Part shown: one piece after another, positions 1 through 64,000 of the stretch
Layout of the letters: each line of letters begins with the position of its first letter
Position numbering within the stretch: the stretch's first letter is position 1
DNA from: Adenophora triphylla var. japonica
Lineage: Eukaryota; Streptophyta; Magnoliopsida; Asterales; Campanulaceae
Assembly (NCBI GenBank): GCA_022495995.1
Contig: JAFEMH010000532.1
Location: 124,001 to 188,000 of the forward strand
Length of the DNA stretch: 64,000 nucleotides
Direction of reading: 5' to 3'
Program-made: the position numbers and the translations under genes
Notes under the pieces: generated by a model
Seen by the model: the letters and a program-made list of their open reading frames with translations, nothing else
The model's database searches: none
Told to the model about the DNA's origin: nothing

Positions 1-130
1 GATTCGTAAATGACGATCGACGAGGCCAAACGGCTCGGAATTGTAAATGACGATCAACGAGGCCAAACGGCTCGGAATTGTAAATGACGATCAACGAGGC
101 CAAACGGCTCGGAATTGTAAATGATATAAA
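1..130 (-). repeat. Tandem repeat, about 38 bp unit
   Basis: About four copies of a unit containing GTAAATGACGATC and CGAGGC.AAACGGCTCGGAA occur at spacing of 35-38 bp. The same array appears in the opposite orientation at about 51599-51740 in the complete family-B LTR, where it lies downstream of the TATA box, so it belongs to the transcribed part of that LTR. Confidence 0.85.
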
Positions 131-911
131 AGTAACTAACTGGTCGGAACGCCGTTTTAACCCGTGATTACTTCTCTTACGGAAAGAGAAGAGGATCGAG
201 GCTAAAACGTATCGGACCCCGTTAGACTGAGGCGTCTACATTTTGATAACGACGTTCGAAACAGCTTATAGCGATCGGCGCGTAAAACCGAGACGGAACG
301 GGAGATTTAGAGAGAGGGAGTTATACCTATGGCTAGGGTCGACTCCTTTAGCTCGGGAGGTGTGTACGGGACATCGGAAAGTGATTCGAAAGGTTGTTTC
401 GAAGTTGTAGGGTGCATATTTGATCGAAATACGAAGGTTTCACGCGAATCGAGACGTAACGGGAGCTCTGGGAGGGGTGAAAACCAGTTTGGACCGTGGG
501 GGTGGTGATTTTTGGTGTAAAAATCCTCTCTATTTCGCTTTGACACCATTTCTATTTATAGGTGAAATTTGCGTAGGAGTCCTGACGGACTTGGCTCGAA
601 TCCAGGGGTTTTGTGGTATTTTGAGAATTTGAAGGACTTGGGCAATTTCGTAAAATGTGCACAAAGTGAGTCCGCCGGACTTGGCTTGCAAACCAGGGGC
701 ATTTTGGTATTTTCCCTTTGAAATTGATTGAAGGGTGACTAGAGGGAGGTGGCATGGCCGCCACGTGCCCTCTCGAGTCACCAAACAGGTGGAAGATTGT
801 TCCCTGTCCCGCTTTGTCCTTTTTTAAAATAACAGTCCGGGAAATGTCCGAAACGCCCCCGGAAAGTGCCGGAAAATGCGTTTTTCAGGGAAAGCCATAC
901 TTTTACGTGAG
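1..911 (-). repeat. Partial family-B Tat LTR, inverted
   Basis: The reverse complement of this stretch matches the plus-strand LTR at about 50815-51760: the same phosphate-by-phosphate order of a purine-rich block near 800-905, two AGTCC..GGACT near-palindromes (578-591 and 669-681), a TATA box (TATTTATA at 553-560, read as TATAAATA on the minus strand) and short tandem repeats at the left edge. It is cut at 911 by the family-A LTR that follows. The window edge removes the left part. No coding potential is claimed; the open frames here are incidental. I infer an LTR of a minus-strand Tat element of the same family as element C. Confidence 0.85.
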
Positions 912-2327
912 TGTAAGTACCCCAATCTGGATCACCCCCTTTCAAGCACACGGGAAGCACCGCAGACTCATCAACGCAGTCTCGACGACCTCTGGCACTC
1001 AAAACCCTCTCAAAACCCCCCAAACCCAAACCAAGGGAGGAGCCTTCCTGGGATAAAAAGGGACAAAAGGACCTTTTGGGAATTTTCAGGAAATTGAAAA
1101 AGCAAAAATGGTCCGTACGGACCTCTTTGTTTTCATAATTACTGAATCCCCTTAAAGTCCACAATATTCCCTCAAATCCCGGAGAAAATGATTACCCTCA
1201 TGCTTAGTTGGTCCGTACGGACCTCTTTGCATGTCAACATGGTCCGTACGGACCTTATTGCTCAGGGGACATCATAATTTCAGAATATTCACCATCATCA
1301 CATATTCCCTCAAATCGAGGAAAACCAAAATTCTGGATAACCAAGAAGGTCCGTACGGACCTTCTTGCACCTAAACTGGCACTATAAATAGAGGGCTCCC
1401 CCTCCTCATTTTCACACACCTCCCACTTCTCTCTTCCTCCCTAGGCCTTCTGGCTTCCCCTCTAAGTCCTTCCGAGGCATTCCCGGCCCCTTTCGGATCC
1501 TTCCGAGGCCTTCCGAGCCCCCTCGTGGTGCTCCGAAGCCTCCCCGAGCGCTCCCGAGACGCTCCCGCGCTGCCCCGATGCACTCTCGAGGTACTCTGAG
1601 GCCCCTCGTGGTACTCCGAGGCCTTGCCTGGTCTTTCCACGGTGTCCCGGCTCTTTCCGAGTCAAACCGGCGATCCCAAACCACGCCGAAATCCCCGCCC
1701 GAGTGACTTCGCCACCACAACGCACGCCGAACCTCTCGCCCGAGTGATCCCGACGATCCCCACGCACGCCGAACCTCCGCCCGAACGCATCCCGCAACCT
1801 CAACTCACGCCGAAACTCCTGTCCGCAGTACAACCGGCATCTCCCGAAGCAATCCCGATCCGCACCGAACGCTACTCCGACCTCAAACACTATTCCCAAT
1901 GAAGACAGACACGAACCAACATTGGTAAGGCTTCCTTCCATTACTATTTCAATACATTTCCATACATAGCATACAATGTAGACAGCCGATACAGCATGCA
2001 TGTTTAAAAAGCACACACACACACACACAACATTTAAAGGATATTAGGGGTATCCGAAAGACTCGTTTACGAGGCTACTCTAGTGAGCTCTAATATTCTA
2101 ATATTCTCTTCCCGAGGAGTCATCTGACCTCCGAACTCAAAATCTCATCACACAAAAACAGTTTAAAATTATCTTTAAACTGATGCCCTTTTTCAATGTT
2201 TTGGGCTTAATAAAAACGGCGTGGCGACTCTACAAATGCGAAAAACAAACGGCGAGACAAACCGCTCCAACGCGAAAGACTGCCAGATGCCGGGGCCGCG
2301 AGGCCTGCTCGGATCCGGGCTATTTCT
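912..2327 (+). repeat. Family-A Tat LTR (extra upstream copy)
   Basis: It starts TGTAAGTACCCC and ends near GGATCCGGGCTATTTC, like the other four family-A LTRs. It holds GGTCCGTACGGACC palindromes at 1110-1123, 1210-1223, 1241-1254 and 1348-1361, a TATA box at 1383-1390, a CA microsatellite near 2010-2030, an AATAAA signal near 2208 and a TGGCGACTCT box at 2222-2231. The terminal A of the expected CA is altered. Open frames in the C-rich block 1400-1900 recur at the same place in every LTR and are frame-shifted against each other, so I do not treat them as genes. Confidence 0.9.
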
Positions 2328-2648
2328 GGGCTTGGCGACTACTGGGACTTTTTGTTTTAAAATCTTTTTAAACAAAACAAAAGATTTTTAAAAACAATGA
2401 TGAGGGTCAAACTTTCATTTTACCCCTTTCTTTAACTGTTATGTGTGTGTGCACGTGCTTCGTTTTTATTTTACAAAAAAAATAAAAATAAAAATGCATT
2501 AATATACATCTGTGCATACATTTAAAATTCTTCAAAAACTTCTGTTTTACTCAGAAAAAGAATTTTAGAGACCGCACACTACTCGCACTGCTGCCTCGGT
2601 TACACCGCACACTACTCACACTGCTGCCTCGGTTACACCGCACGCTAC
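2328..2648 (+). mobile_element. Family-A leader fragment with primer site
   Basis: A primer-binding-site-like TTGGCGACTACTGGGACTTT begins at 2332, followed by the same leader found after the other 5' LTRs (TG microsatellite at about 2440-2455, A-rich stretch, then repeats of a unit with CCGCACACTACTC and CTCGGTTACA). The leader is cut short at 2648, where GCTAC is followed directly by another LTR. Everything between leader and 3' LTR is missing, so 912-4045 reads as LTR-leader-LTR. Confidence 0.8.
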
Positions 2649-4045
2649 TGTAAGTACCCCAATCTGGATCACTCCCTTTCAAACACACGGGAAACACCGC
2701 AGACTCATCCACGCAGTCTCAGAGACCTCTCTCACTCAAAACCCTCTCAAAACCCTCTCAAACCCCCAACCAAACCAAGGGAGGAGCCTTTCTGGGATAA
2801 AAAGGGACAAAGGACCTTTCGGGAATTTTTCAGAAACCGAAAAGCAATATAGGTCCGTACGGACCTCTTTGTTTCCATAATTACCGAATCCCCTTAAAGT
2901 CCACAATATTCCTCAAATCCCGGGAGAAATGATGGTTTCCATGCGTACTTGGTCCGTACGGACCTCTTTGCATGCAAGATGGTCCGTACGGACCTCTTTG
3001 CAAGGGGACATCATCATTTCCTAATATTCACCATCATTGCATATTCCTCAAATCGAGGAAAACCAAAATCCTGGATAACCAAGGAGGTCCGTACGGACCT
3101 CTTTGCACCAAATCTGAGACTATAAATAGAGGGCTCCCCTCCTCATTTTTTCACACCTCCCACTTCTCTCTTCCTCCCTAAGCCTTCTCTCGGCTCCCCT
3201 CTAAGACCTTTCGAGGCATTCCCGCCCCTTCGGATCCTTCCGAGGCCTTCCGAGCCCCTCGAGGTGCTCCGAAGCCTCTCCGAGCGCTCCCGAGACGCTC
3301 CCGCTGCCCCGAGGCACTCTCGAGGTACTCGAGGCCCCTCGTGGTACTCCGAGGCCTCGCTCGGGTCTTTCCACCTGTCCCGGCTCTTTCCGAGTCAAAC
3401 CGACGATCCCAAACCACGCCGAAACTCCGCCCGAGTGACTCCGCCACCACAACGCACGCCGAACCTCTCGCCCGAGTGATCCCGACGATCCCCACGCACG
3501 CCGAACCTCTCGCCCGAACGCAGCCTACAACCTCAACTCACGCCGAAACGCTGTCCGCGGACAACCGCATCCCCAAGCAATCCGAACGCTACTCCGACCT
3601 CAAACACTATTCCCCCGCGGAAGACAAAAGACACGAACCAACATTGGTAAGGCTTCCTTCCTATTCTATTTCAATACATTTCAATACAATGTAGACATCC
3701 GATACAAAGATGCATTTTTAAAAGCACACACACACACACACACAACTTTTTAAAGGATATTAGGGGTATCCGAAAGACTCGTTTTACGAGGCTACTCGGG
3801 TGAGCTCTAATATTCTAATATTCTCTTCCCGAGGAGTCATCTGACCTCCGAACTCAAAATCTCATCACACAAAAACAGTTTAAAATTTATCTTTAAACTG
3901 ATGCCCTTTTTCAATGTTTTGGGCTTAATAAAAACGGCGTGGCGACTCTACAAAAAATGCGCAAGCAAAACGGCGAGACACCTCCAACGCGAAAGAATGC
4001 CAGATGCCGGGGCCGCGAGGCCTTTCTCGGATCCGGGTAATTTCA
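2649..4045 (+). repeat. 5' LTR of element A1
   Basis: TGTAAGTACCCC to GGGTAATTTCA, 1397 bp, immediately followed by GT and the primer site. Palindromes GGTCCGTACGGACC at 2852-2865, 2951-2964, 2981-2994 and 3086-3099; TATA box TATAAATA at 3121-3128; CA microsatellite near 3725-3745; TGGCGACTCT box at 3940-3949. It is shared with the truncated LTR-leader unit immediately upstream. Confidence 0.93.
3121..3128 (+). promoter_or_regulatory. LTR TATA box
   Basis: TATAAATA followed by GAGGGCTCCCC sits about 20-270 bp downstream of the four palindromes. Identical boxes occur at 1383, 17252, 31526 and 47774 in the sister LTRs, and at 51162 in the family-B LTR, marking the start of the retroelement transcript. 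Confidence 0.85.
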
Positions 4046-4047
4046 GT

Positions 4048-4066
4048 TGGCGACTCTGCTGGGGAC
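4048..4066 (+). promoter_or_regulatory. Primer-binding site, tRNA-Arg type
   Basis: TGGCGACTCTGCTGGGGAC follows the LTR after two bases. Its complement reads as a T-stem and acceptor stem ending in GCCA and resembles plant tRNA-Arg(ACG/CCG) 3' ends with a couple of mismatches, as known for Ogre elements. The exact tRNA is an inference from memory of the family. Confidence 0.8.
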
Positions 4067-5262
4067 ATTTTGTTTTAAAAACTTTTAAACAAAACAAAAG
4101 ATTTTTAAAACGATGATGAGGGTCAAACTTTCATTTTACCCCTTCCTTTAACTGTTGTGTGTGTGTGCACGTGCTTCGTTTTTATTTTACAAAAAAAATA
4201 AAAATAAAAAAAATGCATCAATATACATCTGTGCATACATTTAAAATTCTTCAAAATTTTCTATTTTACTCAGAAAAAGAATTTTAGAGACCGCACACTA
4301 CGCGCACCGCCGCCTACACCGCACTCTACTCACACCGCCGCTCTACACCGCACACTATGCGCACCGCCGCTGATACACCGCACACTACAACCCTTAACCC
4401 GAGTGGTCTCGCCAGTACCGTTTGGTCTTCCTAGGCCTCGGGCGCGCACGGGATCATTCCAAACATCCCATCCTAGCCAAGCGTCAACCCCGCACGTTTG
4501 AGTCTTGAGTCACACTCTGTCCGCACTCGGTTGGTTTTTACCTGGGCCTCGTGTCATACACTGGATACATATACCATGCCGGCCATTTTCGAGTCAAGGC
4601 TCGAACTCAAGATCCCTTGCAAGCAAAGCGATGAAAGGTCATGCTAAAATCTTGACTCGATCTTGATTTCCGGCTACACCTGCACGATGTTCCGTCCTGA
4701 TATACATCCATGCTCACATGACACCATGTCATCACGCCTTTGATACGTCGCCCATGACAATATGACCCACCAACGCCTAACGTCACGTATCCCTTGCGCA
4801 AGCAAGGTAAAGAGAGGTCATGCCGAACTCTTGACTCCGATCTTGACTCAGCTGGCCGGCTCGGTTCACTATTCACATGGCTAACGCATCAAAACGAACA
4901 TGACAAAGCTCGGTCCTTAGGTTCGATTTTTCTTTAGGCCGGTGGAAACCGCTTGCACTATAGGACCTCGCCCGGGGCCGTCCACCCCGGGATGTCGAAA
5001 TACTGTGTGCAAAACGAGGGGCTTATAGCCGCACGTATGGTCTCCATCGACCCAGATCTAGCATAGTTGCGAAAAGAAGAGCAATCTTTTCCAACCTACC
5101 TAGGATTCTGAGAAAATACTGTTTTAAGGAAATTAAAGCAACAAAAAAAAAAAAATCAAAAAAATAAAAGAAACGGAAACCGCATGCCACGTGAGCTTTC
5201 CCTTATCCCGTTAGGCCATTCCCGTGTCTAAACCTTGCCCATCACCCTCCAAATAACCGAGA
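4067..5262 (+). other. Non-coding leader of A1
   Basis: It contains an A/T-rich stretch, a TG microsatellite (about 4155-4170), short repeats built on ACCGCACACTAC (4290-4390) and GC-rich sequence with no long frame. The minus-strand frame at 4607-4876 has a counterpart in A2 but no recognisable domain. Same leader in A2 at 32549-33760. Confidence 0.6.
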
Positions 5263-6830
5263 GTGGCCGAGAATCCCCGGAAGCCGCCTTTTCGCATCGA
5301 GGTCACAAGGTCCGATAGCCCTTCCAGCTTCAACGGTCCGCACCGTCCAATACTCCCCATGACGGGATCCACAGATAACAGTGAGGGAAACGGAACCCCG
5401 CCACTAAGGAATCTCCAGACAATGGAGGAGGTGCTGCGAGCCTTCGAAGCCATCAAGAAGCGCCAAGAAGAACAAGAAACTCCGGATCGCCGACACCTTG
5501 CGTCTTCGAGGAACAGCTTGCAGCTTCCCAACCCGACGGAACCTTTGTTCTCATAGAGGACGAAGATATACCGGCTCCCCGGTTTCTCAATGCTATCAAG
5601 TGTCCCGCCTCCGCCAAGCTACGAGATCCCAAAGAACGCAGCGCCTTCCGCTCAAAGCTCCTCCGCACGGGCCAAGGGCCCGACATGCTCGCCTCGATCG
5701 CCGCTTCCCGCCCGCACATCAAGCTCGCACTAACAAAGACACATACGTGCTCGCTCCGCCGCATCCCAATGCATCTCTGTATCCCCAGATTCAATCCTTT
5801 GCCTCTATACGAGCCTCGCAACCACAATCAAAAGTCCCCATTCTTACTGTGGACAGCATCCCTAGCGGATATCCCGACATCTCAAGCTTGCCACCCGCAA
5901 GTCCGCCAATTGGGGCTAACGAATCGTTTCCCCAGCTTCCCAAACACAACCCTTAGCGGACTGTGCAATCACGCCCTCAACTTCAACACCCTGTGGTATG
6001 GGTTGGTATACACTCAACTACCTCCCCAAGACTCCCGAATGGCGATCCCATCGCCCAATCCACCTCCATCTTCTGTCCGTCCCCGAAAACGGTAACCCAC
6101 CTCAAACAAATCGACCCTCACATGGCTTGGTTGATCGAACAAATGAAAGACATGCAAGGCAAGCTAGCTAGTTCTCGAAGGACTCCCTCCCGCCTACCGA
6201 TCCGAACAAAGTGGTCCCTCTCCCTCCAAAGTTCAGATGCCGGAAATGGAAAAGTTTGACTAATGTAATGCCCAAAACCCACATCGACACCTACGTCCCG
6301 GGTATGAGAGCCAAAGGGGCAACCCTCAACAAATGGCGCATCATTTTCAGCATTCCCTCAAATCCACAAAGACTAAGGTGGTTCCTCAATGTGAAGGCGT
6401 AAAACCGCTCCACGTGGGATCGATTAGTGAAATCTTCCCGGAGAAGTACCGCGCCAATCTTGAATGGGAAACAAACCGCCATGACCCGCAAGCCACCGAA
6501 CAAAAGGAGGACGAACCAATGGCGAATTCTACAAAAGATGGAACTGGAAGCTAAGCGAGATAATGGATCCACTTTCCAAAGAAGAGCAGATGGACATCTT
6601 CCATTCCCGCCTCAAACCATCTTTGAGGACCTTGATCGCCCACCATTTCTATCCGGATCTCCGTGCCATGGTCAACGCCGGACAAAGTTTGAAAAGACCC
6701 CGAGTCTTCAAAAGGCAACAAAGAACCCCCGCCTCATCTTACCGCTATCGAACAAACTCCGGCAACTTCAACTCCCGCCCCAACCAAAGGAAAGGAAGCA
6801 AATGAACAAGGCACTACATTCGTAATGGAG
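5263..6830 (+). pseudogene. gag: gag of element A1, frame-shifted
   Basis: Successive frames give pieces of one Gag polyprotein: an N-terminal part with M-E-E-V-L-R-A-F-E-A-I-K-K-R-Q-E-E (about 5422-5475), a mid part with W-L-I-E-Q-M-K-D-M-Q-G-K-L-A (about 6130-6170), then the capsid-like Retrotrans_gag segment around P-K-T-H-I-D-T-Y-V (about 6270-6300) and a basic C-terminal part near 6560-6800. Gag would package the element RNA into cytoplasmic particles. The frame changes every 50-150 bases through small indels; A2 has the same gene with indels in different places, so neither copy can make a full protein as read. No clear zinc knuckle was found. Family assignment rests on the position between PBS and protease and on the capsid-like motif. 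Confidence 0.75.
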
Positions 6831-7228
6831 CTCAAGTAAACCGCGATCAGTGCACCCCAAAGAATAGCAACCCCCTCGCTTCCCACAGCCTCAAAGATTT
6901 TGATAACCCGGAAATGCCTCGGGGTCAAGTATTTCAAGCTCCGTGAAGCGAAATCTTCTCAAACCACTCAAGAATTTCCAACCGAAGACCCTCAAACCCA
7001 ACATGGATATGAGCAAGCACCGCGCCTTCCATAACTACCCCGCCACACCACCGACAATTGCTTCGTACTCAAGCTGTGTGATTCAGGCTCATTGAGGAGG
7101 GAAAATTGAACGCCCCCGTGGTCCCAATACCATTGGAAATCCATTCCCCGTAACGACAGGTAAACTCAATAGCCATTGACGAAATCCCAAGCGAGAGCAG
7201 ACTCCCTGCATTTTCCGAGACCGTCAGC

Positions 7229-7905
7229 ATGCTGTCTCGCCATGACTGGGAGCGTGAAACAAGAGTCAAAAGGTCTCGTGACCGGGAATTCCGACAAGAA
7301 CGCCCAAGGGCCACTGTCTCCCTACGATCTTTGCCCCAGCCAAGGCATACAAATGGTTGGATCGAACGTTCCCCAGACGAGACTGAGTCCAACGGTAGCA
7401 CGGGAAGCGGTTTAGTCTTCACAGACGATGACTTGCCAATATGTGAGAATCGGCACAACGAAGCTCTCCTCATCCTCATAAAGATAGAGAGGTTCTTCCT
7501 CCCGAACGTCTTGATTGATAACGGCTCCGCAGTCAACATCATCGCTTTAAGCACACTGAAACGACTCCACATCGACCGCTTCTTCGATAAGGCCTTCACC
7601 TGTAATCCGAGCCTACGACTCCACCGCACGATCAATCGTAGGAGTCATCAACTTGAGGATCCACCTGACGTACAACCGGAGCTCGGTAGAGTTCCAAGTC
7701 GTGGAAATCAAACCAACCTTCTCTCGCTTGTTGGGACGGCTCGATACATCGATGAAAGCAAGATTATCTACTCTTCACCAGCCAAGGTGAAATTCATCAA
7801 TGCCAACGGAACGATCGAAGTGATCCGCGGAAGCGCAGTAATGGCAAGTGCTTGGCCGCCAGCTATGACCTGTAAGAAGGTCCCGACATGACCGAATACT
7901 CTTCC
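7229..7905 (+). pseudogene. pro: Retroviral-type aspartic protease of A1, broken
   Basis: The frame 7229-7891 contains a protease core: L-I-D-N-G-S-A-V-N-I at about 7512-7541, matching the D-[ST/N]-G active-site loop in its Tat form (DNGS), preceded by N-E-A-L-L-I-L-I-K-I, and followed by L-S-T-L-K-R-L. Downstream, in a shifted frame, comes the usual tail H-Q-C-V-K-F-I-N-A-N-G and E-V-I-R-G-S (near 7790-7840). The enzyme would cleave Gag-Pol in the particle. Frameshifts separate the catalytic loop from the flap and tail, so it is inactive as read. The order Gag then protease is normal for Ty3/gypsy. Confidence 0.8.
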
Positions 7906-9055
7906 CTGCACGATTCTCCTACCCCGTCCCGCTACGAAGTGGATCCTCACATCCACGCTCTAAGCCGCGACGAGCCGGAAATTGAAGAACTCATGGGTCG
8001 TGATGACAACTCGATATATGCGATCGTGAAGAATGCTTGAGAGAAGATCAAGAGATGGATGCCCTAATGGAGATTGATCGAGGAGTAGACCCTTACTTCG
8101 CCGAAAACCCTCTTGCAAACCGGCTCATCACCGATCCTCCGCACAAGACAACCCTTCGCCGACACTCTGATCTTACGGGACACCATCACAGCCTTAGTTC
8201 AATTCAACATTCCTGTCCGACTCCGGACGAACAGCTGCGCAACCTCCTCCAAGGCTTAATCGTGGAAGGAGATATAGCATGCCCGTCGAATCGTACATTG
8301 TAAATGTCGTCCAAGCAAAGATCCTGCATAAAGAGGCAAATTCTATGAAAGTGATCAACACGCAAGAATCCACTCCGACCGCCGAATGCTTCGCCCTCCT
8401 AGAAGTAGCCCTCGCCGACTTCTATCGCCAAAAAACCCCCAAGGACTCGGTGGCAACACTAATGGAGGGACATCATCGTGGAGCAGCCAAAACCTCCGCG
8501 ATCCGGTTTGAAATCGAACCGCATGCAAGCTACTTTCCGGACTCATGCCAAGGGAAGATTGGCCACCCGAACCAAAGACCACTCCTTCTAGAGCTACAGC
8601 CCATCCGGAGTAATGAAGCTCGGTCCAATCCTCGTCGCCTATAGTCTAGCTTCGAGTCTTGTTGTCTCGTGTATTCACATCTTTGTGTCTTTTGACGGCT
8701 TTACGCCCGACGATTGTGAATCTTTGATCAACAATGTACGCCTTCACGCTTTCAATAAAAGGTCCGACCTTCCTAAAAACCATCTCATTGCATCTTTAAC
8801 AAATGATGACATTAACTAATCAAAACAGCTTAAACTCATCTATACAAAAGGCAAACACATTAATTAAATAAATGCATCAAGCAAACATTTAAGCATGTTG
8901 TCAAACGAGAGAAAACCGGGCCCAAGCCGCCGAGAAGGTTTTAATCACAACGATTTGCAAGATTGCCGAAGAGCCAAAGAGACGCAAGTCCGACGCCATT
9001 TCCAAAGACAAGCCGATCTTCCAATACCTCAAGAACGGGAAACCGCCTTCATGAA
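7906..9055 (+). other. Protease-integrase spacer without RT/RNase H
   Basis: In element C about 2.9 kb separate protease from integrase and encode G-patch, RT and two RNases H. Here only about 1.15 kb is present. Frames give fragments such as M-D-A-L-M-E-I-D-R-G-V-D-P-Y-F and an A/T-rich part (8780-8900) with no coding signal. I found none of the RT signatures (F-R-D-L-N, Y-V-D-D) or RNase H active-site blocks. The matching interval in A2 (36430-37520) has the same content, so the loss is a property of the family. Confidence 0.7.
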
Positions 9056-9057
9056 CA

Positions 9058-10285
9058 AGGAAGGTCAACACACGTGAGGGGTCAAAACCAAGAGCATCAT
9101 GGCCCTAAAACGCCTTGCCTCTCACTTCGTCATCCTCGGGGACATGTTATACAAGAAACGCTACCACGGGCCACTCCTACGCCGCGTCGCCCAAGAAGAA
9201 GCGAACAAGTTCATGAACGAAGTCCACAATGGGGCTTCGCGGTCCTCACATGAACGCCGTGAGCCCCGATGCAAATCATTCTCGTGTGATGGGCTACTAC
9301 TGGATTCCATGGAGGCAGACATTGCATCCACTTTGTCCGAAGCCGCGACAAGTGCCACCCGCTTCTCCAACCTCAATCATCCGCCGCCCCACGATCTCTA
9401 CCGCATGACTACACCTCGCCCTTTCGCCACTGGGGAATTGACGTCATCGGGAAAATCGCTCCGCCAGCAAAGAATCTGGCCACGAAGTTCATCTTAGTAG
9501 CCATCGACTACTTCACCAAATGGGTCGAAGCCAAGTCCTACAAGGTACTCACCTCCAAGAAGGTCGCACATTTCCTCAAGGAAAACATCATATGCCGATA
9601 CGGCATCCCAAATGAGGTCATATCGTACAACGGCTCACACTTCGAAGGAGAATTCGATGCATCGCCGGCCGAATTCAAGATCACACGCCACAAATCTTCT
9701 CCCTACCGGCCACAAACAAACGGCGCCGTGGAAGCAAAGAAACAAAACCTCGAACGGATCATCCGAAAATGACCACCCGAGGACGAGATTGGCCCGAGAA
9801 GCCGCACCTTGCACTTTGGGGCTACCGCACATCGGGCCGAATGCCCACGGAGAAACCCCATTTGCCCCGACATACGGATGGAAGCAAATTCTTCCCATCG
9901 AGCTAGAAATTCCTCACTCCGAGTGCCGCCGGAAAATGACATCAACGAAGTCGAATGGCTCCGGCCGACATGACGAATTGGCTCGCTAGACGAGCGACGA
10001 CTAAAGGCCATGGAACACGTCCGAGCCTATCAAAGCAGATGGCTAGAGCTTTCGACAAGAAAGTCAAATCCCGAGACATCGTGGAAGGTGACCTCGTACT
10101 CAAAGAAAGCCTCCCACTCGAACCAACCCACCGGGAAAATGGGAACCCACATGGATCGGCCCTTTCGTGGTTCAAAAGATCTTCTCCTGAGGCGCCATGA
10201 AGCTACTGCACCTAGACGGCAATCCCTTCATGAATCCAAATAACTAAGCAAACTTCGCAGATACTTCGCCTAAAGAAGAACAATC
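9058..10285 (+). pseudogene. int: Integrase of A1, frame-shifted
   Basis: Pieces in several frames line up with the integrase of element C: an N-terminal segment M-A-L-K-R-L-A-S-H-F-V-I-L-G-D (from 9099), the zinc-binding region (about 9200-9390), the catalytic core with A-I-D-Y-F-T-K-W-V-E-A-K (9504-9540), R-P-Q-T-N-G-A-V-E-A (around 9700-9735) and a C-terminal portion up to about 10285. Integrase joins cDNA to the chromosome. The block A-A-N-K after the catalytic glutamate is altered by an indel, and the second Asp region reads I-S-Y-N rather than I-S-D-N, so the core is damaged. A2 keeps a much better copy. Confidence 0.8.
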
Positions 10286-11034
10286 GTGCATCTCTTGGCA
10301 CTCCATGTAGTGTCGAACTACGCAGACTGAGCCCTCTAGTCCGGGGAACGTGAGGCAACCTTAATTGGTCCGGTCTAAAATACACAAAAAGTCAAAAGTT
10401 TGAATGTCAATCAAGACCTCCATCAAGCTACGCACTTTTCAAGAACACGCCCAGCAAATACCTTGACCAAGTCAAACGACGGCGGCAACATCAAAGGACA
10501 TCCGAGGGTCACTCAAAGATCAAACGACCGACTCATGTCCACTTCCAAGCTGTGGCTTGTCTTCGCCCTCACGCGCTTCAAAAAAAAAAAAAAAAAAAAA
10601 GAGAGCTCGAGCAAGGGCTCACAAAAAAAACAACAATAAAAAAAAACAAAAGAAGCTCAAGCGTAAGCCGCGAAATTGAGGTCAAGAGCCCGACGCCAAC
10701 AAGCGGCAAGGAAGCTACGAAAAGACCGTCGAACAACTTGTCAAGGGAGCATTCAACCTCTCGCACAAGCACAAAGCTCTCAAGAAAGGGGATTGCCGCC
10801 ATGGCTCGATCGTGGGCCCGCAAATGCAATGTAAAAGTCCAAAGATGGACGCCGACAAAGGGCACAACAAGCAAAGGCAAACAAGAGATCTTGCGTCTCG
10901 ACAAAGCTTTAAAAGTAAATCACAAATCACTAACGGTTACAACATTTCTTGATGAGTTCAAGCACGGTCTACTCTCAAGTTCACAACATGCTAAAAGACA
11001 AACTTTAATACATTTAACTAATAATGTGTTTGCA
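10286..11034 (+). other. Post-integrase region with poly-A/lysine tract
   Basis: After the integrase comes a conserved GTCGAACTACGCAGACTGAGCCC block (here about 10312-10335; also near 26445 and 38838), then A-rich runs at 10580-10600 and 10621-10655 separated by GCTCGAGCAAGGGCTCAC. Frames across it code for strings of lysine but differ between A1 and A2 in length and phase, so I see no gene. It separates pol from the antisense gene that ends near 11035. Confidence 0.6.
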
Positions 11035-12573
11035 ATGCAATGAATGGATACCTAGGAGGTCATTCCGCGCCATCTCGCGCTTGTCCCTCGCCATTCTTTC
11101 CTTTCTTCCTCGTCCCCGGCGAGTCTTCTTTCGCTCCACGTGAACCAACTCTCGCGTCTCTCGCCCGAGATCCGGGGTCCTCCCCGTAGAGTCAAATAAT
11201 CCAGAGCTCTCGTGGCTTCATTCGCCCGTGCTTCGGCTCTGATCTCCTCCTCGCGAGTCCCGTAAAGAGGACCTCTCCCCGTCGCCGGTCAACTCTAGTC
11301 TCGTAGTCAAACAAAGCGTCTCCCGTCACATCCAAAGGGTCGACTGTGCTTCGCACTCCTAAGGCAATAGCTACTACGGCAACCGGGTCCTGCACCGCTA
11401 CACGCCCGCTTCTCCAAGACCACTTGGGACCGCCCAACACGCCGCTCATACCAAAGCCGTATACCGAGTCGTCAACACGACACTCTCCCGACGTCTAAGG
11501 AGTACCACAGAGGGAAAGCGGAATACTTCCATACCTCGTACAATACAAGAAGGCACCTGAGCCGCCATACAAAGAGGAGCTATCTCCGCAGAGCAAGGTC
11601 ATCCCACCAACAAAGGCTCCCGCTTCATCCCAAACCGCCGGAAACAAGCGACGGAATATAGAAGGAGGACCAAGACAAACTCGAACTCGACAACGTAGAC
11701 CCTTCCCGCAAGATCCTCCCGGTCTCAATCCTCCAGCCAAGCGCGAACCCACCGGATCTCGATGCGTACTAAGCCGTGCCATCCATCTCTCCTGTGCGGA
11801 TCGATCCATATCCAACACAAGAGGTCGCCGAGCAAATGACCACGGGCAACGACGTCTGAGCCCTTTCTGGCATGGCCTCGAAGTCTCTCTCGCAGCCTAC
11901 AAGGTGAGCAAAGCGGGCTTCCCTCTCATAAAACGATCCCTGGGCCGCTGACGGCCGATACCATGAAGAGTCTCCCCAAAGACCAACGGGACAATATCCT
12001 CTCCAGCTCGCAGCGTCCCTACCACATCTAGCAAAGCGCCATCACAAATGCCAAGGGAGCCGACTGTAAAGAGCGTCGCTATCGTACACAAGGCAAATAC
12101 ATCCCAAGAGACGCCACTCTCATCATCAACTATGAACCGCTCCTATAGCCGTAAATGTCGATATGACCCGAATCAAGGATCATGCCCCGCACTTCTTCCA
12201 ACGAAGTACGAAGAAAGTCCGCAAGCTTCACGCTCACAAAGAAGACCACCAACCAAAGGAAGCGAGATGGCCTCCACCTCCGGCCCTCCAATCAAAGCCC
12301 GAAAATCTTCAAAAGTGGGCACCATTTCATTATAGGAGAAACAAAGACACGTGCCTCCTAACATCCTGTAACTTCGCGGCAGCCCCGCAACAAATCCCAA
12401 TCAGAACCAACTCCTTAAAAGACCAAACCGAGCAAAGACGAAACCTTACCTCGAAAGCCCGTCTCTCGATGCCTCATACGGCGCCGCATCCACGTTTTCA
12501 ACCGCTCTAGGAAGTGTGCTTGCCTCTCCCGCGAAAGCCTCGGCAAAATTCTAGGGACATACGAAGAATCCAT
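11035..12573 (-). pseudogene. Antisense gene aORF1 of A1 (DUF7745-like), broken
   Basis: On the minus strand, ATG at 12573 opens a frame beginning M-D-S-S-Y-V-P-R-I-L-P-R-L. Further on, F-S-Y-N-E-M-V-P-T-F-E-D-F-R-A-L-I-G-G (about 12285-12345) is the hallmark of a plant repeat-associated family I know as DUF7745-like. The same protein is encoded antisense in A2, in C and, in better shape, in D. About 500 residues in the intact form. No catalytic motif is evident and the function is unknown. Here it is chopped into at least six frames. It lies between integrase and aORF2, transcribed opposite to the element, with its own upstream region carrying the LTR palindrome. Confidence 0.7.
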
Positions 12574-12691
12574 GGCAAAAATGGAGGTTCCTAGAGAAAA
12601 TGGGGAAGAAAGCTCGAAAATGGCCGCAAATGGGGAATGGGAGAAAGTCCAGACACCGGAAAACATTTAAGTCCTTCCCAAAAGCAAAGTT

Positions 12692-12735
12692 GGTCCGTAC
12701 GGACCTCTTTTGCATGTAGGTCTGTCCGTACGGAC
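12692..12735 (-). promoter_or_regulatory. LTR-type palindrome pair upstream of aORF1
   Basis: GGTCCGTACGGACC at 12692-12705 and GTCCGTACGGAC at 12724-12735 lie about 120-160 bp upstream of the aORF1 ATG. Both are followed on the plus strand by CTCTT..GCA or CTCTTGCA as in the LTRs. The sequence between ATG and palindromes is A/T-rich and could hold a minus-strand core promoter (TTAAAT near 12665). Confidence 0.7.
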
Positions 12736-13044
12736 CTCTTGCAATCGTAACCCATTTCCTCAAAGAACAAGATAACAAACACTCCCTCAAGAAACCTTGC
12801 TCCAAACAGCCCAAACACGGCCAAAGCCATTTCCGCAAACCAACACTACCCACAAACGCACTCTCACCACGTGGCATGTACAAAAAATAAAAATAATAAT
12901 AGCAACAATTTCTAGGACAATTCCCTGAATCACAAAAATAAATGACATTACATCTTAAAAATAAAATACCGTTTGCCATGCAAATACATGTGTTTTATTA
13001 CAGTACAAAATGTCCGTTGCTAAACAAAAAAAAAAAGAGAGAGG
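12736..13044. other. Spacer between antisense genes
   Basis: About 300 bases of A/T-rich sequence (ATTTCTAGGACAATTCC, CATGCAAATACATG and a poly-A run at 13027-13039). No supported gene. It should hold the 3' end of the aORF2 transcript; the A2 copy is nearly identical at 41290-41600. Confidence 0.5.
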
Positions 13045-14135
13045 AAATATGGAAAGAGGGAAAGCAAATGAATACTAATCGTGAGCCCTCGTCATCATCA
13101 TCTCGCCAAGATCCTCCAAAGAAAAATCGGGCATCCCAAATAACTCGCCCCGTCACATCCTCATCATCGGAATACCGAGCACCCGCCGAGGCTCCCACGA
13201 GAAGTAATCAAGGATCAAATCCGCGAAAGGGTCGAAGAAAGAAGGCTCGAGAATCCTCACTTCGAGCGGCATGCGGAGGTACGAACCGATAAAAGGGCCG
13301 CTTCCTCGAAGGCCCCGCAGCCTGTAAGACGCCCCGCATCCATGCTATGCGCGCCTCTCGAAGGTCCTCCCCGCTGCGGCCCTGCTCGGCTCTGGAGGAA
13401 CATCCACCGAATGCCTCAAGGCATCGGCTCATACGCCGGCATACGACGCGAAGACCTAAGCAAGACATCTTCGACGCCATCTTCTTAGCAAAGGATCTCA
13501 TCGCCACATAACGGCGAGCCGCCGCATATCGTAGGCTCTCCTGACTCCGCACAAGCAAACACCCAAAGAAACGCTCATCAAATGCAAATATACTCAACAA
13601 CAAAAAGAGAAAAACGCAGTAAAAGATGCCAAGATGGAAAAGAGTCAAGCACACTCACCGATCCGTCTCCACTTCAGTAGCAAGCAGAGCTCGCTCCTAA
13701 CGGCATGCATACCTCCTCTCGATCCGTCCCCACGGACATAAGTGAAATCCGGCCCCAGACGGAACCTTCGGGGAGCCTCGTGGCCAGCCTCTCTCTCCGC
13801 CACTACTCGCGCGTCCTCAACTTCCTCCTAACAAAGGTCTCGTACTCCTCACCAAACAAAATAAACTCCTCGGCACCCACACCGCCAAGGTACTCTCTCA
13901 AAATCAAGCACATCCATATCCCCGGAGTCAAACATCCCAAACGGAGGATCCCTGAGCCACGGGAAGCACACCCGGCCATGCCGCTGTAAGACTCGCTTCC
14001 CGCATACATGGCGCCGCAAGTCAAGCCCCAGATCTTCCGCCGCGCTGCCACTCGGAGCTCCTCAAACTCATCACCTCATACCGAGCCCACGGGAACAAGA
14101 CGAAACCCTCACGGCTATCTCAAGCCTCCAAACGC
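13045..14135 (-). pseudogene. Antisense gene aORF2 of A1, 5' half deleted
   Basis: Minus-strand frames (13208-13654, 13803-14051) match the last two exons of the PMD-type gene in A2 (42109-41637 and 42860-42219), including Y-L-G-G-V-G-A-E-E-F-I-L-F-G-E-E-Y (about 13850-13900). Relative to A2 the first exons, which carry the plant mobile domain, are absent: A1 jumps at about 14130 from a position equal to A2 42715 to one equal to A2 45535. Plant mobile domain proteins are related to host MAIN/MAIL proteins and occur as extra genes in Tat elements. With the domain exons and promoter gone, this copy cannot make the protein. Confidence 0.65.
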
Positions 14136-14250
14136 CAACGACAACTCAACCACCGAAAGTCCAAGTCATCTTCCCAATGTAAAAGTGGCCTCCCTGCAGG
14201 TCAGCGCATCCTCAGCATCAAGCACCTGCAAGCCGCAGAAGCTCCGAACC
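14136..14250 (+). other. Deletion junction region of A1
   Basis: AACGACAACTCAACCACC at about 14128 onward matches A2 45535, directly after sequence matching A2 42715. About 2.8 kb present in A2, including aORF2 exons 1-2, its first intron, promoter palindromes and one tandem array, is missing here. Confidence 0.7.
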
Positions 14251-15300
14251 TAGCCCACTTCAACGGCAACGCAAGCACGGCAGCCGACGTAAGCCCGAAC
14301 TTCAGCCCACTCTCAACGGTAACTGCAGAATTAGCACCTAGCCAACAGAAGCTCAACCTAGCCCACTTTCAACGGCAACGCAAGCACGCAACAGCCAAAT
14401 GTAAGCTCGAACCCAGCCCACTTCAACGGCAACGCAAGCACCTAAGCAGCCGCCAGAAGCCCGAACTCTAGCTCTACTTCAACGGCAACGCAAGCACCTG
14501 CCGCCGTGAAGCCCGAACCTAGCCCACTTCAACGGCAACGCAAGCACCTAAGCAGCCACAGAAGCCCGAACCTAGCCCACTTCAACGGCAACGCAAGCAC
14601 CGGCAGCCAAATAGCCGTAAGCTCCGAACCTAGCCTACTTCAACGGCAACGCAAGCACTATGGGCCAAAGTGGAAGCTCCGAACCTAGCCACTTCAACGG
14701 CAACGCAAGCACTCTAGCCAGCGAAGCTCCGAACCCAGCCCACTTCAACGGGCAACGCAAGCACCTGGCAAGCTCCGTAAGCTCCAACCTAGCCCTACTT
14801 CAACGGCAACGCAAGCACGGCAAAGCCAGCTGTAAGCCCGAACCTAGCCCACTTCAACGGCAACGCAAGCACCGGCAACAGCCATGTAAGCTCCGAACCT
14901 AGCCCACTTCAACGGCAACGCAAGCACCTAGCCGTTGTAAGCCCGAACCTAGCCTACTTCAACGGCAACGCAAGCACCGGCAACAGCGTAAGCCCGAACC
15001 TAGCCCACTTCAACGGCAACGCAAGCACCTGGCACAAGGTAAGCTCCGAACCTAGCCTACTTCAACGGCAACGCAAGCACCTGGCCAACTGTAAGCCCGA
15101 ACCTAGCCCACTTCAACGGCAACGCAAGCACCTGCACAACAGAAGCTCCGAACCTAGCCTTACTTCAACGGCAACGCAGGCACCGGCAGCCAAGCCGTAA
15201 GCTCCGAACCTAGCCTACTTCAACGGTAACGCAAGCACCTAGCCAATGTAAGCCCGAACCTAGCCTACTTCAACGCAACGCAAGCACCGGCCATCAAAGT
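14250..15300 (+). repeat. Tandem array, about 52 bp unit
   Basis: About 19 copies of a unit built on CACTTCAACGGCAACGCAAG followed by CACCGGCAGCC-like and GTAAGCTCCGAACCTAG blocks, spacing 49-60 bp. The related array in A2 (44940-45440) has the same CTTCAACGGCAA core but other flanking blocks. Open frames inside the array are by-products of the repeats. Confidence 0.9.
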
Positions 15301-15689
15301 AAGCCCGAGCTCCTCCTCAAGAAGTCAGTGGAAGTCATGCAAGACCGCATACCCTCAAGACGACCATCATTCTCGCCACTCCACGGCAAAACAAACACGC
15401 GAAGGAGCCAACACCTCCGAGTACAAGTCCCAAGGCACGAAGCGCTCCCAAAACGCCAAATGATGAAGCAATCATCGGCCATCATCTCGCCACTTCAACG
15501 GCAAAGACAAGCACCCCAGTCATCGTAAGTCCGACCTTCTACATCAACATGCAAAACACAAATGGCACTCAACCGCCGCGATGACGATTCAAGTCTCACA
15601 CCTATTCTCCGCCCCTAAGGCCTTAAACCACCCGATTAGGAAAATCGTATCCTTGACGCCACCACGCCTCACACCGTGACGCCATCACC
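15301..15689 (+). other. Spacer between A1 3' arrays
   Basis: Single-copy relative to the arrays, with degenerate leftovers of the 52-bp unit (CCACTTCAACGGCAAAGACA near 15489) and a block CACCCGATTAGGAAAATCGT shared with A2 at 46327. No gene seen. Confidence 0.55.
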
Positions 15690-16535
15690 TTATCACCGCT
15701 ATGCACCCAGACGCCACCACGATCACCGACCCTATACACCCTGACGCCACCACGTCCTTATCACCGACCTATACGGCCACCAGACGCCACCACGCTCTTA
15801 TCACCGACCTATACGGCCACCCAGACGCCACCACGCCCTTATCACCGACCTATACGGCCACCCAGACGCCACCACGCTCCTTATCACCGACCTATACGGC
15901 CACCCAGACGCCACCACGTCCTTATCACCGACCTATACGGGCCACCCAGACGCCACCACGTCCTTATCACCGACTCCATACTGGCCACCCGTGACGCCAC
16001 CACGCCCTTATCACCGACCTATACGGTCACCCAGACGCCACCACGTCCTTATCACCGACCTATACGGCCACCCGTGACGCCACCACGTCCTTATCACCGA
16101 CCTATACGGCCACCCAGACGCCACCACGCTCCTTATCACCGACCTATACGGCCACCCAGACGCCACCACGTCCCTATCACCGACCTATACGGTCACCCAG
16201 ACGCCACCACGTCCTTATCACCGACTCTATACGGCCACCCAGACGCCACCACGTCCTTATCACCGACCTATACGGCCACCCAGACGCCACCACGTCCTTA
16301 TCACCGACCTATACGATGGTCACCCAGGGGCGCCACCACGCCCTACCACCGACCTATACGGCCACCCAGACGCCACCACGTCCTTATCACCGACCTATAC
16401 GGCCACCAGACGCCACCACGTCCTTATCACCAACCTATACGGCCACCCAGACGCCACCACGTCCCTATCACCGACCTATAGGCCACCCAGACACCACCAC
16501 GTCTCACCACCGACCTCGGCGGTCACACAACACCT
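15690..16535 (+). repeat. Tandem array, 41 bp unit
   Basis: About 20 copies of a 41-bp unit whose blocks are ACGCCACCACGTCCTTATCA, CCGACCTATACGGCCACCCA and a final G. The homologous array in A2 (46360-47035) has ACGCCGCCACGTCC and CTATGCGGTCACCCGGG. Because 41 is not a multiple of three, frames read through it in all phases; the long ORFs here are not genes. Confidence 0.92.
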
Positions 16536-16786
16536 GTGGCACCACCACGCCCGCATTCACGTAACACTCACCCCACACCCGAACTACGACTGTGCTTGAT
16601 TCCCGCTGTGGATACGTAGGAATCCTATCACAGGTCCACCTATCACCTAAACGGTCACCCAAAAGGACACCACCACGTCCTCACTTTCACCCTCACGGCC
16701 ACTTCCTCTCCCAAAGACGCGATCCAGACAGACCCTTATCTTATCGGCGACCCCACTTCTTTCATAAGTGACGTCGTCGAGGGGCT
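16536..16786 (+). other. 3' end of A1 with conserved hairpin and PPT
   Basis: CTTGATTCCCGC..GGATACGTAGGAATCC at about 16595-16627 can pair GATTCC with GGAATC; the same block sits before the 3' LTR in A2, C and D. Further on, CTTCTTTCATAAGTGACGTC and GAGGGGCTT lead into the LTR; the GAGGGGCTT is the purine-rich primer for plus-strand synthesis. Confidence 0.7.
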
Positions 16787-18251
16787 TCGTAAGTACCCCA
16801 ACTGGATCACTCCCTTTCAAACACACGGGAAACACCGCAGACTCATCCACGCAGCCTCGTAGACCTCTCTCACTCAAAACCCTCTCAAAACCCTCTCAAA
16901 CCCCCAACCAAACCAAGGGAGGAGCCTTTCTGGGATAAAAGGGACAAAGGACCTTTGGGAATTTTCAGAAATCGAAAAGCAATTAAGGTCCGTACGGACC
17001 TCTTTGTTTCAATGATTACTAAATCCCCTTAAAGTCCACAATATTCCTCAAATCCGGAGAAATGATGACTTCCATGCAGAGTTGGTCCGTACGGACCTCT
17101 TGCATGCAAGATGGTCCGTACGGACCTTATTGCTCAGTGGAACATCATCATTCCCAAATATTCTCCATCATTGCATTCCTCAAATCGAGGAAATCCAAAA
17201 TTCTCGATAACCAAGAAGGTCCGTACGGACCTCTTGCTCCGAAATTTTTACTATAAATAGAGGGCTCCCCCTCCTCATTTTTCACACCTCCCACTTCTCT
17301 CTTCCTCCCTAAGCCTTCCGGCTCCCCTTCTAAGACCTTTTCGAGGCATTCCCGCCCTTCGATCCTTCCGAGGCCTTCCGAGCCCCCTCGAGGTGCTCCG
17401 GCCTCTCCGAGCGCTCCCGAGATGCTCCCGCGCTGCCCCGAGGCACTCTCGAGGTACTCGAGGCCCCTCGTGGTACTCCGAGGCCTCGCTCGGTCTTTCC
17501 CACGGTGTCCCGGCTCTTTCCGAGTCAAACCGGCGATCCCAAACCTTGCCGAACCTCTCGCCCGAATCCAACCAACGATTCCAACGCACGCCGAACCTCT
17601 CGCCCGAGTGATCCCGACGATCCCCACGCACGCCGAACCTCTCGCCCGAACGCAGCCTTACAACCTCAACTCACGCCGAAACTCTGTCCGCGGACAACCG
17701 GCATCCCCGAAGCAATCCGAACGCTACTCCGACCTCAAACACTATTCCCCGCGAAGACAGACACGAACCAACATTGGTAAGGCTTCCTTCCTATTCTATT
17801 TCAATACATTTCAATACAATGTAGACATCCGATACAAAGATGCATTTTTAAAAGCACACACACACACACAACATTTAAAGGATATTAGGGGTATCCGAAA
17901 GACTCGTTTTTACGAGGCTACTCTGTGAGCTCTAATATTCTAATATTCTCTTCCCGAGGAGTCATCTGACCTCCGAACTCAAAATCTCATCACACAAAAA
18001 ACAGTTTAAAATTTATCTTTAAACTGATGCCCTTTTTCAATGTTTTGGGCTTAATAAAAACGGCGTGGCGACTCTACAAAATGCGAAAGCAAAACGGCGA
18101 GACACCTCCAACCCGCAAACGCTAAAACGGAATAAGCCAGATGCCGGGGCGCGATTGTGCTGCCTCTCGGATCCGGGCGACTTCCCGAACAGCGACGAAT
18201 TGCGAGATGCACGGGGCCCCCCGCGCGCGAGCCGGATCCCGGGTAATTTCA
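16787..18251 (+). repeat. 3' LTR of element A1
   Basis: Starts TCGTAAGTACCCC, an altered TG end, and finishes CCCGGGTAATTTCA. Palindromes at 16987-17000, 17084-17097, 17113-17126 and 17218-17231; TATA box at 17252-17259; TGGCGACTCT at 18066-18075. It carries an extra GC-rich block near its end (18120-18240) also seen in the A2 5' LTR but not in the A1 5' LTR, so the two LTRs of A1 are not simple copies of each other. Confidence 0.9.
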
Positions 18252-18345
18252 CTCATGCACCATTGAAGAGTGATGAATGAAAAGGGTGACCAATGTGGTC
18301 GGATGGCTGGACCTTTATGAAAGGCTACCTACGTATCCCGGAGGA
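18252..18345 (-). mobile_element. Inverted scrap of a Tat 3' untranslated end
   Basis: Read on the minus strand it contains CGGCTTGATTCCTCCGGGAT and ACGTAGG followed by GGTCCAGCCATCCGACC, matching the block that precedes the 3' LTRs (compare 50480-50560). It fits the continuation of the inverted family-B element whose LTR lies at 1-911, with some sequence lost at the A1 insertion. Confidence 0.55.
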
Positions 18346-18596
18346 ATCAAGCCGCATCCCTAGACCATGCTGCCTCGTCACCCTCTCCCTAAATAGTAGA
18401 CATCGTAGGTGAGTCCCCGCAAGATACACCTCTGCCCCATCCAGCGATCAGCACCACCCAGCTGATAGACCTCAAACCGATCCCAAGGGTAAAAATTAAC
18501 CCTATCACTGGTCTCCGCCATCAAAAATGGTACCATGTCATTGTACCTCATCTTCCTCCTAGTCCTGCCATTCAGATCGAAATATGAGAAGACCAT
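18346..18596 (-). pseudogene. Fragment of antisense PMD gene (aORF2)
   Basis: This piece repeats 29793-29990 of element C in the same orientation, from CATCCCTAGACCATGCTGCC onward. The minus-strand frame gives M-V-P-F-L-M-A-E-T-S-D-R-V-N-F-Y-P-W-D-R-F-E-V, the third-exon segment of aORF2. Where the C copy has a stop codon after R-W-T-S, this fragment reads on through R-W-M-G-Q-R-C-I-L-R-G-L, so it comes from a less damaged copy. It joins directly to the left end of the C gag region, marking a rearrangement breakpoint. Confidence 0.75.
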
Positions 18597-20117
18597 TTAC
18601 ACAAGATGGCTAGAGCACTCAAGAAGGATTGAACAAGAGAGCTTTAGACGGGCACCCGTATTAGGGCTTATTAGCAAAGAGGCTGAAGCACACCTCGAGC
18701 TAGTACACTTCTGCAAAATGGTTTTGGGAGAAGCCGAGTACAGTCCTGATAACAGTGAAGGTGAGGGATCAGATGAGGAGGATCGCTTTCATATCCTGCC
18801 TGGAGTCAAATATGTACCGCCACCTCTCACTCTATCCCCCGCAGTTCCTGGGAGGAAAAGCCGAGTCGCAATTGCCACTCCCAGCATTGGGGGCCTATGA
18901 CAACTTCTGTAGTTGCACGCACCCATCCTCCCCTAATAGATATGATCGGCGCTCTCTCTTAACCGAAGTTCGGATATATGGGATGATGATGATTCTGATG
19001 ATAGTGATGATGACGAGAGTGAAGAATCAACTGAGGCCCAAGACCCAGAATTAGCTTGGAACGATCACGCCGAAAATGGCCGCATGGGTGCCAGGCACAA
19101 TGGGTGGTTGTCGGCCAGTGACGACGAAGAGCCGCCGGAAAATGCGGATGAGGAATCAATGGAAACTGACCCCTATGAGGAGCCTTTCTCAATATGCAAC
19201 TGTGGTCAATGCCCAAACACGTCGGAGGATGAGGAGCAACAGAGCCCATCTGAAGAGGAATATGGATCTGAAATCCTGTAGCACAACGTCCCCTATGAAA
19301 ATTAGTAGGCGAATGGAGAAATTTCATTGAAGCACTAATCGAAAAGGCAGGCTTTCAGCCTCCAGCGGACAATGAGTTTGTGAACGTCATTGGATCCCTT
19401 TCTTCCTCCCCTAGGATGGACGGCATCACTGCTATAAGAGTCACTACTGAACCTCTCGAGCACACTGAGTGCCTGGAATCGCTAAAAAGGGTTATGGATC
19501 TGGAAGCCACTCCAGTTGCATTCATACCCATGGACCCACATGATGCCTTTTTAGTAGCCCCAATACCTAGAAACGGACCCCGAGAACTCCTCATTTGGAC
19601 TCAGGTGTTACGAGCCGCCGCTTTGGGCCATGCGGACGGGCACTGTCAATCCTTCACTTGTGGTTGCTCATCCTGCAAAAACGAGAGGAAAATGGTGTAC
19701 GATGAGATGGAAGCCGACAGTCGGAAAATTGAGGAAACTTCAGGGGTTGACCACGTAACCGAAGACATGAAAGCCATGGATTTTTTTGAGGCTGAATATG
19801 TAGATGTCGTGGAGTTCAACACTACTTACCATACTTTGGGGAAAGGATTCTCGAGCATCCGATCTAAGAAGATAGTTGAAAATCTGTTAGAGAAAGGAAG
19901 ACTGGCTCCTATCCTCCCCAATGAGAAAGTAACCATTGTCAGATCAAGCCTGCCCGAAGGCAAAGTAACAATCCTCGTCAGGATTACCAAGGAAGAAGTC
20001 ACTTTTCCCAAATGTATCTCAGCTTTGAGAGAGGTTCTGGACACCGGCATGATACCTGATGCACCTCCCATAGAGAACGCCATAATTATATCTAGCGCTG
20101 AGTATTATAAAAGGTAG
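18597..20117 (+). pseudogene. gag: Gag-like upstream region of element C
   Basis: Three frames in a row: 18535-18900 with Y-T-R-W-L-E-H-S-R-R-I-E-Q; an acidic segment 18970-19281 rich in Asp, Glu and Ser with the cysteine motif C-N-C-G-Q-C; and 19380-20117 (245 residues, intact) with a second motif C-G-C-S-S-C-K. By position, 5' of the protease, it should be Gag or an Ogre-type extra upstream product, but I recognise no capsid motif and do not assign a domain. Stops and frame changes separate the pieces. The left end is joined to an aORF2 fragment, so the true start is lost. Confidence 0.5.
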
Positions 20118-20464
20118 TCGAGACTGCTGCATAAAGTTGAAAACGAAAGGAAAAGCCACCAAGCCCTTGAGGCAATAGTTCCTGCTGCATGCTAACCGTG
20201 GGCCAGCTCAAGCAGGCATGGGACAATGCAGACCCTGATCAGGATGAATCGAAAGATGCCCTAGCTCTGTGGGCCATCCAAGGAACAACGGCGCAACCCC
20301 AGGTTCAGAAACGCGTAACTTGGGAAGCAATCCGGAAGGTTGCCCAGTCATAAACCAGTAATACTCAATATCCCCAAGCTTAGCCCCTAACCATTGCTAA
20401 GTTCAGGGAAACTTGCAACAAAATCAGTCAGAACTGGTGGCCAATTGCTAAGCAAGCTCCTCTG

Positions 20465-21310
20465 TTGACCTTAACAGCATTAAAAGGATCCTGTAAAGAG
20501 GCGACAGATAAGCCAGAGGGAGAAGTGAACCTGTTGACCAGATTCGGGCAGATCCATCAGGGTAATCCCAAGACAGATAAGAAGTCAGAGAATCAAGCAC
20601 CCAGGGAGAACCGTAACCCCTATGCCAAGACAGCTGAAACTCCTGACCCCGAGAAACAGGATCATGTGCTCACTCAGTTGAAACAGACTCAAGCCAACAT
20701 CTCTCTGTGGTCCTTACTCACCTCATCTTTTCCCCACAAGCTGAAATTGGAGGAAATTCTGGCTCGCACACTGGTCCCTATTGATACTACCCCTGACAAC
20801 GTGGTGCAACTAATTGGGAACATCCACTACGGGAACATAGTCACCTTCACAGACCTAGATCTCCCCCAGTTCAGAGCCGATCATAATGAACCCCTTTTCA
20901 TCACGATTTAGCTAGATGAACGGCGCCTCCCTCGGGTCTTGGTTGACAATGGGTCCGGAATGAACATCCTTCCAGCAAAGATCATGAGCCTGCTCGACAT
21001 CAAGCCCACAGATCTGAAGCCTTCCTCCCTCACAGTCAAGGCCTATGACTCAATGTCTCGTATAGTACTTGGGGCTGCTTCTTTAAATCTGTTGTTCGGC
21101 AAGAAAATGATACCCTTAAAATTCCAAGTCATTGATATCCCAATCACCTTTAATGCTCTGTTGGGAAGACCTTGGCTGTACCAAGTCAATGGGGTCGCTT
21201 CGAGCCTTCATCAGTGTGTAAAGTTCATTTCAGATGGGGATCTAACAACCATTTATGGAGAACTAGTAACTTTGGAAGGCACTGACACGGGTGGAATACT
21301 TATCCTGTAG
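20465..21310 (+). pseudogene. pro: Aspartic protease of element C, one stop
   Basis: The linker L-T-Q-L-K-Q-T-Q-A-N-I-S-L-W-S-L-L is typical of Tat Gag-Pol just before the protease. The protease core runs from 20939: L-V-D-N-G-S-G-M-N-I-L-P holds the catalytic Asp in the DNGS form, and L-L-G-R-P-W-L then L-H-Q-C-V-K-F mark the C-terminal part. A TAG at 20909 separates linker from core, in the short segment L-D-E-R-R-L-P-R-V just before the active site. The core itself (124 residues) is uninterrupted. It would process Gag-Pol. Confidence 0.85.
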
Positions 21311-22450
21311 ATCAAACATGATGAAGATGGTTTTATGCTGACTGGCTTCACAGTCGAGTCTCCTAAAGCCCAAGTTTGCAACGTGGATCTGACTGTCACC
21401 CGGGACAAGATCCCTCCTGTTATGAGGATGATGAGATAGATGAATTACCTATCTGGTCTAGGTCTCGGGAAACGCCTACAAGGGACTCACAAGGTCATTG
21501 AGGTGAAGGAACAGAAAAACTCGCCATGGTCTGGGATATGAGGCAACTTCAGAGGAGATTGCAAAAGAGAAAGAAACTGCTCGAAAAAGAAAGGAAGCTG
21601 CTGCAAAAAAGGTCCCTTTCAACGGCCCTAAATCTCCCCCTTTTAGTCTTGACATCACTGACTACTTCATAAAGGGCGCTCCATAGCTAGATAATGCCAC
21701 AGTCAAAGAGCCCACTCCTACAGAAGGCTGGCTGAAACTACAGGAGAACCTCAGTAAGTTCAGGGGAACTAGAGCCAACCCCATCCGAAGAATGTTTCTC
21801 AATCTACCCAAGATACCAGGGGCTACTACCACCATGAAGAGCAAGTACACTTTCAAAGGGGTGCCAGAGCTGGTACAGCAGTTTGAGAAGCTCAACAAAG
21901 TCATCCCGACTGTCGAGGAGGCCACAAAAGCTGAGTTTGAACTGGTCATGCCAAAGGCCAAGACTCCAGAATTCTCCCTAGATGAATGGGATGGTCCCAT
22001 CATGCAGCAGATGTTTGGGGAAGAAGTGCACATTCCAGACCTGATCGACATAGGTTCAGTGGAAGAAATGATCACAGTAATTGAAGCAGGAGGACAGAAG
22101 CCGTTAGATCCCCGAGCCATGGTCATGCAGTCTACCATGCCCTTGAAGAATTGGGAAACTCTCTCCGGTCCGTCCATGAGCAAAGAGGAAATGGTCACGA
22201 GCTTGGATTGGTCCCCCGTCCCCTTGTGTCCACCTACTTCAAGTCCTCTGAGTCTTTTGTCGTCGAATTCGAGTCCCTAGAGTTGAGGTTTTGACTCGTG
22301 TGAATCTGGGAACTGCAGAAGAGCCTAAAGAGACGCATATTGGCAGTTTCTTCGACGGGCAGCAACTCTGACTGAACTACTCAGGGAATTTGTGGACGTG
22401 TTTGCATGGTCTTACAAGGATATGCCCGGCCTCGATCCCTCCATAGTGGA
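21311..22450 (+). pseudogene. G-patch and linker between protease and RT (C)
   Basis: At about 21448-21480 the frame reads Y-L-S-G-L-G-L-G-K-R-L-Q-G, a glycine-rich G-patch-like motif that Tat elements carry after the protease. A K/E/A-rich stretch follows (21540-21620), then the 162-residue frame 21792-22280 and the pre-RT motif F-V-D-V-F-A-W-S-Y-K-D-M-P-G-L-D (about 22390-22437). Several stops (TAG at 21308 and 21437, TAG near 21686) break the reading. G-patches usually contact RNA or RNA helicases; the role in retroelements is not settled. Confidence 0.65.
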
Positions 22451-23228
22451 GCACTGAATACCGTTAGATCCAGAAGTCAAGCCAGTCAAATAGAAGCTGA
22501 GAAAGATCAAACCCGAGTGGTCGTTACAAGAAGAGGAAGAAATTGAGAAGATGCTTAAAGAATGGTTCATCCGGGTCATTGAGTACCCCGTCTGGCTCTC
22601 CAACATCATAACAGTCACCAAGGCTAACAGAAAGGTCCGATGCTGCATGGATTTCAGAGACCTCAACAAAGCCAGCCCAAAGGATGACTTTACCCTGCCC
22701 AGCATTGACATGCTGGTAGATACCACAGCCAACTACGAAGTCAAGTCTTTCGTTGACGGTTTCGCCGGTTACAACCAGATCAAAATGGCCGAAGAGGACC
22801 AGGCCAAGACAACTTTCACTACCCCCAGGGGAACGTACTGCTACACAGTCATGCCTTTTGGTCTAAAGAACGCTGGGGCTACCAATCAGAGGGTTGCCAC
22901 CGCCCTGTTCCACGACATGATTCATAAAGAAATAGAGGTATACGTGGATGACATGATAGTCCACTCCAAAGGATCCGATGGCCAGCACTTCATCGGTTTG
23001 AGAAAATTCTTTGACCGTCTCAGAGAACATTCCATGAGGCTGAACCCAGCTAAATGCTCCTTCGGCGTCAAGCAAGGCAAGGTGTTGGGGTACATGGTAA
23101 CTAAATGGGGAATTAAAGTGGACCCGCAGAAGATCAAATCCATAGTTGAGATGAAGCCGCCTCGAGCACTGACAGAAGTCAAATCTTTCATGAGAAGGCT
23201 GCAGTACATAAGCCAGCTTTCTTTTGAA
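22451..23228 (+). pseudogene. rt: Reverse transcriptase of element C
   Basis: The Ty3/gypsy RT blocks follow in order: K-P-E-W-S-L-Q-E-E-E-E (22510), C-M-D-F-R-D-L-N-K-A-S-P-K-D-D (about 22643-22690), V-M-P-F-G-L-K-N-A-G-A-T (22850-22885), and the catalytic Y-V-D-D at about 22939-22950, then L-N-P-A-K-C-S-F-G-V and L-Q-Y-I-S. From 22551 onward the frame is open through RT into RNase H. TGA near 22456 and TAG near 22489 interrupt the N-terminal end. RT copies the RNA into cDNA in the particle. This is the only gypsy RT in the window. Confidence 0.92.
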
Positions 23229-23470
23229 AAGATCAAGGCATACCTTGTGAATCCTCCGATCCTTTGCCCCCCTCATCGGCAAAAGCCACTACTGATATAC
23301 CTGACTGTCACAGACACATCAATTGAGGCTATGCTGGCACAGGAGAAAAAAGACTCCAAAGTTGAAAGCGTCATCTATTTTGTGAGCAGAAAGTTACAAG
23401 GCAACGAACTCAACTACTCAGTTTGCGAGAAGACCTGCGCAGATCTGGTATGGGTAGTGGGAAAGTAGAA
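23229..23470 (+). pseudogene. rh: RNase H connected to RT (C), internally deleted
   Basis: After Q-Y-I-S-Q-L-S the frame jumps to F-E-K-I-K-A-Y-L-V-N-P-P-I-L, skipping about 25-30 residues that normally join RT thumb and RNase H in this lineage. Then D-T-S-I-E-A-M-L-A-Q and S-R-K-L-Q-G-N-E-L-N-Y-S-V-C-E-K follow, typical of the gypsy RNase H. A TAG at 23466 ends the frame, and the remainder resumes at 23493 in another frame with L-D-P-I-K-Y-L. The enzyme would remove RNA from hybrids; the deletion makes it inactive. Confidence 0.8.
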
Positions 23471-23492
23471 GCACTACATACAGTCTCACTCA

Positions 23493-24242
23493 GTGCACTT
23501 GGTCTCGAAATTGGACCCCATCAAGTACTTGTTCGACAAGTCCTCCCTCTCAATGAGATTGGCAAAGTGGTCGTTCTTTCTGGTCGAATACGACATCACT
23601 TATGTGACGAGAAAATCCGTGAAAGGACGGGTAATGGCAGACCAGTTGGCTGACTTCCCAAGTGATGAATGCCAAGGACCTGAACCTCAATTCCCTGATG
23701 AAGGAATTTTCGCTCTAGAAGGAGAAAATCGCTGGCAACTCTTCTTTGACGGGGCAGCTACCAAATGGGGGAACGGGATAGGAATGCTCTTGGTCGACCC
23801 CACTGATGAACATACTCCCATATCCATAAAGCTCAACTTTGAGGTCACTAACAATGGTGCCGAGTATGAAGCCTGCATAGATGGGTTGGAGGCAGCCTTG
23901 GAAAGGAGCATCAAGGAGTTGGAAGTATACGGTGACTCTGCTCTCATCAACAACCAAGTGTCCAACAAGTGGAAAACAATTGAGCCAGGCTTGCAAAAGT
24001 ATCACGCCTATATGGAAGACCTCATAGCCCAGTTCAAGGAGGTCAGCTTCCACTACCTGCCAAGAGAACGCAACAGGTTCGCAGATGCCCTGGTAACACT
24101 AGCCTCTCTTGTTGAAATACCCGAAGAAAAATCAGTCAAACCCTTCAGGGTTGGGAGAAGAGAAAACCCAGCCTACTACTTTGAGATTGAAGCAGAGAGG
24201 GAACCAGTAGATGACCCGTGGTATGCTCAAATCTACCAATAA
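23493..24242 (+). pseudogene. arh: Archaeal-type second RNase H of element C
   Basis: A clean 249-residue frame. After the tail of the first RNase H (Y-D-I-T-Y-V-T-R-K) comes the second domain: F-F-D-G-A-A-T-K-W-G-N-G-I-G (first Asp), N-G-A-E-Y-E-A-C-I-D-G-L-E-A-A (Glu), V-Y-G-D-S-A-L-I-N-N-Q (Asp) and F-A-D-A-L-V-T-L-A-S (final Asp). All four acidic positions are present. A second RNase H directly before integrase is the diagnostic character of Tat elements, including Ogre. Ends at TAA 24240-24242, just ahead of integrase, in the segment that is normally continuous I-Y-Q-Y-L-K. Confidence 0.9.
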
Positions 24243-25460
24243 TTAAAAAGCGGTGAAGCCTCCTTCAAAAATGAAGACGGGGAATACAAAGAAGGGATCA
24301 AGGCAAAAAGTATGATGGCTCTGAAACGTCTGGCTTCCCACTACGTCCTTCTGGGAGATACGTTGTATAAAAAGCGCTACCGAGGTCCCCTCTTACGCTG
24401 TATCAGCAAACAAAAGGCTGCCGAGCTAATGAATGAAGTACATGGTGGTACCTGTAGCCCTCACATGAATGCTCGAGCCTTAATGCAGGTCATTCTAAGA
24501 ATGGGCTATTTCAGGATCTCTATGGAGACAGATTGCATTCAGTTCGTAAGAAGCTGGGACAAATGCCAACGCTATTCAAATCTCAACCATTTGCCTCCAC
24601 ACGACCTCTAATGCATGACAACCCCTTGGCCTTTTGTTACCTGGGGAATCGACATCATCGGCAATGTTACACCACCAGGAAGCAATGGTCACGAGTTCGT
24701 CCTGGTAGCCATAGACTATTTCACCAAATGGGTCGAGGCCAAGTCTTACAAAGTCCTCAATTCCAAGAAGGTGGCCCTCTTTATCAAAGAAAACATCATG
24801 TGCAGATACGGGTTGCCAGGTGAAGTGATTTCTGACAATAGTTCTCATTTCGAGGGAGAATACGATAGATTGTTGGCAGAGTTCAAAATAACTCATCACA
24901 AGTCATCCCCTTATCGACCCCAAACCAACGGCGCCATTAAAGCAGCAAACAAGACTCTAGAAAACATCATCAGGAAGATGGCTGTCTGAGGCAGAGATTG
25001 GCCAGACAAGCTCCACCTTGCCCTCTGGGGATACAGAACATCCTTCAGAACTGCCACAGGGGAAACGCCATTTGCCCTCACTTACGGAATGGAGGCCATG
25101 CTCCCTATCGAATTGGAAATCCCATCACTTTGTGTTGTTGGAAAATTAGATCAACGAAGTCGAATGGCTCCAGAGTTGCCACGATGAGTTGGCCCTGTTA
25201 GATGAACGTCGTCTAAAAGCCATGTAACATACCCGGGCTTACCAAGCAAGAATGTCCAGAGCCTTTGACAAGAAAGAGAAACATCGGGACATCTGAGAAG
25301 GCAACCTCGTGCTAAAAGAGAAGCCTCCAACCCACACCAATCCACTTGGCAAATGGGAACCCGTCTGGATCGGACCCTATGTAGTTTAGAAGATCTTTTC
25401 TGGGGGAGCCATGCAGCTCGCAAACTTAGATCGAAATCCATTCATGCAACCAGTGAACGG
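24243..25460 (+). pseudogene. int: Integrase of element C, first copy
   Basis: The N-terminal zinc-binding domain lies in 24312-24611: H-G-G-T-C-S-P-H-M-N-A-R and C-I-Q-F-V-R-S-W-D-K-C-Q, giving the expected His and Cys pairs. The core starts W-G-I-D-I-I-G-N-V (first Asp, about 24645) and continues with A-I-D-Y-F-T-K-W-V-E-A-K and V-I-S-D-N-S-S-H-F-E-G (second Asp). The third catalytic residue is changed: N-G-A-I-K-A-A-N-K has Lys where the family has Glu. TAA at 24609 and TGA at 24987 are in-frame stops. The C-terminal part (25000-25440) is read in other frames. The enzyme is therefore dead. Confidence 0.88.
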
Positions 25461-26252
25461 ACACCACCAGGAAGCAATGGTCACGAGTTCGTCCTGGTAG
25501 CCATAGACTATTTCACCAAATGGGTCGAGGCCAAGTCTTACAAAGTCCTCAATTCCAAAAAGGTGGCCCTCTTTATCAAAGAAAACATCATGTGCAGATA
25601 CGGGTTGCCAGGTGAAGTGATTTCTGACAATAGTTCTCATTTCGAGGGAGAATGCCATAGATTGTTGGCAGAGTTCAAAATAACTCATCACAAGTCATCC
25701 CCTTATCGACCCCAAACCAACGGCGCCATTAAAGCAGCAAACAAGACTCTAGAAAACATCATCAGGAAGATGGCTGTCTGAGGCAGAGATTGGCCAGACA
25801 AGCTCCACCTTGCCCTCTGGGGATACAGAACATCCTTCAGAACTGCCACAGGGGAAACGCCATTTTCCCTCACTTACGGAATGGAGGCCATGCTCCCTAT
25901 CAAATTGGAAATCCCATCACTTTGTGTTGTTGGAAAATTAGATCAACGAAGTCGGATGGCTCCAGAGTTGCCACGATGAGTTGGCCCTGTTAGATGAACG
26001 TCGTCTAAAAGCCATGTAACATACCCGGGCTTACCAAGCAAGAATGGCCAGAGCCTTTGACAAGAAAGAGAAACATCGGGACATCTGAGAAGGCAACCTC
26101 GTGCTAAAAGAGAAGCCTCCAACCCACACCAATCCACTTGGCAAATGGGAACCCGTCTGGATCGGACCCTATGTAGTTTAGAAGATCTTTTCTGGGGGAG
26201 CCATGCAGCTCGCAAACTTAGATCGAAATCCATTCATGCAACCAGTGAACGG
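24669..26252 (+). repeat. 792-bp direct tandem duplication
   Basis: 24669-25460 and 25461-26252 are almost identical, each starting ACACCACCAGGAAGCAATGG and ending CATGCAACCAGTGAACGG. I count only a handful of substitutions (for example TTCCAAGAAG/TTCCAAAAAG and GAATACGAT/GAATGCCAT) and no indel. The unit is 264 codons, so it keeps phase. The junction 25460/25461 shows no long microhomology. Confidence 0.95.
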
Positions 26253-26280
26253 AGACAAGCTCCGCAGATACTATGCCTGA
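25461..26280 (+). pseudogene. int: Integrase of element C, duplicated core and tail
   Basis: The second copy of the duplication repeats the integrase core from just after the first catalytic Asp: A-I-D-Y-F-T-K-W-V-E-A-K, S-D-N-S-S-H-F-E-G and N-G-A-I-K-A-A-N-K, with the same Glu-to-Lys change and the same TGA (25779-25781). It lacks the zinc domain and the first Asp, which sit only in the first copy. After the duplication the element continues with D-K-L-R-R-Y-Y-A and a TGA at 26278-26280, the natural end of Pol. Both copies share the same stops, so the duplication happened after the element was already defective. Confidence 0.85.
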
Positions 26281-26845
26281 AGATCGAGTCATTTACCCTC
26301 AAAGGTGCTAAAAGAGTAATACCCAACTAGGTTGAAAACCGAAAGGGCGGCCTAGGTAAAAAACAGGGTCGCACTTCTCTTGTCCCTCTCTCTACCTACC
26401 CCTTCTAAAAAATAACAAAAAAAATAAAAAACAAATTTATAGGGTCGAACTACGGAGACCTGAGCCCCTTAGTCCACTTGTAAGAGGGGAACGTAGGTAG
26501 TCGGAAACGGTTCGGTCTAAAACATAAATAAACATCATATTCTGTCATCAACACAATGATCACATCACACCTGCGTCCTGAAGAACTCTAATGCAATTCA
26601 CCTATTCTTTACAGTTAAAAACTTCTTGATGAGTTCAAGCCTGGTCTACTCTTAAACTCACAACTGAGCTAAAAGAAAAGACATAAAAAATACATAACTA
26701 AAAACTAATGTGTCTGCAGGGGTGATCAGTGGATACTCATGGGTCTAGCCACTAGTACCAGCGTCTCCTTCTGTCCTCCTCCGTCTCCTCCCACCATGCC
26801 TTGTGTTCTTCCTAGGCACGGGAATGATGTCCGTCCTCCTCCTCC
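26281..26845 (+). other. Pol to aORF1 spacer of C
   Basis: It holds an A-rich stretch (26407-26435), the conserved block GTCGAACTACGGAGACCTGA followed by GCCCCTTAGTCC (26443-26475; counterparts near 10312 and 38838) and TTCTTGATGAGTTCAAGC at about 26623, also shared with A1 and A2. Antisense frames near 26700-26845 may be the far C-terminal end of aORF1. Nothing else seen. Confidence 0.55.
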
Positions 26846-28254
26846 CTAGCTCTGGTATGGGGGCGGGTCCATCAATCCTGCCTCTATCAAAGCTCTGGTC
26901 GCCTGGACTTTGTCCCTGGTCTCCTGCCTCCTGGGTAGCATCATATGAACCCTGTCTCTTTGATGTTCCACTCTCATCTCATAGTCAAACATATCATCTC
27001 CACTCCTATCATATAGGCTAGCCCTCGCCTCAGCTCTCCTCAATACTGAAACAGGGACATCTTCTGGTCCCACCATGGCCTCACGCCTCCTCATAAGAGC
27101 CACCTGAGTCTCCCCCATGTGTCACTCATACCAATCGAGGTACCAAATGGACAGATAAATACGCTCCGGACGCCTGAGAAGGACCATAGGAGGAAAATCA
27201 TGATACCTCCATACTCGGGAAAAGAAGGAAAATGCAGATGGATCATCCATGGAAACAAATATCACCACCCGGGTGGCAATATCATCGCAGCCCTCCAAAG
27301 GGACCTGCTCCATCCCGAACTGTCGAAGAGCCAAAGCAATAATGTAGAAGGTAGACCAACAGAGCCCCGAAATCATTACTACATGGGATTCATCCTGAAG
27401 CGTCCTCCTAGTCTCTATCTGCCAGTGTGGAATCCACCATCGGATGTCCTGGGTACGACGCTGAGCCATCCATAGCTCCCATGAGGCCTGATCCTCGATC
27501 TCAACTGTAACTCCCCTCCTGGAAAAAGTCCATGGCCTGAATGCAAGTGGAGCCTCCCGCAGAACCCCCAGCCTCTCCATCAGTCACATTGAAAACAGAA
27601 ATGGGCTTCCCCCGTGCATGTACCGCTTCCCGGTAGCCAACCGGTCGATAGCGTGAAGGGTCTCTCCCAAGATCAAGGGAACTATATCTCGGCCCGACCG
27701 GCAGTGCACGACAACGGCTAACAGAGACCGGTGGCACATCCCAAAGGAGCAAACCATGAACAAGGACCCGATTGCACAAAGAGCAAAGGCATCCCAATAG
27801 CAATCACCAACAACACCCAACCTCCTAAACCTATCCGGGAGACCAGAAATGTCAAAATAGTCGGGTCCTCGAATCATACCTCGGGATTCCTCCGGAGAGA
27901 TTTGAAGGAAACTAGACAATTTGTTGATAAAGGACATCCCTCCGGGCAAGGGAAGTGCAACTTCTTCCACCTCGGGTCCTCCAAGTAACGCCCTAAAATC
28001 TTCAAATGTGGGAACCATCTCATTGTAGGAGAAGCAAAAGACATGCCTTTGAGTGTCCCAGAACGCGGCAGAAGCCCTCATCAAGTCATAATCCGGAACA
28101 AGCTCCTTAAGAGACCATAGAGACTTGTCTTGTATCTCTCTTCAAAGAATGCCATATTCCTATTCATAACCTCCCGAGACCATTCCTTGAACTTGCCAAA
28201 GAAGATCATTTGCAACTCTTTTGGCAATTTAGGAGAATTCTTCATGCTTTCCAT
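26846..28254 (-). pseudogene. Antisense gene aORF1 of C (DUF7745-like)
   Basis: ATG at 28254 begins M-E-S-M-K-N-S-P-K-L-P-K-E-L-Q-M. A one-base loss near 28130 shifts the frame, after which E-L-V-P-D-Y-D-L-M-R-A and F-S-Y-N-E-M-V-P-T-F-E-D-F-R-A-L-L-G-G-P (about 27985-28040) follow, then S-G-R-D-I-V-P-L-I-L-G-E-T-L-H. The frame ends with a stop at 27584, resumes to 27122 (W-W-I-P-H-W-Q-I-E-T-R-R-T-L-Q) and again to 26846, ending in a P-P-P-Y segment. Total about 470 residues without introns. No catalytic residues or membrane segments are evident. The signature places it in the DUF7745-like group of plant repeat proteins; function unknown. Confidence 0.75.
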
Positions 28255-28329
28255 GGCTTTCTATGGTTTTGGGTCGTGACTTCAGAAAGAACAGAGAAGA
28301 AGATGAAGTTGAGTGGTGAAAACCAGGGC

Positions 28330-28412
28330 TGAGGTGAAATTTAAATAACCCTGCCAGGTGCTGCCCTTGTCCGCGCGGATGAGATTGCAGCCTCAATCTC
28401 ATCCACGCGGAT
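28330..28412 (-). promoter_or_regulatory. Putative aORF1 promoter with palindromes (C)
   Basis: On the minus strand, upstream of the ATG at 28254, lie a TATA-like TTATTTAAAT (about 28338-28349) and two CG-centred palindromes, TCCGCGCGGA at 28370-28379 and ATCCACGCGGAT at 28401-28412. The first is followed on the plus strand by TGAGATTGCA, echoing the palindrome-then-TGCA layout of the LTR modules. Confidence 0.6.
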
Positions 28413-28741
28413 AAGATTGTTCCCCAGTCCAAAAACTTTTTTGACAACAATAAAAACTGCTAGCCCAAATGAGGAAATCCTTCCCCAAACGACCAAACAT
28501 GAAAATATGCCCCTTCCCCATGATCTTCATTCAAAATCCCAACAAAGATCCCTTTTTTGTCCCCATAAAACACAAAACCGGGCTCATGCAACTTGCATTC
28601 AGTACAGAATTAACAAAACCAAAAAATACAAAAATATATATAGCAAAGTAAAATGTATTAACCTAGTTATTACATGCCAAAATAGAAAAATAATGTGCAT
28701 CGAATGTATATATGTTTTCTCTCTCTAACAGGTACAGTCGC
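28413..28741. other. Spacer between antisense genes of C
   Basis: A/T-rich, with CCAAAAAATACAAAAATATATATAG-type runs near 28615-28650; no gene supported. The 3' end of the aORF2 transcript must lie here. Confidence 0.5.
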
Positions 28742-30913
28742 TCAGTCAGAATCACTGTCCCAATCGAGAACGGGATCCTCCTCCCTGGCAATATCCTTGC
28801 CACGCCTCCGCACATTTCGTCGAGCCGTGCTCGGCCCCTCTGCCGCTGCCTCCGAGAAAGCCATCCCCGACTCTATATCGTCTTCCTCAACATCCGAGTA
28901 TCGGTCCTCAGGATCAGCCGGCACGCCTCGGTACGGCACACCAATATCCGTAAAGAAGTCGTTCCCGATGGAGAAGGCGTCAGAACTCTGGCCGTATGTG
29001 CCCTGGGTCTGCAAGGGAGTTCCATAATCTCCCTGTGGCTCAAAAGCGCCATAACCACTGCCATGGAAAGAGGAGCCCTCACCAGTGTTGCCCTGTACGA
29101 AGCCCGGTCCCTCCATGCCTCCGAAGATAATACGATCCCGGGAGAGCTCCATGCTCATGTCCATATAGGGAGAAGGAGAAGCGTTCGTCGACCCCCTAGG
29201 CTGAGTGCGAGGAGTCTTCATAGACCTCCTCCCTGACATAGTCTCACTGGCAGGAATGGGGGACCTCTCCCGCATAGAGGCACTAGATCCCAGCCGCGCC
29301 GCCCTCTCCGAGCCCCGAGCATTCCCCTTTGTCACGAGGTTGCGAATGAACCTCTTCGCCCTGATAACCTGGCGCAAAAGCCGATCCACAACCCGGGACG
29401 AGTACTGCAAAGAAGAAACAGAAGCATTAAAAAACAGTCGAAGCAATGACGAAAGAAGTACAAAGCCTAAATAACCAGAACGCAATCAGCACATACCTGA
29501 GCATTCGGTCGAGGCCGAAAAGCTCGCGGTGTCACCGCTGGGAGGGGTATCTGTGCCCTCATCCTAACCCCCTCCTGGGTATACGAAAAGTCTGCCCGAG
29601 GGATCCTCACAACCGAATTCCCTTCCCTCTCCAGCACCTGAGGCATCCTCAGCCTGCACACCACAAACTCCTGATAGGGCTCCTGAGTAACGTACTCTAG
29701 GGCAGGCAGCCCACCTCTGAACCAATCCCAGTTCGCTGACCCTTCCCGGGGATACATCATGTCAGCAGGAGGCTCAGTCGGTGCCAAAGCAGTCATCCCT
29801 AGACCATGCTGCCTCGTCACTCTCTCCCCCAAGTAGTAAACATCGCAAGTGAGTCCCCGTAGGATCCACCTCTAGCTCGTCCAGCGCTCAGCGCCACCCA
29901 GCTGGTCCACCTCGAACCGGTCCCAAGGGTAAAAATTAACCCTATCACTAGTCTCCGCCTTCAAAAATGGCACCATGTCACTATACCACATCTTTATCCT
30001 AGTCCTCCTAATCCTCTTCACCCGGGCATCCTTCGTCCACCAAAGCATACCGGGTATGCAAAAGCCTCCCCCTGGACATGGTCCCATAAGGCGCAGCCAA
30101 AAATCTCCAAGGCCCAGACCTGCATCCAGCAAAGGAGACCTGTCAAAAAACCAAAAGTGCATACACAATATGTACAAAGGATAAAGGAAAAGAAAGAGAG
30201 TGTACCTCCAATGGGAACTCGAAGTAGGTCAGGGAGGTGGACGCCTTCCTGCTGTATCTGTCCAAAGCGAAGTATAACTCCGCCAAGCCTGCCTCTCCCC
30301 AGGCATACTCATCTATCCTGTCTATATCCGCCAAGGACCCCAGCAAGGCGAACATAGCCGTACCCTCAGCATGCCCAAACAAAGTGCTGGAAAGGGCGAA
30401 CCATAAGAAGCATCGAGCGATCTGCTCAGCTGTGATGGTCTGGTCCCCTTTCTCGTACCGAGCTATGCTCTCGGCCAACTTCACCTCAATCACGGCATAT
30501 TCCATGCCCATCCCCTTTCGCAGCACAATGACAATCCCCAGCAGATCCATCAGCTCCGCGTCCGTATACCCGTCGTGCCACTCCAAACTGAGCCCCTTAA
30601 AAGACAGGCCAGTGATAGCGGCATAATCAGTAGGGGTCACGGTAGCCTCCCCCCAGAAGAAGTGAAACGTGTGGGTAACATCCCACCAGTGCTCGATCAG
30701 CGCCAAAAGGAGCCCCTTGCTCTTATGTAAGTCCGCCACCCATCTCAGACCCTCAACGAAGCCGTAGAGCTTAGAAGCCACCACAAGCTGGCGAGGACTC
30801 CGATAACCCACCCTACCAGCTGTGGGCAGAGCATCCCAAAGCCTGACAACTGCCTCCGTGTACCCCCACGTCTTTAGCTTATCCAACTTGCGTTAAATGA
30901 CATCACCTCTCCC
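28742..30913 (-). pseudogene. Antisense PMD gene aORF2 of C, exons 2-4
   Basis: Exon 2 (30913-30206) encodes a plant mobile domain: L-W-D-A-L-P, W-W-D-V-T-H-T-F-H-F-F-W-G-E-A-T-V-T, A-I-T-G-L-S-F-K-G and, near its end, W-G-E-A-G-L-A-E-L-Y. Introns are 30205-30140 (GTACAC..GACAG) and 29496-29405 (GTATGT..TGCAG). Exon 3 (30139-29497) holds F-Y-P-W-D-R-F-E-V and P-A-V-T-P-R-A-F-R-P; exon 4 (29404-28742) begins Y-S-S-R-V-V-D-R, is basic, then acidic, and ends D-W-D-S-D-S-D-stop. A TAG near 29873 and a frame change in exon 3 disable it. Exon 1 lies beyond the A2 insertion at 48770. PMD proteins are related to host MAIN/MAIL1 proteins linked to silencing; the role in the element is unknown. Confidence 0.78.
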
Positions 30914-31051
30914 CTGAAAGTAGACACAACACAAATATGTCATCAAAATTGCCAATATGATACGAACAACAAAAGAACATGAAAGAAAGAAAATAAACTC
31001 CGTCCCATTTTCGGACACATTTCCCTACACGCATCTTTTCTCACATAACAT
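30914..31051 (-). other. Part of aORF2 intron 1 of C
   Basis: Reading the minus strand, this A/T-rich stretch ends in the acceptor CTACTTTCAG before exon 2. The intron is interrupted by the A2 5' LTR at 31052. By analogy the A2 gene has an 822-bp intron here. Confidence 0.55.
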
Positions 31052-32527
31052 TGTAAGTACCCCAATCTGGATCACTCCCTTTCAAACACACGGGAAACAC
31101 CGTAGACTCATCCACGCAGTCTCAGAGACCTCTCTCACTCAAAACCCTCTCAAAACCCTCTCAAACCCCCAAACAAACCAAGGGAGGAGCCTTTCTGGGA
31201 TAAAAAGGGACAAAAGGACCTTTTGGGAATTTTCAGGAAATCAGAAAAGCAATTAAGGTCCGTACGGACCTCTTTGTTTCAATGATTACTAAATCCCCTT
31301 AAAGTCCACAATATTCCCTCAAATCCCGGAAGAAATGATGACTTCCTGCGAGTTGGTCCGTACGGACCTCTTTGCATGCAAGATGGTCCGTACGGACCTT
31401 ATTGCATGGGGGACATCATCATTCCGAATATTCTCCATCATTGCGAGATTCCTCAAATCGAGGAAATCCAAAATTACGGATAACCAAGAAGGTCCGTACG
31501 GACCTCTTTGCTCCGAAATTTTTACTATAAATAGAGGTCTCCCCCTCCTCATTTTCACACACCTCCCACTTCTCTCTTCCTCCCTAAGCCTTCGGCTCCC
31601 CTTCTAAGACCTTTCGAGGTATTCCGGCCCCTTCGGATCCTTCCGAGGCCTTAGAAGCCCCTCGAGGTGCTCAGAAGCCTCCCAGCGCTCCGAGACGCTC
31701 CGCGCTGCCCGAGGCACTCTCGAGGTACTCTGAGGCCCCTCGTGGTACTCCGAGGCCTTGCTGGTCTTTCCACGGTGTCCGGCTCTTTCCGAGTCAAGCC
31801 GACGATCCCAAACCACGCCGAAACTCTGCCCGAGTGACTCCTGCCACCACGACGCACGCCGAAACCTCGCCCGAGTGATCCCGACGATCCCCACGCACGC
31901 CGAACCTGCCCGAACGCAGCCTACAACCTCAACTCACGCCGAAACTGCGTCCGCGGACAACCGGCATCTCCCGAAGCAATCCCGATCCGTGCAGGAACGC
32001 TACTCCGACCTCAAACACCATTCCCCGGCGGAAGACGGACACGAACCAACATTGGTAAGGCTTCCTTCCTCTACTATTTCAATACATTTTCATACATAGC
32101 ATACAATGTAGACATCCGATACGGCATGCATTTTTAAAAGCACACACACACACACACAACATTTAAAGGATATTAGGGGTATCCGAAAGACTCGTTTACG
32201 AGGCTACTCGGAGTGAGCTCTAATATTCTAATATTCTCTTCCGGGGAGTCATCGACCTCCGAACTCAAAATCTCATCACACAAAAACAGTTTAAAATTTA
32301 TCTTTAAGCGATGCCCTTTTCAATGTTTTGGGCTTAATAAAAACGGCGTGGCGACTCTACAAAATGCGAAAGCAAAACGGCGAGACACCTCCAACACGCA
32401 ACGCTAAACGGAATAAGCCGGATGCGGGCGCGATTGTCTTGCCTCTCGGATCCGGGCGACTTCCCGAACAGCGACGAACGCGAGACTGCCGGGGCCTCCG
32501 CGCGCGAGCCGGATCCGGGTAATTTCA
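31052..32527 (+). repeat. 5' LTR of element A2
   Basis: TGTAAGTACCCC to GGGTAATTTCA, 1476 bp. Palindromes at 31257-31270, 31355-31368, 31385-31398 and 31491-31504; TATA box 31526-31533; AATAAA at 32336-32341; TGGCGACTCT at 32349-32358. It includes the GC-rich block at about 32400-32500 that is missing from the A2 3' LTR, so its two LTRs differ in structure. Confidence 0.93.
32349..32358 (+). promoter_or_regulatory. PBS-like box inside U5
   Basis: TGGCGACTCT repeats the first ten bases of the primer site that follows 180 bases later. Same box at 2222, 3940, 18066 and 48607 in sister LTRs, and TGGCGACTCC at 52611 in the family-B LTR. Confidence 0.7.
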
Positions 32528-32529
32528 GT

Positions 32530-32548
32530 TGGCGACTCTGCTGGGGAC
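32530..32548 (+). promoter_or_regulatory. Primer-binding site, tRNA-Arg type (A2)
   Basis: TGGCGACTCTGCTGGGGAC lies two bases after the LTR end, identical to the A1 site at 4048. Its complement fits a plant tRNA-Arg 3' end with few mismatches. Confidence 0.82.
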
Positions 32549-33765
32549 TTTTTGTTTTAAAAACTTTTAAACAAAACAAAAGATTTTTAAAACGATGATG
32601 AGGGTCAAACTTTCATTTTACCCCTTCCTTTAACTGTTGTGTGTGTGTGCACGTGCTTCGTTTTTATTTTACAAAAAAAATAAAAATACAAAAAAAAAAT
32701 GCATCAATATACATCTGTGCATACATTTAAAATTCTTCAAAAATTTCTATTTTACTCAGAAAAAGAATTTTAGAGACCGCACACTACGCGCTGCTTTGCC
32801 TCGGTTACACCGCACTCTACTCACTTCTTTGCCTCGGTTACACCGCACACTATGCGCGCTTCTTGCCTCGGATACACCGCACACTACAACCCTTAACCCG
32901 GAGTGGTCTCGGTTGCGATCCGTTTGGTCTTCCTAGGCCTCTTGGGCGCGCACGGGATCATTCCAAACATCCCATCCCTAGCCAAGCGTCAACCACACGT
33001 TTGAGTCTTGAGTCACACTCTGTCCGGACTCGGTTGGTTTTACCCGGTCCGTGTCATACGGCTGGATACATATACCATGCCGGCCATTTTACGAGTCAAG
33101 GCTCGGAACTCAAGATCCCTTGCGCAAGCAAAGCGATGAAAGGTCATGCTAAAATCTTGACCTGATCTTGATTTCCGGCTACACCTGCACGATGTTCCGT
33201 CCGGATATACATCCATGCTCGCATGACACCATGTCATCACGCCTTTGATACGTCGGCCATGACAATATGACCCGGCCAACGCCTAACGTCACGGATCCCT
33301 TGCGCAAGCAAGGCAAGAGAAGGTCATGCCGAACTCTTGGCTGATCTTGACTCGGTGGCCGGCTCGGTTCACTATTCACATGGCTAACGCATCAAAACGA
33401 ACATGACAGGCTCGGTCCTTAGGTTCGATTTTTCTTTTAGGCCGGTGGAAACCGCTTGCACTATAGGACCCTCGCACAGGTGTCCACCTGGGATGTCGAA
33501 ATACGGGTGCAAAACGAGGGGCTTATAGCCGCGCGAGATGGTCTCCGGCGACCCGGGATCTAGCATAGTTGCGAAAAAGAAGAGCAATCTTTTCCAACCT
33601 ACCTAGGATTACGAGAAAACATGTTTTAAGTAAATTAAAACAACAAAAAAAAATCAAAAATAAAGAAACGGAAACCGCATGCCACGTGAGCTTTCCCCTT
33701 TTATCCCGTTAGGCCATTCCCGTGTCTAAACCTTGCCCGTCACCCCTCCAGCAACCGAGAGTGGT
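32549..33765 (+). other. Non-coding leader of A2
   Basis: Contains a TG microsatellite (32638-32650), A-rich sequence, three repeats with CTCGGTTACACCGCAC (32780-32880), and the same GC-rich text as A1. Short minus-strand frames at 33040-33380 match A1 but show no domain. Confidence 0.6.
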
Positions 33766-35345
33766 TGAGAATCCACGGAAGCCGCCTTTTCGGTATCGAG
33801 GTCACAAGGTCCGATAGCCCTTCCGGTTCAACGGTCCGCACCGTCCAATACTCCCCATGACGGGATCAACGGATAACGGTGAGGGAAACGGAACCCCGCC
33901 ACTAAGGAACCTCCAGGACAATGGAGGAGGTGCTGCGAGCCTTCGAAACCATCAAGAAGCGCCAAGAAGAACGGCAAGCTGGATCGTCGACACCTTGCGT
34001 CTTCGAGGAACGGTTGCGGTTCCCAACCCAGCGGAACCTTTGTTCTCATAGAGACGAAGATATACCGGCTCCCCGGTTTCTCAAAGCTATCGGCGAGTCC
34101 CGCCTCCGCCAAGCTACGAGATCCCGGCAACGCAAAGCGGCTCTCGCTCAAGCTCCCCTCGGGCGTCGGTCAAGCGGCTCAGACATGCCCGCCTCGGATC
34201 GGTCGGTTTCCGGCTCACGCACATCAAGCTCATTACCAACGGCAGCACACATACGTGCTGCTCCGCCGAGATCCCGATGCATCTCGGTATCCCCGGGATT
34301 CAATCCTTTGCCTCTATACGAGCCTCGCAACCACAATCAAAAGTCCCCATTCTTACCGGGGACGGGCATCCGGCGGATATCCCGACATCTCAAGTTTGCC
34401 ACTGCTAGTACGCGATTGGGGCTAACGAATCGTTTCCCAGGTTCCCAAACACAGCCCTTAGCGGACCTGGCAATCACGCCCTCAACTTCAACACCCGGGG
34501 TATGGGTTGGTATACACTCAACTACCTCCCCAAGACTCCCGAATGGCGATCCCATCAGCCAATCCACCTCCATCTTCGATTTCCGTCCACAGAAAACGGT
34601 AACCCACCTCGGACAGTGACCCTCACATGGCTTGGTTGATCGAACGGATGAAAGACATGCAAGGCAAGCTAGCTAGTTCTCGGAAGGACTCCCTCACGCC
34701 TACCGATCCGAACAAAGTGGTCCCTCTCCCTCCAAAGTTCGGGATGCCGGAAATGGAAAAGTTTGACGGAACGAGAATGCCCAAAAACCCACATCGACAC
34801 CTACGTCCTGGGTATGAGAGCGAAAGGGGCAACCCCTCAACGGATGGCGAGATCATTTTCGGCATTCCCTCAAATCCACGGCACTAAGGTGGTTCCTCAA
34901 TGTGAAGGCGAAAACCGCTCCACGTGGGATCGGATCGGTGAAATCTTCTGGAGAAGTACCGCGCCAATCTTGAATGGGAAACAAACCGCCATGACACGCA
35001 AGCCACCGAACAAAAGGATGACGAACCGGTGGGCGAATTCTACAAAAGATGGGCTGGAAGCTAAGCGAGATAATGGATCCACTTTCCAAAGAAGAGCGAG
35101 ATGGACATCTTCCATTCTGCCTCAAACCATCTTTGAGGACCTTGATCGACCACCATTTCTATCCAGGATCTCCGTGCCATGGTCAACGCCGGGACAAAGT
35201 TTGAAAAGACTACGAGTCTTGAAAGGCAACGGCAACCCTGCCTCGTCTTACCGCTATCGAACAAACACAGCAACTTCAACTCCTGCCCCAACCAAAGGAA
35301 AGGAAGCGGCGGAGCAGTGCACTACATTCGAATGGAGCTCAAGTA
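33766..35345 (+). pseudogene. gag: gag of element A2, frame-shifted
   Basis: As in A1: M-E-E-V-L-R-A-F-E-T-I-K-K-R-Q-E-E (about 33921-33970), then a long frame to 34619, W-L-I-E-R-M-K-D-M-Q-G-K-L-A (34633-34674), F-G-M-P-E-M-E-K-F-D-G-T-R-M-P-K (34738-34785) which is the start of the Retrotrans_gag segment, and a basic C-terminal region with R-Y-R-T-N. The longest uninterrupted piece is 232 residues (33921-34619). Small indels break it in at least five places. The homologous A1 gene is broken at other positions. Confidence 0.78.
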
Positions 35346-35686
35346 AACCGCGATCGGGCGGCCCCAAAGAATAGCAACCCCCTCGCTTCCCACGGTTCCG
35401 GCATTTTGATAACACTGGAAATGCCCTTGGGTCAAGTATTTGAAGCTTTGGTGAAGCGAAATCTTCTCAAACCACTCGAGAATTTCCAACCGAAGACCCT
35501 CAAACCCAACATGGATATGAGCAAGCACTTTGCGCCTTCCATAACTACCCCGGCCACACCACCGACAATTGCTTCGTACTCAGCGGGTGATTCGGGGGCT
35601 CATTGAGGAGGAAAATTGGAACGCCCCGTGGTCCCAATACCATTGGAAATCCATTCCCCCGAACGACGGGGTAAACTCAATAGCCA

Positions 35687-36432
35687 TTGACGAAACCCCA
35701 AGCGAGAGCGGACTCCTGCAATTTCCGAAACCGTCGGCATCTTTGTCTCGCTATATTTGGGAGCGTGAAACAAGAGTCAAAAGGTCTCGTGACCGGGAAT
35801 TCCGACAAGAACGCCCAAGGGCCACTTTGTCTCCCTACGATCTTTGCCCCGGCCAAGGCATACAAATGGTTGGATCGAACGTTCCCCGAGACGAGGCGAG
35901 TCCAGCGGTAGCACGGGAAGCGGTTTAGCCTTCACGAGACGATGACTTGCCAATATGTGAGAATCGGCACAACGAAGCCCTCCTCATCCTCATAAAGATA
36001 GAGATGTTCTTCCTCCCGAACGTCTTGATTGATAACGGCTCCGCGGTCAACATCATCGCTTTAAGCACATTGAAACGACTCCGCATCGACCGTTCTCTCG
36101 ATAAGGCCTTCACCTCGGGTAATCCGAGCCTACGACTCCAGCCGCACGACCAATCGTAGGAGTCATCAACTTGAGGATCAATTCGACGTACAAGCTGGAG
36201 TCGGTAGAGTTCCAAGTCGTGGAAATCAAACCCACCTTCTGCTTTGTTGGGACGGCCTTGGATACATCGGATGAAAGCGGTATCATCTACTCTTCACCAA
36301 TGCGTGAAATTCATCAATGCCAATGGAGCGATCGAAGTGATCCGCGGAAGCGGTGCAATGGCAAGTGCTTGGCCAGCAAGCTATGACCCGGAAGAAGGTC
36401 CCGACATGACCGAATACTCTTCCCCGAGATGA
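35687..36432 (+). pseudogene. pro: Aspartic protease of A2, frame-shifted
   Basis: The frame 35947-36159 starts just before N-E-A-L-L-I-L-I-K-I and contains V-L-I-D-N-G-S-A-V-N-I with the catalytic Asp. After a shift, L-G-R-P-W-I-H-R-M and L-H-Q-C-V-K-F-I-N-A-N-G (36244-36320) form the C-terminal part, ending with E-V-I-R-G-S-G-A-M-A. The segment 35687-35911 upstream belongs to the Gag-protease linker. Two frame changes separate the active site from the tail. Confidence 0.82.
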
Positions 36433-37529
36433 TTCTCCTACCCTGTCCCGCTACGAAGTGGATCCTTACATCCACGCTCTAAGCCGCGACGAGTGGAAAT
36501 CGAAGAACTCATGGGTCGGGATGACAACTACGACATATGCGGCATGAAGAATGCTTGAGAGAGGATCAAGAGATGGATGCCCTAATGGAGATTGATCGAG
36601 GAGTAGACCCTTACTTCGCCGAAAACCCTCTTGCAAGCGGCTCATCACCGATCCCCGGTACAAGACAACCCTCTAGCCGACACTCTCGGATCTTACGGGG
36701 ACAGCCATCACGGCTTAGTTCAATTCAACATTCCGGTGTCCGAGCTTGGACGAACAATGGCGCAACCTCCTCCGAGGCTTAATCGGGGAAGGAGATATAG
36801 CATGTCCGCTCGAATCGGACATTGTAAACGTCGTCCAAGCAAAGATCCCGAGATAAAGAAGCGAGATTCTATGAAAGTGATCAACATCGGCAAAAATCCA
36901 CTCCGAATCGGCGAATGCTTCGCCCTCCTAGAAGTAGCCCTCGGCGACTTCTATCATCAAAAACCCCCAAGGTGGTGGCAACACTAATGGAGGGACATCA
37001 TCGGGGAGCAGCCAAAAACCTCCGCGATCTGGTTTGAAATCGAACCGCATGCAAGCTACTTTCCGGGACTCATGCCAAGGGAAGATTGGCCACCTAAACC
37101 GGCACCACTCCCTCTAGAGCTACGGCCATCCGGGAGTAATGAAGCTTTGGTCCAATCCCTCGTCGCCTATAGTCTAGCTTCGAGTCTTGTTGTACGTGTA
37201 TTCACATCTTTTGTGTCTTTTGACGGCTTTACGCCCGACGATTGTGAATCTTTGATCAACAATGTACGGTCTTCACGCTTTCAATAAAAGGTCCGACCTT
37301 CCTAAAAAACCATTTCATTGCATCTTTAACAAATGATGACATTAACTAATCAAAAGCAGTTAAATTCATCTATACAAAAGGCAAACACATTAATTAAATA
37401 AATGCATCAAGCAAACATTTAAGCATGTTGTCAAACGAGAGAAAAACCGGGCCCAAGTGCCGAGAAGGTTTTAATCACAACGATTTGCAAGATTCTTTGA
37501 AGAGCGAAGAGACGCAAGTTCGACGCCAT
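36433..37529 (+). other. RT-less spacer of A2
   Basis: Same content as 7906-9055 in A1: fragments M-D-A-L-M-E-I-D-R-G-V-D-P-Y-F-A-E-N-P-L (36572-36630) and D-G-F-T-P-D-D-C-E-S-L-I (37221-37260), then an A/T-rich, stop-filled stretch (37290-37430). No RT or RNase H motif was found in any frame I could follow. Coding similarity to element C resumes at I-F-Q-Y-L-K-S-G (about 37545), exactly where C leaves RNase H. Confidence 0.75.
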
Positions 37530-38780
37530 TTCCGGCCTGAAACCAGATCTTCCAATACCTCAAGAGCGGGAAACCACCTTCATGAACAAGGAAGGTCAAC
37601 ACACGAAGGGGTCAAAACCAAGAGCATCATGGCCACTAAACGCCTTGCCTCTCACTTCGTCATCCTCGGGGACATGTTATACAAGAAACGCTACCATGGG
37701 CCACTCCTACGGCTGCGTCGGCCAAGAAGAAACGGACAAGTTCATGAGCAGAAGTCCACAATGGGGCTTGCGGTCCCCACATGAATGCCGAGCCACGATG
37801 CAAATCATTCTCGGGATGGGCTACTCTTTGGATCTCCATGGAGCGGTGCATCCACTTTGTCCGAAAGCTGCGACAAGTGCCAGCGGTTCTCCAACCTCAA
37901 TCATCTACCGCCCCACGATCTCTCTTGCATGACTACACCTTGGCCCTTTGCCACTTGGGAATTGACGTCATCGGGAAAATCGCTCCGCCGAGCGACAACG
38001 GTCACGAGTTCATCTTAGTAGCCATCGACTACTTCACCAAATGGGTCGAAGCCAAGTCCTACAAGGTACTCACCTCCAAGAAGGTCGCGCATTTCCTCAA
38101 GGAAAACATCATATGCCGATACGGCATCCCAAATGAGGTCATATCAGACAACGGCTCACACTTCGAAGGGGAATTCGACGGGCTAGCGGCTGAATTCAAG
38201 GTCACACGCCACAAATCTTCTCCCTACCGGCCGCAAACAAACGGCGCCGTGGAAGCGGCAAACAAAACCCTCGAACGGATCATCCGAAAAATGACCACCC
38301 GAAGACGAGATTGGCCAGAGAAGCTGCACCTTGCACTTTGGGGCTACCGCACATCGATCGAACGACCACGGGAGAAACCCCATTTGCCACGACGTACGGG
38401 ATGGAAGCGGTCCTTCCCGTCGAGCTAGAAATTCCCTCACTCCAGTCTTGCGGAAAATGACATCAACGAAGTCGAATGGCTCGAAGCCGACATGACGAAT
38501 TGGCTCTGCTAGATGAGCGACGACTAAAGGCCATGGAACACGTCAGGAGCCTATCAAAGCGGGATGGCTAGAGCTTTCGACAAGAAAGTCAAATCCCGAG
38601 ACATCGGGGAAGGTGACCTTGTACTCAAAGAAAAGCCTCCCACTCGAACCAACCCCTTTGGGAAAATGGGAACCCACATGGATCGGCCCTTTCGTGGTTG
38701 AAAGATCTTCTCCGGAGCGCCATGAAGCTAACGGACCTAGACGGCAATCCGCTTCATGAATCCGGTCAACGGAAGCAAAC
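37530..38780 (+). pseudogene. int: Integrase of A2 with intact catalytic core
   Basis: The N-terminal region (37545-37930) is in shifted frames but shows R-L-A-S-H-F-V-I-L-G-D and the zinc-binding area. From 37781 to 38428 one 215-residue frame carries the core: I-D-V-I-G-K (first Asp, about 37965), A-I-D-Y-F-T-K-W-V-E-A-K, V-I-S-D-N-G-S-H-F-E-G (second Asp) and N-G-A-V-E-A-A-N-K-T-L-E-R-I (catalytic Glu). All three catalytic residues are present, in contrast to element C. The C-terminal part (38430-38770) is again in shifted frames. This is the best-preserved pol domain of either A copy. Confidence 0.88.
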
Positions 38781-39563
38781 TTCGCGAGATACTTCGCCTG
38801 AAGAAGAACAAGCGTGCATCTCTTGGCACTCCATGTAGTGTCGAACTACGCGGAACTGAGCCCTCTAGTCCAGGGAACGTAGGCAACCTTAATTGGTCCG
38901 GTCTAAAAATACACAAAAAAGTCAAAAGTTTGAATGTCAATCAAGACCTCCATCAAGCTCCGCACTTTTCAAGAACACGCCCGGCGAGTCACCTTGACCA
39001 AGTCAAACGACGGCGGCAACATCAAAGGACATCAGGGTCACTCGGCATCAAGCAGTGACTCATGTCTACTTCCAAGCCGGGGGCTTGTCTTCGCCCTCAC
39101 GCGCTTCAAAAAAAAAAAAAAAAAAAAAAGAGCTCGAGCAAGGGCTCACAAAAAAAAAAAAAAAAGCTCGAAAAAGGGCTCACAAAAAAAAACAAAAGAA
39201 GCTCAAAGCGAAGCTGCGAAAAATTGAGGTCAAGAGCCCGACGCCAACAAGCGGCAAGGAAGCTACGAAAAAGGACCGTCAAAACGACTTGTCAAGGAGC
39301 ATTCAACCTCTCGGCCAAATACAAAGCCTCGGCAAAGGGGATTGCCGTCGGGGCCCAGGCTGCTTCGGTCAGCGGATGCAACGAAAAGTTGCAGATGGAC
39401 GCCGACAAAGTGCACAACGAAGCAAAGGCAAAATAAGAGATCTTGCGTCTCGACAAAGCTTTAAAAGTAAATCACAAATCACTAACGGTTACAACATTTC
39501 TTGATGAGTTCAAGCACGGTCTACTCTCAAGTTCACAACATGCTAAAAAACAGCTTAATGCAT
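38781..39563 (+). other. Post-integrase region of A2
   Basis: Contains GTCGAACTACGCGGAACTGA followed by GCCCTCTAGTCC (38838-38875), then A-runs at 39108-39129, 39151-39166 and 39186-39200 separated by GCTCGAGCAAGGGCTCAC. The resulting lysine-rich frames are artefacts of the A-tracts. No gene supported. Confidence 0.6.
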
Positions 39564-41121
39564 TTAACTAATAATGTGTTTGCAATGCAATGAATGGATA
39601 CCTAGGAGGTCATTCCGCGCCATCTGCGCTTGTCCCCTCGCCATTCTTTCCTTTCTTCCCTCGTCCCCGGCGAGTCTTCTTTCGCTCCACGTGAACCAAC
39701 TCTGCGTCTCTCGGTCAGAGATGCGGGGTCCTCCCAGTAGAGTCAAATAATCCGGTAGCTCTCGGGGCTTCATTCGCCGTGCTTCGGCTCGGATCTCCTC
39801 CTGCGAGTGCAGCAAAGAGGACCTCTCCACTGTCGGTCGGTCAACTCTAGTCTCGTAGTCAAACAAAGCGTCTCCCGTCACATCGAAAGGGTCGGACCGG
39901 AGCTTCGGAACTCCTAAGGCAAGAGCTACTACGGCAACCGGGTCCCGAGAATCGCTACGCACGCTCTCCCAAGACCACTTGGGACCCTTGACATTTGCTC
40001 ATACCGGGCCGGATGCGAGTCGTCAATACAACGCTCCCAGACGTCTAAGGAGTACCACGGGAGGGAAAGCGGAATACTTCCATACCCTCGGAAAATACAA
40101 GAAGGCACACAGAAGTAGGCGCCATACAAAGAGGAACTACCTCCGCGGTAGCAAGGTCATCCCGGCCCAACAAAGGCTCTGCTTCATCCCAAGCTGCCGG
40201 GAAACAAGCGACGGAATATAGAAGGAGGACCAAGACAAACACGGAACTCGACAACGTAGGACCCTTCTGCAAGATCCTCCTGGTCTCAATCCTCCGGTGC
40301 GGAACCCACCGGCGGATCGATGCGTACCAAGGCGTGCCATCCATCTCTCCCGGGCGGGTGATCCATATCCAACACAAGAGGTCGGCGAGCAAATGACCAC
40401 GGGCTAAACGACGTCGGAGCCTCGGGCATGGCTGAAGTCTCTCTCGCGGCCACAAGGTGAGCAAGCGGGGCTTCCCCCTCTCATAAAACGATCCCCGGTC
40501 GCCGGACGGTCGATACCATGAAGAGTCTCCCCCGGCACCAACGGGACAATATCCTCTCCGGCTCTGCGGTGCCCTACCACATCTAGCAAGCGCCATCACA
40601 AATGCCGAGGCGGCCCGGAAAAGCGTCGCCATCACGCACAAGGCAAATACATCCCAAGAGACGTCACTCTCATCATCGGCCATGAACCGCTCAGGCGGCT
40701 CGAAATGTCGATATGACCCGAATCAAGGATCATGCCCTGCACTTCTTCCAACGAAGTACGAAGAAAGTCTGCAAGCTTCACGCTCACCGCGGCACCACCA
40801 ACCAAAGGAAGCGAGATGGCCTCCACCGCCGATCCTCCAATCAAAGCCCGAAAATCCTCAAAAGTGGGCACCATTTCATTGTAGGAGAAACATTACACGT
40901 GCCTCCTAACATCCCGGAACTTCAGCGGCGGCCCGCAACAAATCCCAATCGGGAACCAACTCCTTAAAAGACCAAGCCAGAGCAAAGACGAAACCTTACC
41001 TCGAAAGCCCGTCTACGATGCCTCATACGGCGCCGCATCCACGTTTTCAAGCGCTCAAGGAAGTGTGCTTGCCTCTCTGCGAAAGCCTCGGCAAAATTCT
41101 AGGGACATACGAAGAATCCAT
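39564..41121 (-). pseudogene. Antisense gene aORF1 of A2 (DUF7745-like)
   Basis: ATG at 41121 opens M-D-S-S-Y-V-P-R-I-L-P-R. The diagnostic segment M-V-P-T-F-E-D-F-R-A-L-I-G-G is at about 40830-40874, then D-V-F-A-L-C-V-M-A-T-L-F (around 40640) and a long 212-residue frame 40045-40683 that changes phase partway. The C-terminal end near 39564 reads M-A-R-G-Q-A-Q-M-A-R-N-D. Frames are shifted in at least four places. No intron is needed to align it to the C copy. It faces the integrase tail to tail and has the LTR palindrome pair about 120-165 bp upstream. Confidence 0.72.
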
Positions 41122-41241
41122 GGCAAAAATGGAGGTTCCTAGAGAAAATGGGGAAGAAAGCTCGAAAATGGCTGCAAATGGGGAAATGAGGAAGAACCGA
41201 GGCCTTTGGAAAGCATTTATGTCCTTCCCAAAAGCAAGGTT

Positions 41242-41285
41242 GGTCCGTACGGACCTCTTTGCATGCTAAGTATGTCCGTACGGAC
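41242..41285 (-). promoter_or_regulatory. LTR-type palindrome pair upstream of aORF1 (A2)
   Basis: GGTCCGTACGGACC at 41242-41255, followed by TCTTTGCATG, and GTCCGTACGGAC at 41274-41285, followed by CTCCTTGCA. The first has the same flanks as the second palindrome of the LTRs. Same arrangement at 12692-12735 in A1. Confidence 0.75.
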
Positions 41286-41636
41286 CTCCTTGCAAAACGG
41301 AACCCATTTCCCCGGAAAACGGTACAAAAACCACTTGTCCTCGGCAAAACCTTGCTCCAAAGCGCCCAAACAACGGCCAAAGCCATTCCCGGCAAACAAA
41401 CACTACCCACAAACACACTCTCGGCTCACGTGGCATGTACAAAAATAAAAAATAATAATAGCAACAATTTCTAGGACAAATTCCGGGAATCACAAAAATG
41501 ACATTACATCTTAAAATAAAATCTTGTTTGCCATGCAAATACATGTGTTTTATTACGGGTACCAAAAATGTCTGTTGCTAAACAAAAAAAAAAAAAAAAG
41601 AGAGGGATATGAAAAGAGGAAAGCAAATGAATACTA
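41286..41636. other. Spacer between antisense genes of A2
   Basis: A/T-rich with ATTTCTAGGACAAATTCC, CATGCAAATACATG and an A-run at 41583-41599; no gene. Nearly the same as 12736-13044. Confidence 0.5.
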
Positions 41637-44636
41637 ATCGAGAATCCTCGGCATCATCATCCTCGCCAAGATCCTCCAAAGAAAAGTCGGGCATCGGCGA
41701 ACTCGCCGTCACATCCTCGTCGTCGGAATACCGAGGCACCCGCTGAGGCTCCCACGAGAAGTACTCGGAAGGATCAAATCCGGCGAAAGGATCGAAGAAA
41801 GAAGGCTGAGGAACCCTCACCACTGTGCGCCGTGCGGAGAGCATGAGCGATAAAAGGGCTGCTCCCTCGAAGGCCTGCGGCTCCGAAGACGTCCGGCATC
41901 CATGCTATGCCGCCCCCTCAAAGGCCCCTCTGCTGCGGCTCAGGCTCGGCTCTAGGCGGAGGAACGTCCACGAGAATGCCTCGAAGGCATAGGCTCGTGC
42001 GGCGGCACACGACGCGCGAGACCGACGGGACACCTTCGACGCCATCTTCTTAGCGAAGGAGCGCATCGCCACGTAACGGCGAGTCGGCATATCGTAGGCT
42101 CTCCCGGGACTGCACCAACAAGAAGCCAAGGAAACGCTCATCAAATGCGGTTATACTCAACAACAAAAAGAGAAAAATGCGAAAAGATGCCAAGATGGAA
42201 AAGAGTCGGCACACTCACCGCGTCTGTCGGGATCCGCTCGGTATGCGGCGGGAGCTGCTCGGGAGCAGTGCTGAGACACCCTCCTCCTCGATCCGTCCCC
42301 GCGGACGTACGTGAAATCCGGTCCGGCATCGGAACCTGCAGGGGAGCTGCGGGCCGGCCTCTCTCTCCGCGCCGGCACAGCGGCGTCCTCAGCTTCCTCC
42401 TCACGAAGGCCCCGTACTCCTCTCCGTATAAAATGAACTCCTCGGCGCCGACACCGCCAAGGTACCTCTCGAAGTCAAGCACGTCCATATCCCGGGAGTC
42501 AAGCATCCCAAAGGGAGGGTCCCTCGGAGCCACGGGAAGCACACGGGGCCATCTTTGCCCGGAAGACTCGCTCCCAGTACATGGCGTCACAAGTCAAGCC
42601 TCGCAGCATCTTCCGCCGCGCTGTCACCTCGGGAGCCCCCTCGAACTCATCCCCCTCATCACCGAGCCCACGGGAACAGAACGAACCCCTCACGGCTATC
42701 CCGCTCCAAACGCTCCTGCACATCCCCGTAGGCGATGGTGAGCTTCCCATTTGGTCCTCCTCTTCCTCGCCGTACGAGCCCGTCCCGGCATAGCGGGTGC
42801 CGGCAACGGCCCGGGATCCCTATCCCACGGGAAGCTTGGAAAACCTCATAAAACCACACACTGTGACAAAAACGAGAGAAGGCTCGGTGCAAAAGACAAC
42901 GGAGAAAAGACAAGTTGCTAAATCAAAAAAAAAACGACAATAAACTCATACCTCCAAAGCAAAGTCAAAGCGGGCCAACGACGGCCACCCCAGGCTAAAC
43001 CGGTCCAAGGAGAAGTAGAGCTCGGCCAAGCACTGCCTCGCCCCAAGCAATGTCGCGAGACCCTATCCGAGATCAGTCAAGCTCTCCAACGAGCAAAGGG
43101 AGGCTGCGGTCGCGTGGTTCGAGAACAAAGTCTCGGACGGTGCATACCACAAGAAGGAGCGCGCCAAGCGCTCCGTGTCACTGGCCGGTACCCGGATGTA
43201 GGCCCCAATCTTGGCCGTGATCCTCATCTCCACGTCGGCATGCAGCATCCCGGGCCTGCGAGGACGAGGCTCAAAGCCCGGCGGCTCGGTCAACACGTCA
43301 TCGGCTATCATATCCCTCCACCTCACAGGCTCTCCTTTGAAGGAAAGCCGGTGATCGCGGCAAAGTCGGTGGGCGTCACGTCACCTCGCCCCGGCTCGGG
43401 TGGAAGGTGTGGGTGGTATCCCACCAATACTCGGAAAAGGCCCGGGGAAGACACTCTTGTTCTTCCTCGTGTCGACAGCTCCGGCCCGGGTTCTCAGCGA
43501 ACACACCTAGGCCGAAGCATAAACCGACCTCAGGGGACTCGGCCTACCGCCCACGGAAATATCGGGCATCATTGCCATAGCTCCACAACGGCCTCGGCGA
43601 TCCCGAGTCTTCATCCTCTTGGCCTTCCCGGCCATAAGCCCCGCATCCTGCAGGTAAACACAGCAAAGGTACGTCAATCACAGTACTTAATATAAAGGCA
43701 CATATAACCCGTCACAAAACACGGCACATATTGCACATAATTTTCACATACATTATACATATAATTTTTCCATGTAACCCGTCACAAAACACGGCACACA
43801 ATGCACATAATTTTCACATATATCATGCATATAATTTTTCCCATGCGATCCGTCACAAAAACACGGCACACCTTTGTGCACATTTTCTCAAAAGAAAAAA
43901 AAGGGGGGGGGATTAAACCCTACACGACACATTTTCAAAAGAAAATCCGTCCCAACACGGCACACATTGCACATATTTTTCACATATAACCCGTCACAAA
44001 AACACGGCACATATCGCACATATTTTCCCCACAAAGTCCGTCACCCAAAAACACGGCACACACTATATAGCACATTCTCAAAAGAAAATCCGTCCCAACA
44101 CGGCACACACTTTCACATATAACCCGTCACAAAACACGGCACATGTCACATTTTTTTTTCACAAAAAATTATCACTACACGATAATTTTCTCATAATGTA
44201 CATACATAAATAGCATACGGTACAAAACACCAAAGCATGCAATTCACTAGATAGGCACTTTATTTTCACAAATAAGAGCTAATCTACACATTTCTGCACA
44301 AAATACACATACCCACAATTTTTACATGTCCATTTTCAACAATTCATCAAGAATTTCGCAAAAGGCATAAAATAATAACAAAAAAAAAAATTCAAAAATG
44401 CGAAAAACTAAAACCTAGTTCTAGCATTCAAAAATTCGACGAGGAATCAAAACGGAACAGATTTCTTACCTCCCCAACGTTCATGGAGCGACGATTATGC
44501 ACCTCCGGATTCGGATACAAAACATCCGGGTTCTTCGAAGATGGAACGAACGAAGTCCAATTCCTTTGAAGCTCCATCCGTTGCTCGACCACCTCTTGAC
44601 TGCGTTGACGACGACTCCTTCGAGATCCCTCCGCCA
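41637..44636 (-). pseudogene. Antisense PMD gene aORF2 of A2, four exons
   Basis: ATG at 44636 starts M-A-E-G-S-R-R-S-R-R-Q-R-S-Q. Predicted exon 1 is 44636-44470; intron 1 is 44469-43648 (GTAAGA..CTGCAG, 822 bp); exon 2 43647-42952 carries the plant mobile domain with the conserved W-G-E-A-[VG]-L-[GA] segment; intron 2 42951-42861 (GTATGA..TCACAG); exon 3 42860-42219 with Y-L-G-G-V-G-A-E-E-F-I-L; intron 3 42218-42110 (GTGAGT..GTGCAG); exon 4 42109 to about 41637. Introns 2 and 3 match those in element C. The coding exons are frame-shifted in many places. Function unknown; PMD proteins are found both in hosts and as extra genes of Tat elements. Confidence 0.72.
43715..44150. repeat. Short repeats in aORF2 intron 1
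   Basis: About seven irregular copies of a unit built on CCGTCACAAAACACGGCACA followed by TTGCACATA and TTTTCACATATAACC, spacing 45-75 bp, lie wholly inside the predicted first intron. CGTG and CACG arms recur, so the RNA could fold locally. Confidence 0.75.
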
Positions 44637-44798
44637 TTGCAAGCAATTCAAGCTAAGAAAAATGGAAGATTTGGGACAAAAATGGAGTTTTCTCTCTTTC
44701 TCTCTCGCTGGTTCACGCACGAGAAGAAGGAATGGGAAATGAAGGGAGCCTCGGAATTTAAAGCACAGTCAAACACAGGAGCTGTAAAAAACCAAGGT

Positions 44799-44842
44799 GG
44801 TCCGTACGGACCTCTTTGCAACCAGGTTGGTCCGTACGGACC
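44799..44842 (-). promoter_or_regulatory. LTR-type palindrome pair upstream of aORF2 (A2)
   Basis: GGTCCGTACGGACC at 44799-44812 and 44829-44842, each followed by TCTTTGCAA, lie about 165-205 bp upstream of the aORF2 ATG. Between them and the ATG is GAATTTAAAGC (44752), a possible minus-strand TATA-like box. The pair spacing of 30 bp equals that of the middle two palindromes of the LTRs (30-31 bp). Confidence 0.75.
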
Positions 44843-44939
44843 TCTTTGCAAGGGGTGGCCAAATTACTTTCCTGCCCTTATAATCTTTGCCCCTGGCTGT
44901 CCTAAGGCCTTTTCCAGCAAATCCAAGTGCAGAATGGTC

Positions 44940-45440
44940 CCTAACCCTTCAATTCAACCACCGGCCGTCAAGCGTAAGACCGGACCTCGCCCACTTCAAC
45001 GGCAATTCAACCACCGGCCGTCAAGCGTAAGACCGGTCCTCGCCCACTTCAACGGCAAATCAATCCCCGGCCGTCAGCGTAAGACCGGTCCTCGCCCACT
45101 TCAACGGCAAATCAACCACCGGCCGTCAGCGTAAGACCGGTCCTCGCCCACTTCAACGGCAAATCAACCACCGGCCGTCAGCGTAAGACCGGTCCTCGCC
45201 CACTTCAACGGCAATTCAACCCGGCCGTCAAGCGTAAGACCGGTCCTCGCCCAGCGGCAACGGCAAATCAAGCCGGCCGTCAACGTAAGACCGGTCCTCG
45301 CCCACTTCAACGGCAAATCAACCACCGGCCGTCGGCGTAAGACCGGACCTCGCCCCTTCAACGGCAAATCAACCACCGGCCGTCGGCGTAAGACCGGACC
45401 TCGCCCGCTCAAGCGGCAATTCAACCACCGCCGGCTCAAG
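44940..45440 (+). repeat. Tandem array, about 53 bp unit
   Basis: About nine copies with blocks CGCCCACTTCAACGGCAA, TCAACCACCGGCCGTC and AGCGTAAGACCGGTCCT. It is a diverged relative of the 52-bp array of A1. The minus-strand frame 45164-45439 simply reads the repeats. Confidence 0.9.
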
Positions 45441-46080
45441 CGGCAATTCCGACCTCCCAGCTCAACGGCAATTCAGAAGGAGCCAACACCTCCCGGCCAC
45501 GAATATCAAGGCACAAGACGCCTCCAAGCGCTCAGCGACAACTCAACCATTTGGCCCTCGAAAGAGGTCCGAAGTCATCTTCCCAACAGAAAAGGGCCCC
45601 TACAAGGTCACGCATCCCCAGCAATTCAAGCACCGGCAGTCAGATGTAAGCCCGAACTTCGCCCACCTCAACGGCAACGCAAGCACCGGCCATCAAAGTA
45701 AGCCCGAGCTCCTCCAAGTCAAAGGGAAGTCATACAAGACTGCATATCCCCAGCATCGGCCATCATCCTTGCCCACTCAACGGCAAAACAAGCACGCGAA
45801 GGAGCCAACACCTCCGAGTACAAGTCCCAAGGCACGAAGCGCCTCCAAAATGCCAAATGGTGAAGCAATCACCGGCCGTCATCCTTGCCCACTTCAACGG
45901 CAGCGCAAGCACCGGCAGTCATCGTAAGTCCAACCTTCTACATCAACATGCAAAAACACAAATGGCATCTACGCCTCTCGAAGCACAAGGCAGCCACGCC
46001 TCCACACCTGCGGCTAGAGGACGATTCAAAGTCCTCGCGCATTACATCCACAACTGCGGCTAGAAGACGATTCAAAGTCC
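45441..46080 (+). other. Degenerate repeat region of A2
   Basis: Mixed remnants of the 52/53-bp unit, including GCCCACCTCAACGGCAACGC (45661) and CCCACTTCAACGGCAGCGCA (45888), with single-copy text shared with A1 15300-15560. No gene. Confidence 0.6.
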
Positions 46081-46290
46081 TCGCGCATTACATCAACCGC
46101 CGCCAGATGACGATTCAAAGTCCTCCAGCGTGGCACCAACCGCCGCCAGATGACGATTCAAAGTCCTCCAGCGTGGCACCAACCGCCGCCAGATGACGAT
46201 TCAAAGTCCTCCAGCGTGGCACCAACCGCCGCCAGATGACGATTCAAAGTCCTCCAGCGTGGCACCAACCGCAATCAGAAGACGATTCAA
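46081..46290 (+). repeat. Tandem array, 43 bp unit
   Basis: About four to five copies of a 43-bp unit with blocks AGATGACGATTCAAAGTCCT and CCAGCGTGGCACCAACCGCC. A1 has a single remnant (GATGACGATTCAAGTC near 15580), so the array expanded in A2 or collapsed in A1. Confidence 0.9.
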
Positions 46291-46359
46291 GTCCTCACAA
46301 CTATCTCCGGCCCGGAAGGCCTTAAACCACCCGATTAGGAAAATCGTAAAACTTCCATC

Positions 46360-47035
46360 CCAGGACGCCACCACGTCCTCACATTTGACCTATGCGGTCA
46401 CCCAGGACGCCACCACGTCCTTATCACTGACCTATGCGGTCACCCAGGACGCCACCACGTCCTTATCAGCTATGCGGTCGCGGGACGCCAGCGTCCTTAT
46501 CAGCGACTATGCGGTCACCCGGGACGCCGCCACGTCCTTACCGCGACCTATGCGGTCACCCAGGACGCCACTACGTCCTTATCACCGACCTATGCGGTCA
46601 CCCGGGACGCCGCCACGTCACTTACCTGGCTATGCGGTCGCGGGGCGCCGCACGTCCTTATCACCGACTATCACGGTCACCCGGGACGCCGCCCACGTCC
46701 TTATGACCTATGCGGTCACCCGGGACGCCGCACGTCCTTATCAGGCCTATGCGGTCACCCGGGACGCCGCCACGTCCTTATCATGCGGTCGCGGACCGCA
46801 CGTCCTTACCGACTTTATCGGTCAGGGGCGCCGCCACGTCCTTACCGCGACCTATGCGGTCACCCGGGACGCCGCCACGTCCTTATCACCGACCTATGCG
46901 GTCACCCGGGACGCCGCCACGTCACTTATCGCACGCCGCCACGTCCTTATCAGGCTATGCGGTCGCGGGACGCCGCACGTCCTTATCACCGACCTATGCG
47001 GTCACCCGGGACACCGCCGTCCTCACCGACCTCGG
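46360..47035 (+). repeat. Tandem array, about 41-42 bp unit
   Basis: About 16 copies with blocks GACGCCGCCACGTCCTTATC and ACCGACCTATGCGGTCACCC. Homologous to the 41-bp array of A1. Several units are shortened by 4-10 bp. The 313-residue frame over it is a repeat artefact. Confidence 0.9.
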
Positions 47036-47303
47036 CGGTCACACGACACTTCGGGCACCACCACGCCCGCGTATTCACGAACACTCACCCCACGCCGAAC
47101 TACGACCGGGCTTGATTCCCGCCGGGATACGTAGGAATCCTATCACGGGGTCCCGGCTATTGACCTAAACGGTCACCCAAAGGACACCACCACGTCCTCA
47201 CTTTGACCCTCACGGTCACTTCCTCTCCCCACGCGATCCAGTTAGGACCCTTATCTTATCGGCGACCCCACTTCTTTCATAAGTGACGTCGTCGAGGGCT
47301 TAC
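47036..47303 (+). other. 3' end of A2 with hairpin and PPT
   Basis: CTTGATTCCCGCCGGGATAC then GTAGGAATCC (47110-47140) forms the conserved GATTCC/GGAATC pair. CTTCTTTCATAAGTGACGTC and GTCGAGGGCTTAC end at the 3' LTR; the G-rich part is the polypurine tract. Confidence 0.72.
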
Positions 47304-48707
47304 TGTAAGTACCCCAATCTGGATCACTCCCTTTCAAACACACGGGAAACACCGTAGACTCATCCACGCAGTCTCGGAGACCTCTCTCACTCAAAACCCT
47401 CTCAAAACCCTCTCGAGCCCCAACAAACCAAGGGAGGAGCCTTTACAGGATAAAAGGGACAAAAAGGACCTTTTGGGAATTTTCGAAATCGGAAAAGCAA
47501 TTAAGGTCCGTACGGACCTCTTTGTTTCAATGATTACTAAATCCCCTTAAAGTCCACAATATTCCCTCAAATCCGGAAGAAATGATGACTTCCTGCGAGT
47601 TGGTCCGTACGGACCTCTTTGCATGCAAGATGGTCGTACGGACCTTATTGCATGGGGGACATCATCATTCGAGAATATTCTCCATCATTGCGAGATTCCC
47701 TCAAATCGAGGAAATCCAAAATTCTGGATAACCAAGGAGGTCCGTACGGACCTCTTTGCACGAAAATTTTTACTATAAATAGAGGGCTCCCCCTCCTCAT
47801 TTTCACACACCTCCCACTTCTCTCTTCCTCCCTAAGCCTTCTGGCTCCCCTTCTAAGACCTTTCGAGGCATTCCCGGCCCCTTCGGATCCTTCCGAGGCC
47901 TTAGAGCTCCCTCGAGGTGCTCAGAAGCCTCCCGAGCGCTCCCGAGACGGCTCCGCGCTGCCAGAGGCACTCTCGAGGTACTCTGAGGCCCCTCGTGGTA
48001 CTCAGGAGGCCTTGCACAGTCTTTCCACGGTGTCCGGCTCTTTCCAGAGTCAAGCCGGCGATCCCAAACCACGCCGAAACTCTGCCCGAGTGACTCACCG
48101 CCACCACAACGCACGCCGAACCTCGCCCGAGTGATCCCGACGATCCCCACGCACGCCGAACCTGCGCCCGAACGCAGCCTACAACCTCAACTCACGCCGA
48201 AACTCTGTCCGCGGACAACCGGCATCTCCGAAGCAATCCCGATCCATGGGAGCAGCTACTCCGACCTCAAACACCATTCCCCAGCGGAAGACAGACGCGA
48301 ACCAACATTGGTAAGGCTTCCTTCCTATACTATTTCAATACATTTCCATACATAGCATACAATGTAGACATCCGATACAGCATGCATTTTTAAAAGCACA
48401 CACACACACACACAACATTTAAAGGATATTAGGGGTATCCGAAAGACTCGTTTTACGAGGCTACTCGGGTGAGCTCTAATATTCTAATATTCTCTTCTAG
48501 GGAGTCATCGACCTCCGAACTCAAAATCTCATCACACAAAAACGAGTTTAAAATTTATCTTTAAGCGATGCCCTTTTTCAATGTTTTGGGCTTAATAAAA
48601 ACGGCGTGGCGACTCTACAAATGCGAAAACAAACGGCGAGACACCTCCGACGCGAAAGATGCCAGATGCCGGGGCCGCGAGGCCTTTCTCGGATCCGGGC
48701 TATTTCA
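47304..48707 (+). repeat. 3' LTR of element A2
   Basis: TGTAAGTACCCC to GGATCCGGGCTATTTCA, 1404 bp. Palindromes at 47505-47518, 47602-47615, one with a lost C at about 47632-47644, and 47739-47752. TATA box 47774-47781; TGGCGACTCT at 48607-48616. Confidence 0.93.
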
Positions 48708-48770
48708 CAACCGCGTTCTTTCGTTATCGGTCCTTTCATGACGAGCCATTGGGTCCCAATCACCTTCCAT
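48708..48770 (-). pseudogene. Exon 1 of aORF2 of element C, cut by A2
   Basis: On the minus strand ATG at 48770 begins M-E-G-D-W-D-P-M-A-R-H-E-R-T-D-N-E-R-T-R and runs into the A2 3' LTR at 48707. Its place (right after A2, with exons 2-4 on the far side of A2) and its upstream palindrome fit the short basic/acidic first exon seen in A2 (44636-44470), although the residues differ. The insertion destroys the exon-intron junction. Upstream frames exist on the minus strand, so the start is not certain. Confidence 0.5.
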
Positions 48771-48920
48771 ATCGATTTTCCTTCGCAAATCCGAGCAAAT
48801 CTTGCAATTTGGGGTGGATTTTCTCTCCTCCTCTCTCTCCCTCTCGTCGGAATTAATGGGGAAAATGACTTCCCCTTCCTCGGCCTCAGCTCTGAAAAGG
48901 TCATGGCCAATTTCAATCAA

Positions 48921-48934
48921 AGTCCAGCCGGACT
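48921..48934 (-). promoter_or_regulatory. LTR-type palindrome upstream of aORF2 (C)
   Basis: AGTCCAGCCGGACT differs by one base from AGTCCGGCCGGACT in the family-B LTR (51038-51051). Shared flanks extend the match: TCAAAGTCC before and GGACTC then TGCAC after. It lies about 150 bp upstream of the aORF2 ATG. Confidence 0.75.
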
Positions 48935-49159
48935 CTTGTTGCACCAGAAAATTTTTTGCCACTTTGGCCCCTCAGTTTTTCGCAGTTTCAATTTTACCAC
49001 TTTTGGCCCCCAAAAGTGTAAAATTTCCCCCAGTTAGACCTTTCTAACACCCCATCCCCCGAGAATAAATTCTCAGTTAGTTTTCACTAACGCCCATCTC
49101 CTAATGTTAAATTCCCAGTTAGTTTTCACTAACGCCCGTCTCCAGACGTTAAATTCAAT
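48935..49159. other. Non-coding stretch of C 3' region
   Basis: Pyrimidine- and A/T-rich, including repeated CAGTTAGTTTTCACTAACGC at about 49074 and 49120. No gene. Confidence 0.5.
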
Positions 49160-49575
49160 TCCCAGTTGACGTTTGACGTTCAAACGCTCAATCATGTCTC
49201 CGGACATTCCAGTTACAATTCCGTCTCCAGACGTTAAATTCAATTCCCAATTGACGTTTGACGTTCAAACGCTCAATCATGTCTCCGGACATTCCAGTTA
49301 CAATCCCGTCTCCAGACGTTAAATTCGATTCTCAGTTGACGTTTGACGTTCAAACGCTCAATCATGTCTCCGAACATTCCAGTTACATTTCCGTCTCCAG
49401 ACGTTAAATTCCCAGTTGACGTTTGACGTTTAAACGCTCAATCATGTCTCCGGACATTCCAGTTACAATCCCATCTCCAGACGTTAAATTCGATTCTCAG
49501 TTGACGTTTGACGTTCAAACGCTCAATCATGTCTCCGGACATTCCAGTTATGATTCCGTCTCCCGACGTTAAATT
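49160..49575 (+). repeat. Tandem array, 85 bp unit
   Basis: Five copies at 49165, 49250, 49335, 49415 and 49500 (spacing 85, 85, 80, 85), each with GTTGACGTTTGACGTTCAAA, CGCTCAATCATGTCTCCGGA and CCGTCTCCAGACGTTAAATT. The GACGTT and AACGTC arms allow foldback within the unit. Confidence 0.92.
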
Positions 49576-49600
49576 TTCTAATGGTTTTCACCATCATATA

Positions 49601-50010
49601 TCCCCCGGCAGCTGCAATAAGCCTGAACCCCAAGGCACGAACGCCTTGCAACAATCCTTCTTCGGCCATCCTCGTAAGTCCGAACACCTTGTCACTTCAG
49701 CAAGTGAACATTCATCTCCCCCGGCAGCTGCAATAAGCCCGAACCCCAAGGCACGAACGCCTTGCAACAATCCCTCTTCGGCCATCCTCGTAAGTCCGAA
49801 CACCTTGTCACTTCAGCAAGTGAACATTCATCTCCCCCGGCAGCTGCAATAAGCCCGAACCCCAAGGCACGAACGCCTTGCAACAATCCCTCTTCGGCCA
49901 TCCTCGTAAGTCCGAACACCTTGTCACTTCAGCAAGTGAACATTCATCTCCCCGGCAGCTGCAATAAGCCCGCACAACAATCCTTCTTCGGCCATCAAGG
50001 TAAGCCTGAA
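49601..50010 (+). repeat. Tandem array, 116 bp unit
   Basis: Units start at 49601, 49717, 49833 and 49949 (spacing exactly 116) with CCCCCGGCAGCTGCAATAAG, CACGAACGCCTTGCAACAAT and CACTTCAGCAAGTGAACATT. The last is partial. The identical spacing points to recent expansion. Frames on both strands only echo the repeat. Confidence 0.93.
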
Positions 50011-50184
50011 TGCTCATCCCCAGCAGGATTCTAAAGAAGAAACGTCGATCCTCCCGAGTTGTTAATAACGCCAGTTTAACACAACCGTTCTTATCAGTAC
50101 CGCCGTATCCCCAGCAGGATAAACCTGGCAGCAGCAATAAGCCCAGTACCCAAGGCACGAACGCCTTCATATCAGGATAAACGT

Positions 50185-50400
50185 ATCCTCGCAACTCCGG
50201 TTGAGGGGCCACACGCCCTCGCATGTATCAGCAGCTCCGGTTTGAGGCGCCACACGCCCTCGTAAGCTCCAACAACTCCGGTTTGAGCCGCCACACGCCC
50301 TCGTCAGTATCAGCAACTCTGGTTTGAGGTGCCACACGCCCTCGTATGTTCAGCAACTCCGGTTTGAGGCGCCACACGCCCTCGAAGGTTACAGAAGTCC
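50185..50400 (+). repeat. Tandem array, 41 bp unit (C)
   Basis: Five copies near 50192, 50232, 50273, 50314 and 50354 with CAACTCCGGTTTGAGGCGCC and ACACGCCCTCG. Sequence is unlike the A arrays but the unit length and position before the conserved hairpin are the same. Confidence 0.9.
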
Positions 50401-50632
50401 CAGGTTCAGACGCCTCCGAATAGTCTCGCTCAGGTCAAAGTCCCCACGCGCGGCCCTTGCACCTACGAACTACGATCGGCTTGATTCCCGCTCGGGATAT
50501 GTAAGAATCCTTTCGCTAAGGGTCCAGCCAGCTGACCGCCCAGGTCTTTCAAAATAAGGCATCCCGATTTGGATCCTTATCTTTTTTCAAAGACCCCACC
50601 TCCTTCGGAGGAGACGTTGCTGAGGGGCTAAC
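50401..50632 (+). other. 3' end of C with hairpin and PPT
   Basis: CGGCTTGATTCCCGCTCGGG followed by ATATGTAAGAATCC (50478-50512) keeps a GATTC/GAATC pair. CTCCTTCGGAGGAGACGTTG is a short inverted repeat. TGAGGGGCTAAC then leads into the 3' LTR. Confidence 0.7.
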
Positions 50633-52715
50633 TGTAAGTACCCAAATCCTGATCATCAAAATCCGTCAGAAAGTTAACCAAAATCCGTTAACTGGCCCGC
50701 TCCAGGTTAACCGGAACTCGTTAAACTCCCCATTGCCATGCCAACGAGACGTCCCGGGACTGCCCCGTGCCTCCCGACGTCGAAGCATACTTAACACGTG
50801 TCATCTCACGTAAAAGTACGGCTTTCCCTGAAAAACACACTTTCCGGCACTTTCCGGGGGCATTTCGGACATTTTTCGGACTGTTATTTTAAAAAACGGA
50901 CAAAACCGGGACCGGGGAACGAACTCCCACGCATTTGGTGAGTCATGGGACACATGGCAGCCATGCCACAGCCCACCCATCACCCTTCAATCAGAAATCA
51001 AAGGGAAAAGACTAAAATACCCCTGGTATACAGTCAAAGTCCGGCCGGACTCCCTGTGCACATTTTCTGAAATTGCCAGCAAGCCCCTCAAAATTCCAAA
51101 ATACCACAAAACCCCTGGAAATCAGTCTAAGTCCGGCCGGACACTTACTGCATTTTTCACCTATAAATAGGAGGGCTGTCAAAGCCATTTGATAACAACA
51201 TTTTACCCCAAAAATTCACCACAGCCCACAGTACAAACCAGTTTCACCCCTCCCAAGCTCTCATTTTGCCTCGATTCGCGTGAAACCTCCGTATTTCGAT
51301 CAAATACGTCCCTCACCACTACGAAACACCATTTCAAATCACTTTTCGTGTCCCGTACACACCTTCCGAGCCAAAGGAGTCGACCCTACCCATAGGTATA
51401 ACTCCCTCTCTCTGATCTCTCGTTTCGTCTCGGTTTACGCGCCAGTCGCTATAACCGTTTTGAACACCGTTACTGAAATGTAGACGCCTCCGTCTAACGG
51501 GGTCCGATACGTTTTAGCCCCTCGATCCTCTTCTCTTTCTGTAAGAGAAGTAATCATGGGTTAAAACGGCGTTCCAACCCTGTTTCGTTTACTTTTTCTG
51601 TCATTTACCATTCCGGATCGATCGATCCATTGATCGTCATTTACTTTCTGTCATTTACAATTCCGAGCCGTTTTGGCTCATTGATCGTCATTTACTCTTC
51701 CGAGCCGTTTTGGTTCGTCGATCGTCATTTACGATTCCGGATCGTTTGATTCCGTTGATACTGCTTTAAATACTGTCATTTAAAAAGTCCGACCCGTTTG
51801 GATCGTGATAGTATTTATCTTTCAAAGTCCGAGTCGCAACCCGATTCGTTGATTGCATGTCATTTAATACGCATTTTTCCCGTAAAAATCGTTAACAATG
51901 TAATGCCCGATTCAAAACCGGAGTTCGTCCTTCGAACTCTCTTTCAAAACACGCGAAATGACGTTTGGCATCCGAACGCTCATCTTTCAAACTAAAAGCC
52001 GCTATTTGACATTCAAAATCATTTAATACGTTTTTTCCCGTAAAAATCGTTAACAATGACTCGCCCGGTTCAAAACCAAAAGTTCGTCATTCGAACCCCT
52101 TTTCAAAAAAGCTCAAAATCGACGTTTGCCACGCAAACGCTCATTTCAAACTCAAAATCGACGTTTGCTACGCAAACGCTCATTTCAAACTCAAAATCGA
52201 CGTTTGTCACGCAAACGCTCATTTCCGTCTCAAAATCGACGTTTGTCATTCAAACGATCGCTTTTTTCAAAAAGTCACCTAATCAATGTTTGACATTCAA
52301 ACCATGATTAATCTTGTCATTCAAGCCCCCATTTCAAAACACACACACACACACACACACGATTTCGAGAAAGGTAGAAAGACTCGTCATGCGAGGCATT
52401 TCGGGTGATCTCGTAATACTCTTACCGAAATGTAACGTGACCTCCGAACCTAACAATCTCTGGTACTAAAAAGCTTTTTACTCGTTTTTGCTACCAATAA
52501 AAATGACCCCCATTTTTAAAGCCTTTTTCTAAGTTTTTGCTACCAATAAAAACGACACCAATTCCACAAAAGCCGTTTCTCAACGTTTGGGCTCAAAATA
52601 CAAAACCGTGTGGCGACTCCTTGTTTTTTCCTTCCCATGAAGGGAGGTCTCAGACACCAACCCTCAGCGAAAGACAACCACGTTTCGCGCCCGCGCGAAA
52701 TCCTGGGTAATTTCA
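50633..52715 (+). repeat. 3' LTR of element C (family B)
   Basis: TGTAAGTACCCA to CTGGGTAATTTCA, 2083 bp. It contains AGTCCGGCCGGACT at 51038-51051 and AGTCCGGCCGGAC at 51130-51142, a TATA box at 51162-51169, tandem repeats at 51595-51745 and 52090-52260 (39-bp unit with AAAATCGACGTTTG), a CA microsatellite at 52340-52360 and TGGCGACTCC at 52611-52620. The LTR ends are the same as in family A, so both belong to one lineage. A portion occurs inverted at 1-911. Confidence 0.9.
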
Positions 52716-52895
52716 CCTATAGAAAGCATAAAAGTGTTGGACCAACCCAACACTTGAAAAACAAATTGTCTTGGCCCTTATGGGCCGATTACAAACCAAA
52801 AAATTGTCTTTGAGACGCAGCCCAATTCAAACCAAAGTTTTCCAAAGCCTAAGTTTTTAAACAACCAAAAGTTTTTTCAAAAGAAACATCTTCCT
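52716..52895. other. Flank of element C
   Basis: Contains an imperfect inverted repeat AAGTGTTGGACCAACCCAAC followed by ACTT (52730-52755). Otherwise nothing recognised; probably 3' flank of the minus-strand gene. Confidence 0.45.
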
Positions 52896-54549
52896 TCATG
52901 GGGTGGCTACTGCCACTGATGTTGTCGCTGCTCCTTCTTCAATGATGTCATCATCCTTAGCTGATGAGGATCTTTCTCCTACCTCCTCTCCCTTAGCATC
53001 CAAGGCCTTCAAGAGGGAACATTGTTGCTCAACATTCCACTCTGTGTGCTTCCCAGCATGTAACTCCTCCATCATTTGAATTTTAATCTCAATCATGCTT
53101 CGGGCAGCGGAGGCCATCATATTCTTCTTAATTTCTTCAATCTCCTGCAGCTGGTGTCTTGGATAGAGGACATTCACTTCATCAAGTTTTCTACCTCATT
53201 CTGAAGATTTTCATTCTTCTTAGCTGAAGCCTCCCTCTGTTTCTTGATCTGAATAACTTCCAGCACCAACATCCTATTCCTTTCCTCAAGACTGCTCATT
53301 CTTATCTTAGCTGCATCAACACCCTGATTGCTTGCCTGAGTTTGCCCAACAAAATTTGATCAAAACCATGAGATGCATTATTCAAATAAGGAATGCCTTT
53401 TGAAACTCTGTTTTTTCAAGAAACATACCACTGCAGCTTTAGCCAGCGCTTCTTCCACATCCCCTAAGCCTGTTTCATCCACATTTATCACCTCCTTCGA
53501 ATTACTCTTCCTCTTTCTTCACCCTTTCTCCTACAGATGGTGCCTCCATCTCTTTCTTAGGCGCCAGTAACTGATTGCTTTCCTGATTTTGCCCAACAAA
53601 ATCTTGAAGATCCTTTAGAGAAAAAGCAGCAGTAGACTTTGAAACTGTCAGGAAAGCATGCTGTCAGAAGAAAGCAGAATCCAGATATCTAAAGTTTTGT
53701 AGACAAAATTTAAAGATCTTACCAGTAGACATTTCGGTAGATGGTGGTATCTCCTTGTCCTCAGAGATTGCTATAGCTTCAAAAGGTTGGAAATATCGCT
53801 CCCCCTCTGAGAACTCCAACAGTCTTCTCACCTTCCCAATTGTCTCGGTAGAAAGATGGAAAACCTTAGCCCAATCAATAGCTACAAAAACAAGACAAGG
53901 AAAATTACAACAAGTAAGTGCGGGAAATAAGGGAAAATTGAAGTTTGAAAGAGGGATACCTTCCCTATTCCAATCAGTCGCCAAGAAATCTCCTTCCTCC
54001 AAGGAATTCTTCTCAACAAGAAAGTATTTTGATTTCCAACCCCTATCATTCACGGTTACTTTCAAAAACAGAGGTTTCATGCCTGACCTAGTCTTAAGAA
54101 GGTATCTCGTGGAACCGAAAGTTTGAAGCTCGTATACAAAGGCCAACTCCCTTAAACCTATGTCTAAACTGAATTCACGATTCACTCGCAAAACACAAGA
54201 AAAGATCCTCCAAACCATAGGCATCAGTTGGACAAAAGCAAGGTTAGTTTTTCTAAAAAAACTCATTTATCAGTGCATGGAAAGGATAAGAGAAGCCTAG
54301 AGTGAAGGGGTATTCATAGAAACAAACCCATTGCGAAGAAACAAAATCACACCTAAGGAAAACATCAAAGGGCCTAAAGATGGTAGAATCCGGGAAGCAG
54401 TGACAATCTATGATAGATTCAATCAACTCGTTGTTGAAAACATAGATTTCCTCATCTGATTTTGCCAACAACCCTTCACACGAAAAACCCCCATCCTTGT
54501 TCGAACTCAAAGGATTTTTCGCAGCTTTGCCCTTTTTCGATTTAACCAT
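52896..54549 (-). pseudogene. Transposon-like gene (putative gypsy-type domain) with introns
   Basis: ATG at 54549 starts M-V-K-S-K-K-G-K-A-A-K. The N-terminal part (to 53960) contains D-I-G-L-R-E-L-A-F-V-Y-E-L and W-K-S-K-Y-F-L-V, resembling the plant 'putative gypsy type transposon' domain (PF04195). A run of seven T near 54255 shifts the frame by one. Introns: 53959-53882 (GTATCC..TTGTAG, 78 bp, so the frame reads through) and 53722-53645 (GTAAGA..GACAG). A later segment is K/E-rich, and 53177-52896 (L-Q-E-I-E-E-I-K-K-N-M-M) looks coiled-coil, ending A-T-P-stop. Another frame change lies near 53505. The product would be about 450 residues; function unknown. No LTRs flank it. Confidence 0.65.
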
Positions 54550-55073
54550 TTTTTGAAAAAGCAAAAAGGGAGAAAAAGAGAGGGAAATATTTTACCTTGA
54601 AGATGGAATCACCGCCATGAAGAAGAAGATGGATGAAAACGATTGAAAAAAGTGGAGAAGAAAGTGAAAGGCAACTCGGTTAAAAACCCCAGATCTTTGG
54701 GGTAGTTACGCTAATTAAGTGGAGTTAAACTCCTTAACTGCCACGTGTCTCTACAAATTTATTTAACTGCCGAGCTTCTAGAAGGAAGTAGAAAAAACTG
54801 ACCTTTTAAGTTCATTTAAATGACAGTTTTTTGGGGACAATTGTTGTTGGTAAATTCAGGATTGCTACATCTTGAGTTGATTACCAGCATGTCGTCATCT
54901 TCACACCCCTAGACAAGGTAAAAGTTATTTACATAATTAATTTATTATTTATTTCTGTTATATTTAATTACAGGGGTAAAAGAACATGGGAAAAACATGT
55001 TCCATGGACTCCTTTCAACGGTTTGAAAGACCAAGTCAAGATGAAGACAATATGCCAAAATTCTAGGGAAGTT
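54550..55073. other. Upstream region and spacer
   Basis: 54550-54700 is the 5' region of the minus-strand gene, purine-rich on the plus strand. The rest is A/T-rich without a supported gene. AGTTTTTTGGGGACAATTGT near 54824 is the only notable phrase. Confidence 0.45.
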
Positions 55074-55313
55074 TGTTAGGATTTTGTCTTCTGTTATTTT
55101 TCTTTTCTATTTAAAAGCTCATGGCTGGAACACATCGGACAGACACACACGCATCATTCAAACACAGTTCACAAACACTCTGTAATCTGCCATAGCTTCA
55201 TCTTTTGTAACTCAAAGATATTAATACAATTGTTTGGGAAGTTAGGTGCTCATAATCACCTCCCGAGGTTTTGGGCCGGCGAGATAGTTATCTCAAGGGT
55301 TTTCCTCGTTACA
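55074..55313 (+). repeat. Short copia-type LTR
   Basis: TGTTAGGATTTTGTC to CCTCGTTACA, 240 bp, with TATTTAAAAG as TATA box near 55108 and, right after the end, TGATCGAGCCATCC, which resembles a decayed tRNA-Met primer site (TGGTATCAGAGC form). No partner LTR was found, so it is a solo LTR or the 5' remnant of a truncated element. Confidence 0.5.
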
Positions 55314-55700
55314 TGATCGAGCCATCCTAGTTTCATTGTTACACCGATTATATTCCATTGCACCCTCCTTAGCTTTATTTCGAATTTCTTCATTGTTAAT
55401 TTTTTTTACCAAAACAATTATGATGTTGTTCAAATGCTCTAATTCTTTGCTAGAGTGTTAATAATTTTGTACAGATTAAACTATGTAAAATTCATCTAAA
55501 GGGACTATGAATATTACAAGATTATCCCATTGACACAACAGAGCGTTATGCTCGACCGTGTTAGATCTACTTGTGTGTTCATGTCTATGTTACAAGATTA
55601 TTCCAAAAGGCATAACCATGCTGGATTATCTAGTTTAAAATATGGAAAATGATTGAATTTTTGGCTCAAAAGGCATAAAAATTTGTCAAAAGGTGCAATG
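55314..55700. other. A/T-rich stretch after short LTR
   Basis: No gene or repeat that I recognise. Two copies of TTACAAGATTATTCC/TTACAAGATTATCCC occur at about 55514 and 55590. Confidence 0.4.
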
Positions 55701-55729
55701 GTTCAAGTAAGACTATTCATTTGGGACGG

Positions 55730-55930
55730 TCGTGCGTTATATGTTGCACGGCCGTGCAGATCTGCTTACACGGTCGTGCATTTTTTCTATGCTCAACCGT
55801 GCACCATTGTGCTGATTGATGATGAGTATTTTGGAACAGTGTTTGCACGGTCGTGCACCACCTAAAAATTTGAATTTTCTGGAACAGTGTTTGCACGGCC
55901 GTGTGTTATAACTTGCATGGCCGTGCACCT
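55730..55930. repeat. Cluster of CG-centred palindromes
   Basis: TGCACGGCCGTGCA (55745-55758, perfect), TGCACGGTCGTGCA (55844-55857), TGCACGGCCGTG (55892-55903) and TGCATGGCCGTGCA (55914-55927), plus partial copies near 55736, 55771 and 55796. They lie about 500-650 bp upstream of the copia gag. Confidence 0.85.
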
Positions 55931-56397
55931 GCAGATTCAACTTTTCTCTTCATTTTTCTTGAGCGGAAACATACATTTTCAAACCATTCTTCTTTGTGAT
56001 TAATTATATGCTTAACAATTTCATGCATGTCTAAACAATATTGTCGCCAAAGTGATTTACGTTATTTTGATCCGAAGTTGTAAAGTGTTGAATGTATACT
56101 TTAATATGTGAATAAATTGAATTTTCCAAAAAATATCATTTATTTGACTAAATTTATCCATTCATTTGATAACTTACATCGGCCCAAAGGAAGGTTAGGT
56201 ATTTAATTAAGACATTGTTTAATTTTTTTGATTACCTTAAGATAATCATTTATGAGTCAATTCATAGTCCAAAGATTAGTTTTGATGTCATGTTAATTAT
56301 CTTTTTGATGTAATTCATTAATATAGTTAATCACTTTATTCATTATGTAGTTTCTAATACATGTTTTATATTCATTCTTCGTTCTTACCCAACATAT
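55931..56397 (+). other. Leader region before copia gag
   Basis: A/T-rich, no long frame. It should include the copia leader, but I could not find a 5' LTR matching the 3' LTR start TGTTAGAACATGG, nor a clear primer site. Confidence 0.5.
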
Positions 56398-57190
56398 ATG
56401 ATAAACGCTTCGTCTATAACTACTGCAATGAATAATGTACCGATGCTTAATGGGACTAATTTTAAAACTTGGAAAAATAAGATTACTATGATCTTAGGTT
56501 GTATGGATATTGATCTTGCATTAAGGGAACCGAGTCTCGCTGCTCTCACTACTGAAAGTACCGCTGTAGAGCGGAAAAATGTTGAGCAATGGGAACGGTC
56601 CAACCGCGTAAGCCAAATGATCATGAAAAATGCCAATCCAGAGACAATTTTTAACAGTGTCTCTGAGAAAAGAAATGCTAAGGATTTTCTTGATACCCTT
56701 GATGAACAATTTAAGAAAAGCAAAAAGTCAGAAACAAGTGCCTCTTTGAGGAAGCTTGTTTCCATGAGGTACAAGGTAACGGAAATCTTCAGGAGTACAT
56801 TCTTGAAATGTTTCATTTGTCAACAAAACTAAGGGCACTTAAGTTAGAGATATCGAAAGATTTACTCGTGCACTTAGTTTTGATCTCTCTTCCTCCTCAG
56901 TTTGGTCACTTTGAAGTGACCTATAATTGTAAAAAGATAAATGGAATATTACTGAATTAATTTCGCAAGTGACACAAGAGGAGGATAGAATGGACAACTT
57001 AAGCCAGAAAGTGCTCACTTAGCATCTACTTCTTCTCATGGGACTAAGAGAAGAGGTAAAGAAATTGCATTTTCGGTTGAAAATAAGAAGCACAAGGGAT
57101 CATCAAATGATCATAAAGTTAAGAAGTGCTTCTTTTGCAAGGACCTTACTCACATGAAGAACGACTGCCCTAAGTATCACGAATGGTGAA
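56398..57190 (+). pseudogene. gag: Ty1/copia gag with zinc knuckle
   Basis: M-L-N-G-T-N-F-K-T-W-K-N-K-I (56446-56487) is the usual start of plant copia Gag, followed by a UBN2-type region with F-L-D-T-L-D-E-Q-F-K-K-S (56686-56720). A single-base loss near 56778 ends the frame at 56832; other frames then give L-V-L-I-S-L-P-P-Q-F. The nucleocapsid knuckle C-F-F-C-K-D-L-T-H-M-K-N-D-C is at about 57127-57168. A TGA at 57187 follows. Gag would form the particle. Gag and pol share a reading phase, as is common in copia elements. Confidence 0.85.
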
Positions 57191-60100
57191 TTAAGAATGG
57201 TATGTCCTTTGGTCTTGTTTGTACTGAGGCAAATTTTGTTTCAATTCCTTCATATACATGGTGGTTGGATTCTAGTGCAACAACTCACATTAGTTCATGT
57301 ATGTAGGGTAGCTTGAACTACCGAAGCCCCAGTGAAGATGAGAGATACATCTATATGGGTGCTGGAAATCCGGTTGAAGTTATAGGCATAGGGACTTTTA
57401 GATTAATGTTAAGTATTGGCTATTATTTTGTATTAAATAATACATTCGTTGTACCGTCCTTTAGACAGAATTTAATATCTATCACAGTTTTGGACAAGGA
57501 AGGTTACTCTTGTTCTTTTGGTAATAATAAATGTGATCTTTATTTTAATTCCAAGCTTGTCGGTACTCGTACTTTGTCATATATCGATAATCTTTATTTA
57601 CTTGACACAATCAAGACAATAAATGAGTCCCATAATAATGAAACCAAAACTAGAGGCACAAAACGAAAGTTTTCAAGTGAAAATTCTTATACCTTATGGC
57701 ATAGGCGTTTGGGTCATATCTCCAAAAGGAGAATTGACAAGCTTGTGTTGGAGGAAATCTTAAACCAACTTGATATTCCAGATAGAAACTTTTGTATTGA
57801 ATGCCTAAAAGGAAAATTTACAAACTCCAAAGGAAAATTTGAATCATTGAGAGCATCAAATGTCTTAGAACTAATTCATACAGATATTTGTGGACCATTC
57901 ACTACCCCTTCATGGAATGGTCAACAATATTTCATCACGTTCATTGACGATTTCTCTCGTTATGGATGCATTTATTTATTTCATGAAAAGTCTCAATCAT
58001 TGGACGTTTTCAAGTCTTTCAAGGCAGAAGTTGAAAATCAACTTGAAAAGACTATTAAGAACGTTAGATCCGATCGTGGTGGTGAACAATATGGTCGGAA
58101 TGACGGTTCAGGTGAACACCGTCCAGGTCCTTTTGCTCGCTATTTAGAAGAGTGTGGGATAGTCCCTCACTACACCATGCCGGGAAAACCTAGCATGAAT
58201 GGTGTAGCTGAGGGACGTAATAGAACCCTTAAGGATATGGTAAGAAGTATGGTCTCTTGTACTTCTTTACCTCACTTATTATGGGGCGATGCATTAAAAA
58301 CCGCAGCTTATATTCTCAGTAGAGCACCTTCAAAAGCTACCGATAAAACTCCTTACGAATTATGGACGAATAAGAAACCGTCCCTATATCATTTTCATGT
58401 ATCGGGTTGTCCAGCAAAAGCTAGGCCTTATAAGCCTAATGAGGGCAAACTGGACCCTAAAACTGTTAGTAGCTATTTTATAGGGTATGCTAAGAGATCT
58501 AGGGGATATAAATTTTATGACCCGAAAACTAAAACTTTTTTCGAAACGGGAAATGCTAGGTTCTTTGAGGATATTGAATTTAGTGAGGAAATTGGGAATA
58601 ATAGTTTTGAATTTGAAGGGGAGGAATCCATCTATATGCCACTCCCTATAGTTCCTATTGAAAATGAAGTACTTGTTCCTGAATTTCAACAAGAACATAT
58701 AATTCAAAACAATGTAGATCCTCCTATAAATGTTGAACAACATGAAAATGTTGATGAGGAAATTCAACAAACTCAAAATCAAGATAAACCGGTTCCCTTA
58801 AGGAGATCTAATAGAGCAAGAAGGAGAGCAATTCCGAATTATTATGATGTGTATCTTGCCGAGAATGAGGAACCATTAGGTTTAGTGGGAGATGAGCCGC
58901 TCACCTTCCATAAAGCCATTAATAGTTATAATTCTCATAAATGGATCGATGCCATAAATGAAGAGTTAAAATCAATGAAAGACAATTACTTTTTGAATCT
59001 TGTCCCATTACCTAAAAATGTGAAGCCCATTGGGTGTAAATGGGTCTTTAAGACCAAAAGGGATTTACAAGGTAATGTGGAAAGATATCAGGCTGATCTT
59101 ATCACTAAGGGATTTACTCAAAAGGAAGGCATTGATTAGAAAGAAACATTTTCTCTGGTATCCTCTAAAAATGCTTTTAGGATCATTATGGCACTAGTAG
59201 CACATTATGACCTTGAGCTTCATCAAATGGATGTAAAGAGAGCTTTTCTCAATGGCGACATTGAGGAAACTATCTATATGAAGAAACCAGAAATGATGAC
59301 TGATTCAGATCAAACTAATCAATTAGTTTGTAAACTTAAGAAATCCATTTATGGCCTCAAGCAAGCTTCTCGTCAAGAGTATTTAAAATTTAATCAAATT
59401 ATTCTTTCATTTGGTTTTGAAATGAATCTTGGTGAAGATTGTGTATACCATAGGTTCAGTGGGAGTAGATTTATATTTTTGATCTTATATGTGGATGATA
59501 TTTTACTTGCTAGTAATGATAAGGGCCTTCTAAAGGAAACTAAGAAATTTCTCTCAAACACATTTGAGATGAAAGATCTTTGTGAGGCATCTTTTGTATT
59601 GAGAATCCAAATTCATCGTAATCGGTCACGAGGTATTTTGGGATTATCGCAAAAGAGCTATATAGAGAAGGTATAACAAAGGTTTAGCATGCAAAATTAT
59701 AAACCACATGACACCCGTGTCTCTAAAGGAGATAAATTCAGTTTAAAGAAATGTCCTAAAAATAATTTTGAATCCAAGTATATGGAAAATATCCCTTATG
59801 CATCGGTAGTAGGAAGCTTAATGTATGCGCAAGTCTGTACTTGTCTAGACCTTGCATTTATTATTGGGATGCTTGGTTGATACCAAAGCAATCCGGGAAA
59901 AGAACATTGGGTTGCAGCAAAAAATGATGAGATACCTACAAAACACTAAGAACTACATGCTTACATATACAAAATCGGATCATCTTGAGATTGTTGGGTA
60001 TTCTGACTCCAATTTTGTTGGATACCAAGATAGTTGAAAACCGACATCCGATTACGTCTTTACATTAGCCGGTGGAGCGATATCTTGGAGAAGTGCCAAG

Positions 60101-60468
60101 CAAAAACTTGTGACTTCCTCTACCATGGAAGCCGAATTTGTTGCTTGCTACGAAGCATCTAATCAAGTTATATGGCTGCGTAAATTTATTGAGGGACTGC
60201 AAATTGTCAAAGGTGTTGAAAGACCGCTCAAGTTATATTGTGACAATCGGGCAGCAGTGTTGTATTCTAACAACAAGAGTTCATCTAAATCTAAGCGTAT
60301 AGATATTAAGTTTCTTGTTGTAAGAGAACGAGTACAAATTGAACAAATAGATATACAACTTATAGGAACAAATTCCATGTTAGCGGATCCATTTACTAAA
60401 GCGTTATCTCCTTTATTGTTTCACGAGCACATTGTTCATATGGGTGTAACGACTTTTGATCATTCTTA
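57191..60468 (+). pseudogene. pol: Ty1/copia pol: protease, integrase, RT, RNase H
   Basis: Order is that of copia. Protease: W-W-L-D-S-S-A-T-T-H-I (57262-57294), with S-S for the usual S-G. GAG-pre-integrase: [10 protein letters not shown]. Integrase: [15 protein letters not shown] and [10 protein letters not shown] (D, D, E present). [19 protein letters not shown], and Y-V-D-D at about 59491-59502. RNase H: Y-S-D-S-N-F-V-G, S-T-M-E-A-E-F-V-A and Y-C-D-N-R-A-A-V. The main frame is 608 residues (57313-59139). Stops at 57304, 59137, 59674, 59878 and 60035 and one frame change near 59870 disable it. Confidence 0.92.
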
Positions 60469-60835
60469 ATATAGTGGGAGTTTGTGTTGTGCTTTATTTG
60501 CTATTTGTTTTATTCAAATTGATCTCATTCGGTTAAATAAGACTAGTTGGAAGAATATATATACATGCTTTAATTTATTCATTAAGTTTTCCATGCTACA
60601 CATCTATACATAATATATGTCATTTAGTTGAACATATATATGTTACTAATGAGGGTTTAGTTGCAAATCAATTACAACGACTGCCTCTTTAGTCCCTATA
60701 CTTGTAAGACTAATGGATGAGATTGTTTTGGATGACAATAAAGTGCACATGTGGATTGTCATTTACATTGTAAATATGATTTTATGAGGGTTTATTATAG
60801 TATATACACATGTTTGGGCAATCCAAGTGGGAGAT
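60469..60835 (+). other. Copia 3' untranslated region and PPT
   Basis: A/T-rich, ending in CAAGTGGGAGA (60825-60835), the standard copia polypurine tract, directly before TGTTAG. Confidence 0.8.
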
Positions 60836-61450
60836 TGTTAGAACATGGATTGCAAAAATGTGTATACTTACACAGGACCTGAGAGGTCACTTGTGTCGCG
60901 TGACACTACAGATCACCTTGCAGAAGTTTTACATTATTAAGCAAAAGGGAAGTAGATCTATCTAGTCACTTCAAAATGAATGTGGATATGGAGGATCCAC
61001 ACCCTAATTTGAGTGACAAACAAAAGGAGGGAAAGGAGGAACAAATTTACAACTGAAAGATGACTCTCTGCAGATAGGTCACTTGTGTCGCATGACACAG
61101 GACTTGATAAGTCACTTATTTCGCGTGACATAAGTTGACTATCTGCAGGAATCTCACAATTTAAGACCAGAAACTAACAAGGATCAATTCAGATCTATTA
61201 AGCACATCAAATAAACTTGGATTAACACAAATTAGCAATAAATCACCCAAGGGAGCATGGATATGGGAGATCCACACTCCCTTGAGCACCAAGCAACCAA
61301 GGGAGATACGATCACAATATCAATATGCAATTAAACCAAACAAAACCAATTAAACAGAGATATGGCAGTTGCCACTTGATAATCTAAAGCAAATGGATCT
61401 TGATTATCAAGTGGAGAGAAGAACAATTTAAAATGAACAAGTAAAATGAG
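60836..61450 (+). repeat. Copia 3' LTR, right end unclear
   Basis: Begins TGTTAGAACATGG right after the polypurine tract. Three copies of a near-palindromic motif based on GTCACTTGTGTCGCGTGACA lie at 60886-60904, 61077-61096 and 61113-61133. Because there is no 5' partner, the right boundary cannot be fixed; it may merge with the minus-strand LTR of element D. Confidence 0.5.
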
Positions 61451-62094
61451 AGAGGAAGGTGAAGAAATTCGTTACCCTTGTAGTCCCCTACTTCTACACC
61501 AAATTAGGTGTGGAAGCCTTCAATTCAGCTGCTAGGAGATGACAATGGACACCAATTGGCTGCTTCTCTTCAGGTCTTCAAAGGGTGTGTGGGTTGTATG
61601 AAGGTGGGTTTATGGTTTTGGTGAGGGAAGGATGAAATTGGGGAGGTTTGGTGTGGTTTGAGGAGAGAGAGGGTTTTTTGTCGTCAATTGGGCAGAGTAA
61701 CTTTAGGGTATTGGAAAAAGGATCCTGTTATGAGAGGGGGAGGGTCCAATTTATAGGCTGCATGGATGAGGTCACTTGTGTCGCACGGCCTTTCGCTTCG
61801 CTTTTCCATGGTCAATTGTGCCGCACGACCTATCTAGCCATGTAACCGTTTTTGGCATAAATAACTGATTCTGGAACCTTCTGTGATAATTCCCAATAGG
61901 TCCAAAACTGATAATTCCTGATAGGTCCTTTTGTGTGGAAAAAATCATTCACAAGTACTTCCTTCATAAGAACTTTAAGATAAGTTTCCGGAAGACTTGG
62001 AATTGACCGAGAATTTACCAAAACGCCCCTAGTGCCATTTTATTACATTAAAAAGCACTTTAAAAGGGTCGCGAATTGGATTGGCGTACTCACA
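61451..62094 (-). repeat. LTR of element D (minus strand), left end unclear
   Basis: On the minus strand the LTR starts at 62094 with TGTGAGTACGCCAATCC, like TGTAAGTACCCCAATCT of family A. It has a TATA box (plus AATTTATA at 61748-61755) and upstream of it, at 61768-61784 and about 61803-61830, copies of the GGTCACTTGTGTCGC-type motif. Pyrimidine-rich sequence follows the TATA box on the minus strand, as in family A. The plus-strand frame 61648-61845 is not credible as a gene. Confidence 0.6.
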
Positions 62095-62283
62095 GAGCCC
62101 CTCGGCAACGTCACTTATGGAAGAAGTGAGGTTGTCGACAAACAGGACCCAATCCCAATGAGCGGCTGGGGATAAGGCGGAGGACTGGACGATGACTTGG
62201 TGGATCGGATGGCTGGACCTTTTTAGAAAGGATTCCTACGTATCCCTGGAAGGGAATCAAGCCAAATCGTAGTTCGGAGTATG
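62095..62283 (-). other. 3' end of element D with hairpin
   Basis: On the minus strand GGCTTGATTCCCTTCCAGGG then ATACGTAGGAATCC (62217-62252) keeps the GATTCC/GGAATC pairing, and the GTCGTCGAGG-like and ATAAGTGACGTT blocks match A1 and A2. Confidence 0.7.
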
Positions 62284-62590
62284 CGGAATAGACCATTAGG
62301 AGGTTTCTGACCCGATAGAAGACTGTTAGGAGGCGTCTTGACCCGAATAGACCATTAGGAGGTGTCTGACCCGATAGAAGACTGTTAGGAGGCATCTTAA
62401 CCCGAATAGACCATTAGGAGGTGTCTGACCCGAATAGACCATTAGGAGGTGTCTGACCCAATATAAGACTGTTAGGAGGCGTCTTAACCCGATAGAAGGC
62501 TGTTAGGAGGCGTCTTAACCCGAATAGACCATTAGGAGGTGTATGACCCAATAGAAGACTGTTAGGAGGCGTCTTAACCCGATGAACGAA
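62284..62590 (-). repeat. Tandem array of alternating 28-31 bp units (D)
   Basis: About ten units of two kinds alternate: ATAGACCATTAGGAGGTGTC then TGACCCGA, and ATAGAAGACTGTTAGGAGGC then GTCTTAACCCG. It occupies the same site as the 41-bp arrays of A and C. Confidence 0.88.
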
Positions 62591-63576
62591 ATGAACTGAA
62601 GGGAGTGATTTTTAGACATGATGATTTGACAGTTTGGACGAGACATGTTTTCATACATGTCTTTGTGCTTACACATAGCCGCCTTTGGAGGGACCGAGGC
62701 TGATTGCCGACGATTGTTGGAAAGTTGCGACCCGGAGGGACCGATGCTACTCTTGTTGGTTATGTGGGGATAAATGTAGCTACGGGGATTCGCACTGCTG
62801 TTGTTGACGATTTGTCGTTTTGTCAGGGTACAGCCTTTATTGACTCTTGGCTGACTTTGGAATCATCGACCTTTGCTTGGTAGGGTAAGCATCCTGCTTG
62901 TTGAATTATCAGGGAACAACAGACTTTGCTGGCACTTTGGCAACGGGGCTGATAATTTTGATGAACATTTTTCCTTTTTTTTTTTTTAAAGATCGCTGGA
63001 TTTGCACTTCTTTTGTCTCAATTTTTGGTTGAGGTACAGTCCCCAAGACTCAAATGTGCTTAATTGTACTCTGTGGGGAACGCAACACTTTGGTTATGAA
63101 ATTTCTTGGTTAGCAAAGATTAAACTATGTTAGTTTGTTTGCGCAAGTTTGTCTGCTCAAGGAATGGGACGATGGTTAGACATGAAAAAAATGATCGTAT
63201 TGAATGATAAGCTACACCGGGTTTGTTCATGAGATAATGACATTGTATCAGCTAAGGTGTGTACATGTGGTGAAATGGGTCCTCCCCCAGATATTGTGTA
63301 CCTTAGGATTGAATATGTATGGGTAGGTGTATGGCGGCGACGGCGAGTCGGGGATTCTATGACTTGTACTTGGTGAAGGCTGGAAGTGTCGCCCGACATC
63401 CCATGCTAGTATGGCAAGTTGTGTCACGTGGCTTAATAATGTTCGTAACAGACCTCCCTTTTAAAACCCAGCTCCGACTTCATTTTGCAAAAACTGTCTT
63501 CTTAACAGAGGAAACCAGCAATCCCTTCTTGGCAGATAGGCGATTTCTTTGACCAAGATTGGTACTTTCGGCTGCA
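62591..63576. other. Non-coding region upstream of aORF1 (D)
   Basis: No gene supported; the small frames at 63157-63399 and 63319-63552 show no domain. It contains TGTCGCCCGACA at about 63388-63399, GTCACGTGG at 63424-63432 and a TATA-like CTTTTAAAACCC at about 63459, giving a plausible plus-strand promoter for aORF1 of D. Confidence 0.5.
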
Positions 63577-64000
63577 ATGGAGCATTATAACAATGAGGTT
63601 GCTTCCCAGGAATGTCAATTTCATCAGGATTTTGTTGAAATTTTGGGATTTCACCTGAGGCAACATAGGAGGGTCATTGACAAGCGGTATAATATGCCAT
63701 GCATTTGGTCCATTAAAGACTGGAAGGTTGACTGGGATTTGCTTCGGGCTGCATCTTGCTTCTGGGATTCAGAGCGACATGTCTTTTCTTTGTCGTACAA
63801 TGATTTGACCCCAACCATGGAAGACTTTAGGGCATTAACAGGCTTGGGTGAGACGACAACTGTAGCATTCCCACGGGACGGTCGATCGGTTGTGGAACAA
63901 TTGTCGGACTTCTTGTGTCTGCCATCGGACCAAGTGATATTTAAGATTCTGGATGATGGGTTTATAGACTTGACTCATATGGCTAGATTACGTCTGTCCT
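63577..64000 (+). CDS. aORF1 of element D (DUF7745-like), partial
   Basis: ATG at 63577 opens a frame that stays open for 141 codons to the window edge: M-E-H-Y-N-N-E-V-A-S at the start, D-W-D-L-L-R-A-A-S-C-F-W-D-S-E-R-H-V-F at about 63735-63790, then S-Y-N-D-L-T-P-T-M-E-D-F-R-A-L-T-G-L. These match aORF1 of C (Y-D-L-M-R-A-S-A-A-F-W-D-T-Q-R-H-V-F) and the A copies. It is the only undisrupted copy of this protein's N-terminal part in the window. It is antisense to element D. No catalytic motif; function unknown. The C-terminal two thirds lie outside the window. Start choice: first ATG after the TATA-like box, giving the same N-terminal length as in C. Confidence 0.75.
   Translation, partial: MEHYNNEVASQECQFHQDFVEILGFHLRQHRRVIDKRYNMPCIWSIKDWKVDWDLLRAASCFWDSERHVFSLSYNDLTPTMEDFRALTGLGETTTVAFPRDGRSVVEQLSDFLCLPSDQVIFKILDDGFIDLTHMARLRLS

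What the first reader, a model, noticed from the sequence alone, without database searches (positions are those of the whole stretch)
912..48707. One 14-bp palindrome shared by all family-A LTRs and by the promoters of both antisense genes
GGTCCGTACGGACC occurs four times in each of five family-A LTRs (one copy damaged), always upstream of the TATA box, and again as pairs 12692/12724 and 41242/41274 upstream of aORF1 and 44799/44829 upstream of aORF2. I saw it nowhere else in the window. Flanks are shared as well: the palindrome is followed by CTCTTTGCA at most sites, and the middle LTR pair and the aORF2 pair have 30-31-bp spacing. This suggests one trans-acting factor controls the sense LTR promoter and two antisense promoters. 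Candidates include an element-encoded protein (aORF1 or the PMD product) or a host dimeric factor; CG-rich palindromes would also be methylation-sensitive. The link to function is inference.
Basis: partly seen in the sequence, partly recalled or inferred. Interest (0 to 1): 0.88.

Follow-up and report, generated by a model that had tools for sequence, protein, structure and literature searches.

The report
Shared palindromic switch in plant retrotransposon promoters
A very abundant plant jumping gene carries the same short palindromic DNA signal in front of its main promoter and in front of two genes that it reads backwards, which suggests that one protein switches on all three together.

Summary
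Observation confirmed, and larger than stated. GGTCCGTACGGACC occurs 23 times exactly in the window and 47,555 times in the 2.48-Gb genome, against 0 for the reversed control. All 63 exact sites that one search listed (contig C1) lie in LTR U3 or in pairs upstream of aORF1 or aORF2. Sampled by aORF1 protein, 28 of 29 copies besides the query carry the pair near -161/-130 from the ATG. Of 8 stretches fetched blind, 5 held an aORF2 start, all with the pair; 2 held an LTR with four sites, half of them exact; 1 held neither. The unit is composite: palindrome, 3 bases, TTGCA (32,142 oriented matches), about 20 bp before the LTR TATA box (11,866 against 189) and before a TATA-like box of aORF1. Best reading: a cis-regulatory operator shared by one sense and two antisense promoters of a Tat/Ogre-like element. 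Its half-site fits the host SBP/SPL consensus CCGTAC(A/G). An element-encoded PMD-family factor is the main rival. No binding or transcript data were available.

The parts
912..2327 (+). family-A LTR (followed by ~320 bp of 5' internal sequence, then abutting element 1); palindromes 1110, 1210, 1241, 1348
   Evidence: self-BLAST
2649..4045 (+). element 1 5' LTR; palindromes 2852, 2951, 2981, 3086
16787..18251 (+). element 1 3' LTR (end read from the TTTCA edge); palindromes 16987, 17084, 17113, 17218
31052..32527 (+). element 2 5' LTR; palindromes 31257, 31355, 31385, 31491
47304..48707 (+). element 2 3' LTR; palindromes 47505, 47602, 47631 (damaged), 47739
31491..31534 (+). LTR core promoter arrangement: palindrome, N3, TTGC, then TATAAATAG at 31526
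12692..12736 (-). palindrome pair (31 bp apart) upstream of aORF1 in element 1; ATG at 12573
41242..41286 (-). palindrome pair (31 bp apart) upstream of aORF1 in element 2; CATAAATG about 20 bp downstream on the - strand; ATG at 41121
39564..41121 (-). aORF1, broken by frameshifts here; weak DUF7745/PMD-like protein
44799..44842 (-). palindrome pair (30 bp apart) upstream of aORF2; ATG at 44637
44470..44637 (-). aORF2 exon 1 (predicted; donor GAG|GTAAG)
   Evidence: read; splice site inferred
42949..43648 (-). aORF2 exon 2 region, Plant Mobile Domain homologue, frameshifted in this copy (acceptor TGCAG inferred)
   Evidence: tblastn pieces within 43462-42949 of the window
37748..38428 (+). sense integrase core of element 2
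   Evidence: rve E 1.1e-7, 32.5 bits against a cut-off of 32.6

Best explanation
GGTCCGTACGGACC-N3-TTGCA is a cis-regulatory operator of a very abundant Tat/Ogre-like Ty3/gypsy family. Four copies sit in U3 upstream of the LTR TATA box, and a pair 30-31 bp apart (about three helical turns) sits upstream of each of two antisense accessory genes, aORF1 and aORF2. One sequence-specific factor that reads the dyad therefore co-ordinates genomic RNA from the LTR and the mRNAs of the two antisense genes. Shown here: positions, enrichment, retention against flanking decay, fixed spacing to TTGCA and to TATA-type boxes, coding constraint on aORF1. Inferred: that it is bound, that it activates, and that the factor is the same at all three promoters. 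Most likely factor: a host SBP/SPL transcription factor, because each half of the palindrome carries CCGTACG, an exact fit to the published SBP site CCGTAC(A/G). My split: shared cis-regulatory operator about 0.9; same factor at all three about 0.8; host SBP factor about 0.45.
For: 47,555 exact sites, control 0. 63 of 63 sites listed on C1 lie in LTR U3 (54), aORF2 (5) or aORF1 (4) promoters (count checked, assignment by hand). Copies found by aORF1 protein: pair in 29 of 30, or 28 of 29 without L023, which is the query itself. 8 stretches fetched without the motif: aORF2 pair in 5 of 5 where an aORF2 start was found; 4 of 4 sites at up to 2 mismatches in both LTRs found. U3 alignment of 20 LTRs: palindrome columns 0.984 against 0.859, CpGs kept 0.975 (8) against 0.618 (14), 0 of 20,000 random placements as good. 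15 LTRs, one exact site removed from each of the 10 motif-selected C1 LTRs: 39 of 50 sites intact against a mean 0.28 for other 14-mers. aORF1 upstream, gaps ignored: sites 0.989 and 0.990 against a median 0.953. TATA coupling 11,866 against 189; aORF1-type box 1,787 against 51; TTGCA coupling 32,142 oriented matches against 0. Ten diverged LTRs keep further copies. SBP consensus from passages of PMC6508781.
Against: No binding, transcript or expression data. TTG at a fixed 3-base distance is in 175 of 187 sites and is not part of the SBP consensus I found, so an SBP factor alone does not explain the composite. The 14-bp dyad is more than one CCGTAC site needs. In the two LTRs found without the motif only 4 of 8 sites are exact, against 0.32 and 0.38 for other 14-mers there; the best other 14-mers in U3 reach 0.87, as high as the palindromes (0.80-0.87), and the 95th percentile is 0.67. 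In one search one of the four sites ranks only 62nd of 576 windows. In the first aORF1 alignment, with gaps counted, the sites ranked 371st and 235th of 707; gap-aware they rank 22nd and 20th of 406. SBP genes in this genome were not confirmed (search did not complete). The aORF2 TATA-like box is about 36 bp from the palindrome, not 20.
Confidence: 0.6

Rival explanations
1. An element-encoded protein (aORF2, a Plant Mobile Domain protein, or the PMD-like aORF1) binds the palindrome and regulates its own gene, the other antisense gene and the LTR: a closed feedback circuit comparable to retroviral accessory regulators.
For: Both antisense genes carry the operator. aORF2 is PMD and PMD proteins MAIN/MAIL1 affect transcription and TE silencing in Arabidopsis (passages of PMC7156037). 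aORF1 is under coding constraint. The long composite dyad is more specific than a plain SBP site.
Against: No DNA-binding domain was recognised by Pfam in the pieces searched, which are broken frames. The motif given for the MAIN/MAIL1-dependent MORC1 promoter is CATGCAGTTT, not this palindrome, and chromatin contact of that complex is described as unknown (passages of PMC9899485). Strongly diverged LTRs keep the same core, easier with a host factor unless the proteins co-diverged, which was not tested.
Confidence: 0.28
2. No function: the palindrome is simply part of a recently amplified sequence, and the aORF promoters carry a copied piece of U3.
For: The aORF pairs match the middle LTR pair over about 50-60 bp at 83-89% and in the same orientation, so a copied module is possible. 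High copy number alone multiplies any 14-mer. Some other U3 14-mers are as well kept.
Against: Retention well above the average flank across subfamilies, CpGs included, also after correcting for selection by exact match; fixed TATA and TTGCA spacing genome-wide; different site numbers and positions in diverged LTRs such as L010, L053 and L061.
Confidence: 0.08
3. The palindrome acts in RNA (hairpin or dimerisation signal) rather than in DNA.
For: A 14-base perfect palindrome can pair in RNA, and the 3' U3 and the pol-LTR region are in the genomic RNA (inference; no call).
Against: Fixed distance to TATA-type boxes on opposite strands and location upstream of the antisense starts fit promoter DNA; TTGCA is not part of a hairpin. 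No RNA folding was run.
Confidence: 0.04

Closest known systems
Ogre and Retand lineages of Tat (Ty3/gypsy) with antisense or extra ORFs
   Same: Long pol-3'LTR region with tandem repeats and extra genes; PMD reported in 57% of Ogre elements, Transposase_28 in 23% of Retand (passages of PMC6317226). Antisense ORFs suggested to be regulatory (PMC11963269, part 1 of 5 and passages read).
   Different: Those texts, as far as read, describe no DNA motif shared between LTR and antisense promoters.
maize Grande gene23
   Same: [quoted passage not shown] the original paper was not seen).
   Different: One antisense gene; no shared operator with the LTR is mentioned in what I read.
LTR sites for host factors (ONSEN/HSFA2, EVADE/WRKY)
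   Same: Element promoters recruit host transcription factors through sites in the LTR (passages of PMC12786077).
   Different: Here the same site set also stands before two internal antisense genes, and the factor is unknown.
SBP/SPL binding sites (GTAC core)
   Same: CCGTACG on both strands fits CCGTAC(A/G); GTAC core shared by SPL proteins (passages of PMC9516184).
   Different: 14-bp perfect dyad with a fixed TTGCA partner; no such composite in the passages read.

Membership tests
Tat/Ogre lineage | Ty3/gypsy pol | tested here: inconclusive
   integrase core in element 2 at E 1.1e-7, 32.5 bits against a 32.6 cut-off; no RT tree made
Tat/Ogre lineage | PMD extra ORF | tested here: met
   aORF2 in L005 51% identical to a PMD ORF over 139 aa, E 3e-49
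Tat/Ogre lineage | second (archaeal-type) RNase H between RH and INT | not tested
   not searched in family A; feature as given in PMC6317226
Tat/Ogre lineage | primer binding site for tRNA-Arg | not tested
   TTGGCGACTCTGCTGGGGAC follows the 5' LTR; not aligned to a tRNA. The feature is stated for Ogre in passages of PMC9289625
Retand lineage | antisense Transposase_28 domain | tested here: inconclusive
   no Pfam hit to it, but frames are broken
SBP/SPL target site | CCGTAC(A/G) | tested here: met
   present on both strands of each intact palindrome (consensus)
SBP/SPL target site | bound and regulated by an SBP protein | not testable with these tools
   no binding data; SBP gene search not answered
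MAIN/MAIL1 'DOWN' motif | CATGCAGTTT | tested here: not met
   compared by eye only: the palindrome is unrelated; GCATGC lies between the sites of some pairs only

The most novel reading that the evidence does not exclude
The retrotransposon runs its own regulon: a protein made by one of its antisense genes recognises the palindrome at the LTR and at both antisense promoters, so sense transcription and accessory genes are coupled in a self-encoded feedback switch.
Probability: 0.25. Interest if true: 0.9.

Novelty: new variant of a known kind. Interest (0 to 1): 0.62.

Why it matters
The function of antisense genes in plant retrotransposons is a long-standing open question. A single operator shared by the LTR and both antisense promoters ties these genes to the element's own expression programme and gives a short defined DNA bait for finding the regulator. 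If the host factor is SBP/SPL, the elements would be coupled to developmental phase or copper signalling; if it is element-encoded, plants have a retrovirus-like regulatory circuit. Tens of thousands of such sites could also titrate or rewire the factor in this genome.

Tried and rejected
Public protein search with aORF1: 1332 candidates, none at E 0.001. Solved structures: no sequence hit for aORF1 or PMD at E up to 1. No structure was predicted, because the available alignments are shallow and nearly identical. The stretch between the two family-A elements (18100-31060) was checked for its own LTRs and repeated palindromes: a 796-bp tandem duplication, one 227-bp direct repeat at 85% (18349/29787) that does not look like an LTR by eye, and a single perfect palindrome of 12 bases or more. 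The MAIN/MAIL1 DOWN motif as the same signal: rejected. Literature for the motif or the idea (listings, plus the passages named): nothing seen that describes a motif shared by LTR and antisense promoters; the library holds open papers only. Not done because the genome search did not complete: promoters of the neighbouring element's PMD genes (the co-divergence test), an unselected LTR set by DNA, the SBP and DUF7745 families in this genome, genome-wide counts of pairs and of one-mismatch sites.
Full report
OBSERVATION. The palindrome GGTCCGTACGGACC occurs 23 times exactly in the window, plus two one-mismatch sites and one damaged site in register; 29 matches at up to 3 mismatches compare with a shuffle mean of 1.91. 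The five family-A LTRs carry four sites each, one damaged, upstream of TATAAATA; a pair stands upstream of aORF1 in both elements and upstream of aORF2 in element 2. Minor corrections: the second aORF1 site starts at 12723 and 41273 and has T for the first G. Element 1 lacks the aORF2 stretch.

GENOME SCALE. The window lies in an unnamed 2.48-Gb genome. The exact palindrome occurs 47,555 times; the reversed control does not occur. About 9 would be expected for equal base frequencies (my arithmetic). One search listed only its first places: 63 different exact sites in the first 2.9 Mb of contig C1. I fetched and read all of them (count checked). By U3 alignment and by the antisense gene starts, assigned by hand, 54 lie in LTR U3 (two of these, in L010, by position between aligned pieces), 5 upstream of aORF2 and 4 upstream of aORF1; none is left over.

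TESTS NOT CHOSEN BY THE MOTIF. The C1 loci were found by the motif itself, so I also sampled by protein. An aORF1 protein search (query from L013, itself a motif-chosen locus) returned 138 scored matches; the 30 best became loci. 29 of 30 carry two sites (at most 2 mismatches) at about -161 and -130 from the ATG; L033 has none; L023 is the query's own place, so without it 28 of 29. The two sites are 31 bp apart in all but one (L028, 35 bp). From eight of these elements I fetched a 1.4-kb stretch at a fixed offset, without looking for the motif. Five contained an aORF2 start (found by a word with up to 6 errors), all with a pair at about -160 to -167 and -191 to -198. Two contained an LTR, both with four sites at up to 2 mismatches, 4 of 8 exact. 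One contained neither. These copies are closely related, so presence alone is weaker than it looks; the comparison with flanks matters more.

RETENTION AGAINST FLANKS. In 20 LTR U3 sequences palindrome columns keep the commonest base in 0.984 of sequences against 0.859 elsewhere; CpGs inside are kept in 0.975 against 0.618 outside; 0 of 20,000 random placements of four windows do as well; the four sites rank 6, 62, 7 and 2 of 576 windows. With second LTRs of what I took to be the same element dropped (15 sequences), and one exact site removed from each of the 10 C1 LTRs selected by the motif, 39 of 50 sites are intact against a mean 0.28 for other 14-mers; the 95th percentile of those is 0.67 and the maximum 0.87, as high as the palindromes (0.80-0.87). 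The three window LTRs in that set were not corrected. The two unselected LTRs have 4 of 8 exact sites, against 0.32 and 0.38 for their other 14-mers, so this test still needs a larger unselected sample. Upstream of aORF1 (36 sequences, gaps ignored) the two sites score 0.989 and 0.990 against a median window of 0.953, ranks 22 and 20 of 406; an earlier alignment that counted gaps put them at ranks 371 and 235 of 707. Ten LTRs picked by eye from the list for unusual flanks (so selected by a half-site and a TATA box) each keep at least one further site, at up to 3 mismatches, besides the selected one. Their U3 aligns with the window LTR at roughly 70-80% in pieces, or hardly at all beyond the sites (L061). 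Site number and position differ among them, which looks like turnover under a maintained requirement.

COMPOSITE SITE AND PROMOTER GEOMETRY. Of 187 sites (at most 2 mismatches, in the window and loci L005-L062 less three), 175 have TTG at exactly positions +4 to +6 on the better side (orientation was chosen by that match; about 3% would be expected). The other side shows TTG starting at +4 or +5 in 84, so the dyad is partly extended. Genome-wide, palindrome-N3-TTGCA occurs 15,937 + 16,205 times, control 0; a palindrome with TTGCA on both sides counts twice. Neighbouring sites are 30 or 31 bp apart in 61 of 114 cases, otherwise mostly 97-100 or 105-107. ACGGACC with TATAAA 18-22 bp further occurs 5,899 + 5,967 times, control 92 + 97. 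The aORF1 counterpart with CATAAATG occurs 921 + 866 times, control 20 + 31. In the aORF promoters TTGCA points away from the gene, that is, in the same direction along the element as in the LTR; the module therefore works, if it works, in both orientations. The aORF2 TATA-like box is about 36 bp away. The LTR middle pair and the aORF pairs match over about 50-60 bp, which fits a copied module or shared constraint; I cannot separate these.

THE GENES. In aORF1 the first 165 codons of 25 copies give mean dS 0.134 and dN 0.040, ratio 0.30 (34 loci examined, those with a stop in that stretch left out, which favours a low ratio). It is, or was recently, a coding gene under selection. It matches DUF7745 weakly, below the curated cut-off, and PMD only marginally (E 0.017). 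aORF2 has a short basic first exon, a predicted intron, and a second exon that is clearly a Plant Mobile Domain protein (51% identity over 139 aa in L005, E 3e-49). The PMD ORF at 30143-30892 (PF10536, E 4e-22) seems to belong to a neighbouring element, apparently split in an intron by element 2 (inference). PMD is a known extra ORF of Ogre elements (passages of PMC6317226), so family A is best placed near Ogre, but RT phylogeny, second RNase H and primer site were not tested.

MECHANISM. The simplest reading is a promoter operator bound by one factor, co-ordinating genomic RNA and two antisense mRNAs. A site kept by successful element lineages more likely helps transcription than silences it (inference). 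The half-site CCGTACG fits the SBP/SPL site CCGTAC(A/G), cited in PMC6508781 to Franco-Zorrilla 2014 and Liang 2008, so a host SBP factor is my leading candidate; DAP-seq motifs of SPL proteins that resemble GTACGGAC are recalled, not from a call. TTGCA would then need a partner factor. The main rival is an element-encoded PMD-family factor; nothing here excludes it.

NOVELTY. LTR sites for host factors are known (ONSEN, EVADE; passages of PMC12786077), and an antisense gene with its own promoter is known (Grande gene23; passages of PMC7264820). What I did not find in seven literature searches is one operator shared by the LTR and two antisense promoters of the same element. I rate it a new variant of a known kind.

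Noticed in passing
window 30143-30892 (-): Clear Plant Mobile Domain ORF, probably of a second Ty3/gypsy element with RT and RNase H at 22494-24242; element 2 of family A seems inserted in its intron, separating it from its promoter.
   Followed up: partly
window 24669-26256: A 796-bp direct duplication at 99% identity inside the integrase-like region of the neighbouring element.
   Followed up: no
window 14219-15308, 15670-16516, 44950-45475, 46355-46930: Tandem repeat arrays between antisense genes and 3' LTR in both family-A elements, diverged between the two.
   Followed up: no
window 912-2648: An LTR plus about 320 bp of 5' internal sequence abuts the 5' LTR of element 1 directly.
   Followed up: no
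window 4-911 and 50805-51734: Inverted copies at 82.5% identity outside the two elements.
   Followed up: no
window 57307-59139 (+): Ty1/copia-type pol ORF of 610 aa (integrase, SH3-like, start of RVT_2).
   Followed up: no
L053, L054: Two strongly diverged LTRs share a separate block, TACGGACTCCGATTGAGACGTG, that also contains TACGGAC.
   Followed up: no
L023-L052, upstream of aORF1: The last base of the distal aORF1 site is A instead of C in 26 of 29 copies with the pair, a conserved departure from the perfect palindrome.
   Followed up: partly
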